Below, piece by piece: positions 1-64,000 of a DNA stretch of 64,000 nt. Position 1 is the stretch's first letter, and each line of letters begins with the position of its first letter. The stretch covers positions 62,001-126,000 of the forward strand of contig JASLPY010000003.1 of assembly GCA_030744755.1 (NCBI GenBank), written 5' to 3'. The notes below the pieces were generated by a model. The model was given only the letters and a program-made list of their open reading frames with translations. It did not search any database and had not been told where the DNA came from. The translations under genes and the position numbers were made by a program. The stretch comes from Kiritimatiellia bacterium (GTDB lineage: Bacteria > Verrucomicrobiota > Kiritimatiellia > UBA8416 > JADHWI01).

Positions 1-1999
1 CATGTTTGAGATAGAAGCGAAAAGGACAAGCCAGGTAGTCCCGAAAAGTTGTGACCGACAGTCTTTCGCGGGCGAGACGTTTTCGAGCTCTCTCGTCCCC
101 GGGTGTCGGATCGAGAAGAAAGCTCACCGTAGAAGCCACGTTGGCACGGACCTCCGGCACCTCCCTGAACAGCAGTTCGGCGCGCTTCACGAGTTCATCA
201 TCCGGGCACCTGAAGAGCAGGCGCGACGGCTTCAATGGATCCCCCGCTGCACTGGTTTTGCCGAGAAGAAAACAGGCCCGGCCGTCAGGCTCCCTGGACG
301 CTATCAGCGTGGTCATCAGAAAAGCATCCCGGGCCAGCCGGCTCTCGTCATGACGCAGGCCCAGTTGGCGGCGCAGTGAATCAGGAAGAACAGCATCGCT
401 CAGGCGTCCGTCCGGCACCATTCCCTCGTTCATCCCCGTAACCAGGAGTACCGAAGCATCGTTCCAGGGCAATTCAAGCCAGCCTTCGAGGTCCACGACC
501 GAATCGGTGCGTTCGGAATGGAACGATTCCATTCTAAACCTTCGCATGAACAGGCTCATTGTCCGCCCGGGGTCGCCATCCAGCCCCGGCAGATGCTCGT
601 TTCGCAGCTCTCGCAGCACGCCATCAAGTTTCTCCGCAACGGCCGTGAAAGACGCGTCTTCATGGATTCCTGGTTTCAGACGTTTCTTCTTGTAAACATC
701 CTGGAGAAAGGTCCGCAGCCCGTCCTCAATTGACTCGCTCAAACGCTCACCCAGGTACTTGCCCAGGGCCATCATTGCGTCTGACCACTTGTCTCCTTCG
801 CGGACCTTGCTGATGACGTCATCCAGCCTCAACGGCAGGTGTTCATTCTGGAATCTGTCCAGCCCGGCAAGCAGTTCCTTCCCGTCTATGGTAAACTCTC
901 TTTGCATCCATAGAAGAACGTCAGGGTGTCTCACGAAACTGCGCAGAGCCTGGTAGGATCTGCCTTGCAGCAAATCCGTGTAAAGCTCGACAAGGTGAAA
1001 GAGCCTGTGCTCGTGAACCTGTTTATCAGAGGGATCGTACGCCGGCAGCCCTGCTTCCGCCAGGTCGCCTTCGATGTATGGCATGAGGGTCTGGTCCGGA
1101 ACACCTACAGCCACATCCGACGGGCCAATCGTGTCCTGCATGGCCGCAATTTCGGCGATGACGCGACGACTTTGCGACAATGGTGAAGCACAGAGAAGGA
1201 TACTGTGCCCGGGATCCGGAACGGCAATCTCCTTCTCCCGCCACTTTGAGGGAAGTGGGCGCCCCCATTCGTCGAAACTGCCTGCTTCCTCAGAAGGTGC
1301 ATGAACCAGGATTTCAACATCTAATGACTCCGCCAGCACGGTCAACGCACGTATGGCAAGAAGCGTTGGATCAGGAACGGCTGCTACGACGATTCTCTTG
1401 ACCACCGCCGGCACCGCAGGGTCTTGCGCAAGGCCGATCTTCAACCTGCACGGGTCTTCCAGAGATAACGCCGATACTGCTTCCAGGTAGAGCTCCTCCA
1501 GCCTGGCCATTGCCTGCCAGCGCTCTGGCTCAGGCACATCTGCACCCAGGGAATTAGCGACATCCGAAATCATGAAGCAGCCGTCACTCAGTGTGTGCCG
1601 CGTCTGCTGCAGCATTTCTCCCGTGCGCAACGCCCATCGGAAATCGCGTTCCCCGCCGGGAGAGGGGAAGAATGTGGAAAGCGTTTCCGCAGGGCATTCC
1701 AGAAGCACGCTTGCCCATGCTGCTGCAACCATGGTCTGGGATGCTTCACGGGTAGTATCAGCATCCATGCGCAACAGGACCGACGGCGTGACAGCCCGAA
1801 CAGAGAGAAGAGCATTCCCGCTCGCGGCACAACCTGCAGCCAGGGCCTCTCTGAGACACCGGCCCGCCTGGCGCGTAGGAACGACAATCAGGGTATCGGA
1901 GAGATCAACCGGATCAGTAGGCGTTTCCGGAAGTAGGTGCTCGCAGACCTTCTGCCTGAGCGGGCCATCCCAGCCAAGAAAGTGCCTTTTAACCGGCAA
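1..1999 (-). CDS. PD-(D/E)XK nuclease / AddB-like helicase-nuclease family protein (partial, runs off left edge; likely TTG start)
   Basis: Open minus-strand frame with no stop before the window edge, hence absent from the ORF track. Translation includes ...WLELPWNDASVLLVTGMNEGMVPDGRLSDAVLPDSLRRQLGLRHDESRLARDAFLMTTLIASRE... and ...LSVTTFRDYLACPFRFYLKH, typical of AddB/PD-(D/E)XK proteins. SD-like GGAGGGAGGAG precedes TTG at 1999. Confidence 0.62.
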   Translation of the reverse strand, partial: MPVKRHFLGWDGPLRQKVCEHLLPETPTDPVDLSDTLIVVPTRQAGRCLREALAAGCAASGNALLSVRAVTPSVLLRMDADTTREASQTMVAAAWASVLLECPAETLSTFFPSPGGERDFRWALRTGEMLQQTRHTLSDGCFMISDVANSLGADVPEPERWQAMARLEELYLEAVSALSLEDPCRLKIGLAQDPAVPAVVKRIVVAAVPDPTLLAIRALTVLAESLDVEILVHAPSEEAGSFDEWGRPLPSKWREKEIAVPDPGHSILLCASPLSQSRRVIAEIAAMQDTIGPSDVAVGVPDQTLMPYIEGDLAEAGLPAYDPSDKQVHEHRLFHLVELYTDLLQGRSYQALRSFVRHPDVLLWMQREFTIDGKELLAGLDRFQNEHLPLRLDDVISKVREGDKWSDAMMALGKYLGERLSESIEDGLRTFLQDVYKKKRLKPGIHEDASFTAVAEKLDGVLRELRNEHLPGLDGDPGRTMSLFMRRFRMESFHSERTDSVVDLEGWLELPWNDASVLLVTGMNEGMVPDGRLSDAVLPDSLRRQLGLRHDESRLARDAFLMTTLIASREPDGRACFLLGKTSAAGDPLKPSRLLFRCPDDELVKRAELLFREVPEVRANVASTVSFLLDPTPGDERARKRLARERLSVTTFRDYLACPFRFYLKH

Positions 2000-2009
2000 G
2001 TTGCTGCTC

Positions 2010-2143
2010 CTCCCTCCACGGACGACCACGCCAGCGGCGTGGCAAGCACGGCGCTGGCCACGCGGGACGCGTGGGTCGTCCCTCCATCACAAACGACGCC
2101 TCTTCATCTTGCTGGAGGACCCGCCTCCGTGCGGGCCGCCCCC
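2010..2143. repeat. GC-rich palindromic intergenic element (nested hairpins)
   Basis: CCACGCC-AGC-GGCGTGG (2026-2042) and CCACGC-GGGAC-GCGTGG (about 2058-2074), with outer GGACGACC / GGTCGTCC arms. Confidence 0.6.
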
Positions 2144-3577
2144 TCACTCCCCTACAACAGGCAAATCGAACCCAAAATAGCGGGCCGCGTTGTTATAGGA
2201 GATGTCGCTGACCATGCGTCCCACCAGTTCCATGTCGCCTGGCAGCAGGCCCCTGGCCATGTCATCCCCAAGTATGTTGCAGAGGATGCGCCTGAAATAC
2301 TCGTGCCTCGTGTAGCTCAAGAACGAACGGCTATCCGTCAGCATGCCCACGAAACGGCTTAGCAGTCCCATCTGGGAGAGTGTCTCGATCTGGCTGGTCA
2401 TGCCGTCTTTCTGATCAAGAACCCACCATGCACTACCGTGCTGAACCTTCCCGGCGGTCAAACCGTCCTGGAAGTTCCCAGCCATGGTAACCAGCAAGGC
2501 ATTGTCAGCCGGGTTAAGGTTGTACAGGATCGTTCTGGGCAACTGACCGTCCCGGTCCAATCTGTCCAGAGATTTCGACAACGCGCGGGCAACAGCGAAA
2601 TCACCTATCGAATCGAACCCCGTGTCGGCTCCGGCCTGCTCGAACATGCGGCTGTTGTTGTTCCGCAGGACACCGTAGTGGATTTGCTGTGTCCAGTTCT
2701 TCTCGTTGTCCATCACCCCGAAGACATACATCATTGCCGACTTGAATTTGGCTACCTCATCGCCTGCCAGCAGGCCGCCCGACCGGATCTTTCCAAAGAT
2801 ATTCTTAATCTCGCTCTGAGTGTAGTCCTCGGCGTACGCGGTCTCGATCCCGTGATCAGAAAGCCGACAACCGTGTTCATGAAAGAAATCGTGTCGTTTT
2901 CGGAGTGCCTCCACATAGGTTGTGAAATCGTTTATATCCATGTCCGCCGCTGTCGCCAGCTTGTCGATCCACTCGTTGAAAAGCACCGTGTTCTCAGCGG
3001 CCATCCCCTTGTCGGGCCGCCATGTAGGAAGGAGTTGAACATTAAACGAGTTGTCCGCGGCCACCGCTGCGTGATGTTCCAGCGAATCCACGGGGTCATC
3101 CGTAGTGCAAGCGAGAACAACGTTCGACTGTTCCATGAGCGAATGGGAACTGAACGACGGCTCAGCAAGCTTATCAACTCCAAGCTTCCAGATATCTTCC
3201 GCCGTATCAGGACCCAACAGGATGTCACAGATACCGAGGTACCGTGCCATCTCCAGGTGAGTCCAGTGGTAAAGAGGGTTGCGAAGAAGATAGGGCATGG
3301 TTTCCGCCCACTTCTGGAACTTCTCACGGTCCGAGGCGTTTCCGGTGCAGTATTCCTCGGACACGCCGTTTGTGCGCATTGCTCGCCACTTGTAGTGATC
3401 ACCGTACAACCATATCTGAGTCAGGTTATCCCAACGCTTATTCTCAGAGACCTCCCCTGGAGAAAGGTGGCAGTGGTAATCAATTATCGGCATCTGCTCG
3501 GCATACTCATGATAAAGTTGCCTCGCCTGTGGAGTATCCAGCATGAAATTGTCATGAATAAGTGGCTTGTCCCACAT
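2144..3577 (-). CDS. uxaC: Glucuronate isomerase (uronate isomerase)
   Basis: MWDKPLIHDNFMLDTPQARQLYHEYAEQMPIIDYHCHLSPGEVSENKRWDNLTQIWLYGDHYKWRAMRTNGV is characteristic of UxaC. RBS AAAGGAA upstream of the internal ATG. Confidence 0.95.
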   Translation of the reverse strand: MWDKPLIHDNFMLDTPQARQLYHEYAEQMPIIDYHCHLSPGEVSENKRWDNLTQIWLYGDHYKWRAMRTNGVSEEYCTGNASDREKFQKWAETMPYLLRNPLYHWTHLEMARYLGICDILLGPDTAEDIWKLGVDKLAEPSFSSHSLMEQSNVVLACTTDDPVDSLEHHAAVAADNSFNVQLLPTWRPDKGMAAENTVLFNEWIDKLATAADMDINDFTTYVEALRKRHDFFHEHGCRLSDHGIETAYAEDYTQSEIKNIFGKIRSGGLLAGDEVAKFKSAMMYVFGVMDNEKNWTQQIHYGVLRNNNSRMFEQAGADTGFDSIGDFAVARALSKSLDRLDRDGQLPRTILYNLNPADNALLVTMAGNFQDGLTAGKVQHGSAWWVLDQKDGMTSQIETLSQMGLLSRFVGMLTDSRSFLSYTRHEYFRRILCNILGDDMARGLLPGDMELVGRMVSDISYNNAARYFGFDLPVVGE

Positions 3578-3618
3578 GGTATGCGTTCCTTTATCCTCTT
3601 GAAATTGCTTTCCCAACA

Positions 3619-3711
3619 GTAGGCACCTATCTCCGAGAGGTGCCCGCCGGTTCCGAATCAGCGGAACCGGTCACACGCCTTACGGGGTGCCTCTCGGAGA
3701 TAGGCACCTAC
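3619..3711. repeat. Family A paired-hairpin element (copy A1)
   Basis: GGCACCT-ATCTCCGAG-AGGTGCC (3622-3644), CCGGTTCC-GAATCAGC-GGAACCGG (3647-3670), GGTGCCT-CTCGGAGAT-AGGCACC (3686-3708). Confidence 0.85.
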
Positions 3712-3737
3712 TTGCTTCGCACAGTCCGAGGACAAGT

Positions 3738-4535
3738 CTACAGCCTGGGAAGAGTTAATCCCCCGTCCACCATCAATACCTGCCCGGTTGAATAAGGAAT
3801 ATCTCCCCGGGCCATCATCGCAACGGCTTTGCCAACGTCTTCCGGGAAACCCCATCTCTTCTGAATGCAGAGCCCTTCGGAAATCAATTTATCATATTTC
3901 TCCTGCACCGCAGCAGTCATATCGGTCTTGGTTACGCCTGGCTGGATCTCATAGACCGGTATATCGAATTCGCCCAACCGTGTTGCCCACAGCTTCGTGG
4001 CCATACTTATGCCGGCCTTAGAAATGCAGTACTCTCCCCGTGAGACAGACGCTACCGTGGCCGAGATTGACGATATGTTGACGATGCAACCTCTGAACTC
4101 TGGATCAGATTCCTTCTGCTCAACCATCCAGTTCGCAACGAGCTGGGTAAGGAAGAACGGTCCCTGGAGATTGGTCTTCATTACCCACTCGAAGCTTTCT
4201 TCGGTTGTTTCCAGAACGTCCGCACGAACCTTGGGAGCCACCCCGGCATTGTTCACAAGGATATTGATGCGCCCGAAATGATCCTTCGTCTCCGAAATCA
4301 TCCGCGCCCTGGAGTCCGCATCGCTTACGTCCCCCCTGGAGTAGAGCACGTCAGAACCAAGCCCTTGAAGCTCCTCGATCGTATTCTGTACGGAATCCCG
4401 TTCTCGCCTTCCACAGACAACAATATCGCAACCCTCTTTTGCCAGCTCCAGGGCTATACCCAGCCCGATTCCGCGGCTGCCTCCCGTAATCATGGCTACG
4501 GGCCTGACGGCACGGTCATCTGCATCATCGTTCAT
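3738..4535 (-). CDS. SDR family oxidoreductase (3-ketoacyl-ACP reductase/KduD-like)
   Basis: TGxxxGIG motif (ITGGSRGIGLGIA), NNAG, YCISKAG, GQVLMVDGGLTLPRL. Confidence 0.92.
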   Translation of the reverse strand: MNDDADDRAVRPVAMITGGSRGIGLGIALELAKEGCDIVVCGRRERDSVQNTIEELQGLGSDVLYSRGDVSDADSRARMISETKDHFGRINILVNNAGVAPKVRADVLETTEESFEWVMKTNLQGPFFLTQLVANWMVEQKESDPEFRGCIVNISSISATVASVSRGEYCISKAGISMATKLWATRLGEFDIPVYEIQPGVTKTDMTAAVQEKYDKLISEGLCIQKRWGFPEDVGKAVAMMARGDIPYSTGQVLMVDGGLTLPRL

Positions 4536-5698
4536 GCCTGATCTCCCAGCCCGGGAATGTCGACCCAGGCACGCTTTGCCCAGGATTCGAGACCCTTTTC
4601 AGCCAGTTGCACTCCCTTGGCACCCTCGACCAGTCCCCAATGGAACGGTGAATCACAGACCACGTGTTTCAGGAACAGTTCCCATTCTGTCTTGAACGCA
4701 TTCTGGTACTCCTGCCGCCCCTCAAACTCCGTCCATCCGTCATAGAAATCAATAGGATTCTCGACGTCCGGGTTCCAGACCGGGCACGGCGTCTCTTCGT
4801 AGGTTTGAACCCAGCATTTGCGAAGCCCGACTACCGCGCTTCCTTCCGTGCCGTCCACCAGCATAGTCAGCAAGTCATCACGCCTCACGCGCGTAACCCA
4901 CGAGGAATTGAAATGCGCGATAACATCGCCTGCAAGCTGGAACGAGGCATACGCCGCATCGTCCGCGGTGCATTCATATTCGTTGCCCTGCTCGTCCCAA
5001 CGCTTCTTGATGTGCGTCGCTCCTAGACAGGAAACCGCCTTTACCTCACCGAACAGGTTGTCCATCACGTAGCGCCAGTGGCAAAGCATGTCGTATATGA
5101 TGCCTCCACCGTCTTCCTTCCTGTAATTCCAGGACGGACGCTGGGCAGGAACTCTATCACCCTCAAATACCCAGTAACCGAACTCGCCCCTGACAGAAAG
5201 TATATCCCCAAGAAGACCGGAATCCTTGACTTCTTTGAACTTCATGAGTCCCGGCAACCACAGCTTGTCCTGGACAACTCCGTGCTTTACTCCGGCCTTC
5301 TCCGCAAGCTCGTACAACGCCATGGCATCAGACACATTCATTGCCGTTGGCTTCTCGCAGTAGACATGCTTGCCGGCTTCAATTGCCTTCGTCACCCACG
5401 GCACGCGGCGATCCGTTGTCTGGGCGTCGAAGTAAACACCGTACGAATCGTCCGCGATGAGCGAATCCACGTCGGTACTCCATTTCTCGACACCAGCCTG
5501 CTTGGCGATTTTCTGGAGTTTATCCGGGTTTCGCCCCGTAAGCACGGGATCGGGCATGATTACCTCGGTATCACTGATCTTAACGCCGCCCTGCTGCATA
5601 ATGGGAACCAGGGATCTCAGCAGATGCTGATTGGTCCCCATTCGCCCCGTGACACCATTCATTATAATGCCAACACGATGTGTCTTTGTCTCGCTCAC
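4532..5698 (-). CDS. Gfo/Idh/MocA family oxidoreductase
   Basis: VGIIMNGVTGRMGTNQHL...; GKHVYCEKPTAMNVSDAM (EKP motif). GTG start preceded by AAAGGAAG. Confidence 0.9.
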   Translation of the reverse strand: MSETKTHRVGIIMNGVTGRMGTNQHLLRSLVPIMQQGGVKISDTEVIMPDPVLTGRNPDKLQKIAKQAGVEKWSTDVDSLIADDSYGVYFDAQTTDRRVPWVTKAIEAGKHVYCEKPTAMNVSDAMALYELAEKAGVKHGVVQDKLWLPGLMKFKEVKDSGLLGDILSVRGEFGYWVFEGDRVPAQRPSWNYRKEDGGGIIYDMLCHWRYVMDNLFGEVKAVSCLGATHIKKRWDEQGNEYECTADDAAYASFQLAGDVIAHFNSSWVTRVRRDDLLTMLVDGTEGSAVVGLRKCWVQTYEETPCPVWNPDVENPIDFYDGWTEFEGRQEYQNAFKTEWELFLKHVVCDSPFHWGLVEGAKGVQLAEKGLESWAKRAWVDIPGLGDQA

Positions 5699-5743
5699 TG
5701 TTCTTCCTTTCGCAAAAAGCCCATCCAAAAAAGATCCTAGAGA

Positions 5744-5810
5744 GTCTGAATTCTAACGAATCCAGCTACCTCTCGCCGCCACATGTAGCTGAATCCGTGA
5801 GGATTCAGAC
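5744..5810. repeat. Family B paired-hairpin element (copy B1)
   Basis: GTCTGAATTCTAACGAATCCAGCTAC (5744-5769) ... GTAGCTGAATCCGTGAGGATTCAGAC (5785-5810). Confidence 0.85.
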
Positions 5811-5845
5811 AGATCCAGTTTTGGGCATAGTTCTCAGACATCAAC

Positions 5846-6289
5846 CTACGGAGCATCCGTACACTGTGGCTGAGCACCCTCCGGCAACGGGGGAACGTCA
5901 ATGCCCGCTTTCGGCAACGTACCTGCCAACTCCTGTTTCCAATGATCCACATCGCCTGCGGGACCGTAGACATAGATCATGATGAGCGGCCTGTCGCCTA
6001 TGTTTGTAAGCTGGTGGTAAACTCCAGGAGGTATGGATATGGCCTGGCCCCCGGACACGGTTTGCTTCTCTTCTCCCAGGCACATTTCGCCGGTCCCGTC
6101 TACTACGAAGTAGACCTCTTCCTGTTCCTGGTTGTGCCAGGGCACCTGTCCCCCTTTGGGATCAAGCGTCACGTATCCCATGCTGAATGCTGTGGCCTGT
6201 ACCGGCGCCGGTCCGCCCACCAGGTTCTGCGTCCTGCGTCTCGCCGGGTAAGTCCTGCCTTCGATCTGCTTCAAGTCTGAAACAATCAT
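5846..6289 (-). CDS. Cupin domain protein
   Basis: VPWHNQEQEEVYFVVDGTGEMCLGEEKQTVSGGQAISIPPGVYHQLTNIGDRPL cupin motifs 1 and 2. Confidence 0.9.
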   Translation of the reverse strand: MIVSDLKQIEGRTYPARRRTQNLVGGPAPVQATAFSMGYVTLDPKGGQVPWHNQEQEEVYFVVDGTGEMCLGEEKQTVSGGQAISIPPGVYHQLTNIGDRPLIMIYVYGPAGDVDHWKQELAGTLPKAGIDVPPLPEGAQPQCTDAP

Positions 6290-6303
6290 TCCGTGCTCTC
6301 CTT

Positions 6304-7674
6304 CTAAAAGAACTTCAACGTCTCTTTTCCTTCGATCTTTCGCTTCACATACAGAGCCGCTTCGCGGGCATGATAATCACCCCACATACTCGCCTCGCCA
6401 CAGGGCACTTTCCGGCTGTCAGGAACGAAATCCCATCCGTTCGGCCTGTGATAGACTGAATGAAGAATAAGCCCCTGGTGGCTGGAGTCAACAGCGAGGT
6501 AAGGCTCCGCGCACAAAGACCTCAGAACGGTAAGACCCGCCTGCCAATACTTGCCGCCCTCTTCATTCCTGCCCGTTGAGAGCAGGTAATCCCCAAGGCG
6601 GAGAAGTCCCTGCGCCCCGATTGCTGCGGCAGAGCTGTCAACGGGTTCATGGTCATTGAACGGATCTGCAGGTTTCTGCAGGTAGTCTCCCATAGACTGC
6701 AGCCCCGGAGCACCGGTATCCCAGTAGGGAATCCCGTCGGAGGCTGAGTTATCTATGTAGAAATCGCACGAAGCCATAGCCGCCTTTAGCATCATCGCTT
6801 CCACCTCGGCTCTGCCGCCGCAGACTGCCAGGTCCGAATCATCAAGGGACGCCACGAATTCGAGTTCCTCGGCAAAGCCACACATGATCCAGGCAAGCCC
6901 CCTTGTCCATGTTGAGAACGGAGAGTAGCCCTGCTGTGTGCTGGGACATCGATACGCCCCGTCGTTGAGATTGAATATGCTCTCGTGCACCACTCGCCCG
7001 CGCAGGTCGTAGTCGTCTCTTCCTTCGGCGTAGTAGACGTTATACTTGGCCGTTGCAGCAGCATGTTTCACAAGTCTGCCAAGCAGGGACTCTCTTACAT
7101 CGTTCTCCCCCATGAAAACGTGGCCCAACCGGTGCGAGACCGCCAATGCACGACATGACCTGATGGTGTCGGCGAAAAGTGAGTGCGGACCGTTGAATGA
7201 GTAGATATACCCTTCCTTGTCATTGAGAGCTGTCCAGCGCCGGGCCTGGACTGCGCCCGAACATTTGAGGGCGAACTCGTAGAAGTTGCGCTCCCATTCT
7301 CTCTCTTCAATGCGTCCCTCGTTCATGAGACGAAGCAGGTTGCCGTACGTGCTCACGTTATTGAAACCGTGATCATGAACCCCGAAATGTGTCACGTGCA
7401 CGCACATACGCTCGACAGTGTCGCGCCTTCCATTCTCCAGAAAGGATTCATCGCCGGTCGCATCAAACTGCAGAATTTTGGATCCGTACTCAAAGCCCTG
7501 AGTCCACTCGGTCCACCCCCTGGTTGAATACTTCCCGCGAATGGTAAAGACGGGTGAGCCCTGAGACTGATCGTATTCCTGTTCAATCAGACGGATCTTG
7601 CTTCCGGAAAGATCCCAAAGGGTATCGACCTGTTCTTTCAGGTCAGCGGGCTTGAGGTCATAGTCGATAATCAT
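6304..7674 (-). CDS. Glycoside hydrolase family 88 (unsaturated glucuronyl hydrolase-like)
   Basis: TWTRGLAWIMCGFAEELEF, DTGAPGLQSMGDYLQKPADPFNDHEPVDSSAAAIGAQGLLRLGDYL, YGNLLRLMNEG typical of GH88. Confidence 0.85.
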   Translation of the reverse strand: MIIDYDLKPADLKEQVDTLWDLSGSKIRLIEQEYDQSQGSPVFTIRGKYSTRGWTEWTQGFEYGSKILQFDATGDESFLENGRRDTVERMCVHVTHFGVHDHGFNNVSTYGNLLRLMNEGRIEEREWERNFYEFALKCSGAVQARRWTALNDKEGYIYSFNGPHSLFADTIRSCRALAVSHRLGHVFMGENDVRESLLGRLVKHAAATAKYNVYYAEGRDDYDLRGRVVHESIFNLNDGAYRCPSTQQGYSPFSTWTRGLAWIMCGFAEELEFVASLDDSDLAVCGGRAEVEAMMLKAAMASCDFYIDNSASDGIPYWDTGAPGLQSMGDYLQKPADPFNDHEPVDSSAAAIGAQGLLRLGDYLLSTGRNEEGGKYWQAGLTVLRSLCAEPYLAVDSSHQGLILHSVYHRPNGWDFVPDSRKVPCGEASMWGDYHAREAALYVKRKIEGKETLKFF

Positions 7675-7963
7675 GTGCAGATTCTCCTCCTTTAAGCACC
7701 ATGCTCCCCGTCACACTCGGAGATATCACATTCAAGTCACCCTTGTCGAACAATGAGGTGTTTCGATGGATATTTCTGAGCATCCGCCCGCCCAGAGGAC
7801 ATAGCAACACTTTGAAGTAAGAAGGAGAGCTGGCGTCCTCGCCTGCTCATTATCAGCCGAGACGGCCGATCTACTGGGAAACACCAAATCCGTGAGCCGA
7901 ACTGTCACCGCAACAGTGAAGAACTAGACAGGGGGATGGCAACAGACGTCAGTCGGAGGCACC

Positions 7964-10900
7964 CTACTCCAGCCCCACTTTGAAATACAGGACGCTGTTC
8001 GTTCCGAGCGATACGCTCACCGACATCGTGCTGCCGGTACTTACAAGGCCGTTTGTGTACAGCGTCCAGGGATCCGTGGTCATGAGATCGGCCCTGTACC
8101 AGACTGCATAGGTCTGGCCGGACGCAGTCTGCCATGACAGATCGAACGAATCGTTGCCTTCGGCCTCGATTCCCAGCACCTGGAAGAGAACGTTGCTTTC
8201 CCCCGGGGTGGCAATAGACATCTGGTAGATGGCTCCCTGGCCGTCCCGCCAGCGCCCCTCACCCACATCGTCAAGTTGCGGCCCGAATGTCACCGAATCC
8301 ACAGGGCTGCCATCCGGTGCATACAAACCTATTGCCTCTCCGCCATTGTTAAGCCCGAACTCCACGTGAAGATCGTTTCCAATCCCGTTGAACTCTGAAT
8401 CGTTATCTGCCCATACCAGCAGGAAGTCCTTGGCGCCGACCTGGAAGCCCAACGGTACCGTAAAGTTGTTCGTATCAGCCAGGTCATCAGTAAGCGTGAA
8501 CCCGGTCAGGTTCACCGCCTGGGTTCCCGCATTGTAAATCTCGAACCAGTCTTCGAAGTTGTTGTCGGTCGGATCCATCAGTGTCGTCTCATTGTCGGCC
8601 ATCCACTCGTTTATGTAGAGAGTCGCCACGAACGAAGTACTGTTATTGGCCGTACCCGGGGTCGGGAAGTGGAATAGCTGACGGCCTGATGAATCTGCGT
8701 CGGGATACGATCCGTAGGAGTTGTTTGCCGGAATACCAGAATAGTCCAGGTAGTCCACGACCATTGGTGATCCATCCTGCATCCGGACCAACGCCACCGA
8801 ACCGCTCACACTGTTCAGTTCGAAGCTCGCATGCCAATGTGTCCCTGTGGTCTCCCCGGGTTCGCCGTCCGCCCAGACCAACGCGTAAGAGTCTGCGCCT
8901 ACCGTGTTGCCGCTCGCAAATGCCCACTGGGTAAGGTTGCTGTAGTCGTCGGTCAGGTAGTATTCCAAGGCCCCGAGGTCAACAGACTGGGTGTCCGCGT
9001 TGTAGATCTCGACCCAGGGGTCGAAGTCGCCCGTGTTGTCGGCCACAAAGCTCGCATTCGATGGCATCACCTCGTTCAGCCAGACCTGCGGGAACGCCGG
9101 CAGGTTGGTACTCAGCGAATTGGCTTCGCCGGGAGTGTAGAGAACCGTGGTACCCACGCCCCAGTTGCCTACACGGCTGTTGTCACGCGTGGGGTCGCGC
9201 AGCTGCAGCGATGGGCCGGTGCCGTCAGCCGGAACGGGCCAGGGGGCAACGTCGTCATAGGTAACCTGATCCAGGACTGTCCACTCGTTGCTGCTTACGG
9301 GCATCAGCAGGCTGATCGTCTCGCCCCCGTTGTCCAGCGATCCCGGGTACTCCCCTGCCAGGACTTCGGCATTGGTATATGCCGCAGCGTATCCAGGCAC
9401 GCTTTCGGAGACAACCACGTAGTCGCCTGGGCCAATGAAGGTTCCCGATATGAAAGTGAAATCCAAACCGTTCAACCTCATGCCGCCCAGGTCAAATGTC
9501 TCGGTGGCCGACAAGTTGTGGATCTCCACGAAGTCTCCGTAAGAGTCGAGTCCGTTATACATTATCTCGTTGATCACCAGCTTGCCCGCAGGGCTCTGGG
9601 CCGCGCCGGTGTAGGTAACATTTATGCTATCGGTGGCCACAAGTTCTCCGCGGAGATCGAAACCGCTGAACAGCAGCGGGTTGCTGCCCGGGACAGGACT
9701 GAGGGTCACCTGCCACTCTGTTTCGCTCGTCCATGTCACAGGGTATTCGTCGCCGTCGACCCGGATGGTTTCAACCTGTACTGGTGCCAGGCCTTCTATT
9801 GTCACCGGACTCGCACCCGTCGTGAAATCAGTCGTAGTTATCTCGAATGCGAGGTTCGTGACCGGGTTCAACTGGGAAATAAGATAGTTGCGCCTGCTCA
9901 CGATCCAGTCTCGCATCCCTCCTCCGGCAAAGGGATCCTGAGCACCGGTAACTCCGTTGTCCAGGAAGGCATCGTATTGAGCCTGCATGATAGGTTCGCA
10001 GTTGTCCGGATGCAGGATACCGTTGACCGCATCCTGCATAGCGCGCCAATAGGCCCGTCTAAAACGTGCATTCACGAAGAACTTGAACTCGAGTACATCG
10101 TCGGCCATTGAGAAAAGGCCAGTTGTTGCCCCATTGCTGCCTGCTCCAAGCGCGAAATCCAGGTCCCATGGAAACAGAAGCCATCGCCCGTCCCGGGGCT
10201 TGTAGATGTAGGTATTCTTACCGCGATTGTAGCCCCATCCGTCCCAATCGGCGACGATCCGGCGTGTCGCAAAACAGCGCATGAGTTCCTCGAAATCCAC
10301 GATCGCTGCCACCCTGGCCTCGTAGATACTGCCGAGCGAGAGGTTCATGGTATCTGCCAGCTTGAAAATGTTCTCGTAGCTGTCATCGTAGGCGGCATTC
10401 GTTTTCTTTTGCCAGTTCCACCGGTACCGAGACTTTTTCTTGACCGTCCCGCCATTGGTCGTTGTGTAATCCCGTATCTGTGCGTCCTGGTTGCCTGTTT
10501 TTTCCGAACTGTCGTTGAACTCGAACCAATCGTCTATTTCGAACAAATCGCCTTCGTCATCATCAGGCACCCAGCTTTCAAGATAGCTCCTGCTCGGATG
10601 ATGGCTGTCGCCTGAAATGGCGTTACCGGACGACGCTTTGCGGTACTCGTTTATGTAGAAGTGAACGTATCTCTGGTACGTTGTTGGGATGAGGAACTCA
10701 TCCGCGATTCTGTAGCACATGCGTTCGCGCTGGTACGTAGTATCGCGGCCGTTTTCAAAGCCGTCTATGTTGAACGATGTTACACCCAGCAAACGATCAT
10801 CCTTCGGCACCTTAAAAACGAAAGCTTGTCCACTGTTGTTCTCCGGGTTGCCGCTGGGACGGACAAACGGGCTGCCCCGCCATCTCACTCCCCCGTTGTA

Positions 10901-13900
10901 GATCGCACGACTTTCGCCGTTGACAACCGTACAGTCGAGAAGAAGATTGCTGTTGCGCGGCCGGCTTGCCCAACTTGATCGATTCGCTTCCGTTACCCAT
11001 ATTCGGTATGCACCGAAGACGCCGGTCGGCACGCTCTGGCCGAACATCATCAGGCATTCTCCGTCCGGCGCATTTTCCGGAAAGACCGACGTAATGCCAT
11101 GCGCATCAGTGCTTTCAACACGGAAAGCCACCGTAACGTTTGCGGACTGCCCGGGGACATCGGCACTGTAGATCCCGTCATTCGCCAGGACATCGGCACC
11201 CGTTCCACTGTCGTTCATGGCCAGGCTGTTCAACGTTGATGAAGGATCGACCCTGTACTTCAGAGTGACCGAGGTGAGACCATCGGGATCATGTACTCTG
11301 CAGGTAACGACAGCGCTCTGCGACGCTGGGGGGAGGATGGGTGAATGCGTAACGTCGTAGATCGACGGCGGCGCGTTTGCGGTGTATTGGCTGTTCTGGG
11401 CGCCGGGCGTTCCGAGATCAGGAGGCACCGCCAAGGCTCCTGACGCCTCCAGGTAGTTACCCGCAAGGTGAATGAGCAGGCCCCGGTGCCCACAGAGCCA
11501 CCGCGCCCTGGCGCGGATAGCCACATTGGCGTCGTTTTCGCTGATACCGCTGAAGTCACTTGTTTCACAGCAGTTGGGCCCGTTGTCGCCGTCTCCCTCC
11601 GCGACAAGATGCATGCTCTGGGAGCTTCCATCGTAGCCTTCGGTTGTTCGCAGGGAGGAGTTGATGTGGGTTCCCCGAAGATTCCAGTTTCCCAGGCCGC
11701 TTTCAAACGTGCTGTTCGGTATGAGATTGGGTCCGCCGTCCTTCGATATCTCCACGTTGTCAACCAGGCACTCTCCTTTGTCCAGCAGGGCGAGGGAGAG
11801 TTCATTAGGGGAGTGGGACCCCGGGGTTCCGTGGTGGGGATAGCCGATGTGGACAGTTCCGGTGTATCCGACCGTTGTCCACATGTTCGTGCTTTTCATC
11901 GTTTCGTCACTGCCTGCCCAGTTCATGTCCCGCCTGTTGTCGCTCCTCGGATCGATGAGCTCCAGGCTGCTGCCACCTCCGTCGGCCCATCGGCCCCATC
12001 GGTCTCCGTCCCCATAAGTAACAGAATCCATGGTAACGAAATCCTGGCCCGGCAAATCCGGATCATCGGGCCGCGCAAGAACAATCTGTTCACCCCGGTC
12101 AGAGAGACTGCCGTCAAAGTCCCCTATCGTGTTTACCGAAGACAAACCCGGGTAGTTGCTCATCAGGCGCAAAGCGTCCCTGGCCACAATCAGGTAGCCG
12201 CCGGCTGCAATCACCGTACCTGTGGGAATAGTGAACTGAATCCCATCGATGAAACGCCAGTCGCCGATGTCGACGGCCTGGGTTCCAGCGTTGTAAAGTT
12301 CTATGAATTCGTCGTCATTCAGATCAGATATCGGGTGATACATGATCTCATTGATCACGATGTCGCGCTGCGCCAGGGCGCTATTGGCCATTCCAGGGGT
12401 TGGTTCATCCAGCACGCGTATCTCTTCACCGCCGTCAGGAAATCTTCCGCTGGTGACGTGTCTGACCTGCGCAGGGAAACGAACCGCATCGATAACACTT
12501 GATCCATTGGTGTCGACGAGGTAGATATCGTCGCCACCCATGCTGAGAGAGAAGCCGATGTTTGTCTGGTGGTAAACAGCATATCCGCCGGACAACAGCG
12601 TAGATCCAGTCGGGATCACGAAGCGATTAGTCGTGGGGTCGTCAGTCAGCACACAGCCGGACAAGTCAACGGTTTCGGTTCCATGGTTGTACAGCTCTAT
12701 GAAGTCGACCTGGGGTAAGTCGGTATGTGCCATGAACTCGTTTATCCGCACGTTACGAAGAGCATTTGTCTGCACGGACATGGAATAGCCCGGGGAACCG
12801 CCCATGCGCTGGCTGGAAGACCAGGCTTCAGAAGTGTTTTCCCCGTGATCCGGCTCACGCAAGACAAGCGAGTGACCCGCCCCGTCGGGTGCGATCGGCC
12901 AGGGCCACTGGTCTTCAAATTCCACTTCCAGCAGAATCGCGTCCTGCACATTGCGCAACCGTACCCTGTCGCCGCCGTTACCGAGATCACCCGAGTACGG
13001 TCCCTGAACACCGGAAACGGGGTACACGTAAGAGATGGCTGATGGGTCCTTGGCAACGACAACATAAGACCTGGCCTCCAAAACGGTATTCGCAGGGAAC
13101 GTATAATCGATACCCCCAGAGATACGGAAACCGCTGATATCGTGGTCAACCGGCTCGCTGTTATAGATCTCGATGAATTCCAGATTCCTGCCGTCATCCC
13201 GTGGCGCCGGATGATACATGATCTCGGAAATCGTCAACGCTGTACGCCTGCTGGAAGGTCCAAGCTGCCTGGGGTCGGGGTCGCCGCCATATGGATCGGT
13301 GCTAACATAGGAAGCCGGTGCGTTGCTCGCACTTTCCGGCAAGAATACCGTGCCGCCGTCGAATACGGAGTAGTTGCCTTCAACGTAGTACTCCACGGTT
13401 CCGGCCCAGCCCGCGGGAATGGGTGTTTCCGTGCGATAGATACTCCCGCTTGTGTTTACCATGGTGCGCAAAGTGAAATCCCCTTGGACACCGAAACGGT
13501 ACCAAAGCTTGATATCTGCACTTTGTTCAAGCGGATGAATAACAGCCTCCACCGAGACATGCACGCCGTCGTCGATCGTGGGCTCAGACGGGGCATGCGA
13601 CAGGTTGGATATACTGAAAGGTGCGGGGTTGTAGACAACTACATCATCAAGACCCAGGCGTTGATCATTCGCCGTGTCACCGGTCTTTAGGACCCGGAGA
13701 TAGCCAGGTGTGAAATCGTTGATTTCATTCGTGTAAGCGTTCCAACTGGTTCCCGAGTAAACGTTGGTGAACGTTCCAAACGAGACCCATGTCTGGGCGT
13801 TGGTGGAATACTGGAGTTCAAAGTAGTTCTCTCCGCCGTTCTGACGAGTGATTGCCTGGATTTCAACCCTTCCTATACCGTTGCTTAACATCGGGGAACG

Positions 13901-14155
13901 CAACCAGGAATTCGTGCTGTCATCGTAATCACGCAGCCATCCGGCATAGGGCAAGCTGTAAGGCTGCAAAGGGAAGCCGGCGGGCCATATCTGCCCTTCA
14001 GACAAGATCCATCCCGCGTTGGTGTAAGTACCCCACGATGATTCTACATCCCAGTCGTCAAAATCCTGCCTATTCTGCTCCGTGAGCCCCCAGGCCATTA
14101 CAGCCGTGAAACAGACAAATACGCAGAGAAAAACGAATGATGACTTCCGAATCAT
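7964..14155 (-). CDS. Giant secreted protein with about six lamin-tail (LTD) domains and a CotH kinase-like domain
   Basis: Signal peptide MIRKSSFVFLCVFVCFTAVMAWG; repeated (L/I)xINEIMYHP...FIEIYN LTD signatures; CotH region NIDGFENGRDTTYQRERMCYRIADEF...WLLFPWDLDFALG. SD GGGAG before ATG at 14155. Confidence 0.88.
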   Translation of the reverse strand: MIRKSSFVFLCVFVCFTAVMAWGLTEQNRQDFDDWDVESSWGTYTNAGWILSEGQIWPAGFPLQPYSLPYAGWLRDYDDSTNSWLRSPMLSNGIGRVEIQAITRQNGGENYFELQYSTNAQTWVSFGTFTNVYSGTSWNAYTNEINDFTPGYLRVLKTGDTANDQRLGLDDVVVYNPAPFSISNLSHAPSEPTIDDGVHVSVEAVIHPLEQSADIKLWYRFGVQGDFTLRTMVNTSGSIYRTETPIPAGWAGTVEYYVEGNYSVFDGGTVFLPESASNAPASYVSTDPYGGDPDPRQLGPSSRRTALTISEIMYHPAPRDDGRNLEFIEIYNSEPVDHDISGFRISGGIDYTFPANTVLEARSYVVVAKDPSAISYVYPVSGVQGPYSGDLGNGGDRVRLRNVQDAILLEVEFEDQWPWPIAPDGAGHSLVLREPDHGENTSEAWSSSQRMGGSPGYSMSVQTNALRNVRINEFMAHTDLPQVDFIELYNHGTETVDLSGCVLTDDPTTNRFVIPTGSTLLSGGYAVYHQTNIGFSLSMGGDDIYLVDTNGSSVIDAVRFPAQVRHVTSGRFPDGGEEIRVLDEPTPGMANSALAQRDIVINEIMYHPISDLNDDEFIELYNAGTQAVDIGDWRFIDGIQFTIPTGTVIAAGGYLIVARDALRLMSNYPGLSSVNTIGDFDGSLSDRGEQIVLARPDDPDLPGQDFVTMDSVTYGDGDRWGRWADGGGSSLELIDPRSDNRRDMNWAGSDETMKSTNMWTTVGYTGTVHIGYPHHGTPGSHSPNELSLALLDKGECLVDNVEISKDGGPNLIPNSTFESGLGNWNLRGTHINSSLRTTEGYDGSSQSMHLVAEGDGDNGPNCCETSDFSGISENDANVAIRARARWLCGHRGLLIHLAGNYLEASGALAVPPDLGTPGAQNSQYTANAPPSIYDVTHSPILPPASQSAVVTCRVHDPDGLTSVTLKYRVDPSSTLNSLAMNDSGTGADVLANDGIYSADVPGQSANVTVAFRVESTDAHGITSVFPENAPDGECLMMFGQSVPTGVFGAYRIWVTEANRSSWASRPRNSNLLLDCTVVNGESRAIYNGGVRWRGSPFVRPSGNPENNSGQAFVFKVPKDDRLLGVTSFNIDGFENGRDTTYQRERMCYRIADEFLIPTTYQRYVHFYINEYRKASSGNAISGDSHHPSRSYLESWVPDDDEGDLFEIDDWFEFNDSSEKTGNQDAQIRDYTTTNGGTVKKKSRYRWNWQKKTNAAYDDSYENIFKLADTMNLSLGSIYEARVAAIVDFEELMRCFATRRIVADWDGWGYNRGKNTYIYKPRDGRWLLFPWDLDFALGAGSNGATTGLFSMADDVLEFKFFVNARFRRAYWRAMQDAVNGILHPDNCEPIMQAQYDAFLDNGVTGAQDPFAGGGMRDWIVSRRNYLISQLNPVTNLAFEITTTDFTTGASPVTIEGLAPVQVETIRVDGDEYPVTWTSETEWQVTLSPVPGSNPLLFSGFDLRGELVATDSINVTYTGAAQSPAGKLVINEIMYNGLDSYGDFVEIHNLSATETFDLGGMRLNGLDFTFISGTFIGPGDYVVVSESVPGYAAAYTNAEVLAGEYPGSLDNGGETISLLMPVSSNEWTVLDQVTYDDVAPWPVPADGTGPSLQLRDPTRDNSRVGNWGVGTTVLYTPGEANSLSTNLPAFPQVWLNEVMPSNASFVADNTGDFDPWVEIYNADTQSVDLGALEYYLTDDYSNLTQWAFASGNTVGADSYALVWADGEPGETTGTHWHASFELNSVSGSVALVRMQDGSPMVVDYLDYSGIPANNSYGSYPDADSSGRQLFHFPTPGTANNSTSFVATLYINEWMADNETTLMDPTDNNFEDWFEIYNAGTQAVNLTGFTLTDDLADTNNFTVPLGFQVGAKDFLLVWADNDSEFNGIGNDLHVEFGLNNGGEAIGLYAPDGSPVDSVTFGPQLDDVGEGRWRDGQGAIYQMSIATPGESNVLFQVLGIEAEGNDSFDLSWQTASGQTYAVWYRADLMTTDPWTLYTNGLVSTGSTMSVSVSLGTNSVLYFKVGLE

Positions 14156-14315
14156 GACACTCCCTGAACATGGCAGCCTCACCAATTTCGATGACAAGCT
14201 TTCCCATCCCACATGTAAAATGATACCAATTAAGGATCAATATAGTCAAACACACAGCTTTTCGAGAGGTACTCTGCCAGCTACCCCATCATCCTCACCG
14301 ACCCTTACACAATCC

Positions 14316-14855
14316 TTACATTTGTCCTTGACTTCCCCTCCTGTCGGTGACATATTCAACGGGAAAGTTCTCCGCCAGCCTCCAGAGGAAGATAATCGCG
14401 GGTCCCCTGGTGATAATAGCCTTAAGACGCTGGAGCTCGTCCCGTTCTTTTTCAAGCTGAAGCTCGGCCTGCTTGCGAGAGGTCACGTCGCGCAGAACAC
14501 CGATCATGCCAACGGCTTCTCCGGCACTGCGCCGCTGAACCTTGCCGTAATCCTCCAGCCAAACAGTTTCACCGTTAGGGGTACGCACCCTGAAGACCGT
14601 AAGCCGTTCGCCGCCGGCACCGACGATCTGCAGAAAATCGTCTGCCACCCAGTCTCTATCCTCGACGGCGACATGTTCCAGGAAATTCGTCGATATCAGG
14701 TTTTCAGCGACGAACCCGTACTGTTCTATCTGGGGACTTATGTAGAGCAGCTTGCCGTCGCGGTCCACGGAGTAGATGATATCATTGGTGCCCTCGGTCA
14801 ATAACCGATACCGGGCCTCGTCGTCAGGCGGCAGTAGAGTCTGGCTGTCTTTCAT
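14316..14855 (-). pseudogene. PAS-domain protein, apparently truncated at the start of a second PAS domain (former sensor kinase)
   Basis: RYRLLTEGTNDIIYSVDRDGKLLYISPQIEQYGF...GEAVGMIGVLRDVTSRKQAELQLEKERDELQRL then IITRGPAIIFLWRLAENFPVEYVTDRRGSQGQM*, a second PAS N-terminus that ends abruptly. Confidence 0.6.
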
Positions 14856-15054
14856 TGTCTTGAGCCTGGACATGCACAGGGCGGATCGCACCCGCGCCCT
14901 TCTTTGCACGTAACGTAACGTTACACTTTCTCATGGACGGCCTGCAAGTATTGCCGCGCTGCGAATCCTACCCCTTGATAACAGCGAGAGGGCGCAGTTG
15001 AGCTACTTTTCTGGAAATGTCATCGCCTTGATGCCCCTGTAACGGGACGTTCAC

Positions 15055-15672
15055 TCACTTGCTGCTCCACTTGATCGAGCAACCGAAGGCCTTGGTTTTC
15101 TGCGTTGCCGGCTTCTTCCCTTCGACGAGGGCATCCATTGCATTTTTCAGCCATGGCGTTTTCACGGCATCGGGGCTGTTCATTGAGTCATCAATACCCC
15201 CCACGTAGGCCAGTCTGTTCTCGGCATCAAACAGAAAGACGTGTGGCGTTCTCGAGGCGCCCATGGCTTTTGCCATTTGCGACCCTTCGTCCACAACGTA
15301 GGGAAACACGTATCCATGCTTCTTTGCATCCTTGACCATATTCTCAAGGCTGTCTCCCGACGATTTTGCGGGATCATTGGCGTTGACAGCAATAAACCCT
15401 ATGCCCTTGGCCTTGTACTCTCCGGCATGTTTCACCATCCGGGTCTTGTACGCCTTTACGACCGGACAGTTATTGCACCAGAAAGCCACAACCGTGCCGC
15501 GACTCCCCTTCGCATCGAGCACCGTGATCGTTTTGCCGTCCACGTTCTTCATCTTGCGGTCCGCTTGCGGGAGCTTCGAGCCAATACTGAGTTCACCGGC
15601 AAGGGATATCTCCGCCACCAGGATCATTGAAACGGCAGCCAATATCCATCTGGTCACTACTCCGTGTTTCAT
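15055..15672 (-). CDS. Secreted redoxin / thioredoxin-fold protein
   Basis: Signal peptide; FWCNNCPVVKAYKTRMVKHAGEYKAKGIGFIAVNANDP...TPHVFLFDAENRLAYVGGIDDS. Confidence 0.88.
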   Translation of the reverse strand: MKHGVVTRWILAAVSMILVAEISLAGELSIGSKLPQADRKMKNVDGKTITVLDAKGSRGTVVAFWCNNCPVVKAYKTRMVKHAGEYKAKGIGFIAVNANDPAKSSGDSLENMVKDAKKHGYVFPYVVDEGSQMAKAMGASRTPHVFLFDAENRLAYVGGIDDSMNSPDAVKTPWLKNAMDALVEGKKPATQKTKAFGCSIKWSSK

Positions 15673-15675
15673 CTC

Positions 15676-16254
15676 TTATTCCTCCGTCTCGCCTGCCCCG
15701 GGTCCCGTGATGTCTTCCTGTACCCCGGGGGATTCGTTGTCCTGTAACAGTGCGAGTATCTTCTTTTCAAGTTCGTCTTCCTGCACCGCACCCTCCCAGA
15801 AATCGCGCAGCTCACCGCCGGGGCCGTAAACAACGGTTGCTGGAAGTGCACCGGACCATTCCCTGTGAACACTGCTGATGAAGCTGTTGGCATCTCCGCT
15901 CTGGTGGTAACTGGTCCAGTCCACTCCCTCCTTCTTGAGGATCTCCTTCACGGAAGGCAGTTCGGAATCAGAATCGACGGAGACAAATAGGACGTTCACG
16001 TCTCTGTCGAGGTACCTGGTCCTGGCGTTGACGAAGTAAGGCAGTTCAGTAAGACAGGGGGGACACCACGATGCCCAGAAGTTGACGACAAGTAGTTTTC
16101 GAGAGGAACTGTGGACAAGAGCCTCGTACTGCTCCAAATCAATAGCGCGCAGTCTTACCGCATCCCCTGCCGCAGACCGGGATGATCGTGAACATCCGAT
16201 CACCGTCGCATAGGCAACAAGGCTCAGGAACAAAACCGAGTGTGCCACTTTCAT
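15676..16254 (-). CDS. TlpA family disulfide reductase (lipoprotein)
   Basis: Lipobox-like YATVIGC; VVNFWASWCPPCLTELPYF thioredoxin CxxC motif. Confidence 0.88.
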   Translation of the reverse strand: MKVAHSVLFLSLVAYATVIGCSRSSRSAAGDAVRLRAIDLEQYEALVHSSSRKLLVVNFWASWCPPCLTELPYFVNARTRYLDRDVNVLFVSVDSDSELPSVKEILKKEGVDWTSYHQSGDANSFISSVHREWSGALPATVVYGPGGELRDFWEGAVQEDELEKKILALLQDNESPGVQEDITGPGAGETEE

Positions 16255-16397
16255 AACGGATAATTATAGCACCCCCGGAAAGCGTAACGCAAGAGGCTGG
16301 AGAGAGAGAAACCTGCGCTGTGGCACAGATTTCGATGGCTGATGGTTGATGAGTGAGAGAGACGTCCAACCGCTCACCTTAAACCAGAATGCGCACC

Positions 16398-17402
16398 TTA
16401 CTTCCGTGCGCCCGTTCCGGCGAATTTCTCGTAAGCTTCGGCTACGCGGCCCTGCTTCTCATCGCCTTCATGAATATAGATGCGGTAACGCCAGGTAAGG
16501 CTCTCTCCATCCGGGATCCCCATGTCGCCTGCGGACCTATCCGGGTTCTTCTCGAAATAATGTATCCCGAAAGGATTGGCTGTCATCAGGCCGTAATTGC
16601 GGGCATGCCACCATGTCGGGTGCCTTGGATTCTTGGGATGATCGAATATGGCAACACCAACCGTTTTCCCGTCAATGGGCCCGTAGTAGTCGCACCACGC
16701 TGCCCGCTTCCCCCATGCCGAGTTGTCACGCACACCCTCACTGTTCACGAGGTGCCCTTTGCCAACCTTGCCTTTCAGCCTCATCGTGGGAGCCACCCTG
16801 ACGGCCATGCAACCTTCCTTTGTGTCGCCAAGCACGATCTTCCCGTGGGATGCGTGGATCGTTATCTCAATGTCCATCATGCGGGCATTCTCCGCGGCAT
16901 AGAATCGGTGCGTCCTCGTGTCGGAACAGACCACCTTGCGCTTGTCCCCGGCGGCATCAGCTACCCACAGGCTGCTTGAGGTAACAACTCCAGAGTCACC
17001 GGAAGATTTCACTTCTTTGAACTCCTGGTGTTCAACCCGGTGCCCTTTGCCTTCGGTCCAGAAATCATACCCGTTCACGTCACCATGCACGAACCACAAC
17101 GATCTGTGGTGCGCATGATCCGTCTGCTCGTCCTTGTTGCTGTCGCTCATGGGCCAGTGACGTGTCATGTTCACTCCTGTGGGACCGATAACAGGATAGA
17201 AGAAAGGTCTGTCCACGGTCTTGTAATGATACTGCGTGAAAAGCTTGCCATTGATTTCCACCCGAATGGTGTTGTCGCCCTGCCTGGCGATCCAAACGCC
17301 TTTCCCGGAAGCCTTGTTGCCGGCCGCGCACAGGTCCACAACCGTTGCCAGCATCGATGCGAACATCGCGGCAATCAACATATACCGACTCATGACGTAC
17401 AT
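16398..17402 (-). CDS. PmoA-like / DUF6807 family secreted protein
   Basis: TVDRPFFYPVIGPTGVNMTRHWPMSDSNKDEQTDHAHHRSLWFVHGDVNGYDFW is typical of the PmoA/DUF6807 family; signal peptide; RBS GAGGGAGAG. Confidence 0.82.
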   Translation of the reverse strand: MYVMSRYMLIAAMFASMLATVVDLCAAGNKASGKGVWIARQGDNTIRVEINGKLFTQYHYKTVDRPFFYPVIGPTGVNMTRHWPMSDSNKDEQTDHAHHRSLWFVHGDVNGYDFWTEGKGHRVEHQEFKEVKSSGDSGVVTSSSLWVADAAGDKRKVVCSDTRTHRFYAAENARMMDIEITIHASHGKIVLGDTKEGCMAVRVAPTMRLKGKVGKGHLVNSEGVRDNSAWGKRAAWCDYYGPIDGKTVGVAIFDHPKNPRHPTWWHARNYGLMTANPFGIHYFEKNPDRSAGDMGIPDGESLTWRYRIYIHEGDEKQGRVAEAYEKFAGTGARK

Positions 17403-17498
17403 CCACTCTCCCTCTTCTTGAATAAGCCTGTCTTCTTTATCAGGCATCTTACAGGACAGTATCGGCCAGGAAAAGGCCCGTCTACAGGTAATCAACCA

Positions 17499-17560
17499 TC
17501 CTTCGCAAAGGCTACCGAGGGCAAACCATGGGGGGGTTCGCCTTTAGCGGAAATTTCTGA
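17499..17560. repeat. Intergenic repeat-like element (TTCGCAAAGGCTACCGAGGGCAAACC...GGTTCGCC)
   Basis: Low-complexity palindromic core GGCAAACC-ATGGGG-GGTTCGCC (one mismatch). Encodes the spurious peptide PSFAKATEGKPWGGSPLAE in the overlapping ORF. Confidence 0.4.
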
Positions 17561-17608
17561 ATTATCGCGTGCAATCTCTGGCAAGAGTTAATATATTTGC
17601 AGTCCTAA

Positions 17609-17628
17609 TTTGGCTATAGGTAGCCAAA
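17609..17628. promoter_or_regulatory. Perfect inverted repeat upstream of the ferredoxin gene
   Basis: TTTGGCTA-TAGG-TAGCCAAA, about 34 bp upstream of the start codon. Confidence 0.4.
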
Positions 17629-17661
17629 GGTATAGAGAACAAACATAATCAGACGGAGGAA

Positions 17662-17841
17662 ATGAAAATGGCTCATGTTATCTCAGATGACTGCACCATG
17701 TGCGGAACCTGCGTAGATGCCTGCCCGGTTGAAGCTATCAGCGAGGGCGATCCCAAGTATGTCATAGATGCCGAACTCTGCACCGACTGTGGCGCCTGCG
17801 TAGACGAATGCCCGTGCGACGCTATTGCTCAAGGCGACTGA
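17662..17841 (+). CDS. Small 2[4Fe-4S] ferredoxin (59 aa; not in the ORF track)
   Basis: MKMAHVISDDCTMCGTCVDACPVEAISEGDPKYVIDAELCTDCGACVDECPCDAIAQGD*; two CxxCxxCxxxCP clusters; SD GGAGGA. Confidence 0.95.
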   Translation: MKMAHVISDDCTMCGTCVDACPVEAISEGDPKYVIDAELCTDCGACVDECPCDAIAQGD

Positions 17842-17862
17842 TTTTTTCAGAAATCAAGCCAA

Positions 17863-17901
17863 CCCCGTGTCCGACACAGACGGACACGGGGTCTTTTTTT
17901 T
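17863..17901 (+). terminator. Rho-independent terminator after the ferredoxin gene
   Basis: CCCCGTGTCCG-ACACAGA-CGGACACGGGG followed by TCTTTTTTTT. Confidence 0.92.
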
Positions 17902-18003
17902 GGGCCGGAAGTGCAACTCCCTTCCGGCTTTTAGCCCAGCGACGAAGAAAGCTGCAGAAAACGTACTTGCATATCTGTTGGGCAAGAAGGTAAGCTTTTT
18001 GCT

Positions 18004-18783
18004 ATGAAAACCTTATTCACATATACCGCCGTCGTTCTAATCACAGTTGTCTCGCTACTTCCAACGGTAACTTTCGGTCGAGGAGCCGACTCGCCCCGCG
18101 ACTCGATCATCGTATCCGAAAACCTTGGACTTCTGTCTGTGGGCGCTGCCTTTGACAAGCAAGACAGGGAAATGATCTCGGACATGGGTGCTGTCACGCG
18201 GGAAACCGAGAGCCACTCCTACTACGCATTCCTTTCTCTGGACGTTCTGCCGTGGGTGACCATCACGGGCGGAGCAGGCCAGACCGAAGCCAAGGAAGGA
18301 AAAACGATTGGTTACGAGGACCCGGATTCGCTCTGGATGTTCGGATTGGTAGTCAACATCTGGGAACAGGACATTATCCGCCCCCCTTACCTGGCCAGCC
18401 GTTTGAGCATACAGGCAGCTTACAGCCGTTGGGACCATGATGCCGAGATGGGCGGCGGAGAAATGCAGTGGACTGAAGATCGTGTTTCACTCGCCGCTGT
18501 TGCGGAATTCTTTGTAGATCACGAGGCCGAAGAACTCGATGAACCTCCCTACAGTGCCAAGTTCAGTCTTGGTCCCGTAGTTTCCAGCATCGATGGCGAT
18601 GTACCTGGAACCGCATCCTGGTTTGATTACACGGGCACCGGTGAAGTAGACTTTGAAGAGGAAGAAGACGTGGGCATTCTTATCGGCGTGGACATACAGC
18701 TTGCCGACAACTTCTCTATCGGCTGGGAAGGAAGAATGTTCGAGCACCTTTCGCAGTCCGTGACTGCCGCCCTTCATTTCTAA
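18004..18783 (+). CDS. Putative outer-membrane beta-barrel protein
   Basis: Signal peptide MKTLFTYTAVVLITVVSLLPTVTFG; alternating hydrophobic strands; ends ...SVTAALHF (C-terminal Phe, OMP-like). Confidence 0.65.
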   Translation: MKTLFTYTAVVLITVVSLLPTVTFGRGADSPRDSIIVSENLGLLSVGAAFDKQDREMISDMGAVTRETESHSYYAFLSLDVLPWVTITGGAGQTEAKEGKTIGYEDPDSLWMFGLVVNIWEQDIIRPPYLASRLSIQAAYSRWDHDAEMGGGEMQWTEDRVSLAAVAEFFVDHEAEELDEPPYSAKFSLGPVVSSIDGDVPGTASWFDYTGTGEVDFEEEEDVGILIGVDIQLADNFSIGWEGRMFEHLSQSVTAALHF

Positions 18784-18854
18784 ATGTCTCGGGTGAGACA
18801 TGGACGGCAGCCCGGCGCGGTTGCGAACTGAAGACCAATGAAGGGAGAATAGCG

Positions 18855-19283
18855 ATGAAAGCAAAAGCGTTTGCAGTCATCATAATGGCGGTGCTCGCCG
18901 TAAGCCTTACGGGTTGTACGACAACCCAGCAGGGCACGGCTACCGGCGCAGTGGCCGGCGGGGCACTCGGAGCGGTTGTGGGCAACAACCTGGGAAGCGG
19001 ATCCGGAGACAGGGAAAAGGGAGCCCTGCTCGGTGCAGCGGCCGGTGCTTTGCTCGGGAACCAGATTGGGCAACAGAAACAGAGAAACCAGCAGCTTGAA
19101 CAGCGTATCAACACCGTTGAGCAGCAGGGCCGGCAACAGACGGTGTGGATTGAGAACTCCAACAATTCGAAGACACCCGTGATCCTCAGAAGGGCCCCGG
19201 GCGGAATGTGGGTAGGGCCACGCGGCGAGTACTACTCAACGATGCCATCTCAAGAACAGCTTAAGAAGATCTACGGCTTCTAA
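18855..19283 (+). CDS. Glycine-zipper domain lipoprotein
   Basis: Lipobox LTGC; GAVAGGALGAVVGNNLGSGSGDREKGALLGAAAGALLGNQIGQQ. Confidence 0.88.
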   Translation: MKAKAFAVIIMAVLAVSLTGCTTTQQGTATGAVAGGALGAVVGNNLGSGSGDREKGALLGAAAGALLGNQIGQQKQRNQQLEQRINTVEQQGRQQTVWIENSNNSKTPVILRRAPGGMWVGPRGEYYSTMPSQEQLKKIYGF

Positions 19284-19306
19284 ACGCGTACTGTGGGATT
19301 GCTTCC

Positions 19307-19747
19307 TCAGGATGCTCCGTACCTGTAGACTCTCGACGGATCGGACAGCTTGTCGCCTTTAAACGCTACGCCTTCCTCCATGAGCATGCGTTTCTTCAAG
19401 GCCAGGTCCGGTCCGCTTCTGGCACCACGGAAGCCGCCCAGGGTAAGATCCGTACTGATAACCCTGTGGCAGGGCACCCGGGGAGCAAATGGATTCCTTT
19501 TCAAGGCCTGGCCGACCGCGCGAGGCGATTTGCAGCCCACGTGCGCTGCCAGGAGTTTGTACGTGGTGACGTATCCCGCGGGAATGAGCTCAGCGGCGCT
19601 GTATACGCAACTCTGAAACGCCGTGACTCCCTTTCCTTGCTTACCACTCACGTCTTCAGTACTGGAATTCCTACTGCACATCTCCGGCTCCAAGAATCTG
19701 GAAGCATCTATATCATCGTCAATGATCAGCAGTGGCCCCTGTCTCAC
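19307..19747 (-). CDS. Methylated-DNA--protein-cysteine methyltransferase (MGMT family), with atypical N-terminal extension
   Basis: VYSAAELIPAGYVTTYKLLAAHVGCKSPRAVGQALKRNPFAPRVPCHRVISTDLTLGGFRGG; PCHRV active site. Confidence 0.9.
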   Translation of the reverse strand: MRQGPLLIIDDDIDASRFLEPEMCSRNSSTEDVSGKQGKGVTAFQSCVYSAAELIPAGYVTTYKLLAAHVGCKSPRAVGQALKRNPFAPRVPCHRVISTDLTLGGFRGARSGPDLALKKRMLMEEGVAFKGDKLSDPSRVYRYGAS

Positions 19748-21150
19748 ACTCCCTCAACGGCTACAGGCACAGTCACATCGAATCTTGTACCCTCTCCGTG
19801 TTCACTCGTCACCCGGACAGTAATCCCAAGGTTCCCGGCAACCCTCTTGACTATTGACAGCCCAAGTCCTGTTGACAGCTTGTTGAAACGGGCCGCCTCT
19901 CCGGTTCTGTAGTACTCTTCGAATATCCGTTCCATGGCTTCAGGCTTTATGCCAATACCGTGGTCGATAACCGACACAACCATGGAATCTCCATCGCGTT
20001 CCGCGACGACGTTCACTTCACCACCTTCATGCGAATATAGGACCGCATTCGCTATGAGGTTCGAGAACAGAATCGCCAGCTGCTTCTGCTCGCCCAGAAC
20101 ACTGTCAGGTTCCAGGCTAACACCTATTGACACGTTCCGGCTCTCAGCTTTGTCCTTCAGATCGGCAACCACGGCGTTGATTACCAACTCAAGCGAAACG
20201 GGCGACAAGACAATTCTCTCATTCGTACGAGAACGCAAATCGCCTAGAAGAAGTATGTCGCTGATGCGCTCCGAAAGAGTCTGAGACCTCACCTGTATGC
20301 TCTCTATGACTTTGCGAATTGGATCTTCCAGATCCTCCCAGTGTTTCCAGCGGAGTACATGTATGCTGCTCTGGATTCCTGAAAACGGCGCCTTGAGATC
20401 GTGAGCAGTTCGTAGAACCTGGCGGTTGATCTCTTCATCCACTTTCATAAGGCGGGCATTAGCCTCTGCAAGCTGCTGATCGCGGGTGCGAACAGCGCCC
20501 GAAAGGGTCGCAACCAGGTACCACACCACAAACCATACCGCCACCGCTGAAGCAGCAAAGGCCATGGCCTGGATGGGGTGACTCTGCGTGAACGGTGTAG
20601 AGGAGAGAAGAATCGACGGGCTGGAAATCACTCGTGACGACTCAAGGCAGACGCATGCCATGTAGAGGCTCGAAGCCAGCAGCGTAACAATGAAACTGTG
20701 CCTGCGCGTGAAGAATATGCAGGCGAGTGCAATGTGAAAAAGATACGCGAAGGCCACAAAGGTGTCTACGCTTCCCACCTTGTGAACAAGCACGCTAAGA
20801 ATCACAAGGTCCACTGCTATCTGCAACCATAGATTCGTTTCCGTTGCACGAACTGGTGAGTCAGGGTTAAGATGCCGAAGCATCAAGAGGAAGACAAGGT
20901 TGGCGGCACAGAGGATACCTGCCAGTATCCACGGCCAGGTACGGGGAGGAACGAAACCCAACTGTTGTGTAATATCCGGAGAAAGATGCCCCGCCATGCC
21001 AACCGCAACAAACGCTGCGACAACTATCCACCTGATCCCGGTGAACCAACGGGCATTGAGAAGAAGAACCGCGTTACCCAACCCTCGTTGATCCTCTGGT
21101 AATCCGGATCCAGAATCGTCAGCAGAAGGTTTTAGTTCGACAGTGCTCAT
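19744..21150 (-). CDS. Membrane-bound sensor histidine kinase
   Basis: N-terminal TM segments; HDLKAPFSGIQSSIHVLRW (H-box), NLIANAVLYSHEGG (N-box), VIDHGIGIKPEAMERIFEEYYR, STGLGLSIVKRVAGNLG. Confidence 0.93.
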   Translation of the reverse strand: MSTVELKPSADDSGSGLPEDQRGLGNAVLLLNARWFTGIRWIVVAAFVAVGMAGHLSPDITQQLGFVPPRTWPWILAGILCAANLVFLLMLRHLNPDSPVRATETNLWLQIAVDLVILSVLVHKVGSVDTFVAFAYLFHIALACIFFTRRHSFIVTLLASSLYMACVCLESSRVISSPSILLSSTPFTQSHPIQAMAFAASAVAVWFVVWYLVATLSGAVRTRDQQLAEANARLMKVDEEINRQVLRTAHDLKAPFSGIQSSIHVLRWKHWEDLEDPIRKVIESIQVRSQTLSERISDILLLGDLRSRTNERIVLSPVSLELVINAVVADLKDKAESRNVSIGVSLEPDSVLGEQKQLAILFSNLIANAVLYSHEGGEVNVVAERDGDSMVVSVIDHGIGIKPEAMERIFEEYYRTGEAARFNKLSTGLGLSIVKRVAGNLGITVRVTSEHGEGTRFDVTVPVAVEGV

Positions 21151-21182
21151 AGGTTGACAGCGGGTTCTAATTCGTCTCCATA

Positions 21183-21674
21183 TTACAGAGCATCCGGCGC
21201 GATCTTGATGTAGTCGGAGTTCTTACCTTTCCAATCCTCGTAGTACTTCCAACTGACAATCGCGCTGAGATTCTCGAGCTCGCTGGACTTCTCCTGGAGG
21301 CAAGCCTTCATGACATCACCGGCAGAAAGCACACCGAGGAACACGCCCTCTTTCTCGACGAGAAGGCGCCGGCGTCTGAGTCCCAGGCACGTATCCATCA
21401 GCTTGTAAATAGAATCGGAATGCGCGACGAACGCGAGGTCCGCTCTCATGAAGTCGGAGATCTTCTGCTTATCGATGTTGAAACCTTCATTCAGGACATT
21501 CTGAAGCAGGTTCCTTTCCGTCCAGATGCCCACCGGCTTATCATCGTCCAGCACCAGGACTGATCCCACGTTCTTCTCGTTCATCAACTGCAGTGCCCTG
21601 CGCAGAGATGTGTCGGGAGATACGCTGACAAGTTCTCCACCTTTATCTCTTAGAATATCTTCTGCCGTTTTCAT
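21183..21674 (-). CDS. CBS-domain protein
   Basis: DTSLRRALQLMNEKNVGSVLVLDDDKPVGIWTERNLLQNVL and a second CBS motif. Confidence 0.88.
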   Translation of the reverse strand: MKTAEDILRDKGGELVSVSPDTSLRRALQLMNEKNVGSVLVLDDDKPVGIWTERNLLQNVLNEGFNIDKQKISDFMRADLAFVAHSDSIYKLMDTCLGLRRRRLLVEKEGVFLGVLSAGDVMKACLQEKSSELENLSAIVSWKYYEDWKGKNSDYIKIAPDAL

Positions 21675-21784
21675 TTTCAGTCCCTTTCCGAATCCAGACG
21701 AAGAACTATCTCTTCGACCAATTGAATGACTCTATACCTTAATCTGCCCCTCTGGCAAGTCTCGCCAATCACGATTTAGGTTGG

Positions 21785-24700
21785 TCAACATGCCATCCCT
21801 GTTTTTCCATCCCAGAGGGCCCAGTCATAGACCTTGATCGATCCGCCCCTGGCTGCCAGGATTTCGCGCGTGCGTCTTGCGGCCTCAGGATCCTTCGCCA
21901 TCACGCCCATAAAACCTCCGCCACCGGCACCGGCAAGTTTGCCGCCCAGGATGAGGTCTGAGATATCACTGAACATGGTATCCACTTCCGGGTTGCTACA
22001 GTTCGGATCCAAAACCTGGTGTATGGCCCACGCATCCCTCATAACGTAGCCGAGCCCATCCAGGTCTCCCAGGGCGAGCAACTTCCTACCTTCTTCCGCG
22101 AACTCCACAAGTTCGGCGATCGCAGAAAGAATGCCGCCATCGCGGCTAAGGTAATTACCCACCACAATCTGCAACACGTTCTTGGCAAGTCTCTCTATGC
22201 CGGTAAAGGCAACGACAAATCTTTGCTGAAACTCATCAAGGATCTCGGGGAACAGCGGGACCCTTTCCACCCGCGGGCGGATCGGCGTAACAGGCGCGCT
22301 TGATATCAGCTTTATGCCCGGCACCAACCCACCGATCTGGTCCTGCCACCCGCCGCCGGTGGTCATGCGCTGCTCAAGAACAAGTACAAGCCCGATGATC
22401 ACTTCCGGGGCAGCCGGTCGTCCAGCCAAACGCTGAAGCGCAGTCAGCAGGGCCGCCGCCAGTATGGAGCTTGTTCCCATACCGCTCCCCCTCGGCACCC
22501 TTGCCCAGGTTCGGACCCTCACTCCCTGGGTTACGCAGGTCCCATGCCCGTAACCGCTTAGTACGAGGGCTGTCCTTAGAAGCGCGAACTTGTCTTTCAG
22601 CCCTTCATCACCAAGCACGCTCTCACCATCACACACGGTGGTTGTCAGGCCGCCTGCGTCTTCCAGGACCAGCTCCCATTTTCTATCCGGGAGGGTCTCG
22701 ACGTAAGCACCCACCGGCAGTTCGCCACCTAGAGTCATCGCTATGTTCAGAACCCGCGCGGGGCGCTCAAGACAATAAGGCGGGGTATCGCTCCATCCTC
22801 CGGCAACGTCGAAACGCACGGGGAGACGCACTTCGTCACGGGCGCCGGTCGTCAGACCCTCGACCGGTACCGGTTCGTAGGATCGGACCGCATGCGTCAC
22901 TTCGCGATGAACGGCACGGAAGGCCTCTTCCCCAGCATTCGCAGCGCTTTTCTCATCACCCCCGCTCCTCAGCAAATCGCACCGCATCTGCAAGACCCGG
23001 CTTTCGGGGAGTCCAGGGCCAATGCGCCCCCCGTCAGAGGTCAACCCCCCGGCCAGCTTGATAAGCTTGTCTCCGTGTGCATCAGAACTAAGGTGCTTTG
23101 TCAACGCCGATAAGTTCCTGTCAGCACCATCGTACACAGATCTGTCGATGGCATGAAACACGAGGTGGGCAACCAGGTCGTCCTGCCGATCCATAAAGGC
23201 CCTGGCATCCACTTCCATGTGAAGCTCGGAAAGGCTGAGCCGTCGGGCATCACGCCATGTATCGAGCCGGTTTTCTTCATCATCATCGAATCTCAGCAAC
23301 CACATGACCATTGCCACGCCTTTGGCATCGGAGACGCACGGGAAGAGCTTCGCATTCCAGATTGTCCTTGCACCACCTTCCGGCCACAGATCCCCGGATA
23401 GAACCCCCCTGCGGGTCATCCACGACTCCAGCTCGCAATTCCCGAAAGTAGCCGAGCCGAGCTCCGACTTAGGATTGTCGTCAACACCGCAACACACGAG
23501 AAGGCTGGAAACACCGTCAGCCTTTCCCCTCAAGGGAACCTGCCACAGGCACGTGTTGTCAGGAAGCCTGAGATCGGCACTGTTCGAATCGACACCAACC
23601 ACGGCACAGCGGTTTCCAATTCGAACATCGGGGCCAAGATGGCAACCAAAGAGAAGCGAACCCTTTCCAACCGTTGTGGTACTTTCGACGTCCGAAGCAC
23701 ATGCCGTCGCCGAAGGGTCCACGCCAGGCCCGCATTCCGACAGTATTCGGCGCGAGAGCATCCCTCCCCAGGGTCGGGTCAGGTGCTGCAACACCTCCGC
23801 AGAAGAACCGAAATGTATGAACGTCAGGTTAGACGCTTCGCTGTGCACGAGGGTATGCCCCACCAACGCATTATGGATTCTTTCCCCCAGTGGCATCTTC
23901 CTGAGCCATTTCTCCATGGCAGGAACAAAACCCGAAGCGATCTCCTCATACAAGCTGCATTCAGCACCCATCTCTATCAGCTCACTAACCGGATTCGGTT
24001 CCGATTCCGCCAGCGCAAGCAGTGAGCGGAAGGATTCTCCGCACACCGCGTATATGCCCGTATCCAGGAGCGCGGCACAGCCACGTACAAGAGCACCGTG
24101 CCTGATCAATTCGTCTGCCGAAGCTTTCTGCAACAGTTCGATGACTTCACCGCTCTGGGAGGCAACAATCACACCGTGCTTCTCGGCTATCGCAATCGAT
24201 ACCGGAAAGGTCACCACCATGGCATCGTCTTTCGGCAGATCCACCCGCGCCGACGCGAAAAGCGGCAGGGCGTCTCCGGAGAAGGACAGCATGCCGCTAC
24301 CGGTCATGCGATGAGCAATAGGGGCTGATATGGCGAGCTGATGATCAAAGACCGTAAGCGGCGGGTGATCTGAGTCCGACAGGACAGGAAACGGGATGAA
24401 GCTTTTGCCGAGAACATTTGCCCAGGGCACCCTCTTACTGTCGCCACCGGCATGAATCAGCAGAACCTTCAGATCGGCAGGATCCCTGTCAGGCACGGCA
24501 TCCCGCAGACGGCGAAGCGCGTTGAGCGTTGCGCCTCCGCTACCTATTCGCTTTCCGTCCGGATCCGCAACCACGAGGGTTCGTGTGCTTGAAGACACGA
24601 ACCCGCGCCGTCGCGCAGATTCAACCTGCATCTCGTATATGCTGGCTTGATACTCACTTGCGGCGGTAAGAACAACTACATCCCAGGAGGCAACGCGATC

Positions 24701-24808
24701 AGGCACCTGCACCGAAAGCTTGAGAAGTGCCGTCGCACGCGCAAGGTATCCCAATGCCTGAATTTCATCATTCCGTCCTCTGATAGTATCTATCTTACGT
24801 GTGGTCAT
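21785..24808 (-). CDS. fkp: Bifunctional fucokinase / L-fucose-1-phosphate guanylyltransferase
   Basis: N-terminal fucose pyrophosphorylase-like region (GSGGATLNALRRL, GDSKRVPWANVLGKSFIPFP) and C-terminal GHMP kinase (RLPVRFDVAGGWSDTPPYCLE; RVPRGSGMGTSSILAAALLTAL). Confidence 0.9.
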   Translation of the reverse strand: MTTRKIDTIRGRNDEIQALGYLARATALLKLSVQVPDRVASWDVVVLTAASEYQASIYEMQVESARRRGFVSSSTRTLVVADPDGKRIGSGGATLNALRRLRDAVPDRDPADLKVLLIHAGGDSKRVPWANVLGKSFIPFPVLSDSDHPPLTVFDHQLAISAPIAHRMTGSGMLSFSGDALPLFASARVDLPKDDAMVVTFPVSIAIAEKHGVIVASQSGEVIELLQKASADELIRHGALVRGCAALLDTGIYAVCGESFRSLLALAESEPNPVSELIEMGAECSLYEEIASGFVPAMEKWLRKMPLGERIHNALVGHTLVHSEASNLTFIHFGSSAEVLQHLTRPWGGMLSRRILSECGPGVDPSATACASDVESTTTVGKGSLLFGCHLGPDVRIGNRCAVVGVDSNSADLRLPDNTCLWQVPLRGKADGVSSLLVCCGVDDNPKSELGSATFGNCELESWMTRRGVLSGDLWPEGGARTIWNAKLFPCVSDAKGVAMVMWLLRFDDDEENRLDTWRDARRLSLSELHMEVDARAFMDRQDDLVAHLVFHAIDRSVYDGADRNLSALTKHLSSDAHGDKLIKLAGGLTSDGGRIGPGLPESRVLQMRCDLLRSGGDEKSAANAGEEAFRAVHREVTHAVRSYEPVPVEGLTTGARDEVRLPVRFDVAGGWSDTPPYCLERPARVLNIAMTLGGELPVGAYVETLPDRKWELVLEDAGGLTTTVCDGESVLGDEGLKDKFALLRTALVLSGYGHGTCVTQGVRVRTWARVPRGSGMGTSSILAAALLTALQRLAGRPAAPEVIIGLVLVLEQRMTTGGGWQDQIGGLVPGIKLISSAPVTPIRPRVERVPLFPEILDEFQQRFVVAFTGIERLAKNVLQIVVGNYLSRDGGILSAIAELVEFAEEGRKLLALGDLDGLGYVMRDAWAIHQVLDPNCSNPEVDTMFSDISDLILGGKLAGAGGGGFMGVMAKDPEAARRTREILAARGGSIKVYDWALWDGKTGMAC

Positions 24809-24997
24809 TGAACTCCATGAACTCGGTTACGAAACGCTATATTAATGCACCTTACCACGCAACCGGTCAGCGGCAACAGTAGATTCTGTATCATCCCTGC
24901 ACGACATCCAGGGTCATTCAGTTCTCCGTAAGGCATTTGGGATCAGAGTGTTCAATCTTCCAATACCACTTGCAGCGTGTTCATCATCCAGCAAAGA

Positions 24998-25063
24998 GGT
25001 CGCCCGATCGGAGTCGGGCGCTACGTTCGATCCCCTGTAGCTCCCGATTCCAATCGGGAGATC
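24998..25063. repeat. Family E paired-hairpin element (copy E1)
   Basis: CGCCCGA-TCGGAG-TCGGGCG (25001-25020) and CTCCCGA-TTCCAA-TCGGGAG (25041-25060), joined by GCTAC...GTAGC. Confidence 0.8.
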
Positions 25064-25252
25064 TCGTTTTCAGCGGGTTCATTGAGTGCAGTGTAGTTCA
25101 GACTTTTTGCATAACTTCCTGCGACACAAGAGAGTGAGCTTATGGATTAAATGTCCCTGGCACGACATCGAACTGACAGCCTGAGGCCCGAGTCGCTCGG
25201 GAAAGATCGTGTGTCTCTGTGTTCGTTCTCAGAAGAGCTCCAGCATCAAGAA

Positions 25253-26266
25253 TCAGTGTTCGTGGGGCTTGTTCGGCATGAGGGACGGTGCAAGAACAGC
25301 CACAAGAACGAGAGCGCTCAGATGGTGAAACCATGACAACCCATGATGCATGACATCTCTGTATGAACTCGCCACCGATGGCTCCGCCAGGCTGTCGAGC
25401 AGACATCCGGCAAGTATTGCGGACACACCAATTACTACGAGATAAACCACGGCCGACACCTTGCCCAGTATTTTCCACACGGTTGTTATCGTTGCAGCAT
25501 TTGTGGCCGGCCCGGTAACAAGAAAGACCAGTGCCGCTCCGGGACTGACACCCATGTGAATAAGCGCAAAGGCTATCGGAACGGATCCGCTGGAACAGGC
25601 GTATATGGGAATGCCCACGATCATCATCAGGAACATCGCCGGCAACCCCACGCCCAGTTTGTCGGCAAAGTAGTTCTCAGGAATCAGCGCGGAAAGAAAA
25701 CCGGAAATCACAATTCCGACAAGCATCGACCTGCCGATATCCCGGGCCAGTTCTACAAAACCATAGTGAAAGATCCTGACAAAACGAGACGGCGAACCCT
25801 CATGCTTGCAGCTTGAGCATGAACATTCCCCGGCCGACTCCACGCCTCCTTCATGCCGGGAAAGTAGCTCGACAAGCGATCCGCTTGCCAGCCCAGAGAC
25901 GAATGCCGTGACGACGCGAAACACGACAAAGATCGGACCCAGCAGGGAATAGGTCACCATCACGCTGTCCAGCCCCGTCTGAGGAGTGGATGCAACGAAG
26001 GAAAGAGTGGCCCCTTTCCCCGCTCCGTGCTGTCTCAGGGAAGCGGCAACAGGTATTACGCCACAGGAACACAATGGCAAAGGAACCCCGAGAAGAGCGG
26101 CCTTGCAAACCTGCCAGAGGCCCGGACGTCCCAGGTGCCTCTCTACAAGCTCCGGGGAAATAGAAACGGACAGTATCCCGGCCACCAGGAACCCGAACAA
26201 CAGGTAAGGAGCCATTTGCCCGGATACCATCCACACATTGAGGACTATATCAGCAAGAACATTCAT
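25253..26266 (-). CDS. Permease, SO_0444-like Cu/Zn efflux family
   Basis: APYLLFGFLVAGILSV...GVPLPLCSCGVIPVAASLRQHGAGKGATLSFVASTPQTGLDSVMVTYSLLGP. Confidence 0.85.
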   Translation of the reverse strand: MNVLADIVLNVWMVSGQMAPYLLFGFLVAGILSVSISPELVERHLGRPGLWQVCKAALLGVPLPLCSCGVIPVAASLRQHGAGKGATLSFVASTPQTGLDSVMVTYSLLGPIFVVFRVVTAFVSGLASGSLVELLSRHEGGVESAGECSCSSCKHEGSPSRFVRIFHYGFVELARDIGRSMLVGIVISGFLSALIPENYFADKLGVGLPAMFLMMIVGIPIYACSSGSVPIAFALIHMGVSPGAALVFLVTGPATNAATITTVWKILGKVSAVVYLVVIGVSAILAGCLLDSLAEPSVASSYRDVMHHGLSWFHHLSALVLVAVLAPSLMPNKPHEH

Positions 26267-26273
26267 TGTTCAG

Positions 26274-28388
26274 CTAAACCACCTTACCAATCAGCATACC
26301 CCCCTGGTAAACGATGAAAGTAATGATATAGGCCAGAAGGGTAAGACCTACAGCTTGCAGCGCGGCCCAGTACCAGGCGCCGCTTTCCTTCCATGTTGCC
26401 ACTACAGTGACCGCACATGGAACGCTGATCAGACAGAACAACATTATGCAGAATGCCTGCAGGGGAGAGTATTGGCGCCGTAATACTTCGCGCAGGGGTT
26501 CTGAAGTAGCACCTCCCTCACCAAGCGAATTGACAATTCCCAATTGGGCAACAAAGACCTCCTTGGCCGCAACAGCTCCAATTAAAGCCGTCGTAGTTTT
26601 CCAATCGAAACCCACGGGCTTCATTACTGGCTCAAAGGATTTGCCGATTCGCCCGGCCACCGAATAAGACAGCTCTACTTGCGCCGCGTCCTCCGCATTC
26701 AGCCCCTCCAATTTGTCTTCCCCGGGTTTGGGATAACTCGTGAGCACCCAGAGAATCATCGAGATAACCACAATCACGGTACCCGCTTTTCTGACAAACA
26801 GCCACGCCCTGTCCCATGTGTGCTCCATCAGGCCTTTGAATGTCGGCAATCTGTACGGGGGAAGATCCATGACGAGAGCTTCCGCTTCACCCTTGAAAAG
26901 GGTTGCCCTCAGCAACCGGGCAAGAATAACCGCTATCGCGATGCCGATCAGGTATATCATCATGAGCATCGGAGTCCTCCACTTGTCTGCAAAGAAAGCC
27001 CCAATGAAAAGCGTGTATATGGGTAGCCTCGCTCCGCAACTGAAAAGCGGCAGCACCAGCATCGTGCTCAGGCGGTCTCTGCGACTCTCCAGCATTCGCG
27101 TAGCCATGATCGCCGGAACCGTACAACCGAAACCTATCAGCATGGGGATGAAGCTCTTGCCGTGTAAGCCGATTTTGTGCATCAGGCCATCCATGATAAA
27201 AGCCGCTCGCGCCATGTAACCGGAGTCTTCCAGCAAGGCGATCGCGAAAAACAGCAGCACAATGGTGGGAACAAAAACCAGTACGCCACCCACCCCGGCA
27301 ATAACCCCGTCAACTATCAACGAACGCATCGGATCGGCAACACCTTCGGGCCACGACTGAACAACCGTCGAAGATATCCAGCTGAACAGATTCTCGATCC
27401 ATACCATGGGATACTCACCCATGGTGAATGTCATTTTGAAAAGCAGGTACATGAGCCCAAGAAAGATCGGAATACCCAGGATATTACTCGTGAGCAGCTC
27501 GTCAATGCGGTCCGACATTGAATGCCTGGTCTCAACCGTCATATTGACGGCTTCCTGGCATGCGCCGGAGATGAACCCGTATCGTCCGTCAGCTATCACG
27601 ACTTCCGGCGTATCTCCGAAATGAACATTGATCCGGTTAACCGACTTGCCCAACTCGGACAGCACATCCGAGGACTCCCCGCAGACATCCTTCACATAGG
27701 TTGTTACGGACTCATCCCCCTCAAGCAACTTGATTGCCAGCCAGCGAGGATGGATTCCGTAATCCAACGAGGTCTCCTCGAGACGCGGAATCAATCGAGA
27801 AAGCTCGGCCTCCACCTCACGTCCGTAAGAGATGTATGTAGGCTTCCTCGGGTGTTCTTGATCAGACACCTCCACAATGGTGTCTTTAAGGACCTCGAGC
27901 CCAACCCCTTTATGACCAACCAGGGAAACAATTCTTGCATCAAAGAACCTGGACAGCAAAGAGGTATCTATGTCCTGCCCCTTGGCGCCGGCTATGTCGG
28001 ACATGTTGAATGCCAGTACTACCGGGACTTCGAGCTCCATGAACTGCACGGCAAGGTACAAATGCCGTTCAAGGTTAGACGAATCCAGAACGCAGACAAC
28101 CACGTCAGGATCCTCGTGCATTACGTAGTTTCTGGCAACCAGCTCGTCGGCCGAATGCGCCGTGAGACTGTAGGTCCCCGGAAGATCCACAACGGTCACT
28201 TCGTGACCCTTGTGACGAAAAGATCCCTCTTCGACCTCTACCGTCACGCCGGGATAGTTGCCCACGTGATGGCGCGATCCAGTCAACGCATTAAAGATGG
28301 TGGTCTTTCCTGAGTTGGGATTCCCCGCCAATGCAATAGTTACCGGTTTATGCCCGCCATTCGTCATATCAATAGCCACGACAGTCAT
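26274..28388 (-). CDS. feoB: Ferrous iron transport protein B
   Basis: ALAGNPNSGKTTIFNALTGSRHHVGNYPGVTVE G-domain; Gate domains; 704 aa. Confidence 0.97.
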   Translation of the reverse strand: MTVVAIDMTNGGHKPVTIALAGNPNSGKTTIFNALTGSRHHVGNYPGVTVEVEEGSFRHKGHEVTVVDLPGTYSLTAHSADELVARNYVMHEDPDVVVCVLDSSNLERHLYLAVQFMELEVPVVLAFNMSDIAGAKGQDIDTSLLSRFFDARIVSLVGHKGVGLEVLKDTIVEVSDQEHPRKPTYISYGREVEAELSRLIPRLEETSLDYGIHPRWLAIKLLEGDESVTTYVKDVCGESSDVLSELGKSVNRINVHFGDTPEVVIADGRYGFISGACQEAVNMTVETRHSMSDRIDELLTSNILGIPIFLGLMYLLFKMTFTMGEYPMVWIENLFSWISSTVVQSWPEGVADPMRSLIVDGVIAGVGGVLVFVPTIVLLFFAIALLEDSGYMARAAFIMDGLMHKIGLHGKSFIPMLIGFGCTVPAIMATRMLESRRDRLSTMLVLPLFSCGARLPIYTLFIGAFFADKWRTPMLMMIYLIGIAIAVILARLLRATLFKGEAEALVMDLPPYRLPTFKGLMEHTWDRAWLFVRKAGTVIVVISMILWVLTSYPKPGEDKLEGLNAEDAAQVELSYSVAGRIGKSFEPVMKPVGFDWKTTTALIGAVAAKEVFVAQLGIVNSLGEGGATSEPLREVLRRQYSPLQAFCIMLFCLISVPCAVTVVATWKESGAWYWAALQAVGLTLLAYIITFIVYQGGMLIGKVV

Positions 28389-28684
28389 TCCTCAGGTTTT
28401 ACCAGAACCTTCTTGACCATCCCCCGTCCGATGACCAACCGGTTGTCCTTAATCGCCAGGATTATCGAACCGGAGTTCTTCACGACTCTCACTCTGACAC
28501 CCGGCAGTATCCCCATGGAGGCAAGCCTTCTGACGAGGCCGCCGCCGCCATGGATCTCCACGACAGTTGCAGATTCACCTGCCTTCATGTCGCGAAGAGA
28601 AACCGTGGCCTCACCTCCCGCAGCGGGAGGATCCGCCTTACCGGCATCTTCATTTCGACTGATCCACCTGCATAAATCCTTCAA
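28385..28684 (-). CDS. feoA: Ferrous iron transport protein A
   Basis: SLRDMKAGESATVVEIHGGGGLVRRLASMGILPGVRVRVVKNSGSIILAIKDNRLVIGRGMVKKVLV; ATGA overlap with feoB. Confidence 0.92.
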   Translation of the reverse strand: MKDLCRWISRNEDAGKADPPAAGGEATVSLRDMKAGESATVVEIHGGGGLVRRLASMGILPGVRVRVVKNSGSIILAIKDNRLVIGRGMVKKVLVKPEE

Positions 28685-29138
28685 TTCTCTTCCCCTTCTT
28701 GGCCTTTACGAAGGCCGAAAACCTGTCCACCCAATCATTGTCCGCCACGGTCGAGTCCTTCAGAAACCGGGCAAAGAGCACAAGCTGCCGCATGACCTTT
28801 TTGTCCGTAACATGCTCCATCCTGCATGCATTCTCTCCAGCAAGCTCCTCGTCAATCAGCAGTATGTCCGTGAGAAAGCGCTTGATAATCATGTGATTCT
28901 CAGCGACCTCCTCCGCAATTTTCCTTCCGTCAGCAGTGAGCGTGGCAATTTCGTATGGCGTGTAATTGACAAGTCCCTTCTCGGCAAGTGTCTTGAGCGT
29001 CGAACTTACCGTGGACTTGTGCACAGACAACTCCGTCGCGATATCTCTGACCCTGGCAGCTCCTTTGCTCGCATGGAGCTTCAGGATTGCTTCAAGGTAA
29101 TCCTCCAGCTTCGATGTTATCGTTCTCTCACGCTTCAT
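28650..29138 (-). CDS. DtxR/MntR family metal-dependent transcriptional regulator
   Basis: KLEDYLEAILKLHASKGAARVRDIATELSVHKSTVSSTLKTLAEKGLVNYTPYEIATLTADGRKIAEEV. Confidence 0.93.
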   Translation of the reverse strand: MKRERTITSKLEDYLEAILKLHASKGAARVRDIATELSVHKSTVSSTLKTLAEKGLVNYTPYEIATLTADGRKIAEEVAENHMIIKRFLTDILLIDEELAGENACRMEHVTDKKVMRQLVLFARFLKDSTVADNDWVDRFSAFVKAKKGKRIEGFMQVDQSK

Positions 29139-29165
29139 TTCACACCAAGTATGACGCTTCCATCA

Positions 29166-29185
29166 TTGTTTTATTAATCAAACAA
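29166..29185. promoter_or_regulatory. Candidate DtxR-family operator upstream of dtxR-feoAB
   Basis: TTGTTTTATTAATCAAACAA, near-perfect 20-bp dyad (9/10 positions), 28 bp upstream of the regulator ATG. Confidence 0.55.
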
Positions 29186-29368
29186 TATCACACTACAGCC
29201 CCAATGCAAATACAAGACGAAATAAAGGACAGGCGGAAGCGCCCAGCGGGCCTAAGCCCGCAATCCCCAACTTCAGCGTTGAGCCTGTCGAAAAACGGAG
29301 AGCAGCCCTTACGGGCTTGACTGCAAACGGTCGCTGGACTGGGAGTATCAACGTTCCCCGCAACACCT

Positions 29369-29469
29369 CTGAATCCTCACCCTCCGTCGCCGAGGCTATG
29401 GAGGCCAAGCGGATTCAGCTACGGGAGGAAGTCCTGATCCAAACGTAGCTGGATTCGTTAGAATTCAGA
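29369..29469. repeat. Family B element (copy B2, composite)
   Basis: CTGAATCC ... CGGATTCAGCTAC ... GTAGCTGGATTCGTTAGAATTCAG (29445-29468), same 24-mer as B1/B3. Confidence 0.75.
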
Positions 29470-29473
29470 TCCC

Positions 29474-32400
29474 CTACTCCACAAGCCAAACCTGCCCACG
29501 AAAATAGATCGGGCCTGAGCCGCCTTGTGAATTCGAGTAAATGATCATTCTGTCCTCGCCGGACAGGTTCGTGTAGTCAGGCACCCCGGACCAGCCGCCT
29601 TCAAGATTAGTCGCATTCTCCAGCGAGTAGTACCTCTGGTAACTGCCGCCGTAGGCAGAGGCGTCAACGCCGAAGAACTCCACCAGCACATCACTGTTGG
29701 ATATTATTACATCCACCCAGAACAGGCTGTTGCTGTTCGTCGGATCAGTTCCTGCCGTGAACTCATCGTCGTTGTTAAGACCATCCTCGTCGGGATCGTT
29801 TGTTGCGATACCATCCGGGGCGTTCGTGCTTCCAAAGTGCTCTATCTCCCAGTCATCCAGCATGCCGTCGCCGTCAACGTCCAGGGGCGATTCCGCCAGC
29901 GGGTTGTTATCCTCGGAAGCGCCGTAGGTGGTGAACACTTCGTTCGACCCCTGGTTCATCCAACAGGTCCAGATCCAGTTGGACGATCTTGCCATGCCCT
30001 CAATACGGAACTCGTCAACGTACTCGGCAAAGCATTCGCCGCCCCAAAGTGAGAAGGTATTGGCGATATAGGCAATTGACCCGCTCACCTGGTTGATAGC
30101 AGATCCCACAAGGCGACCATCTACATAGAAATCCGTCCCGCCGCCTTCTCCCACTGCCGCAATATGGCGCCACTTTACATTGCCCGCCGGCAGGTCATAT
30201 CCCGAATCGGTGAAATCGAGGCCGATCTGCATACCGAGATCATCACTCGTCTTCTTCACTACCGCCGCACGGTCGCCCGAAGAGGTCCTGGCAAGGGTTC
30301 TTCCTTCGGAACTCGGATAGAGACCCTTGAACCATGTGCTTATCGTCCAGCTCCCGGCCAACGGAACATAAGGGTCCGCGACCTGGATGGTCGAGCCAAC
30401 CGAAGGAAGTCCCAGGGCCCTGCCTATCTGGCCGGGCTCCTCCCAGGTGTAGCTGCTTTTAAACGTGGTCTGCACGTCGTTGCTGGTGGAATCGTACACC
30501 GTGGTACTGCCCGTATCATCGGCCATGTGCTGCACAAGGCCGAAGCCGTTCGTCCAGACGGTTCCGTTGGTTGCATACCCCGGAGGTTCGGTAGCGCTGT
30601 CGTTGCCCCAGTAGAGCCATATCGAGGTGCCCTCTTCGGGCAAATCAGGCATGAGAACCCATACGCAGGAGGTGCCGCCTGGATCCCAGTTCTCGATCTC
30701 GTGGTACAGCGTATTGGTGCCCGTTATATCGGCAATGCGAAGACTTGCCCCGCCAAAGGCGGGGTCACCAACGTCCTCGTAATCGAAACCTTCCAGTCCC
30801 TCGTGCAGCTTCACCAGTACCGGAAAGTCTTCAACACCTTGAGCATCCGCGTACCCTGAAATAGACACCTGCATCCGGTAGTCCCAGTCACTGTACGTCG
30901 ATGAGTACGTAAACACGTTTATCGAGGCAGAAGTCGTAACTCCAAAATCGTCCTCCAGCACCGCAAAAAGCTGGTGATTGGAGGTGGGTGGGATATTGGA
31001 CTGGTTAAGGTCACAAGTATATGGACTGATGATGTCCTCATGCAACATTTCCGCCCCACTATAGAACCTGACGTGGTGCACTGAACCGGCCACATGCGAA
31101 AGGTCCACTGCCGCTGTCATGGTATCTGAGAACGGGGACAGGTACTTCGTGCCGTCCTCAGGACTGGTCAGCGCGATCCGTTCGGCCATTACAGCATGAA
31201 AAACGATTTCCACGGAGCTTTCGGTACCGCCATCGTCCACCAGGTCGGCCCTCAGGCTGTATGTCCCGGCCGTACTCACATGGGTGTGGTCCAGAAAGGT
31301 TTCATACGGATCGGTGGTGTCTACCGCGATACTGTTGGTCCCCAAGAAGAATTCTACTGAGTGGATCGAGCCACTTACCTGGTTGTCGTCTATTACGGTG
31401 GTTATGGTGTTCGAGAACGGGATGTACAAGGTGCTCCCGGCCGACGGGCTTGTAATGAATACTCTGGCCGCGGTAAGCGATGCGGGAAGGGCCACCCAAT
31501 TTGCCGGATCGTTTCCGCTTTGTCCGGCGTATGCTCTTTGAAGTGCCATGTCGTTGGTCTGGACGTTCTGCGGCCAGGGCGAGTGGGCCGAGTAGATTAC
31601 TTCGTCAACGATAACCCAGGACACGTTATCTCCCTCGTCGTCCGGCGCCTGTGGCCGCTCGAGTGCTATGCGCTCGCCATCGTTGGAAAGTCTGCCGTCA
31701 TACGGACCCATTATATAGAGAACCGCGTTGGTCAGATCGTATGCTTCCTTGAATGCATTCATCGCCGCTGTATTGGTGGGATTGAATGATACAAGTGTGA
31801 GGTAATCCTTCGATCCAATTGATGTATTGGACGGGAAGCTGTACTCCACTCCTCCATCGATCCGCCATGTTCCAGTCTCATTCCACAATTCGATCGGCGC
31901 GTCGGTTGGATTATAGAGCACGATGTACTCATCGTTGGTGTTGTCCTCGGGATTGGCGACCGTGGGGGCTGGATGATACATGAGCTGGTTTATCACGATA
32001 TGGCTGGAACCCAGCGCGTTGGTGGTCCTGCGGGTGGGTGACAGTGTGTACCAGTAATCATTGCCATCGATGTAACGCCCAAGCGTGGCGCCATTCTCCT
32101 GGCCTTTGAAGCTTATGCCGTCGGCCACGCGGTCTTCACTCGTTCCGGGAAGGTAGGACAGCAATACCTGTTCTCCGGCCTTGTCGAGCCCAAAGCCGTT
32201 GGTAATGGGACTGTGGAACCCGGTGACCTCATCAAACGCCTTCCAGCCTCCGGCTGCAATCGTGTTGGTTGCGGGTATGGCCCACTTCTTGAGATCCGAA
32301 GCGCTGTCACTGAGGTACCAGTTGGCCAGAGATACGCCGGTGGTTTTGGTGTTGTGGAGTTCCAGCCAGTCGTTGGAATCGTATTCTGGTTTCGCCGCGT

Positions 32401-35362
32401 TGGTGTAATCGGTATGAGCGGCGATCTCGTTCAGGAGTACGTCCTTTATGGGGTCGGGATCGGTTTCGCCGGGAGAACCGTCTATGTAGGCGCTGGCCCG
32501 CCAGTTCCCGCCATAGTTCAATGATCCCTCAGCTTGTTCGTTTAACTCCGTGGCCACCAGGGAATGCCCGGCACCATCGGCCGCAAGGGGCCATCCCCTG
32601 CCGTCGTTATACGAGAAGCTCAGAAGGTGAGTATCTGTTCCGTCGCAGAGTGACACGCGTTCGCCCGCATTATCCAGCGAACCGGAGTACTCCCCGGCAA
32701 TCAGCATACTGTTCCCATAGCGGTTGGTGAAGGCGTCGATGTCTCTCACTATCACCACGTATTCATCCTGGGCGAGTGTGAGAACATCGCCGTAGGTGAA
32801 GTCGAACGAGATACCGTTGGTAAAACGCATTCCCGCCAGCCCGAGTGTTCCACCACCGGTGTTCCTGAGCTCCACGAATTCGAACTCATCCGAGTTGCTT
32901 GAAATGTTGGTTTCCGTCCCACTCGGCTCGCGAGGGTTATACATTACCTCCGTCACGCGGAGTGGTGATGTTTCGGCCAGGACAAACACTGCCTCGTTGA
33001 GAGCGCTCCACTCCGATCCCGAGTATGCCCGCGCCTTCACGAGTGAGGTGAGGGTCAGCGGCACCTCTCCGGAATACACCGTTCCCACGGCCGAACCTGT
33101 CTCGTACTCGCGTGGATCGGTGCCGTCGACGGTGTAGTAGATGGTGTCCAAGGCCGCGTTTGTCATCTTTAGCAGCGCGCCATTGGCAATATTGCCGCCG
33201 TGCTGATACGAACCATCGATGCTGAAGGTCGGGGCGTCGGTTTCCGGGTAAAGATCCTTCCCCCTGAGTTGTCCCAGAACGATTGCCGTGCGCTGCGGCA
33301 TGTACGTGTCGAGCACGTAGTCACGTTTGGACTGCCAGTGTGCGAGGGTGTATGGATCACCGCCCCGCTGATCACCCCATCGCGCCGACTCCGCAACAAT
33401 CGCCATCTCCACTTCATCGGCCAGGCCCTTGTACCGCTGGTAGGCCTCGTTGGTCGTAACGGCCCCCCCGTTGAACATGTGCCGATGAGCCTGGTCTGCG
33501 AACTGCAGTTGGAATTCGCTGTTGGCCTGCAGATACTTGTATGGTTCGCCGGCACCGTTGTTCACTCCTGTCACGTTCGCACTCAGGGACGACCACACGC
33601 AGATAGCACCCTCGGCGTCCCAGTTGAACCACTTGAAACCCGTGGCATTGGGAGGACGTCGGCAGGCGCAGTAGTAATTGTGCCCCGGCCAATCGCCCGT
33701 TCCTCCCCAGAAATTGCAGAACATGTAATCAATATAGTTCGGCACGTCCATCAGGTCGGTGTAGGCGGGGTTCGGGGTTCGATCAGGATTATTGCCCTGC
33801 AGTTCCTGGTAGTCCGCGTTATCCGTCATACCTCCTTGGACCAGGGTCCGCATCTGGTTCCATGTGGTTGTATTTCCCTCACCGGTGGCCGCGCCGGAGT
33901 TGAGCGCGTCCCATTCCTCTTTGCTGCCGCCAAAATAATCTGCGCAGAAAGACGCTTCAGGGCGCTCACAGATGTTGTAGAGCCCCCAGTACAGACCGTT
34001 GATGTACAGGTGCACGAACGTCCCGCGCCCAACAGGTCGTCCGAAAGCCAGTTGCGTGCGGCGCATGTACTCGTCGATGATGTACTGGGTGTCGGCATCC
34101 CCCCAGTTGTTCCAGCCGTCATTGGCTCCCGCGCGCAGGACAAGGTCGTCGAAGCTCGTGACCGCGTCCGGATCCCAGGTGAACATCGGGAACTTCAGCT
34201 TGGTCGGGCCGTACATACCTTTGAACAGGAGACGGAACGACTTCTTCCTTGTCAGGTTCATACCGCGGAAGGCCCCGCCATAGATGCGCACCCCGCAGTT
34301 GATCTGGAATTCTTCGCTTCCGTCCGGGGTGAACCATTCCACTGACACAGGACGTTCCCATGACTCGCCCTGGCTCGTGGAATTCGGGTAGATGCCGGTC
34401 GAGGAGTCAAACATGTCGTCAACATCGGCGGCAAACGAAACCGTAGGAATAGAGGTCAACGATTCTTCCATCATTGGGCCATAAGTGGGATCAGAAACGA
34501 CATCCGGGTCCATCTCGTAATCCGCCGTCGTGCTTTTCCAGGTGGCGGGGAAGCCTGATGGATCAGGTGGCTGCTGAACCACCTCGCCGAGGAATACGTA
34601 GGTGTGAGTGTCCACATCGGTTGATCGCCAGCCAGGGACGAAGGCCATGGCACGTAATACGGTCGTGTTTGATACCGCCACGGGACCTGTATACACCGTT
34701 CCCGATATCTCGTCCGGCTCCGAGAAGTCGGTCGTGTAGTGAATCGTGGCACCCGCCGTGGCGCTCGTAATGGCGACCACGAAGGTGTTGGTGAAGAATC
34801 CACGGTCGACGGTGAACTTGGTATCCTCAACAAGTCCAAGATAGTCACCGCCATTCTGCGCCCCCGGCGTGGGAGTCGCGAAGTATCGCAAGTCACCAAG
34901 TGCATTTGTGCTGATGCCAAACGAGACATCTTCTACCTGGTTGGGATACTCCGGCGAATATGCCTGGTGGACGGTGGTATGATCCGGCTCAACGAGGGCA
35001 AGGTATTCGCCGCCCCCACCCAGTTTGAAATCCGTATGAAGCTCACCGGCCGGATCATCCCTGTCCTTGTTTGAGGCAAAGATGACAAGGTATTCCCCCG
35101 TGCTCAGAATCACACTGGGAATACGCCACTTATCCAGCTCGCCTGCATCATCAGTCAGGAACCACCCGTCAAGATCCACCGTGTTGGTCGACCCGTTGTA
35201 GATTTCAATCCAGTCGGAGTACTCTGTGTCCTCATCGGCCAGAATCGAATCGTTTATGGCCAGAAACTCGTTGATGACGAGGCCGTCCGCGAGCACAGCT
35301 GTGGCGCCACACAGCAGGGCCAGCATGCCGACAAGAAAAGCCTTTGTTAGTTGGGTAATCAC
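29474..35362 (-). CDS. Giant secreted protein: LTD domains, CHB_HEX_C-like repeat, CotH domain, DUF2341, LamG-like domain
   Basis: LVINEFLAIND..., VLLNEIAAHTDY..., IVINQLMYHPAP... (LTD); ITSATAGATIHYTTDFSEPDEISGTVYTGPVAVSNTTVLRAMAF (CHB_HEX_C-like); CotH RKKSFRLLFKGMYGPTKLKFPMF...; WDYRMQVSISGYADAQGVEDFPVLVKL (DUF2341). GTG start with SD GAGGTGG. Confidence 0.87.
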   Translation of the reverse strand: MITQLTKAFLVGMLALLCGATAVLADGLVINEFLAINDSILADEDTEYSDWIEIYNGSTNTVDLDGWFLTDDAGELDKWRIPSVILSTGEYLVIFASNKDRDDPAGELHTDFKLGGGGEYLALVEPDHTTVHQAYSPEYPNQVEDVSFGISTNALGDLRYFATPTPGAQNGGDYLGLVEDTKFTVDRGFFTNTFVVAITSATAGATIHYTTDFSEPDEISGTVYTGPVAVSNTTVLRAMAFVPGWRSTDVDTHTYVFLGEVVQQPPDPSGFPATWKSTTADYEMDPDVVSDPTYGPMMEESLTSIPTVSFAADVDDMFDSSTGIYPNSTSQGESWERPVSVEWFTPDGSEEFQINCGVRIYGGAFRGMNLTRKKSFRLLFKGMYGPTKLKFPMFTWDPDAVTSFDDLVLRAGANDGWNNWGDADTQYIIDEYMRRTQLAFGRPVGRGTFVHLYINGLYWGLYNICERPEASFCADYFGGSKEEWDALNSGAATGEGNTTTWNQMRTLVQGGMTDNADYQELQGNNPDRTPNPAYTDLMDVPNYIDYMFCNFWGGTGDWPGHNYYCACRRPPNATGFKWFNWDAEGAICVWSSLSANVTGVNNGAGEPYKYLQANSEFQLQFADQAHRHMFNGGAVTTNEAYQRYKGLADEVEMAIVAESARWGDQRGGDPYTLAHWQSKRDYVLDTYMPQRTAIVLGQLRGKDLYPETDAPTFSIDGSYQHGGNIANGALLKMTNAALDTIYYTVDGTDPREYETGSAVGTVYSGEVPLTLTSLVKARAYSGSEWSALNEAVFVLAETSPLRVTEVMYNPREPSGTETNISSNSDEFEFVELRNTGGGTLGLAGMRFTNGISFDFTYGDVLTLAQDEYVVIVRDIDAFTNRYGNSMLIAGEYSGSLDNAGERVSLCDGTDTHLLSFSYNDGRGWPLAADGAGHSLVATELNEQAEGSLNYGGNWRASAYIDGSPGETDPDPIKDVLLNEIAAHTDYTNAAKPEYDSNDWLELHNTKTTGVSLANWYLSDSASDLKKWAIPATNTIAAGGWKAFDEVTGFHSPITNGFGLDKAGEQVLLSYLPGTSEDRVADGISFKGQENGATLGRYIDGNDYWYTLSPTRRTTNALGSSHIVINQLMYHPAPTVANPEDNTNDEYIVLYNPTDAPIELWNETGTWRIDGGVEYSFPSNTSIGSKDYLTLVSFNPTNTAAMNAFKEAYDLTNAVLYIMGPYDGRLSNDGERIALERPQAPDDEGDNVSWVIVDEVIYSAHSPWPQNVQTNDMALQRAYAGQSGNDPANWVALPASLTAARVFITSPSAGSTLYIPFSNTITTVIDDNQVSGSIHSVEFFLGTNSIAVDTTDPYETFLDHTHVSTAGTYSLRADLVDDGGTESSVEIVFHAVMAERIALTSPEDGTKYLSPFSDTMTAAVDLSHVAGSVHHVRFYSGAEMLHEDIISPYTCDLNQSNIPPTSNHQLFAVLEDDFGVTTSASINVFTYSSTYSDWDYRMQVSISGYADAQGVEDFPVLVKLHEGLEGFDYEDVGDPAFGGASLRIADITGTNTLYHEIENWDPGGTSCVWVLMPDLPEEGTSIWLYWGNDSATEPPGYATNGTVWTNGFGLVQHMADDTGSTTVYDSTSNDVQTTFKSSYTWEEPGQIGRALGLPSVGSTIQVADPYVPLAGSWTISTWFKGLYPSSEGRTLARTSSGDRAAVVKKTSDDLGMQIGLDFTDSGYDLPAGNVKWRHIAAVGEGGGTDFYVDGRLVGSAINQVSGSIAYIANTFSLWGGECFAEYVDEFRIEGMARSSNWIWTCWMNQGSNEVFTTYGASEDNNPLAESPLDVDGDGMLDDWEIEHFGSTNAPDGIATNDPDEDGLNNDDEFTAGTDPTNSNSLFWVDVIISNSDVLVEFFGVDASAYGGSYQRYYSLENATNLEGGWSGVPDYTNLSGEDRMIIYSNSQGGSGPIYFRGQVWLVE

Positions 35363-35610
35363 AGTTACCACCTCGATAGAACACACACCACAGGCATTAT
35401 TTTACCACAGAAAACGTGCAAGATGGCAGAAAAGGTGTCAGTACGCAAGGGTAGGCGCAGGACGAATTCCTCCTTCAGGCGGACGCTCTTCCGAGGGTTC
35501 AGCCCAACGAATGTCTCCCGGGAAATGAGAAATGTGCCGCGGGGTTTACCTGCGAGCCCGGGCCTGATACTCTCCGCGTACGGTTGATTTGACAACCGCG
35601 CGGGATTGCC

Positions 35611-37551
35611 ATGATTGAATTCAGGAATATCAGTATGCATTTCGGCACGCAGGACGTGCTGAATGAGATTGCGCTGCAGGTCAACAAAGGGGAGCGTGTC
35701 GGTATCGTTGGACCCAACGGTGCCGGGAAGACAACCCTTTTCTCATTGATCACGGGGGATATCCTGCCGTACCGGGGCGATGTCCTGATGCCAAAGAACC
35801 AGCGGATTGGCTACGTGCGGCAGCAGCTTGGTTCTTACGGGGAGGACTGCACGTTGCTGGATTTCGCCTGCAAGGCGATTCCGGAACTATCGGATATTGA
35901 GCACAAGATTGGGGAAATAGAGAAAAAACTCCATTTTGCTTCGGGCCCGGAAAGAGACCGCATGCTTATGACGCTGGGAGATCTCCAGGGTCGGTTCGAG
36001 CACCTTGGCGGATATGACATGCACAATCGTGCCGAGGCCGCGCTTTGTGGGCTTGGTTTCTCGGTTTCGGATTTCAAACGTTCGTTTCCCACGTTCAGCG
36101 GCGGATGGCAGAAGCGCGCAGAGCTGGCGCGCACCCTGATCGGAGACCCGGATGTCCTTCTATTGGATGAACCATCGAATTACCTGGACCTTCCCGCTGT
36201 CGAATGGCTTCAGAGGTACCTTCGGGATTTCCACGGCACGTTGATGCTCATATCTCACGACCGCTTCCTGCTCCGGTCGCTGACTTTTGTGACAGTTGAG
36301 ATCGGTAACGGCCACGTAACCCGGTACGAAGGCGGATACGATTACTACGCCACCGAGAGAATAACTCGCCGGGACAACGCGGTCGCGGCCAAGAAGAACC
36401 AGGATCGAAAGCGGGAACAGATGGAGCGGTTCATCGATAAATTCCGCGCCAAGAACACAAAGGCATCGCAGGTTCAAAGCAAGATCAAGGCCCTGGACAG
36501 ATTGGAAGATGTCGAAATGCCGGTCCTGGTGTCCCAGCTGCCGCCGATCCGGGTTGCACAACCGCCACGCTGCGGTGCGGAAGTGATGAGGCTGGAGGAC
36601 GTGGGACTTGCCTATGACGGTGAAACCTGGGTTCTGAGGCATGTTGATGTCCGTATCTCCCGCGGGGACAAGGCGGCATTGGTTGGATATAACGGAATGG
36701 GCAAGACAACCTTGCTTCGTGTCATGTCCGGGCGCTATTCCCCGTCGGAAGGGCAGCGAGTTCTGGGGCACAAGGTTGAAGTTGGATACCAATCCCAGGA
36801 ATCCGCCGAAACCATGCCGGCGACAAAATCTGTTTTCGACACGGTCCATAACGCAGCGACGGAAATGTCCGGATCCGAGGTAAGGTCGATTCTCGGCTCT
36901 TTCGGGTTCAGCGGGGATGATGTCTTCAAGCGTTGCGAAGTGTTGAGTGGCGGGGAGAAGATACGCCTGGCCTTCGCCCGCCTTTTCGCCGCAAGACCCA
37001 ATCTTCTGCTGCTGGACGAGCCCACAACGCACCTCGACATGCACGGGCGCGAGATGCTGGAAAACGCGCTTCAGAAATACCAGGGGACCATCTGCCTTGT
37101 TAGTCACGATGTTGATTTCGTGAGGCGGATTGCCACGTCGATAATTGAAATATCCGGGAGCGGAGTTTCGTACTTCAACGTGGACTATGACTACTACAGG
37201 GAGAAGTTCGGTGGTCTCGACTCCGGAGAACAAGCACCTCCGGCCGGCGAAGATGGATCTGCCGCGCCCAGCAAGAAGGTCTTGAGACAGCAGCGGGCGA
37301 CGGAAAGGCAGGAGCGAACGCGTGCCACCAAGCAACTCAAGCGCCGTGTAAGACATGCCGAGAATACGATCGAGAGTCTTGAATCAGAGATGATCCGGCT
37401 GGTGGAAGAGCTTGGTGAACGCAGTCCCGGAACCGATTTCGAAGACCTCAATCGACGCCTTAAGACCGTTCAGGCCGAGATAGAACAGCACACGACCGAA
37501 TGGGAAGAGAGCGCGGCGTTGCTTGAAGACATGGAAAAGAACGGGAAATGA
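35611..37551 (+). CDS. ABC-F family ATP-binding protein
   Basis: Two ABC cassettes: GPNGAGKTT / LLDEPSNYLDLPAVEWL and GYNGMGKTT / LSGGEKIRLAFARLF / LLDEPTTHLDMHGREML. Confidence 0.95.
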   Translation: MIEFRNISMHFGTQDVLNEIALQVNKGERVGIVGPNGAGKTTLFSLITGDILPYRGDVLMPKNQRIGYVRQQLGSYGEDCTLLDFACKAIPELSDIEHKIGEIEKKLHFASGPERDRMLMTLGDLQGRFEHLGGYDMHNRAEAALCGLGFSVSDFKRSFPTFSGGWQKRAELARTLIGDPDVLLLDEPSNYLDLPAVEWLQRYLRDFHGTLMLISHDRFLLRSLTFVTVEIGNGHVTRYEGGYDYYATERITRRDNAVAAKKNQDRKREQMERFIDKFRAKNTKASQVQSKIKALDRLEDVEMPVLVSQLPPIRVAQPPRCGAEVMRLEDVGLAYDGETWVLRHVDVRISRGDKAALVGYNGMGKTTLLRVMSGRYSPSEGQRVLGHKVEVGYQSQESAETMPATKSVFDTVHNAATEMSGSEVRSILGSFGFSGDDVFKRCEVLSGGEKIRLAFARLFAARPNLLLLDEPTTHLDMHGREMLENALQKYQGTICLVSHDVDFVRRIATSIIEISGSGVSYFNVDYDYYREKFGGLDSGEQAPPAGEDGSAAPSKKVLRQQRATERQERTRATKQLKRRVRHAENTIESLESEMIRLVEELGERSPGTDFEDLNRRLKTVQAEIEQHTTEWEESAALLEDMEKNGK

Positions 37552-37561
37552 GGATCGGATG

Positions 37562-37600
37562 ACGTAGCGCTCGACTCTGATCGGGTGATCCAGTTTTTTT
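37562..37600 (+). terminator. Candidate terminator formed by a decayed Family E hairpin plus T-tract (copy E2)
   Basis: CGCTCGA-CTCTGA-TCGGGTG (pairs with G.U wobbles on the + transcript), then ATCCAGTTTTTTT, 11 bp after abc-F stop. Matches E1 reverse complement except C-to-T changes. Confidence 0.6.
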
Positions 37601-37755
37601 GTGAATCCCGGATGCTATCGGCCTGTTTGTCGGGCCTGTTTGTCCTGCCGAAATCGCTTGATGGGAGGCGGCTCGAGGCTTACACTCGCATATAGCGGAG
37701 AACAAAGCGTTAAAGTACGGTCCGGTGGATCGATTAAACAAATAGGAGGTGGGTA

Positions 37756-38163
37756 ATGACCAAACAGCAATTCACACTGTACCTGGAGAACAAGCCGGGT
37801 GAACTTGCGAGAATAACGAAGAGATTCGCGGGGGCAAAAATCAACCTGGAGGGCATCTCGGTTGCCACCACTGCAGAGGTGGCGCTTGTTCAGTTGGTCG
37901 TGAGCAATGCTACAGCGACAAAGCGTCTGTTGAGCGCGGCGAAAATCCCTTTCACTGTCCAGCGGGTAGCCATGGTGCCCATACAGAACAAGCCTGGCGA
38001 GTTGGCCAATGTTGCCGCATTGCTGGCACGCGAAAAGATAAACATCAACTATGTTTACGCCACGGCGTGCGACTGTAAAACCGGTTGCAATTGCTATGCA
38101 ATCATCAGTGCTCCGAATCTCAAGAAAGTGGAAGAAGCCTGGAAGAGGGCCGCGGGGCAATAA
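37756..38163 (+). CDS. Tandem ACT-domain protein with a Cys-rich insertion
   Basis: FTLYLENKPGELARITKRFAGAKINLEGISV...VPIQNKPGELANVAALLAREKININYVYATACDCKTGCNCYAIIS; SD AGGAGGTG. Confidence 0.88.
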   Translation: MTKQQFTLYLENKPGELARITKRFAGAKINLEGISVATTAEVALVQLVVSNATATKRLLSAAKIPFTVQRVAMVPIQNKPGELANVAALLAREKININYVYATACDCKTGCNCYAIISAPNLKKVEEAWKRAAGQ

Positions 38164-38179
38164 CGCCGGCATTGCAGGG

Positions 38180-38197
38180 CCGGCGGAGGCCCGCCGG
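38180..38197. repeat. Family G-type hairpin with AGGC loop
   Basis: CCGGCGG-AGGC-CCGCCGG. Confidence 0.6.
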
Positions 38198-38255
38198 GCT
38201 CCAGGACCCTTTTCGGACAACGTCTAGCCAGAAATGTGGCCGTTGGTGAGGGGAG

Positions 38256-38279
38256 CTGAATTCTAACGAATCCAGCTAC
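38256..38279. repeat. Family B single unit (copy B3)
   Basis: CTGAATTCTAACGAATCCAGCTAC, identical to the B1 left arm. Confidence 0.8.
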
Positions 38280-38317
38280 GGGAGAGAGGGCCTGCGCAAG
38301 TTCGTGAATCGACCCGT

Positions 38318-38515
38318 CTAAAGATCCTGCTCTTCGAAACCGGTGAATCTGAAATCCGGGCCTTCGGTGAACCCGTCACTGAAATCGTCATCGTCCAGCT
38401 CCGCATCCATCTCCAATGATGAATCGTCTTCCAGTGTCGCGATACCGTTACCGATATCCTCGAAGTCAAGCACCGCGCTTTCGCTGTTGTACACGTCAAG
38501 AACTACACTGTTCAT
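38318..38515 (-). CDS. Small highly acidic protein (65 aa), unknown
   Basis: MNSVVLDVYNSESAVLDFEDIGNGIATLEDDSSLEMDAELDDDDFSDGFTEGPDFRFTGFEEQDL; strong SD GGGGAGGTAATC-ATG. Confidence 0.6.
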   Translation of the reverse strand: MNSVVLDVYNSESAVLDFEDIGNGIATLEDDSSLEMDAELDDDDFSDGFTEGPDFRFTGFEEQDL

Positions 38516-38634
38516 GATTACCTCCCCACATGATGTTCGGCTTGTCCGAATCCCAAATGGCCGATCCGTATACGGTGAAGTTGAGTTTAACGCAAGCAGA
38601 AAAAGACAAAAAACGGCTGTTTTTTGAGGGGGCG

Positions 38635-39729
38635 TCAGGACGTGGCCAGCAAATCGAAAATGAAATCTGCGATTTGAGAATCGCCATTCTTCTTTTTCGA
38701 CGTGTCTCGAGGCATATTGAGCAGTTCGTCCAGGCGTTCGAGCCAGGTTCCTTCGGAGAACTCCGCAGGGGAAAACCCGGCGTGTGGCATGTGCTCTTCG
38801 ACGAAGGCAGCAAGTACGCCGGCTTCCCTGAATTTGGGCCTCATGACATATCCGTATGGCACGCCTGCCTGGTAGACCTCGGCGACCGTACTGTATCCCA
38901 GCTTGCCGATAACGCAATCGCAGGCGTTGACAAGATCCGGATGATAGAATCCGACACTGTGAGGCAGAAAACGCACGTTGGCGGGGATTTCATTGTCTCC
39001 GCATTCAGCGGGAATAACAAAATGGACCGTGTCGTGATCCTCCAGCCTGTGAAGAAAGCTGCATTCATCCGGAATCCCGCCCATGGTCACGAGGACGACT
39101 TTCCGGTCCAGGGGGAGGTTAAGGGCACGGCGGACCACGGCCGGATCCTGCCGCGTTCGCCGGCAGACAGGAGCCGTGGTGAGGTCGGCATTCGCCGTCC
39201 TTGAGACCGGTTCGGTCTGGATGTGGTAATCCGCCTGGCCGAATATCCCTTTCATGTAGACGATGTGGTCGTCGAGCAGGTTTCTATGAGAGGCGTAGTC
39301 CTCGTATATCCAGTCCCAGGTAAAGTTCTCAACCAACAAGGATGGGATGCCCGCCTCGCGTGCAACGGTGATCCCAATGGGGGCTATATCGCACAGGACC
39401 AATTGGCATTCGAGAGATCTGACCTTGTCGGCCAGGGCCCCTGTCTGGTCAGAATCGAACGGGAGAAAGCCGTCCAACCGCGTGACCGTTTCCGGAATAT
39501 CTGCATGCAGCGGCGCCTTCTGTACCAAGCCTATATCCGAATCAGACAGGTGGTATCCAAGTCCGGAGACAACCGACTGCTGAAAGAAACTGACAGGAAC
39601 AGACGTGAAGAGTTCGAATGACAAGCCGGGGTCCTTAGCTCGAAGAGCGGCCATGACTGCGGCTGCCCGGGCCGCGTGACCCAGGCCATGCGGCGTTATG
39701 AAAAAGGCAATGTTCTGTTTTGTCTGCAT
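38635..39729 (-). CDS. GT-B fold glycosyltransferase-like protein (UDP-GlcNAc:LPS transferase / arabinokinase N-terminal-like)
   Basis: NIAFFITPHGLGHAARAAAVMAAL...VLVTMGGIP...VNACDCVIGKLGYSTVAEVYQAGVPYGYVMRPKFREAGVLAAFVEE. Confidence 0.75.
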   Translation of the reverse strand: MQTKQNIAFFITPHGLGHAARAAAVMAALRAKDPGLSFELFTSVPVSFFQQSVVSGLGYHLSDSDIGLVQKAPLHADIPETVTRLDGFLPFDSDQTGALADKVRSLECQLVLCDIAPIGITVAREAGIPSLLVENFTWDWIYEDYASHRNLLDDHIVYMKGIFGQADYHIQTEPVSRTANADLTTAPVCRRTRQDPAVVRRALNLPLDRKVVLVTMGGIPDECSFLHRLEDHDTVHFVIPAECGDNEIPANVRFLPHSVGFYHPDLVNACDCVIGKLGYSTVAEVYQAGVPYGYVMRPKFREAGVLAAFVEEHMPHAGFSPAEFSEGTWLERLDELLNMPRDTSKKKNGDSQIADFIFDLLATS

Positions 39730-39872
39730 TCTCTTCTCTGGTCTTGAGCATATTCGAAAGCTGTTACACAATAGCGAACATTGAACAGGAGAAAAAGCCG
39801 GATCGAGATTCCGCAGGACAGGCTTCGACGCAGATCACGGCCTCGCCCGGCACCACAGTGCGAAAGGGACAT

Positions 39873-41141
39873 ATGAATACTGATAGTACAAGGAGAACCC
39901 GGGCGAGATCGAAAGTTGTTGCTTTCTTCCTCTGCACCATGCTGGCCGGAGCGATGACTGCCGGAGCGGCGACAACGATAAGGGTGTTCAGCCTGGAATC
40001 TATCAAGTCAGGAAAGAAGCACGGTCCGTTCCAGTATCTTCCCAACGCGACCGTCCAGATCGAAGCCGAACGCTTTCAGGTAACCATAAAAAAGAGCGGC
40101 TCAGTAGCCTTCCTGTCTGTCGCCACGAGGCAGTCTTTCGGCCCTTACGATTTCGTGGAGGGTCGAATCATCCGGATAGGGGGAACTCTGTTTACGTTAA
40201 CGGAGATTCGCAAAATGGCCTATACCCCGCCCGTAGCTCCATCTGAACCGAAACGGAAAACTAAACCCGTTCCCGTTGCGCCGGCTCCTGCAAGAAAGCC
40301 GGTGGAGTCGCCACCAGCCACCGCGCCGGTTGCTCCGTCCGGAGCCGAGGTCCCCGTCCGAGTCGTTAAGCCTGAAGCGGCGCGCATCCCGAGCCGCAGC
40401 GCGCGTGCGAAGCGTTCTCCTCTGGAAATCGGTGTGTCGCTCGGCCTGCTCCGCTCAACAGAATACGAATGGAAGATTGACGGTGCTTCAGACTCGGTTG
40501 ATACAACGATCAATAGAAACACCGTGTCCTTTCATCTAAAGAAGCAATGGTTATCTCTCAACGGTGGCTTTACGCTTGATTCTCACAACAACGAGGGCAT
40601 TGATGGTGATGATATAACCTTCCGGGATGTGAAGCTTGATGACGGTCTGGGTTGGTGGTTGGGTATTGCCGGGGACATTCCTGTCTGGCGAAGCGGGTCG
40701 TGGTGTGCGAGCATCATTGGCGATGTGCGTCACATGAGTGAGGACTACACCGCGAAATACAGTGCGTGGACGAGAACGTCATCCGTGGTGCAGACCGAGG
40801 GAACCAACGGTACCGAAGAAACGGTTTTTACTTATGACCTGCAGGACCATGAAGAAGGGGTGACCATTGCAGAGACCCTGGGGAGGATTGGCGGAAAGAT
40901 TGAGTACCAGCGCGCGAGTTGGTCCTGGTTCGGCGCACTTCGGCTTACAATCTTTGATGATACCGATGTGAGTGGCGGCATTAGCGCTTCTTCGGGTACC
41001 TATGACATGAGCCTGGAGAGAACCGGTGTCGCGTCGATTGTTGGCGGTGTGAGTTTTGAGCGAAGGGGCCTTAAATGGTCCGCCGAAGGGGAGGCCGGCG
41101 CGGACATGGCTGTGAGTTTCGGCGTGTCGCGGGCATTTTAG
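39873..41141 (+). CDS. Secreted/outer-membrane protein with Pro-rich linker and C-terminal beta-barrel-like region
   Basis: Signal peptide after MNTDSTRRTRARSKVVAFFLCTMLAGAMTAGA; PVAPAPARKPVESPPATAPVAP linker; alternating beta strands, ends SFGVSRAF. Confidence 0.6.
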   Translation: MNTDSTRRTRARSKVVAFFLCTMLAGAMTAGAATTIRVFSLESIKSGKKHGPFQYLPNATVQIEAERFQVTIKKSGSVAFLSVATRQSFGPYDFVEGRIIRIGGTLFTLTEIRKMAYTPPVAPSEPKRKTKPVPVAPAPARKPVESPPATAPVAPSGAEVPVRVVKPEAARIPSRSARAKRSPLEIGVSLGLLRSTEYEWKIDGASDSVDTTINRNTVSFHLKKQWLSLNGGFTLDSHNNEGIDGDDITFRDVKLDDGLGWWLGIAGDIPVWRSGSWCASIIGDVRHMSEDYTAKYSAWTRTSSVVQTEGTNGTEETVFTYDLQDHEEGVTIAETLGRIGGKIEYQRASWSWFGALRLTIFDDTDVSGGISASSGTYDMSLERTGVASIVGGVSFERRGLKWSAEGEAGADMAVSFGVSRAF

Positions 41142-41195
41142 ACTGGCGGCACGTCCTGGTTTCCAGATGAGAGAAAGAACACAGGAGATAGAGCA

Positions 41196-42461
41196 ATGAC
41201 GGGGAACGGTTTACCTTTCAGACAGCAGCAGCTCGAAGAGATTGCCGAGCGCTATCCAACACCATTTCACATCTACGATGAACGCGCGATTCGAGAGAAT
41301 GCCGTCCGTTTGAAAGAAGCATTTGCCTGGAACGAGGGGTTCAAAGAGTACTTCGCGGTCAAGGCTACTCCCAATCCGTACATCATGAAACTCCTCCAGG
41401 CGGAGGGTTTTGGTTCCGACTGCAGCTCGATGGCCGAGCTGCTTCTTTCGGAAACCGTGGGAATCACCGGCGAGAATATTATGTTCACCTCGAACGATAC
41501 GCCGGCTGAGGAATTCCAGAAAGCCTGCGCCCTTGGTGCCATCATCAACCTGGATGACATCACACATTTTGACTTTCTGGAGAAGAATGTCGGAATCCCG
41601 GAACTTGCATGTTTTCGCTACAACCCGGGGCCTTTGCGTGAAGGCAATACGATTATCGGGCATCCCGAGGAAGCAAAATACGGCTTCACGAAGAACCAGC
41701 TTGCGGAAGGATATGCGGCCGCCAAGGCACAGGGCATAAACAGATTCGGGATCCACACGATGGTGGCGTCAAACGAGCTCAACGCTCAGTACTTTATCGA
41801 TACTGCGGAAATGCTGTTCTCCCTGGTTGCCGAGTTCTCGCGAGATCCCGGTGTTCGGTTTGAATTCGTCAATATCGGCGGCGGGATCGGAATCCCGTAC
41901 AAACCGGAAGACAACGCCGTTGACTTGGATTTCGTGAGTAACGGTATTCATGAACTGTATTCCTCCATGATCGAGGCCAACGGGCTTGCACCATTGAGAA
42001 TTCTCATGGAATGCGGTAGAATGATCACCGGTCCGTATGGATTTCTTGTGTCCCGCGTGCGGCATATCAAGAATACCTACAAGAAGTTCGTGGGCCTTGA
42101 TGCCTGCATGGCCGACCTTATGAGGCCGGCCCTGTACGGTGCTTATCACCACATAACGGTCATGGGAAAAGAAGAGGAGCCCGCCGCCGGGATATACGAT
42201 GTGACGGGTTCGCTGTGCGAGAACAACGACAAGTTCGCCATAGATAGAGAGCTGCCCGAAATAGAGCCCGGTGATCTGCTCGTGATTCACGACGCGGGTG
42301 CACATGGTCATGCCATGGGGTTTAATTACAACGGGAAGCTTCGTTCCGCCGAGCTGCTTATGCGCCCGGATGGCGAGATTGTTGAGATCAGACGTGCGGA
42401 GACGACCCGGGATCTGTTTGCAACATTGGACCTGGACGGTTTGACGGCCTTCCAGGTCTGA
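41196..42461 (+). CDS. lysA: Diaminopimelate decarboxylase
   Basis: PLP decarboxylase: FAVKATPNPYIMKLLQAEGFGSDCSSMAEL; VNIGGGIGIPY; ECGRMITGPYGFLVSRV; DAGAHGHAMGFNYNG. Confidence 0.92.
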   Translation: MTGNGLPFRQQQLEEIAERYPTPFHIYDERAIRENAVRLKEAFAWNEGFKEYFAVKATPNPYIMKLLQAEGFGSDCSSMAELLLSETVGITGENIMFTSNDTPAEEFQKACALGAIINLDDITHFDFLEKNVGIPELACFRYNPGPLREGNTIIGHPEEAKYGFTKNQLAEGYAAAKAQGINRFGIHTMVASNELNAQYFIDTAEMLFSLVAEFSRDPGVRFEFVNIGGGIGIPYKPEDNAVDLDFVSNGIHELYSSMIEANGLAPLRILMECGRMITGPYGFLVSRVRHIKNTYKKFVGLDACMADLMRPALYGAYHHITVMGKEEEPAAGIYDVTGSLCENNDKFAIDRELPEIEPGDLLVIHDAGAHGHAMGFNYNGKLRSAELLMRPDGEIVEIRRAETTRDLFATLDLDGLTAFQV

Positions 42462-42541
42462 TGCGACGACAGTCTATCCGGTCGGTTCAGGTTCGTCCCG
42501 GGGTTGCGAATTGGCCCCGGAACCGGGAGAAGGCCGGAAGG

Positions 42542-44539
42542 ATGTTTAATGTGACGTACTATAAGCGACGCTTTGAGTCTGTCCAGAAACACAAACGGTT
42601 GTTCTTCGCCGCAATGATGGTGCTCGCCTCGTGCTGTTCCTGCTACGGTGTGGTTCTGAACGGGGCCGATGTTGCCCTGTACAGGGATGACGGGGATGGT
42701 GCATGGCCCGATGGAGTCACGGCCATTACGAACATGCTCAACACGTTGGGCTACACTCACGAGCTGATCCAAGCCGCGGATCTCAACTTCTCGGAACAGG
42801 ATTTCTCGGATCTTTATTCCATGATCCTGTTTCCCGGCGGGTTTGCCTACTACTACAACATTGATATCTCAAAGGCAGGCAAGCAGCGGATTCGCCGTTT
42901 CCTGGCGCAAGGCGGAGGATACATGGGTATCTGTGCCGGCTCGTTCTTTGCGTGCGACATCACGGTCTGGGAAGACGTAGCGTGGGATGACGCTGCCCCG
43001 GGCTATTACAACCTGGATATCTATGCTGGAACCGGGACCGGGCCGATAAACGAAATCGCCGAATGGGAGGGGGACGGGTACAACATGTGCTCATTTCTCT
43101 TCTCCACCGAGAATGAGATTCTCAAGGGCTACAAGGACGTTCCCTTCACTGAGGATATACTCTACTTCGGCGGGCCCTATTTCACTATCGATTCCAACTC
43201 AAACGTCGACGTCGAGATTCTGGCAACCTATGCTCATGCAGGCGTCCACGCAGGCAAGCCGGCCATCATTGCGTTCCGGTATGGTGACGGGAAGGTTGTG
43301 TTATTCGGTCCACATCCGGAGATCGAAGAGGATTCGGACCGCGATGGCGTTACCATCGACCGCGAAGACACGATGGCGGATAACGGCAGCGATTGGGGGC
43401 TTACCTCGAAAGTTCTCGAGTGGCTCATGCTGGAGGAGAAGTGCAAGATAAACGAAATTACCACGGAGGATGACAAGGTAACCCTTTCCTGGACGACGGC
43501 CCCGGGAACCCCTCACTCCGTACAGGTGTCGGATGATCTTTCTGGCTGGGTGGACCGTCTCAGCGTCTGCTCGAACAGTTACGGAGTGACGCAGGATGTC
43601 CCGATCTCCCTGGATGCGGCAGCCGGGTATTTCCGTGTTCAGACGGGCCGAGCGAAAATGGTGCCCATACCGGCAGGTGACTGTGTCATTGGAGATACTC
43701 TCTCCGAAGGGAGCCTGGATGAGCGGCCGGTTCACACCAATACAATCGATGGTTTCATGATGGACCGCTTCGAGGTATGCAACAAGAGCATGTGCGAAGT
43801 CATGCAATGGGCTTTTGACAACGGGCATGTCGACGTTTACGGATCTGTAGTTTCCAACATCATCGGTGATCCGCAAACCCTGATGGTTCTCCCCCCCCAG
43901 AATATCACTTTTGCCACTGATACTTTCAGTGTCGTCATCAATCGCGAATACCACCCCGCGGTTTCAGTGACATGGTACGGAGCCCAAGCGTACTGTACAT
44001 ACCGAAGCATGATGGAAGAACTTGAACCCTGTGTAGACCTTGGCGACTGGAGTTGCACATGGAGCAACTCCGGGTATCGACTTCCTACAGAGGCCGAATG
44101 GGAAGACGCGGCACGGGGCGGCATCGCAGGGCAAAGGCATACCTGGGGTAACGCCATCGACACGAGCACGGCAAACTACTACCTGAGCGGTGATCCTTTT
44201 CCACTTGCCGTCATCCCCACCAGCCCTGTCGGGTACTATGACGATCTCCAGACTCCAGCGGGGGTCGACATGGCGAATGGATACGGCCAGTATGATATGA
44301 CCGGCAACGTCTGGGAATGGTGCTGGGACTGGTATGACAGCGCATATTACGACGTGGCGCCGGCCGCCGATCCAAGGGGCCCGGCATCTGGCGACTACAA
44401 GGTGATGCGTGGCGGATCATGGTTCAACGCTTCGACACCTTTGCCCAACTACCTCAGGGCGGCCAGGCGGCTGGGTATATACGCCCCGTCATTCTCGGGT
44501 ACGGCTATCGGATTCCGTGCGGTTCGGCGAATGGACTGA
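42542..44539 (+). CDS. Secreted protein combining BPL_N (GATase1-like) and SUMF1/formylglycine-type domains
   Basis: SMILFPGGFAYYYNIDISKAGKQRIRRFLAQGGGYMGICAGSFFACD (BPL_N); FRLPTEAEWEDAARGG..., YDMTGNVWEWCWDWYD, MRGGSWFN...LRAARR (SUMF1). Confidence 0.85.
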   Translation: MFNVTYYKRRFESVQKHKRLFFAAMMVLASCCSCYGVVLNGADVALYRDDGDGAWPDGVTAITNMLNTLGYTHELIQAADLNFSEQDFSDLYSMILFPGGFAYYYNIDISKAGKQRIRRFLAQGGGYMGICAGSFFACDITVWEDVAWDDAAPGYYNLDIYAGTGTGPINEIAEWEGDGYNMCSFLFSTENEILKGYKDVPFTEDILYFGGPYFTIDSNSNVDVEILATYAHAGVHAGKPAIIAFRYGDGKVVLFGPHPEIEEDSDRDGVTIDREDTMADNGSDWGLTSKVLEWLMLEEKCKINEITTEDDKVTLSWTTAPGTPHSVQVSDDLSGWVDRLSVCSNSYGVTQDVPISLDAAAGYFRVQTGRAKMVPIPAGDCVIGDTLSEGSLDERPVHTNTIDGFMMDRFEVCNKSMCEVMQWAFDNGHVDVYGSVVSNIIGDPQTLMVLPPQNITFATDTFSVVINREYHPAVSVTWYGAQAYCTYRSMMEELEPCVDLGDWSCTWSNSGYRLPTEAEWEDAARGGIAGQRHTWGNAIDTSTANYYLSGDPFPLAVIPTSPVGYYDDLQTPAGVDMANGYGQYDMTGNVWEWCWDWYDSAYYDVAPAADPRGPASGDYKVMRGGSWFNASTPLPNYLRAARRLGIYAPSFSGTAIGFRAVRRMD

Positions 44540-44579
44540 GGGATAGTAATCTCCTATACTTCTCGGTGGGCATTCTGAA

Positions 44580-44653
44580 GTACGTGCGCATCTCCGAGGC
44601 GCACGCTTCCAGGCACCGCGTTTCCGGGGGCACGTCTCGGAGATACGTGCCTA
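44580..44653. repeat. Family A paired-hairpin element (copy A2)
   Basis: CGTGCGC-ATCTCCGAG-GCGCACG (44583-44605) and GGCACGT-CTCGGAGAT-ACGTGCC (44629-44651). Confidence 0.85.
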
Positions 44654-44690
44654 CTTTCCAGCGAGAATTATCCGGTTGTGGCATTGCCAC

Positions 44691-45371
44691 CTACCTTCTC
44701 GCACGTTCCTTGCTGACCAGGTAGGCGGCAAGTCTTCTTGTCAGGGGGTCGCGATCCTGTTTGGCCAGGCGTCTGGCGGCCGTCCAGTAGTTACCGTCTG
44801 CCGTCCAGTACCCCCAGTAAATCCCCGCACGGCGGACGAGCGGATCTTTCGATGCCATGCAGTCCCGCGCAAGGAGACGGCAACCTGCCTGGGAGGGCAG
44901 GTGTTTTACTCCCGGCTGCCACAGGGCGCCCTTCTTGAGCGAGCGATCCAATGCGCGACTGCTACCAAACGCCGCTTTTAGCCAGACACGCTTTCTCTTG
45001 TCCGTTTCCAGTTCCCTTCGTATATACCAGCGATCGGTATCGTCCCCGTGAACCGTCATGTAAGCCCCGGCAACAAAGCACTCCTCAGCCTTTATCGCCC
45101 CGGCAAAACGCCTTCCGACATATGGAATTCCCGATCGCCCGAACTTGAAGAGCTTGACTCCTACGACGATTCCCCTGGCCCACTGCGCAGGGGACCAGGG
45201 ATGAGACCGGGTGAGTAGCACGAGCTCATCAAAGAGGGATATGAGTTCTGGATTGACCCTTCGCAATGCAGGGTCGTTCTGCGATTGAGCACTAATTGGA
45301 AAGGCAAGCGGACCGGCAAGCAACAGGGCGAGAAGCAACAGCAAATATATGTGGCATTTTCGCACTACCAA
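44691..45371 (-). CDS. Hypothetical secreted protein
   Basis: Signal peptide MVVRKCHIYLLLLLALLLAGPLAFPISAQS; no family recognised. Confidence 0.6.
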   Translation of the reverse strand: MVVRKCHIYLLLLLALLLAGPLAFPISAQSQNDPALRRVNPELISLFDELVLLTRSHPWSPAQWARGIVVGVKLFKFGRSGIPYVGRRFAGAIKAEECFVAGAYMTVHGDDTDRWYIRRELETDKRKRVWLKAAFGSSRALDRSLKKGALWQPGVKHLPSQAGCRLLARDCMASKDPLVRRAGIYWGYWTADGNYWTAARRLAKQDRDPLTRRLAAYLVSKERARR

Positions 45372-46120
45372 CGGTCCTTCATTTTGCGGATTGCGGCAAA
45401 GACGGCTTCGGCCGTTCCCGCGCGCACTCCCGCGGCAGATATTATCGCAGGATCTTCACACCGCAGAAACGGGTTCACGGTCTTCTCCGTGGAAAGAAGA
45501 GAAGGAACTGTCGGAATTCCTTGCCTGCTCTTATCCCGTATCGCCGCAAGTGCATCTGTCACGTCCGAATTGGCAGGGTCAAGGTGCGCCGCGAACTCAA
45601 GATTCTCAACCGAATAATCATGGCCACAATACACCCTGACGTCATCGGGAAGGGCCCGGAGCTTCTTCAACGAGGCCCACATCTGGGAGTAAGAATCTCC
45701 GAAAACCCGGCCGCATCCGCCCACAAACATGGCGTCCCCCGTGAAAAGCGCCTTGCCGCTTTCCGAGTAGAATGCCAGGTGGTTTTCCGTATGGCCCGGG
45801 ACCCCCATGACACGCAGTTGCGTGAATCCCAGGTCGACACTTTCGCCGTCAGTAACGAAGTTATCTACATACGGTGTTCTCGACTCCGGAGGGCCTATAA
45901 CGCGGCAGGAATGGGAAGCGCGGAGCTCGGGGCAGCCTTCGATGTGGTCGGCATGGTAATGTGTTATGAGGACGTGCGTAAGGGTAACGCCGAGTTCTGC
46001 CAGTGCATTGTTGACGGGGGCAGCCATTGAGGGATCCACAACCGCCGCTGAGCTGCCGGTACCATTATGGATCACGTAGATATAGTTGTCACTCCACGCT
46101 GTAAGAATCTCGATTTCCAT
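45365..46120 (-). CDS. gloB: MBL-fold hydrolase, hydroxyacylglutathione hydrolase (glyoxalase II)-like
   Basis: LITHYHADHIEGCPEL, VMGVPGHTENHLAFY, ALFTGDAMFVGGCGRVF, VYCGHDYSVENLEFAA. Confidence 0.9.
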   Translation of the reverse strand: MEIEILTAWSDNYIYVIHNGTGSSAAVVDPSMAAPVNNALAELGVTLTHVLITHYHADHIEGCPELRASHSCRVIGPPESRTPYVDNFVTDGESVDLGFTQLRVMGVPGHTENHLAFYSESGKALFTGDAMFVGGCGRVFGDSYSQMWASLKKLRALPDDVRVYCGHDYSVENLEFAAHLDPANSDVTDALAAIRDKSRQGIPTVPSLLSTEKTVNPFLRCEDPAIISAAGVRAGTAEAVFAAIRKMKDRW

Positions 46121-46263
46121 CGTCAGCTCCCGGTCCGAATGCTTCGGGTTCTTTGTATATTACAGCTTCCGGCCAACCAAAGCAAAACCCTGTTGAGAAA
46201 TCTCTGCAGTGGCGATGAGTTGCGTGCACTTGTTTTTTCAAAATGCTTACAATCCATTCGCAT

Positions 46264-46325
46264 GGTCCACCTCGTAGCGGTGGACCTACTTCTTTTCCCG
46301 GTACGTCCACCGCTATGAGGTGGAC
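46264..46325. repeat. Family D paired-hairpin element
   Basis: GGTCCACC-TCGTAGC-GGTGGACC (46264-46286) and GTCCACC-GCTATGA-GGTGGAC (46305-46325); loops are near reverse complements. Confidence 0.82.
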
Positions 46326-46507
46326 ACCGTCCCGTACGGCCCCTGTTGAGTCCCTCTTTCTCTTACATCTTTCTTACAAATGTTTTACCGGGAAATGACC
46401 ACCATTTCGGCTGTTTGATGTTGAATACAGACGTAAAGAGACGGGATCCCGGTGAGTGCCGGGGCGAAAGACGTCAAACAGTAATGCCCCTGGAAGGAGG
46501 TCAGACG

Positions 46508-47836
46508 ATGAGAATCTCAACATGGCGGTTACTAACGGTAGTGATTCTTGGTGTGGTAATTGCAAATATTTCTGTGTTTGCAAACCAGGTCAAACTCGAT
46601 GTGTCCCTGGCAAACCCGGTTCTTGTTGAAGGCAAGAAGCAGACAACCTATCTCAAGATCGGGCTAACTGGATTCGAGATGAAAGGCGATGTCCAAAGGA
46701 CTCCCGCCAATGTGGCCATTGTTCTCGACAAATCCGGATCCATGCAGGGAGATAAGATCAAGAAAGCCAGGGAGGCTGCCTTGATGGTTCTTGACCAGTT
46801 GAACAACAAGGACATCGTTTCGGTGGTGGCTTATGACAACAATGTTTCAGTTCTCGTACCCGCGACCAAGGCCTCTGACAAGACGGCGATAACGGCAGGC
46901 ATAAACAGGTTGTCAGCAGGCGGGTCCACGGCACTTTTCGCCGGCGTCAGCAAGGGTGCGTCAGAGGTCAGGAAATTTCTGGCCAAGAACAAGGTGAACC
47001 GTGTCATCCTTCTTTCGGACGGCTTGGCAAACGTTGGCCCGGACAGTCCGGGTGAACTTGCTTCTCTTGGCGCATCCCTAATCAAGGAAGGCATGTCGGT
47101 CACGACTATCGGCTTGGGATTGGGGTACAACGAGGACCTCATGACACAGCTTGCCCAGAGAAGTGACGGCAACAGCTATTTTGCAGAGACCACCAAGGAT
47201 CTCACAAGACTCTTCAAGGCCGAGTTCGGCGATGTGCTTTCCGTTGTGGCACAGGAACTTGTCGTTAAGGTTCACTGCGCAAAGGGGATTCGACCCGTTC
47301 GCGTCATTGGCCGACAGGCCGATATCGCGGCAGGCACAACCACCGCGTTCATCAACCAGATATACAGCTCACAGCAGAAGTACCTCCTTCTGGAGGTGGA
47401 ACTACCCGCCGGCCGCAAGGGCAAGAACATGGACGTGGCCAAGGTCAGCGTCTCCTACGCAAACATGGAAACCAAAACGACGGATACGCTGAGCAGTACG
47501 ATCGCCGCCCGGTTCACGGATTCAGAGGAAAAGGTTGCTGACAGCGTGGACCGTGATGCTATGATTGCCGCAGTTACCCAATTGGCCACTGAGAATAATG
47601 ACCTGGCAGTAGTGTTGAGAGATAAGGGAGACATTGAGGCTGCACGCAAGATGCTGGTGGATAATGGCAAGTTCCTCGCCACGAATGCAGTCATCCTGGA
47701 GTCGGCAAAGCTCAAGGAATACAGCGGCGCCAACTTTGACGATGCCGAGAACCTTGACGAAGCCAGCTGGGGCCGGCAGCGCAAGAGCATGCGAGGATGG
47801 CAGATGTTCAACTCGATGCAGCAGGAAGCTCGCTAG
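46508..47836 (+). CDS. Secreted von Willebrand factor A domain protein
   Basis: Signal peptide; IVLDKSGSMQGDKI (MIDAS), RVILLSDGLANVGP, TTIGLGLGYNEDLM. Confidence 0.9.
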   Translation: MRISTWRLLTVVILGVVIANISVFANQVKLDVSLANPVLVEGKKQTTYLKIGLTGFEMKGDVQRTPANVAIVLDKSGSMQGDKIKKAREAALMVLDQLNNKDIVSVVAYDNNVSVLVPATKASDKTAITAGINRLSAGGSTALFAGVSKGASEVRKFLAKNKVNRVILLSDGLANVGPDSPGELASLGASLIKEGMSVTTIGLGLGYNEDLMTQLAQRSDGNSYFAETTKDLTRLFKAEFGDVLSVVAQELVVKVHCAKGIRPVRVIGRQADIAAGTTTAFINQIYSSQQKYLLLEVELPAGRKGKNMDVAKVSVSYANMETKTTDTLSSTIAARFTDSEEKVADSVDRDAMIAAVTQLATENNDLAVVLRDKGDIEAARKMLVDNGKFLATNAVILESAKLKEYSGANFDDAENLDEASWGRQRKSMRGWQMFNSMQQEAR

Positions 47837-47857
47837 TCTCAGGGATGTTCGACAAGT

Positions 47858-49411
47858 GTGAAACCAAAACTCTTCGTAGTGTTTCTTGTAATAGTCCTTT
47901 TGCCGCTTTCGCTGCTCATCTGGACAGGGGTACGACTGGCCAGAGATGAGCAGGGAAGACTCGGCAGGCGAATTACAGAAGCTCTGGAGGGCCGCCTTTC
48001 CGAGATAAACGACGGCATCGCGAGGCTCGTTGCCGGGCACGAAACTTCGCTCCTTAAAGCAACGGATCCGGATTCCCTTGATGCGGAGTTCCTGCGCTCA
48101 GTCATGCGCCAGAATCGCCTGACCCGGCAGTTGTTCGTTATCGATTCCGAGCACAGGCTCATCTACCCGGAGGCGGCATCCACTAATTCCCTGACATCGG
48201 GCGAGCGGGATTTTCTGGAGAGAACCCGAAGTGTATGGGTAAGCGGCGAGACCTTTTACCATCAGCACGACACCGGAACGCGTTCGTCTAACAGGTACGG
48301 ATGGCATACGTGGTTCTGGGAACAGGGCCTCAGTTTCATTTTCTGGCAGCGGCTTGATTCCGGACAAGTGGTTGGCGCAGAAGTCGACCGTATCGCCGTG
48401 ATGGCAGATATTGTGGCCTCGCTACCATCGGGGACGCGCGGATCGAGACTGCTGGATGGACGAATCTCGCTGGTCGATACCTCCGGCAAGCCTCTTTACC
48501 AGTGGGGAGAGCACGAACCGGCAACCGGGGTGCCGCCGGCCGCCGAAGTCCCGTTGTGTCAGCCGTACTCGTCCTGGAGGTTACAGTACTTCGTGGCGCC
48601 GCATGTGCTGCAGGCCAACCTTGGAAGAAGCACTTCGTTTAACGTTCTTTCGGGGCTTGCGGTTATGGCCATTGCGTTGATAGGGCTTACCATCTACTTC
48701 TACAGAGAAAGCGCAAGGGAATCGAGGGAGGCGGTCCAGAGAGTTAGCTTCGTTAACCAGGTATCGCACGAACTAAAGACACCCCTGACGAATATCCGCA
48801 TGTATGCGGAACTTCTCGAGAAGCGGATTTCGGAGAAGGATGACAAGGCAAAACGCCAGGCCAGAATTGTTGCAGGTGAAAGCCAGCGCCTTTCGCGGCT
48901 GATCACCAATGTCCTGACGTTTGCGAAGGGACAGAGAAACGGCCTGTCGTACAAACCAGCACCCGGCATTCCCGACGCATGCGTTACATCGGTTCTTTCC
49001 GGTTTTCAGCAAGCGTTCAGAACCGGCCATATAGACGTGGGGTTTTCCCGGGGTGCCGGCAACGAGGTTCTTTTCGATGCAGACTTGCTGGAACAGGTCC
49101 TCGGAAACCTGTTCAGCAACGTGGAGAAATACGCGTCCGGTGGCGAGCTGCATGTCTGTTCAAGCCAGGATGGCGACAGTACAACCATCTCGGTTAAGGA
49201 TTCGGGCCCGGGGATTCCGAGGGGTCAGAGAAAGCGGATTTTTAAGCCATTCGAAAGGCTGAGCAATAAGGTGACAGACGGGGTTTCCGGAACGGGCATA
49301 GGTCTGAGCATAGCGAGGGACCTTGCACGCCTGCACGGAGGAGATCTTGCTCTAAAGGACTCGAACCGGGGAGCTCATTTCATACTGACGCTTCACACGC
49401 CGCTGGCGTGA
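47858..49411 (+). CDS. Sensor histidine kinase (GTG start)
   Basis: Two TM helices; VSHELKTPLTNIRMYAELLEKR, NLFSNVEKYASGGE, VKDSGPGIPRGQRKRIFKPF, GTGIGLSIARDLARLHGG. Confidence 0.93.
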   Translation: MKPKLFVVFLVIVLLPLSLLIWTGVRLARDEQGRLGRRITEALEGRLSEINDGIARLVAGHETSLLKATDPDSLDAEFLRSVMRQNRLTRQLFVIDSEHRLIYPEAASTNSLTSGERDFLERTRSVWVSGETFYHQHDTGTRSSNRYGWHTWFWEQGLSFIFWQRLDSGQVVGAEVDRIAVMADIVASLPSGTRGSRLLDGRISLVDTSGKPLYQWGEHEPATGVPPAAEVPLCQPYSSWRLQYFVAPHVLQANLGRSTSFNVLSGLAVMAIALIGLTIYFYRESARESREAVQRVSFVNQVSHELKTPLTNIRMYAELLEKRISEKDDKAKRQARIVAGESQRLSRLITNVLTFAKGQRNGLSYKPAPGIPDACVTSVLSGFQQAFRTGHIDVGFSRGAGNEVLFDADLLEQVLGNLFSNVEKYASGGELHVCSSQDGDSTTISVKDSGPGIPRGQRKRIFKPFERLSNKVTDGVSGTGIGLSIARDLARLHGGDLALKDSNRGAHFILTLHTPLA

Positions 49412-49426
49412 TTTCTGCTCCGGCAT

Positions 49427-49485
49427 CATGCCTCTCGGAGATAGGCATGTACTGGAGAAGTAGGGACCTATCTCCGAGAGGTCCC
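49427..49485. repeat. Family A paired-hairpin element (copy A3)
   Basis: CATGCCT-CTCGGAGAT-AGGCATG (49427-49449) and GGGACCT-ATCTCCGAG-AGGTCCC (49463-49485). Confidence 0.88.
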
Positions 49486-49507
49486 TTTCCATGGAGGCGA
49501 ACAGGAT

Positions 49508-50008
49508 CTACCAGAGTGGAGCACCAATCACGCAATCTTTCGAGACCTGCCCGAACATCGCCTTGTCGGAGGGTACGTCCCGGTTGTCTCCGATAACGAA
49601 AATACCGTCCCTGGGTACTTTTGTTGGGCGCGCATCCCACTCGCACGGATGCTCCAGGTAAGGCTCATCAAGCAGCAGGTTGTTGATGTACACCCCGCCT
49701 TTTCGAATATCTACCACCTCGTTGGGCAAGCCGACAATACGCCGTATCAGCATTTGGCGGCGCCCCGGCACCTTGATGATAACGACCTGAAACCTGTGTA
49801 GATCCGAGAACCAGAACCGCGGACGCCAACAGAAATTGAGTTGCCCGGAGCGGTAGGCCGGATCCATCCCGTTTTCGTTGATGCGGATGGGAATGCATAT
49901 GCCGTAGAAGATCACGATGGCAAGGATGACGAAGATCCCCGTCTGAATCAATGCACCCCGATGAAACAGGGAGGCAAGGAAGCTCTTAGGTTTCTTCTCT
50001 GTGTCCAT
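49508..50008 (-). CDS. Signal peptidase I (S26) homologue, catalytic dyad apparently substituted
   Basis: TM helix; IRINENGMDPAYRSGQ in place of SMxPT; QMLIRRIVGLPNEVVDI in place of YxKRxxGLPGD; box E GDNRDVPSDKAMFGQVSKDCVIGAP. Confidence 0.85.
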   Translation of the reverse strand: MDTEKKPKSFLASLFHRGALIQTGIFVILAIVIFYGICIPIRINENGMDPAYRSGQLNFCWRPRFWFSDLHRFQVVIIKVPGRRQMLIRRIVGLPNEVVDIRKGGVYINNLLLDEPYLEHPCEWDARPTKVPRDGIFVIGDNRDVPSDKAMFGQVSKDCVIGAPLW

Positions 50009-50094
50009 CCCGCGTCTCCTTTTCGATACGACATGCTACACCGCGGTTACGGCAAAAGTAAAGGTCCCAGAACAGCAGACAGATTTGCGCCTCG

Positions 50095-50514
50095 TCACCC
50101 GATCACAACTTCAATCGTCATGGTTCCAATGCCGATGAAATCGCCGCTGTGAAGAATAATAGGCTCGGTGACCGCGTTACCGTTCACCTCAGTTCCGTTA
50201 CTGCTCTGCATATCCATCAGCAAGAGTTCAAGTTTGCCATCCGTCTCATTCACCGAGAGACACGCGTGATGTCGAGACGCCTGCTCATCGAATATCCATA
50301 CATCTGCATCCGTCGACCTGCCGATTACCAATTCCTCGCCGCTTGCCAGATTGCTTTGAGTCTTCCCTGATATCGCATGGTCACCGCCATTGAGCCGCAC
50401 AACGAGTCTCGATACTTTCGGGGCTTTATGTGGCGGGGGAGCCGTTGGATGAAGGTGAATGGCGCCCGACGGATCTTTGTAGACATCCATCACAGAATCT
50501 TCATCTGAACCCAT
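50095..50514 (-). CDS. FHA domain protein
   Basis: ELVIGRSTDADVWIFDEQASRHHACLSVNETDGKLELLLMDMQSSNGTEVNGNAVTEPIILHSGDFIGIG; SD GGAGGGG. Confidence 0.88.
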   Translation of the reverse strand: MGSDEDSVMDVYKDPSGAIHLHPTAPPPHKAPKVSRLVVRLNGGDHAISGKTQSNLASGEELVIGRSTDADVWIFDEQASRHHACLSVNETDGKLELLLMDMQSSNGTEVNGNAVTEPIILHSGDFIGIGTMTIEVVIG

Positions 50515-50591
50515 CGCGTTCCCCTCCGTCGCCATGGTCACCGTAAGGAGAAAGAATGTCAACCTTTGACGGAAAGATGTGGCGCGAACAT

Positions 50592-50965
50592 GGGTACGTG
50601 GAGTGGGAATTTTGTCCTTACCTGGCTCATTAGCGGGCCCTACACAGAGGGCGACGCTTTCGAGACCGCTTTTGCTCCCGAGAAGAAGGGCACAAGTGCC
50701 AAGTGGGTGCCGCTCGTAAAGGGAATCGGCCGGCAAAGCGTCGACCTCCTGCAGGCCATTGGCGGCTCCAACCGAGCCGTCTATCTCAAGACCGGCGTCT
50801 ACTGCCCCGAGGCCAAGAGCGTTCAACTCCAAATGGGCAGCGATGACGGCATCAAAGTCTGGATCAACGGCAAGCAGGCACATGCCAACAACGTCATCCG
50901 CGGAATGACGACCGGAGAGGACAAGGCCAACGCAAAGCTCGCTGACGAGCACGGCGCGACGCTGA
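50592..50965 (+). pseudogene. Remnant of a large secreted protein (C-terminal PA14-like module of DUF1080/HEAT-type proteins)
   Basis: VLTWLISGPYTEGDAFETAFAPEKKGTSAKWVPL...AVYLKTGVYCPEAKSVQLQMGSDDGIKVWINGKQAHANNVIRGMTTGEDKANAKL, without start region and interrupted at the 3' end. Confidence 0.6.
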
Positions 50966-50967
50966 CA

Positions 50968-52020
50968 TCACTTTGTTGCCGTGGCGAGCCAGTGGGGCAT
51001 CGGGGGTTGTAGCGATTGGCAGGTTGGGTTTTGGAAGCCGGCTTCTGTCAGCCATGTTATCATTTCGGTGTCGGCGAAGACCCAGCCCTCTTCTTTGGTC
51101 AGGGCCATGTTTACGGCGAAGAGCGCCGAGAACGGCGGGTTGCATCGGGTTGCATCGGTCATCATGTCGAGGATGTAGATTCGTCCACCGGGGTTCAGAG
51201 ACGCGTGGGCGCGCTTCAGTATATCGAGAATGGACTCCGGTCCCTCCTGGTGCAGGACACCGAATATGATCACCGCGTCGTTCCCGCCGGGGAAATCGAA
51301 GGTGTGGTAGTCGCCGTCCAGGCATTGGACCCGGTCCGACAAGCCCAGCCCGTCGACCAGCGTGCGCGATACTTCCAGAATGCCGGGGAGATCGATAACC
51401 GTGCTGCTCAGCCCGGGGAAGCGCTGGGCAATCAGCATTGAATAGGCGCCTGACCCACCACCGATATCGAGCAATTGACTGCACTCGCCGAGCTCAAGAA
51501 GCGGGACCACCGCTTGTCCGATGGCCATTGCCCGGCCGTGCATCGCGTGGACAAATGCCTGCGTACGTTGTGGGTCTTCGCCCAGATGAATCTGTGGGCG
51601 CTCCACCGGTTCGCCGCTGCGGACGAGCTCGGCCAGTTTTCCCCAGGCAGGATAGACGTCGCGGTTGTAACGCAGCGCACGGCTCAGGTCCCCTGGTTGT
51701 CCTGACACGAGAAATGCCGCGGCCTCGTCGGTGTTGTGGTACTGGTCGTCTTCTTTCCGCAGAAGCCCCACCGCGACACAGGCATCCAGCAACAGTCGGG
51801 TGCCACGTGATGACAGACCCTTCGCACTTGCCACGGTTTCTGCATCCGCGTTGCCTGCTTCATTTATAACATCAAACAGTCCGAGATCGGTGGCCGCAAA
51901 CAGAACGCAGGATTCGTAGAACGCGCTGGCCATGTGCATGATGCGCTGTGGATTGGGGCGGTTCTGGTTCTCTGCCGTGCGGTCTTCTTTCATTATTCCT
52001 CCACTAAGGAGCGTTTCCAT
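50968..52020 (-). CDS. SAM-dependent O-methyltransferase (acetylserotonin O-methyltransferase-like, plant-type dimerisation domain)
   Basis: AFYESCVLFAATDLGLFDVI...LLDIGGGSGAYSMLIAQRFPGLSSTVIDLPGILEVSR...RIYILDMM. Confidence 0.88.
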   Translation of the reverse strand: METLLSGGIMKEDRTAENQNRPNPQRIMHMASAFYESCVLFAATDLGLFDVINEAGNADAETVASAKGLSSRGTRLLLDACVAVGLLRKEDDQYHNTDEAAAFLVSGQPGDLSRALRYNRDVYPAWGKLAELVRSGEPVERPQIHLGEDPQRTQAFVHAMHGRAMAIGQAVVPLLELGECSQLLDIGGGSGAYSMLIAQRFPGLSSTVIDLPGILEVSRTLVDGLGLSDRVQCLDGDYHTFDFPGGNDAVIIFGVLHQEGPESILDILKRAHASLNPGGRIYILDMMTDATRCNPPFSALFAVNMALTKEEGWVFADTEMITWLTEAGFQNPTCQSLQPPMPHWLATATK

Positions 52021-52101
52021 TCAGCCGTTGTAAATAGTAGTCTTTCGTTGTCCGAAAACCTTTCTGTGTCGGACAGCGTTTACATAGTGGGATGCAAAAG
52101 A

Positions 52102-52761
52102 ATGAATCACAAGCGGCAAAAACTCAGGTGGGCGGTTATTGGTGCGGTTGTGGCTATCGCGATTATTGGACCGTTCATCGTGTTCGGGGAACAAATAGAG
52201 GCATGGACGGAAACGTTTCTGGAATCGGCAAGGATGCGGCCATGGACAAGTGCCATGGTTCTTGGCGGTCTGCTCGGGAGCGACATTCTCTTTCCCGTTC
52301 CCTCCAGTATCGTCAGCACCGCTTGCGGCGTGGTGCACGGATTCATGGGCGGCGCGCTTGTTTCGATGCTGGGAATGACCTTCAGTTGTCTGGCCGGATA
52401 TGCAATTGCAAAATGGATGGGGCGTCCCCTGGTTTCCCGGTTTGTCGGAGACCGGGAACTGGACCGGCTTCACTGTATGGAGGAAAAGTATGGGGATTGG
52501 ATTATCGTTGTTGCGCGACCGGTTCCGGTACTGGCGGAGGCATCTGTTCTCTTCCTGGGGCTCGGCGCCATGTCATTTGCGCGTTTTGCGGTGTTGGCCA
52601 CGCTTTCGAACCTGGCGATTTCCATTGTGTACGCGGCCGCGGGAGCATGGGCGGCGGGAATTCACTCTTTCTTTCCGGCCCTCGCAGCATCTATCCTGTT
52701 GCCATGGGTATTGATGAGACTAAGTCCAAAACGGGGAACCGAAGATGAAGCCGATAATTGA
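52102..52761 (+). CDS. VTT/TVP38-TMEM64 (DedA-like) membrane protein
   Basis: GSDILFPVPSSIVSTACGVVHGFMGGALVSMLGMTFSCLAGYAIAKWMG...ARPVPVLAEASVLFLGLGAMSFARF. Confidence 0.85.
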   Translation: MNHKRQKLRWAVIGAVVAIAIIGPFIVFGEQIEAWTETFLESARMRPWTSAMVLGGLLGSDILFPVPSSIVSTACGVVHGFMGGALVSMLGMTFSCLAGYAIAKWMGRPLVSRFVGDRELDRLHCMEEKYGDWIIVVARPVPVLAEASVLFLGLGAMSFARFAVLATLSNLAISIVYAAAGAWAAGIHSFFPALAASILLPWVLMRLSPKRGTEDEADN

Positions 52762-53584
52762 ACCTCATATTCACATGTACTCGCGAACAACCAACGATTA
52801 CGAGGCCATGTATGCGGCCGGCATACGCGCATGCCTTGAGCCCTCATTCTGGATGGGTGCCAACCGGCGCTATGCCGGTACATTCTTTGATTACTTCCAG
52901 CTTATCCTTGAGTTTGAAACCGTGCGCGCCCGCCGTTTCGGCATCGATCACTTCGCCGCTGTTTCGCTTAACCCAAAAGAAGCTGAAGATCGCGGTCTTG
53001 CGGATGACGTGATCGACGGATTGGCGGAATACCTGGATCATCCACGGTGCGTTGCCCTGGGAGAGATAGGTTTCAACAACATCACCCCCAATGAGGAACA
53101 CGCTTTCTCCCGTCAGCTTGAAATCGCGCGCGCGCGCGGGATGGTTGTCATCGTCCACACCCCGCACGTGAATAAACTCGAGGGTACGATACGTATTGCA
53201 GAGATTCTGAAGAACATGGATATGGACGTGGACAAAGTGGTCGTGGACCACAACACGGAGGAGACCATTGAAGTCAGTCGCAACACTGGGTGCTACTGCG
53301 GGATGACCGTCTATCCGATATCAAAGCTGACTCCCTCGCGTGTTTCCGAGATGATCCGTTCATACGGGAGTGAACGAATGATAGTGAACGGAAGCGCAGA
53401 CTGGGGGGTATCTGATCCGCTCAGCCTGGTTAAGGTGGTAGACTATATGCGCGGGGACGGACATACGGACGAGACGATCGAGAATCTGCTCTACAACAAT
53501 CCCATGGCTTTCTATGGCGGCTCCGACCGCTGGAAACCCGAGCTCGACCTTGAGCCGGTTGCCCCGGAAACATTCCAGCGATAA
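52745..53584 (+). CDS. eboB: TatD-family metal-dependent hydrolase (EboB-like)
   Basis: IIEPHIHMYSRTTNDYEAMYAAGIRACLEPSFWMGANR...ALGEIGFN...VIVHTPH...VVVDHNTEETIE; 17-bp overlap with upstream ORF; followed by eboC-like gene. Confidence 0.8.
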   Translation: MKPIIEPHIHMYSRTTNDYEAMYAAGIRACLEPSFWMGANRRYAGTFFDYFQLILEFETVRARRFGIDHFAAVSLNPKEAEDRGLADDVIDGLAEYLDHPRCVALGEIGFNNITPNEEHAFSRQLEIARARGMVVIVHTPHVNKLEGTIRIAEILKNMDMDVDKVVVDHNTEETIEVSRNTGCYCGMTVYPISKLTPSRVSEMIRSYGSERMIVNGSADWGVSDPLSLVKVVDYMRGDGHTDETIENLLYNNPMAFYGGSDRWKPELDLEPVAPETFQR

Positions 53585-53659
53585 CGAAGATGTGGGAGCG
53601 CGACCCATGGGGATGGCCGCCCACAAAACATGGAAAGACCGCTCTTTCCGAGAAAGACA

Positions 53660-54550
53660 ATGAACGACTCCTCATCAGCATGGGCCACCCGTTTGCAGTT
53701 GATCCGCCCGCCTAACCTGCCGACTGTACCCGGGGATCCCCTCGTGGGGCTCCTGCTGTCTGCAACGGGCGCCCTGTCTCTTTGGCCCCAGGTCGCCGGG
53801 CCGGTTGGTGTTGCACTGCTGTTGTACATGGGCGGGCTTGTTCTCAACGATTGGGCGGACAAGGAAGAGGATTCGCGGGACCGGCCGGAACGCCCCATTC
53901 CAAGCGGAAGCGTCGGAAGATCTGCCGCACTCGGATTGGCCGTGTTTCTATTGGCTGCCGGAATTGGGCTGGCGTTCGCCGTCTCGCTGCGGTGCGCCGT
54001 CGTGGCGTTGATACTGTCTACCACGATTGTGTTCTATGACCTGGTGGCCAAACGGGTATCGGTGCTTGGGGCGCTTGCCATGGGCTCGTGCCGGGGGCTC
54101 AGCGTGCTGCTGGGCTGGAGCGCCTCCGGTACGGTCATGCCTTCCCGGGCGGTTTGGCTGGCGGTGGCGGTGATTTCCGCCTACATCGTCGCGGTTACCA
54201 CGATTGCGGCCGGGGAGACACAAGGCGGTCCTGTCGGGCCACGGCGATGGGCAATGCCATTCGTTGTTGTCGCCGCAGTTTCTGTGTCCCAGTATATCGG
54301 GGCCAGTGTAACCGGCCTCGTTGTAGGATTTGTGGTCGTTTTTTATGCGCTGTTATACTCTGTTCAGTTAGGCCGGGAACTGCCGCACCACCTCGTCGCC
54401 GCAGCGGTGGGTGGACTGATTCGTGGGTTGATCCTGCTGCAGTTACTCTTGTGCCTGAGCTGCGGTTCGGCAGGTACTGTTTTTGCGATTACTTTGCTCG
54501 TCTTGCATGTTCTGGCGGTTGCCCTCAGTCGCAGGTTTTATGGTTCGTAG
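53660..54550 (+). CDS. eboC: UbiA-family protein (EboC-like)
   Basis: LQLIRPPNLPTVPGDPLVGLLLSATGA...GLVLNDWADKEEDSRDRPERPIPSG (UbiA NDxxDxxxD). Confidence 0.85.
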   Translation: MNDSSSAWATRLQLIRPPNLPTVPGDPLVGLLLSATGALSLWPQVAGPVGVALLLYMGGLVLNDWADKEEDSRDRPERPIPSGSVGRSAALGLAVFLLAAGIGLAFAVSLRCAVVALILSTTIVFYDLVAKRVSVLGALAMGSCRGLSVLLGWSASGTVMPSRAVWLAVAVISAYIVAVTTIAAGETQGGPVGPRRWAMPFVVVAAVSVSQYIGASVTGLVVGFVVVFYALLYSVQLGRELPHHLVAAAVGGLIRGLILLQLLLCLSCGSAGTVFAITLLVLHVLAVALSRRFYGS

Positions 54551-54568
54551 AGTAGGAGAGCACTGTGT

Positions 54569-55885
54569 ATGAGTAGGAAGTCCAACAGGCGATTGCTTGT
54601 GGTGCAGGTTGCGGGACTGGGATGGGGACTGGTTCAGGGCCGTGAGGCGAGCACGATTCTGGGCCGGGACTGGGTCCCAATGGAAACCGTTTTCCCCGCC
54701 GTGACATGCACTGTGCAGGCATCCTTCCGCACGGGGGTTCCCGTCGGCCGGCACGGAATCGTGGCCAACGGATGGATGGACCGGGATTTGCGTCGCACAT
54801 TCTTCTGGGAGCAATCGGCCGCGCTCGTTGGCGGGCCGCGTATCTGGTCGGATTTCCGTGAGTCCGGTAACCGGGTTGCCATGCTGTTCTGGCAGCAGAG
54901 TCTGGGTGAGGCCGTTGACGCGGTCCTGTCCCCGGCGCCGATTCACAAACATCATGGCGGACTGATCGATGCCACGTATGCCCTGCCCGAAGGACTTTAT
55001 GATACCGTGGCCGAACGGGTGGGCGAAAAATTCAATCTCAGAAATTACTGGGGGCCCATGGCTTCCGTTCGCTCTTCCGGGTGGATTGCAAAAGCAACCG
55101 CAGCGCTCTTGCAAGATGAGGCGTTGGCGCCGGATCTTTGCCTGACCTATTTGCCGGGCCTCGACTACGATTTGCAACGCTTCGGTCCGGGACATCCACG
55201 GTCCGGCAATGCCATACAGTCGGTTGAGCAACAGTTGAAAGATCTCCTGGAAGCGGCCACCACGGCAGGCTACGACTGGCTGGTCTTCGGCGATTACGCC
55301 ATTGTCCGTGCCGAGAAACCTGTGTTTATCAATCGCAGTCTCCGCAACGCGGGATGGATGGCTACCAGGGAGATAGCCGGGAGATCGTATCCGGATATGC
55401 ATACCAGCCGCGCGGTGGCGGTAGTCGACCATGAAATCGCCCATATCTACCTTCGCAATCCTGGTGATGCCGGTGAGGCCGGTGCCTGCCTGCTGGATAC
55501 GGAAGGGGTAGAGTCCGTCCTGAACCCTGGCGAACAGAAAGACCGTGGCCTTATGCACCCGCGGGGCGGAGATTTAATTGCCGTTGCCGAAGACGGTGAT
55601 TGGTTTGCTTATGACTGGTGGACTGACCGAAGAGAGGCTCCTGACTATGCGGGCCACGTGGATATCCACAACAAGCCGGGCTTTGATCCACGGGAACTTT
55701 TCTGGGGCTGGCCGCCGGGAAGCGTCAGCCTGGATGCGTCCCGGGTCGGCGGGACACATGGCAGGACGGGGAAGGGTCGCGAAGTAGCTATGGCGGCATC
55801 ATATGATGTGGGTTCGCCACAAACGCTTCTTGACCTATCTAATGCTGTTGGGGAATCCTTAAGCGCTAGTTTTTCTGATCGGTGA
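54569..55885 (+). CDS. Type I phosphodiesterase/nucleotide pyrophosphatase-like protein (EboF-like)
   Basis: LLVVQVAGLGWGLVQG...METVFPAVTCTVQASFRTGVPVGRHGIVANGWMDRDL...TYLPGLDYDLQRFGP...VFGDYAIV. Confidence 0.78.
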   Translation: MSRKSNRRLLVVQVAGLGWGLVQGREASTILGRDWVPMETVFPAVTCTVQASFRTGVPVGRHGIVANGWMDRDLRRTFFWEQSAALVGGPRIWSDFRESGNRVAMLFWQQSLGEAVDAVLSPAPIHKHHGGLIDATYALPEGLYDTVAERVGEKFNLRNYWGPMASVRSSGWIAKATAALLQDEALAPDLCLTYLPGLDYDLQRFGPGHPRSGNAIQSVEQQLKDLLEAATTAGYDWLVFGDYAIVRAEKPVFINRSLRNAGWMATREIAGRSYPDMHTSRAVAVVDHEIAHIYLRNPGDAGEAGACLLDTEGVESVLNPGEQKDRGLMHPRGGDLIAVAEDGDWFAYDWWTDRREAPDYAGHVDIHNKPGFDPRELFWGWPPGSVSLDASRVGGTHGRTGKGREVAMAASYDVGSPQTLLDLSNAVGESLSASFSDR

Positions 55886-57057
55886 ATCAAGTGAGTGAAT
55901 ACATACAATCCTTTTCGGTGTCGTTCGAGTACCCCGTGTACTTCGGTCGCGACATGCTTGCGCCGGAAAACAAGTTACTCGCGGAAACCATGTGCCGGCG
56001 TGAGCCGGAGAGAAAACATCGTTTACAGGTGTTTGTCGATTCGGGAGTGATGGAAACCTCCCCTGATTTATCCGCCCGGATAACGGCGTATTTTGAAAGA
56101 CATTCCCAACAGCTGGATCTCGTAGACGAACCGGAACTTGTTCCCGGAGGCGAGGAAGCCAAGAACTCCCGCAAGGCGGCCGAGAAGGTTATGGAAAGCA
56201 TCGCCGATCATCATCTGTGCAGGCATAGTTACGTGGTGGCTATAGGGGGTGGCAGCGTCTTGGACATCGTGGGGCTGGCAGCATCGCTCGTGCATCGTGG
56301 CGTGCGCGTGGTACGAATGCCCACGACCGTACTCTCCCAAGGAGACAGTGGCGTAGGGGTTAAGACCGGCATTGATGCATACGGTGTTAAGAACTTTGCG
56401 GGCACTTTTGCGGCGCCCGACGCGGTGCTCGTGGATTTTGACTTCCTTCGAACGTTGCCATGGTCTTACTGGATCGGCGGCGTGACCGAAGCATTCAAGG
56501 TGGCCATGATCCGTGATGCAGATTTCTTTGAGTTTCTCTGTGAAAATGCGGCACGGTTGGGCAAGCGGGATGAGGCCATCATTGAACGCGTGGTCGAACG
56601 CTCCGCACTGCTGCATCTCGAACATATCCGCACTGCGGGAGATCCCTTTGAATTTGGAAAGGCTCGCCCGCTCGATTTTGGACATTGGAGCGCTCACCGG
56701 ATTGAAGTGCTTTCCGGATACGAAATTGGACACGGGCAAGCCGTTGGAATCGGAATTGCGTTGGATTCGTTCTACGCATGGAAGACCGGCCTGATTGGGA
56801 AGGACGAATTCGAGTCGGTTATTACCGCATTCGAGGGTTGCGGGCTCCCCGTCTGGGCCGGATTGCTGGACCGTCGTGCCGCGGATGGGAGAAGGGAGAT
56901 CCTTTGGGGCCTTGAGGAATTTCGCGAGCATTTGGGCGGCGAGCTCTCCGTGACACTCCCCGCCCCCATCGGCACGGGCACCGAGATCCATGTCATGGAC
57001 GAGACCATCATTGAGGAAGGGATTGATTTCCTCGGTGCGAGGGTCAGGGGACAGTAA
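55882..57057 (+). CDS. eboD: 3-dehydroquinate synthase-like protein (EboD)
   Basis: SVSFEYPVYFGRDMLAPENKLLAE...YVVAIGGGSVLDIVGLAASLVHRGVRVVRMPTTVLSQGDSGVGVKTGIDAYGVKNFAGTFAAPDAVLVDFDFLRTLP. Confidence 0.88.
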   Translation: MNQVSEYIQSFSVSFEYPVYFGRDMLAPENKLLAETMCRREPERKHRLQVFVDSGVMETSPDLSARITAYFERHSQQLDLVDEPELVPGGEEAKNSRKAAEKVMESIADHHLCRHSYVVAIGGGSVLDIVGLAASLVHRGVRVVRMPTTVLSQGDSGVGVKTGIDAYGVKNFAGTFAAPDAVLVDFDFLRTLPWSYWIGGVTEAFKVAMIRDADFFEFLCENAARLGKRDEAIIERVVERSALLHLEHIRTAGDPFEFGKARPLDFGHWSAHRIEVLSGYEIGHGQAVGIGIALDSFYAWKTGLIGKDEFESVITAFEGCGLPVWAGLLDRRAADGRREILWGLEEFREHLGGELSVTLPAPIGTGTEIHVMDETIIEEGIDFLGARVRGQ

Positions 57058-57058
57058 G

Positions 57059-58264
57059 ATGCGTATCGGACCTGATCGAAAACAGCACCTGACGTATTGC
57101 CTCAATGTGCATGCCGGTGAATCCTGGCAAGAGAACCTTGACGCCATCAGGAAGTATGCCTGTGATGTAAGGGATCAGGTGGGTGTAGAGGAACCCTTTG
57201 GCTTGGGCTTGCGCCTAAGTGCAGCCGCGGCGGAAGTGCTTGCGGCTCCTGCAGCAATCGCGGATTTCCGCGGCATTCTCGACGATCTCAATCTATATGT
57301 ATTCACGGTTAACGGGTTTCCTTACGGAACTTTCCACGCCGCCGCGGTTAAGGAGCAGGTATACGCCCCCGACTGGCGTCGACCCGAACGCGTAGCCTAC
57401 ACAAATCTGCTGGCACACATTCTTGCCGAGCTGCTACCCGACGGCGTTGACGGAAGCATCAGTACGGCCCCCGGCTCATACAAGGCCTGGGTACGGACGG
57501 ACGAGGACCGGCGGGAGATTGCGGAGAATCTCCTGGCTGTGAGCTGCCGACTGGCCCAATTGGCGGATGAGACTGGGCACGAGATTCACCTTGGCCTGGA
57601 GCCGGAACCCGATTGTCTGTTGGAGACGACGGACGAAGTCATTACCTTCCTGTCCGAAGACATGGCCCGGGCGATGAAACCCGGCGGGCCTGTTTCTGAA
57701 GATGTTGTGCGGCGTCATCTTGGCGTGTGTTTCGACGCGTGCCACATGGCCCTTCAATTCGAGAATCCAGCGGAGAGCGTTCGACGCCTCACCAATGCCG
57801 GCGTGCGTATCTCCAAGGTCCAGCTCAGTGCCGCCCTGCGCGCCCGTGGTGGCGGCAGTCTTAAGGAATCGCTCGGGGCGTTTGCGGATTCTGTATACCT
57901 TCACCAGACTCGCGTTAAAACGGAAGACGGCAACATTCAACGTTTCAGTGATCTTCCGCAAGCTCTCGCGGAGACAGATCTTGTGCTGGACCGGGAAAGC
58001 GAATGGCGGGTGCATTGCCATGTTCCGCTATACTGGCAGGGCGAGGCCGGAATCACTTCGACATCGCACGCAATGGACGACTCGTTTTTCGCCGCCGTTG
58101 AAGAATCCGGATGTACCCATCTCGAAATGGAAACCTACACATTCGACGTTCTTCCCCTCCCCCTGCGCCAGAGAGGGATCGTGGCGAGTCTGGTTGATGA
58201 GTACGGATGGTTTTCTGCGCGGGTTGGGTGTAAGGGATTGCGGGAGGGGACCTCTCGGAGATAG
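57059..58264 (+). CDS. eboE: TIM-barrel metabolite traffic protein (EboE-like)
   Basis: KQHLTYCLNVHAGESWQENLDAIRKYACDVRDQVGVEEPFGLGLRLS...LYVFTVNGFPYGTFH...CFDACHMALQFE. Last codons and stop lie in repeat A4. Confidence 0.88.
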   Translation: MRIGPDRKQHLTYCLNVHAGESWQENLDAIRKYACDVRDQVGVEEPFGLGLRLSAAAAEVLAAPAAIADFRGILDDLNLYVFTVNGFPYGTFHAAAVKEQVYAPDWRRPERVAYTNLLAHILAELLPDGVDGSISTAPGSYKAWVRTDEDRREIAENLLAVSCRLAQLADETGHEIHLGLEPEPDCLLETTDEVITFLSEDMARAMKPGGPVSEDVVRRHLGVCFDACHMALQFENPAESVRRLTNAGVRISKVQLSAALRARGGGSLKESLGAFADSVYLHQTRVKTEDGNIQRFSDLPQALAETDLVLDRESEWRVHCHVPLYWQGEAGITSTSHAMDDSFFAAVEESGCTHLEMETYTFDVLPLPLRQRGIVASLVDEYGWFSARVGCKGLREGTSRR

Positions 58265-58305
58265 GTCCCTACTTCTCCAGTACATGCCTATCTCCGAGAG
58301 GCGTG
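58247..58305. repeat. Family A paired-hairpin element (copy A4; reverse complement of A3)
   Basis: GGGACCT-CTCGGAGAT-AGGTCCC (58247-58269) and CATGCCT-ATCTCCGAG-AGGCGTG (58283-58305). Confidence 0.88.
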
Positions 58306-58334
58306 ATCTCTGGTGGCGCTCGATTGGACATGGG

Positions 58335-59945
58335 TCATTGGACCAGATCGCCCTGGCGAATGCCTCTACGGGTCATTTCCGACATTACATAGTCGCGGAA
58401 TACTGGTTTTGAGATGTTCCAGTGCGGGGCTATGAGTTCTGATTCTGGTGTGTCGGTATTAACCCTTATTACGGCTACCGAGGCCGGTATTCTTCTGAGG
58501 AAGTTTATCAGGATATCGGCATATTCATGTTCGTCGTAGACAGGAAACGGGTCGCGCTTGAATTCCTCCGCCAGTGCCGTTCCTTTTATCACGTGCAGGT
58601 TGTGGATCTTTATTCCGTCAATAGGAAACCTGGCAAGCGTTTCGGCAGTAGTGTTGAAGTCTGTCGGCGTCTCTCCCGGCAACCCAATGATAACGTGGAC
58701 GGCCGTTTTGATTCCTCTTGCCTTCAAGGCAACAATGGCTTTCCTGGAAGCCTCCCAGCCATGACCGCGGTTGATTCTCTTCAGCGTCGCATCATGAACG
58801 GTTTGAACTCCCAGTTCGATCCATACCGCAAGTCTCTGGTTCAGTTCACACAAGAAATTGAGTGTCGTCTCTTGCAGGCAGTCCGGCCGGGTACCAATAC
58901 TGATCGCGTCGAACTTGAACATCTTCAGTATGCGCTCGTACGTGACCCGCTGCTCCGATTCCGTGGCAAAGGTCCCCGTGAAGGCTTGGGCGTAGGCCAT
59001 GAGGTGCTCGGCATTGTATCGATCGCGCGCAAAAGCCACTCCTGATGACACCTGCTCTTCTATGGTTTCGGAGCGCATGGTTTGTGCAGCACGGGCGCCG
59101 TGCTCCGGGCAGAATGAACAACCACCGGTACCATCGGACCGGCGGTGTGGACAACCCAAGGCCAGATCAATAGGGATACGATAGAGCGGGTACCCGTATG
59201 TATCTATCATGTATTGCTTGTGCGTGTAGAATGGCGGCTTCTTGTCCTTGTCCGCATCCGATGTGCTTTTCGGGCGGCGGCTGAATTCACACCCGCAGTA
59301 ATCCTGGCGGTAGAGGCCGTACTGTTTGCTTAGCTCCAGGCTTTTTTTGAACCCGTCCTTTTTCTTCAGGTCTATGGCGAGGAAGGTGCTGGTGGCTGAC
59401 GTTGTGGAAGCATTGCCTGGAGGGACGCGGGCCTCCGCGTCCGCGGTCACGGAGGCCCGTGACCCTCCATTGGGGACATCCACCAAACCGTTAGCGCCGA
59501 TGCGGGTGCCGATTTCGAAGATCTGCCTGGCATCTTTGTGCGGGCTGATTGTAAGTGTGGTGGTGAACATTGAAAAGCCGTTTGCAATTGCATAACTGGA
59601 CGCGCGGGAGAGATTGAACTCGAAACATTTTTCGCAGCGGGGACCCCGCTCGGGTTCCTTTTCTAATCCCCGGATGTACTTTCGCCAGTCTTCATGGTTG
59701 TACGAGTCTTCCACGAGGGGTAATTCCGTAACCTTGGCGAGTTTCCTTGCCTCATCCAGGCGTTTCTCATATTCAGAGCGTGGAGAGATATTTGAGTTCG
59801 AGAAGAAGAGCGTAACGTCGTATTCTTCCTGAAGGCGCACCACGGATTGCGTTGCACATGGGCCGCAGCACACGTGGAGAAGAAGGGGCGGCTTCTCGCC
59901 GGTTGTGTCTGTCCGCGTTCGGGGCTTGCTCATGGTCGAATTCAA
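58335..59945 (-). CDS. Fusion: epoxyqueuosine reductase QueH-like domain + TIGR01212 radical SAM domain
   Basis: N-term HVCCGPCATQSV...RCEKCFEFNL...YRQDYCGCEFS (QueH); C-term ALGCPHRRSDGTGGCSFCPEHGARAAQ...ELGVQTVHDATLKRINRGH (TIGR01212). Confidence 0.88.
   Translation of the reverse strand: MNSTMSKPRTRTDTTGEKPPLLLHVCCGPCATQSVVRLQEEYDVTLFFSNSNISPRSEYEKRLDEARKLAKVTELPLVEDSYNHEDWRKYIRGLEKEPERGPRCEKCFEFNLSRASSYAIANGFSMFTTTLTISPHKDARQIFEIGTRIGANGLVDVPNGGSRASVTADAEARVPPGNASTTSATSTFLAIDLKKKDGFKKSLELSKQYGLYRQDYCGCEFSRRPKSTSDADKDKKPPFYTHKQYMIDTYGYPLYRIPIDLALGCPHRRSDGTGGCSFCPEHGARAAQTMRSETIEEQVSSGVAFARDRYNAEHLMAYAQAFTGTFATESEQRVTYERILKMFKFDAISIGTRPDCLQETTLNFLCELNQRLAVWIELGVQTVHDATLKRINRGHGWEASRKAIVALKARGIKTAVHVIIGLPGETPTDFNTTAETLARFPIDGIKIHNLHVIKGTALAEEFKRDPFPVYDEHEYADILINFLRRIPASVAVIRVNTDTPESELIAPHWNISKPVFRDYVMSEMTRRGIRQGDLVQ
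59418..59469. repeat. Family G paired-hairpin element inside the QueH-domain coding region
   Basis: Minus-strand reading: outer TGGAGGG/CCCTCCA arms enclose GGTCACGG-GCCT-CCGTGACC and GGACGCGG-AGGC-CCGCGTCC; loops are exact reverse complements. Confidence 0.82.
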
Positions 59946-60069
59946 GCAAATCCTATTGATTGAATCGAGGTCTTAGTGGTCTGGATTTCGGATTGTGCTT
60001 GTGATAGAGGAGAGGGAGAGCCACCCCGGATATCCGGGGCGGCTACCAGGGAAAGAGAGTTGAACCGAT

Positions 60070-60936
60070 ATGTTGAGTCAGATGGGAATACACTGGCGCC
60101 GCGTACCGAAAGGCTTCGAGAGAATCAAGAATATCGAGTTCGGCAAGGGTGGAGACAAGATCCTTCATATGGACATGTACAAACCTGTTGTGCTTCCTCC
60201 CTATCCGCTTCCCGCCGTTCTCTATTTCCCGGGCGGTGCGTGGGAAAACTGCAGTAAGGAGACGGGGCTCCCCGTCCTGCGGCCATTGCTCCATGCCGGG
60301 TATATCTGTTTTACCGTGAACTACCGCGTCACGCGTGATGCGCTTTTCCCCGCACAACTGGAGGACTGCAAATGTGCGGTTCGATACGTTCGCGCTCACG
60401 CAGGACCGCTCGGTGTTGATTCCTCCCGAATTGGCGTGTGTGGTGTTTCGGCAGGGGGCCATCTTGCAGCTTTCCTTGGTGTAACCGCAGGAGAGGAAGA
60501 TCTTGAAGGAAACGGTGGATGGCCCGATCAGTCCAGCAGCGTTCAGGCGGTCTGTGACTGGTACGGCCCTACGAACCTGGAAAGCATGCCTTTCCAGAGA
60601 AGCGGCATGGACCATGATGGTGCGGACTCGCCGGAGGGAAAACTCATTGGGGGCGTCGTTTCCAAGAAATCCGAGGAAGCGAAACAGGCAAGTCCGGTTA
60701 ACTTCGTCTCAGGTAATGAACCTCCGTTCTTCATTGTCCATGGGACCAGGGACATGTTTGTTCCGGCTGAGCAAAGCCGAGAGCTTTTCGAGATCTTACA
60801 GAAAGCGGGGGTTCCTTCAGAATTGCATATAATCGACGGTGCCGGTCATGATCGAATTCCCGCGTACTTTCGGCGCAAGGAGGGGTTGGCGGAGCGGATG
60901 GTCGCCTTTTTTGACGTGCATTTGAAGGGTGATTGA
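60070..60936 (+). CDS. Alpha/beta hydrolase (BD-FAE / esterase-lipase type)
   Basis: AVLYFPGGAWENC...RIGVCGVSAGGHLAAFLG (GxSxGG), PPFFIVHGTRDMFVP, HIIDGAGHD. Confidence 0.9.
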   Translation: MLSQMGIHWRRVPKGFERIKNIEFGKGGDKILHMDMYKPVVLPPYPLPAVLYFPGGAWENCSKETGLPVLRPLLHAGYICFTVNYRVTRDALFPAQLEDCKCAVRYVRAHAGPLGVDSSRIGVCGVSAGGHLAAFLGVTAGEEDLEGNGGWPDQSSSVQAVCDWYGPTNLESMPFQRSGMDHDGADSPEGKLIGGVVSKKSEEAKQASPVNFVSGNEPPFFIVHGTRDMFVPAEQSRELFEILQKAGVPSELHIIDGAGHDRIPAYFRRKEGLAERMVAFFDVHLKGD

Positions 60937-60943
60937 TTCTTTG

Positions 60944-60992
60944 TAGGACAGACGTCCCCGTCCGTCCGGGACGGGTGTGGATACCTGTCCTG
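60944..60992. repeat. Family F palindromic intergenic element
   Basis: CCCGTCC-GTCCG-GGACGGG (60957-60975), flanked by GTAGGACAG ... CTGTCCTGC. Confidence 0.6.
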
Positions 60993-61006
60993 CTTGGGAG
61001 GCCGAG

Positions 61007-62230
61007 CTACATAGACACTTCTTCTGTGCCCGTTTTCTCCAGCAGGCTTACGAGGCTCAGGACGAGGGCGAGAGGTATGCCGATGCCGCGAACAAGAAGA
61101 GGGCTCCATAGACTGTTAACCATGTAGGCTATCAGGGCGCCTAGAAGTGCAACCGACAAGCCCTTTTCAAACGCGTCACCTGCCACGAAGTATCGCCGGG
61201 CGGCCCGGCCGGCGAAAAGGAGAAGAAGCCCGATAAAGCATACCAATCCGGGCAGGCCTATCGAGGAGCCCATTACAAGGTACAGGTTCTGGGTGTCCGG
61301 TTCTGCTTTCCCCGCCGGGCTGGGTATGATTCCATAGTATCGCCCGATATTCCTCTGGTAGTTCCCGGCACCAACTCCCATGAGCGGATTCTCCCTGATC
61401 ATCTCGCAGGCTGCCTGCCATTCCGGGTAGCGCCGGGAAACATCGGGCTCGGTTTCGTTGTAGAGGCTTATCGAATCATACAGGGCCACGCCATTGTCGC
61501 GGGGCAGGCGGGGTAGAACGAAGCAAGATCCGATGACCGCCACAATCGCGAATATCAGGAACGCGCGTTTACTTGTGAGCGCCGACACGATCGCAAATGC
61601 CAGCAGCAAAGCGAGGTATGATGCGCCGGACAGAAGAACGATGCATGATACCGCAAGAATGGCCGCATACCAGGTTTTCAGTTTCCACCCCGAATCATGC
61701 AAAAGCAGGCCGAAGGCAACGGGGACGGCCAGCGAAAGGAAGCCGCCCAGTACGTTTCGGTTACCAAACGTCGCGCCTACCGCAATTACTTCCCGGGATG
61801 AACCGAAGTACTGTACCAGCGCCATAAGAAGTATGGCCGAAGTAGCCCCCAGGAAGATCCTGGCCAGCATAACAAGGTCCCGTCTATTCCTGACCCACGC
61901 GTGAAAAAGCATGAACGCAACGACGAAGTACTCCACCATCTGGAATACTTCTTTCGCCACTGCCATCCTGTCCTCGGCCCCAGCTGCCGATGCAACAGTC
62001 AGGGCCACGAACAAGACCGAGAAGAGAGGCGGCCATGTTATTTCGCGCCACTTGCCGGAGAGCAGAACCGTAAGGCCCCATATGCCGGCCATCAGCCACA
62101 GGATGATGTCCACGAGAGAAAGGTAAGTATCGTTGGCGACTTCCATCGCGTACTGGGTTGCCCCAACGACGATCACGGCCGGGATACCGACGCGAAGGGC
62201 CTTGTTTAGTAATGGAAGAATGCGTTTCAT
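61007..62230 (-). CDS. O-antigen ligase family protein
   Basis: Multi-TM; EMIRENPLMGVGAGNYQRNIGRYYG...PDTQNLYLVMGSSIGLPGLVCFIGLLLLF (Wzy_C/WaaL signature). Confidence 0.85.
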   Translation of the reverse strand: MKRILPLLNKALRVGIPAVIVVGATQYAMEVANDTYLSLVDIILWLMAGIWGLTVLLSGKWREITWPPLFSVLFVALTVASAAGAEDRMAVAKEVFQMVEYFVVAFMLFHAWVRNRRDLVMLARIFLGATSAILLMALVQYFGSSREVIAVGATFGNRNVLGGFLSLAVPVAFGLLLHDSGWKLKTWYAAILAVSCIVLLSGASYLALLLAFAIVSALTSKRAFLIFAIVAVIGSCFVLPRLPRDNGVALYDSISLYNETEPDVSRRYPEWQAACEMIRENPLMGVGAGNYQRNIGRYYGIIPSPAGKAEPDTQNLYLVMGSSIGLPGLVCFIGLLLLFAGRAARRYFVAGDAFEKGLSVALLGALIAYMVNSLWSPLLVRGIGIPLALVLSLVSLLEKTGTEEVSM

Positions 62231-62347
62231 GTGTTTTCTACCGTTTGTTGTTGTCGGGAGAACCCACCCCGTCTCGCCTGCGGCGATCCACCCCTCCAAG
62301 GAAAGGATCTTAGAGGGTTGGCAACCCGTCCTTCTTCATCGCCCTGT

Positions 62348-62920
62348 TTACCTGGACGGGGCTTCGATTCCTACAGGAACGTATCGCTTGTTCGTGGTGA
62401 GGATGATCTGGTCGAGCATTGCCCCGTCCTCCCTGCAAGCGACGACCAACTTGTGCCGCCCTTTTGACAGGGAGAGCTGTTTCAACCTCGGTGGTGCCTT
62501 AACCCAGTGCCAGCTCTTGTATGTTCCATCCTGCCCGAACGTGAAACTCCTTGCTTCATCGAGGTTCATGGTGAAAGAGTTGGCGCACTCATCAAGCCAC
62601 CAGACCCGGCACCAGAGAAAGTATTCGCCATCCGCGGCTACGTCAAACTGGTACTCGGCTTTTCCCGTCGTGACCTTCGGAGGATTGCCCTTGCCCTGCC
62701 GAATATCGAGGGCCTTCTTGCCTGAAGCATCCTTTAAGGCGGCCTTGCTCACGGCATCTTTTGCGGTTTCTGAACCGGAAATCTCCATTGGTTCAGTAAC
62801 CTGCGTGGCGGATTCCCCTTCGAAGCATATGGGGTCGGCCAGAAGCGTGTTCACGGTACAGACTACCGTTGCAAGGAGCGTTACCAGATTTCTTGTGTGT
62901 AAGGGCATCCCTAATCTCAC
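62348..62920 (-). CDS. Secreted CBM-like hypothetical protein
   Basis: Signal peptide; ICFEGESATQVTEPM...YFLWCRVWWLDECANSFTMNLDE...WHWVKAPPRLKQLSLSKGRHKLVVACREDGAMLDQIILTTNKRYVP. Confidence 0.65.
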   Translation of the reverse strand: MRLGMPLHTRNLVTLLATVVCTVNTLLADPICFEGESATQVTEPMEISGSETAKDAVSKAALKDASGKKALDIRQGKGNPPKVTTGKAEYQFDVAADGEYFLWCRVWWLDECANSFTMNLDEARSFTFGQDGTYKSWHWVKAPPRLKQLSLSKGRHKLVVACREDGAMLDQIILTTNKRYVPVGIEAPSR

Positions 62921-62958
62921 TGCGTCAGTTGTTTTTCTTTCGGTATTCTCACAAATCG

Positions 62959-64000
62959 TTACTCTGCCTGAGATTCGTAGACTTTCTCAAGCCGATTAAT
63001 CATATTCTCTATCCCGTATCTCTCGACCGCAGTGGCCCTTGCGTTCATGCCAAGGCGCTCACTGAGCTCGGGATCCCCCAGAAGACGCTCCAGTGCCCCG
63101 GCGAGCGCATCAACGTCTCCGGGAGGGACCAGGAGTCCATTCTCTCCGTCCGTGACGGCGTCGGTTACTCCTCCCACTCCCGATGCCACAATTGCCTTGC
63201 CTGCGGCCATCGCTTCGATGAGAACGTATGGCAACCCCTCCCAGAGAGAAGGGAGGACAACAATGTCCGCCATTCGGTGTACCACCGTGGAGTTCTCACA
63301 TTCACCAAGTATAGTGGTGGCATCTTCCAATCCCAAATGGTGAATTTGGGATTGAATCGCGTGCGTCTCTCTGCCTCCGCCGGCCAATACGAGTTTCAGG
63401 GCGGGGAATTGCTCCCGGACCCTGAACACGGCTTCAATCAAGTACCTGTGTCCTTTCTGGCGGGCGAATCTTCCTACGGTCGCTATGACGGGGGCTACTG
63501 GACCGATCGAATGTTCTGCGCGAAGAATTGACCGCTGATGAGCGACCTCTGCGGCATCCGTACTGCCGGGAATGTCGATGCCGTTTTCGATAACCACGAA
63601 TTTCTTTTCGGATGCGAGGCATTGCTCTATCGCAACCTGCTGTTCCTGCCGGCTCACGCAAATGAAGGCATCGGTCAGGCCGGCAGCCAGGCGTTCGAGC
63701 CGCGAGTACCACGCCTGGCGCCAATGAGCCACACGCATCTGGAAGGGGAAAACATGTGGTGTGTGAATGATCCTTGGGACCCCGGCCAGCCGTGCCGCCA
63801 AGCGCCCCAGCATCCCGGCCTTCGAGCTGTGGGTATGTACGATATCGTATTTGTTGCTGCGAATGTGCAAAAGGATGCGGACAAACGAAACTATGTCGGC
63901 GAGCGGCCAGATCGCGCGCACCATGGGAACTATCTTAACCTCGATACCTTCCCGGCGCATTCTTTCGACATCGCCGACAAATGCCTTGTTGCGTTTTGTG
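62959..64000 (-). CDS. Glycosyltransferase family 4 (partial, runs off right edge)
   Basis: YDIVHTHSSKAGMLGRLAARLAGVPRIIHTPHVFPF...GPVAPVIATVGRFARQKGHRYLIEA...VLPSLWEGLPYVLIEAMAAGKAIVASGVGGVTDAV. Frame stays open upstream of M at 63960 (TKRNKAFVGDVER). Confidence 0.92.
   Translation of the reverse strand, partial: TKRNKAFVGDVERMRREGIEVKIVPMVRAIWPLADIVSFVRILLHIRSNKYDIVHTHSSKAGMLGRLAARLAGVPRIIHTPHVFPFQMRVAHWRQAWYSRLERLAAGLTDAFICVSRQEQQVAIEQCLASEKKFVVIENGIDIPGSTDAAEVAHQRSILRAEHSIGPVAPVIATVGRFARQKGHRYLIEAVFRVREQFPALKLVLAGGGRETHAIQSQIHHLGLEDATTILGECENSTVVHRMADIVVLPSLWEGLPYVLIEAMAAGKAIVASGVGGVTDAVTDGENGLLVPPGDVDALAGALERLLGDPELSERLGMNARATAVERYGIENMINRLEKVYESQAE

Follow-up and report, generated by a model that had tools for sequence, protein, structure and literature searches.

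The window analysed here, a stretch of 64,000 nt from an uncultured Kiritimatiellia bacterium (GenBank assembly GCA_030744755.1, contig JASLPY010000003.1, positions 62,001 to 126,000), raises the question of what kind of element would keep one hairpin loop unchanged while its stem varies in a matched way. A preliminary description had reported eight such hairpins in four inverted pairs, here called family A, and had proposed them as an undescribed element class. All eight hairpins were found at the positions given and the list of stems was right: seven of the eight are fully complementary, and the eighth (58280-58305) has one T.G wobble, CATGCCT/AGGCGTG (Table 1). The claim of a new class did not hold, since the layout is that of GTAG-tagged REPs and REPINs, and a RAYT gene accompanied by same-loop hairpins occurs in a relative. 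REP elements and REPINs are spread by RAYT (TnpAREP) nucleases, and it is highly probable that the paired hairpins are a RAYT-spread REP/REPIN family whose stems are free to change in a matched way.

Table 1. Family A elements and hairpins in the window
Feature	Position	Strand	Description	Setting
Element 1	3619-3711	.	head-to-head dimer, GTA tags outside; stems GGCACCT and GGTGCCT; 41-nt spacer containing its own hairpin	between minus-strand genes, ORFs 2144-3616 and 3738-4535
Hairpin	3619-3644	+	GTA-GGCACCT-ATCTCCGAG-AGGTGCC	Element 1
Hairpin	3686-3711	-	GTA-GGTGCCT-ATCTCCGAG-AGGCACC	Element 1
Element 2	44580-44654	.	head-to-head dimer, tags outside; stems CGTGCGC and GGCACGT	convergent genes either side, ORFs 42461-44539 (+) and 44691-45371 (-)
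Hairpin	44580-44605	+	GTA-CGTGCGC-ATCTCCGAG-GCGCACG	Element 2
Hairpin	44629-44654	-	GTA-GGCACGT-ATCTCCGAG-ACGTGCC	Element 2
Element 3	49427-49485	.	tail-to-tail dimer, tags inside, 7-nt spacer; stems CATGCCT and GGGACCT	convergent genes either side, ORFs 47858-49411 (+) and 49508-50008 (-)
Hairpin	49427-49452	-	GTA-CATGCCT-ATCTCCGAG-AGGCATG	Element 3
Hairpin	49460-49485	+	GTA-GGGACCT-ATCTCCGAG-AGGTCCC	Element 3
Element 4	58247-58305	.	tail-to-tail dimer, tags inside; stems GGGACCT and CATGCCT	convergent genes either side
Hairpin	58247-58272	-	GTA-GGGACCT-ATCTCCGAG-AGGTCCC	Element 4
Hairpin	58280-58305	+	GTA-CATGCCT-ATCTCCGAG-AGGCGTG, one T.G wobble	Element 4

Folded as DNA, the tagged strand of the unit consists of GTA followed by a 7-bp stem, an A.G mismatch, two further base pairs (TC/GA) and a TCC triloop, and it folds better than the opposite strand (-7.6 versus -5.7 kcal/mol). 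The invariant GTA immediately 5′ of each stem (8/8 window hairpins) is the feature that points to REPs and RAYTs, and the preliminary description had overlooked it. Two architectures are present, with the tags outside (Elements 1 and 2) or inside (Elements 3 and 4); each whole dimer of Elements 1 and 4 folds into one long hairpin, and Element 4 supplies the stop codon of the upstream ORF 56990-58264, whose end falls inside it. With 0.76 occurrences expected in the window, the 9-mer CTCGGAGAT has nine, a count reached in 0/100 shuffles; its ninth match, at 7716-7724, is not a hairpin.

GTAG-hairpins of other sequence also lie in the window, where several REP-like families thus coexist. A second GTAG family, approximately GTAG-CTGAATYC-GTTA-GRATTCAG, has members at 5738-5769, 29444-29475 and 38249-38280 that are up to 97% alike. 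A tail-to-tail dimer with a short spacer at 46265-46325, GTAG/GTAC-GTCCACC-GCTAYGA-GGTGGAC, has the architecture seen in family A. Further GTAG-hairpins, of the CGCCCGACTC/GATCGGGCG type, GTAGCTCCCGATTCCAATCGGGAG and GTAGCCGCCCCGGATATCCGGGGTGGC, were found at 25000-25026, 25037-25060, 37562-37588 and 60020-60046.

That family A would extend beyond four loci was borne out by a search of the window's own assembly (G000; 6.28 Mb, 530 contigs, 89.7% complete), where the pattern GTA-N7-ATCTCCGAG gave 125 matches and a reversed-pattern control gave 0. The loop is fixed by construction in this exact-loop search, and a few partners with one loop change exist; a covariance model found at least 133 copies. 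GTA itself is likewise fixed by the search pattern. GTAG REPs are defined by a tetranucleotide GT(A/G)G beside the palindrome; in family A the fourth tag base is G in 75/125 copies and C or T in 50/125. The stem, at 7 bp and with 32 distinct arm pairs in this assembly, is a palindrome of the length (about 6-9 bp) and variable composition by which GTAG REPs are recognized.

Most copies (108/125) pair up in inverted orientation, giving 54 dimers, of which 37 are tail-to-tail and 17 head-to-head. The commonest dimer, with 27 exact cases, joins a GGGACCT stem to a CATGCCT stem through a 7-nt spacer; about 68 bp of it are conserved, and in most copies the flanks are unrelated. A second form of about 131 bp has its tags outside and a conserved, partly palindromic spacer. 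Among exact-loop copies, a small sample, singles are not clearly more decayed than paired hairpins (mean 6.71 paired positions, n = 17, versus 6.81, n = 108). The dimers might instead be pieces of a larger element with no relation to RAYT, either the termini of a classical MITE or insertion sequence or what is left of one. The spacer of the 131-bp form would allow this, and so would some 12 tail-to-tail copies whose flanks keep a decaying homology, over up to about 20-45 bp to one side and 80 bp to the other. We regard this as very improbable: beyond about 68 bp most copies have nothing in common, one hairpin unit serves two dimer architectures, and tag and hairpin agree with the RAYT-flanking repeats of the same taxonomic order.

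Two MAGs from a different family of the same order (G016 and G020) are also rich in the ATCTCCGAG loop, on other stems, and in these genomes the fourth tag base is A, T or C in many copies. Single matches in other genomes of the class mostly form no hairpin, nor does the lone genome_contigs match outside the two MAGs (L175, Coatesbacteria). In one genome (G070), 33 matches, most of them repeating tandemly every 60 bp and bearing a GTAGTCCACG arm, were left out of the family count. Its contigs C51, C73, C75, C100, C122 and C144 carry GTAGTCCACGATCTCCGAG arrays with steps of about 60 bp, in which the same 9-mer sits in a tandem repeat.

Covariation of the stems, claimed from the window, proved strong genome-wide without any filtering. 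When 3′ arms were reassigned among copies, Watson-Crick pairing across the 125 copies fell from 97.0% of stem positions to a mean of 63.6% (maximum 70.7%). The corresponding values are 88.8% versus 57.0% for the 32 distinct hairpins of this assembly, 92.5% versus 73.3% for 67 copies tested in G016 and 98.1% versus 70.6% for 37 copies in G020. These arm-shuffle tests are descriptive and are not R-scape p-values, as related sequences beat shuffles more readily than independent ones. In an alignment of 45 hand-picked rows (A1), leaning to paired ones, both sides change in 7/7 pairs. Without pairing it would be difficult to obtain what the three genomes show, namely three or four Watson-Crick types at each pair, and the matched changes support the structure-level constraint that had been suggested. 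The accompanying premise that classical REP/BIME elements conserve the stem was mistaken: most GTAG-REP families contain sub-families whose stems differ by the exchange of one complementary set of residues for another (Di Nocera, De Gregorio and Rocco 2013, PMC3733652), and preserved palindromes have been taken to suggest selection for complementary mutations (Nunvar et al. 2010, PMC2817692).

Matched arms could also arise with no loop-reading protein, if template switching at replication forks (quasi-palindrome correction) copied one arm onto the other. The stems are indeed nearly all exactly complementary, with few intermediates (112/125 copies fully paired), and such correction can act alongside a RAYT mechanism. 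As the sole cause it is most improbable, for it accounts neither for the invariant GTA outside the hairpin and the invariant asymmetric 9-nt loop, nor for the high copy number and the dimers, nor for RAYT genes flanked by hairpins with the same loop.

Placement was assessed with a simple codon-usage gene caller written for this analysis: about 88% of the DNA is coding, and 122/124 assessed hairpins fall outside the predicted genes, so that the family combines high copy number with an intergenic location, as expected of a GTAG REP. For the 115 copies with both neighbours called, 40 lie between convergent, 63 between co-directional and 12 between divergent genes. This agrees with the published REP pattern, which is intergenic and mostly downstream of genes (PMC3733652). 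Copies mostly downstream of genes, like the strong covariation, would also suit an element selected as a transcribed structure, such as a 3′-UTR stabiliser, an attenuator or a protein-binding hairpin, and according to the general view of REPs they are transcribed, possibly acting as RNA hairpins (PMC3733652). We nevertheless find an RNA-level element very improbable. Nearly every locus holds both orientations as inverted pairs; G.T pairs are rare (21/609 cells over 87 distinct hairpins); a U-run terminator layout is not apparent in the loci inspected; Rfam gives 0 matches above gathering score in the window; and the dispersal of near-identical dimers with unrelated flanks would be left unexplained. 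An RNA role could be a secondary host use of the hairpins.

A search for RAYT genes, advised in the preliminary description, succeeded in a relative and not around the family's own copies. The relative, G003, comes from a different family of the order; on its contig C69 an ORF of 164 aa lies between inverted GTAG-GGCTCG-ATCTCCGAG-CGAGCC hairpins, which bear the full GTAG tag; three further hairpins at this locus carry the loop CTCTCCGAG. The ORF scores 82 bits against NF047646 (REP-associated tyrosine transposase; NCBIfam cut-off 80) and matches a PDB 4er8 chain annotated TnpArep (E 2.5e-6); against Pfam Y1_Tnp alone it falls below the cut-off. Homologues occur in 213/346 genomes of the class, the best one in the window's assembly having only 32% identity. 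Y1/RAYT-like genes number about 10 in G000, three in G016 and four in G020 (assemblies 90, 88 and 74% complete), and at the loci examined no family hairpin lies within about 1.5 kb of them. The cognate RAYT gene may lie in the missing 10% of G000, have been lost, or act in trans; REPtrons are sometimes absent from published REP genomes too.

Elsewhere in the class, two or more GTA-hairpins stand at about 20/30 RAYT loci examined, which makes a fixed loop with variable, matched stems usual for RAYT-flanking repeats there. At L289 the stems GGACGC, GGACAG and GGCGCG all carry the ACCGCCGGG loop, and differing stems share one loop within the single RAYT locus L285 as well; at L288, L293 and L299 the hairpins have TC-TCC-GA tops as in family A, with a C-G pair replacing the A.G mismatch. 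GTAG-6bp-ACCGCYGGG-6bp hairpins with several stems per loop, observed at L285, L289, L312 and other class RAYT loci, follow the same fixed-loop rule with another loop.

Within the window's own genome, a RAYT-like gene on contig C166 (L281, 1019-1956) stands amid three tail-to-tail dimers of a different GTA-tagged family, GTAT-GGCCAGTT / GTAC-GTCCAGTT, with 3-nt loops and asymmetric stems; it is a REPtron, and ties the dimer architecture to RAYTs in this genome. On contig C55 (L264, 1300-2310), another RAYT-like gene has tandem copies of a repeat of about 105 bp with inverted ends on its flanks, resembling the TIR-flanked tyrosine transposases of Di Nocera 2013 (PMC3733652). This tandem array and the spacer of Element 1 share the 10-nt CACGCCTTAC, which we judged coincidental because the other spacers do not have it.

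On the reading of family A as a RAYT-spread REP/REPIN family, the inverted dimer would be the unit that moves, a non-autonomous element, and its present mobiliser in the window's genome is probably a RAYT of the G003 type. The most likely substrate of this enzyme (TnpAREP, an HUH/Y1 single-strand endonuclease) is the folded GTA strand, bound through its tag and mismatch-plus-loop top, with the lower stem serving just as a helix; cutting and joining nearby would then copy the dimer into new intergenic sites. If the stem is read for shape, matched changes would be tolerated and stem sub-families would build up, with tag and loop staying fixed. That the RAYT reads the loop is suggested by analogy with group 3 TnpAREP, for which SELEX work showed an exclusive reading of certain loop bases (Corneloup et al. 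2021, PMC8266576). A more specific scheme, which we put forward only tentatively and think rather unlikely, has recognition in this REP lineage shifted from GTAG to GTA plus the mismatch-and-triloop top, with the whole 7-bp stem and, as part of it, what was once the fourth tag base now able to drift, so that one trans-acting enzyme without flanking repeats of its own serves many stem sub-families and the fixed two-stem dimers.

The kind of element is already known, as GTAG-REP families, stem sub-families, dimers and loop-reading RAYTs are all published. The sequence family itself, genome-wide with about 125 copies, is probably new; new too are a fourth tag base that is free to differ from G and is stem-paired and covarying, and the fixed asymmetric tail-to-tail dimers. 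A well-populated REP family is thereby added to an uncultured lineage, and with it a natural test of how RAYTs read their targets: hundreds of sequences in which tag and loop are fixed and the stem is varied in a matched way, to which the class RAYT loci with several stems on one loop can be added. Loop versus stem recognition, so far addressed by SELEX in three model REPtrons, becomes testable with existing sequences. For readers of genomes, an invariant loop with covarying stems alone proves neither a new element class nor an RNA.

Among known systems, IS200/IS605 elements (IS608, ISDra2) carry imperfect hairpins in subterminal position, whose unpaired bases a Y1 HUH transposase reads, and a tetranucleotide guide 5′ of the hairpin. 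Family A differs in being short non-coding dimers with no tnpA/tnpB between the hairpins and no known cleavage site. The G003 locus is itself a REPtron, its flanking hairpins having the identical ATCTCCGAG loop, whereas the RAYT loci examined in the three copy-rich genomes, unlike published REPtrons (PMC2817692; PMC8266576), are not family-flanked. With the REPINs of Pseudomonas fluorescens SBW25 (Bertels and Rainey 2011, PMC3116915) family A shares inverted REP doublets with a hairpin-forming spacer as the likely mobile unit (108/125 paired). In SBW25 the REPIN sequences are conserved and compensatory changes fall in the spacer (PMC3116915); in family A they fall in the REP stem, and singlets show no evident decay.

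A match to a named repeat was absent by sequence, both in Rfam and in paper text, where matches were irrelevant as judged by titles, and present by layout, in the GTAG-REP super-family (24 families, PMC3733652). The likeness covers the 5′ GTA(G) tag, the 6-9-bp stem, the intergenic, mostly downstream position, the head-to-head and tail-to-tail dimers and the complementary stem sub-families; loops that are large and partly structured also occur in some of the 24 families. Family A is set apart from these by their description, not by their consensus sequences (PMC3733652): its top is an invariant 9-nt A-TC-TCC-GA-G; they vary at tag positions 2 and 3, whereas family A often has C, A or T as its fourth tag base, paired within the stem; and family A is dominated by tail-to-tail dimers with fixed, different stems. 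The need for GTAG is strict in E. coli and relaxed in S. maltophilia and Marinomonas (PMC2817692; PMC8266576). Because its free, stem-pairing fourth tag base departs from the published definition, family A is best described as a variant of the GTAG-REP super-family, not as a plain member.
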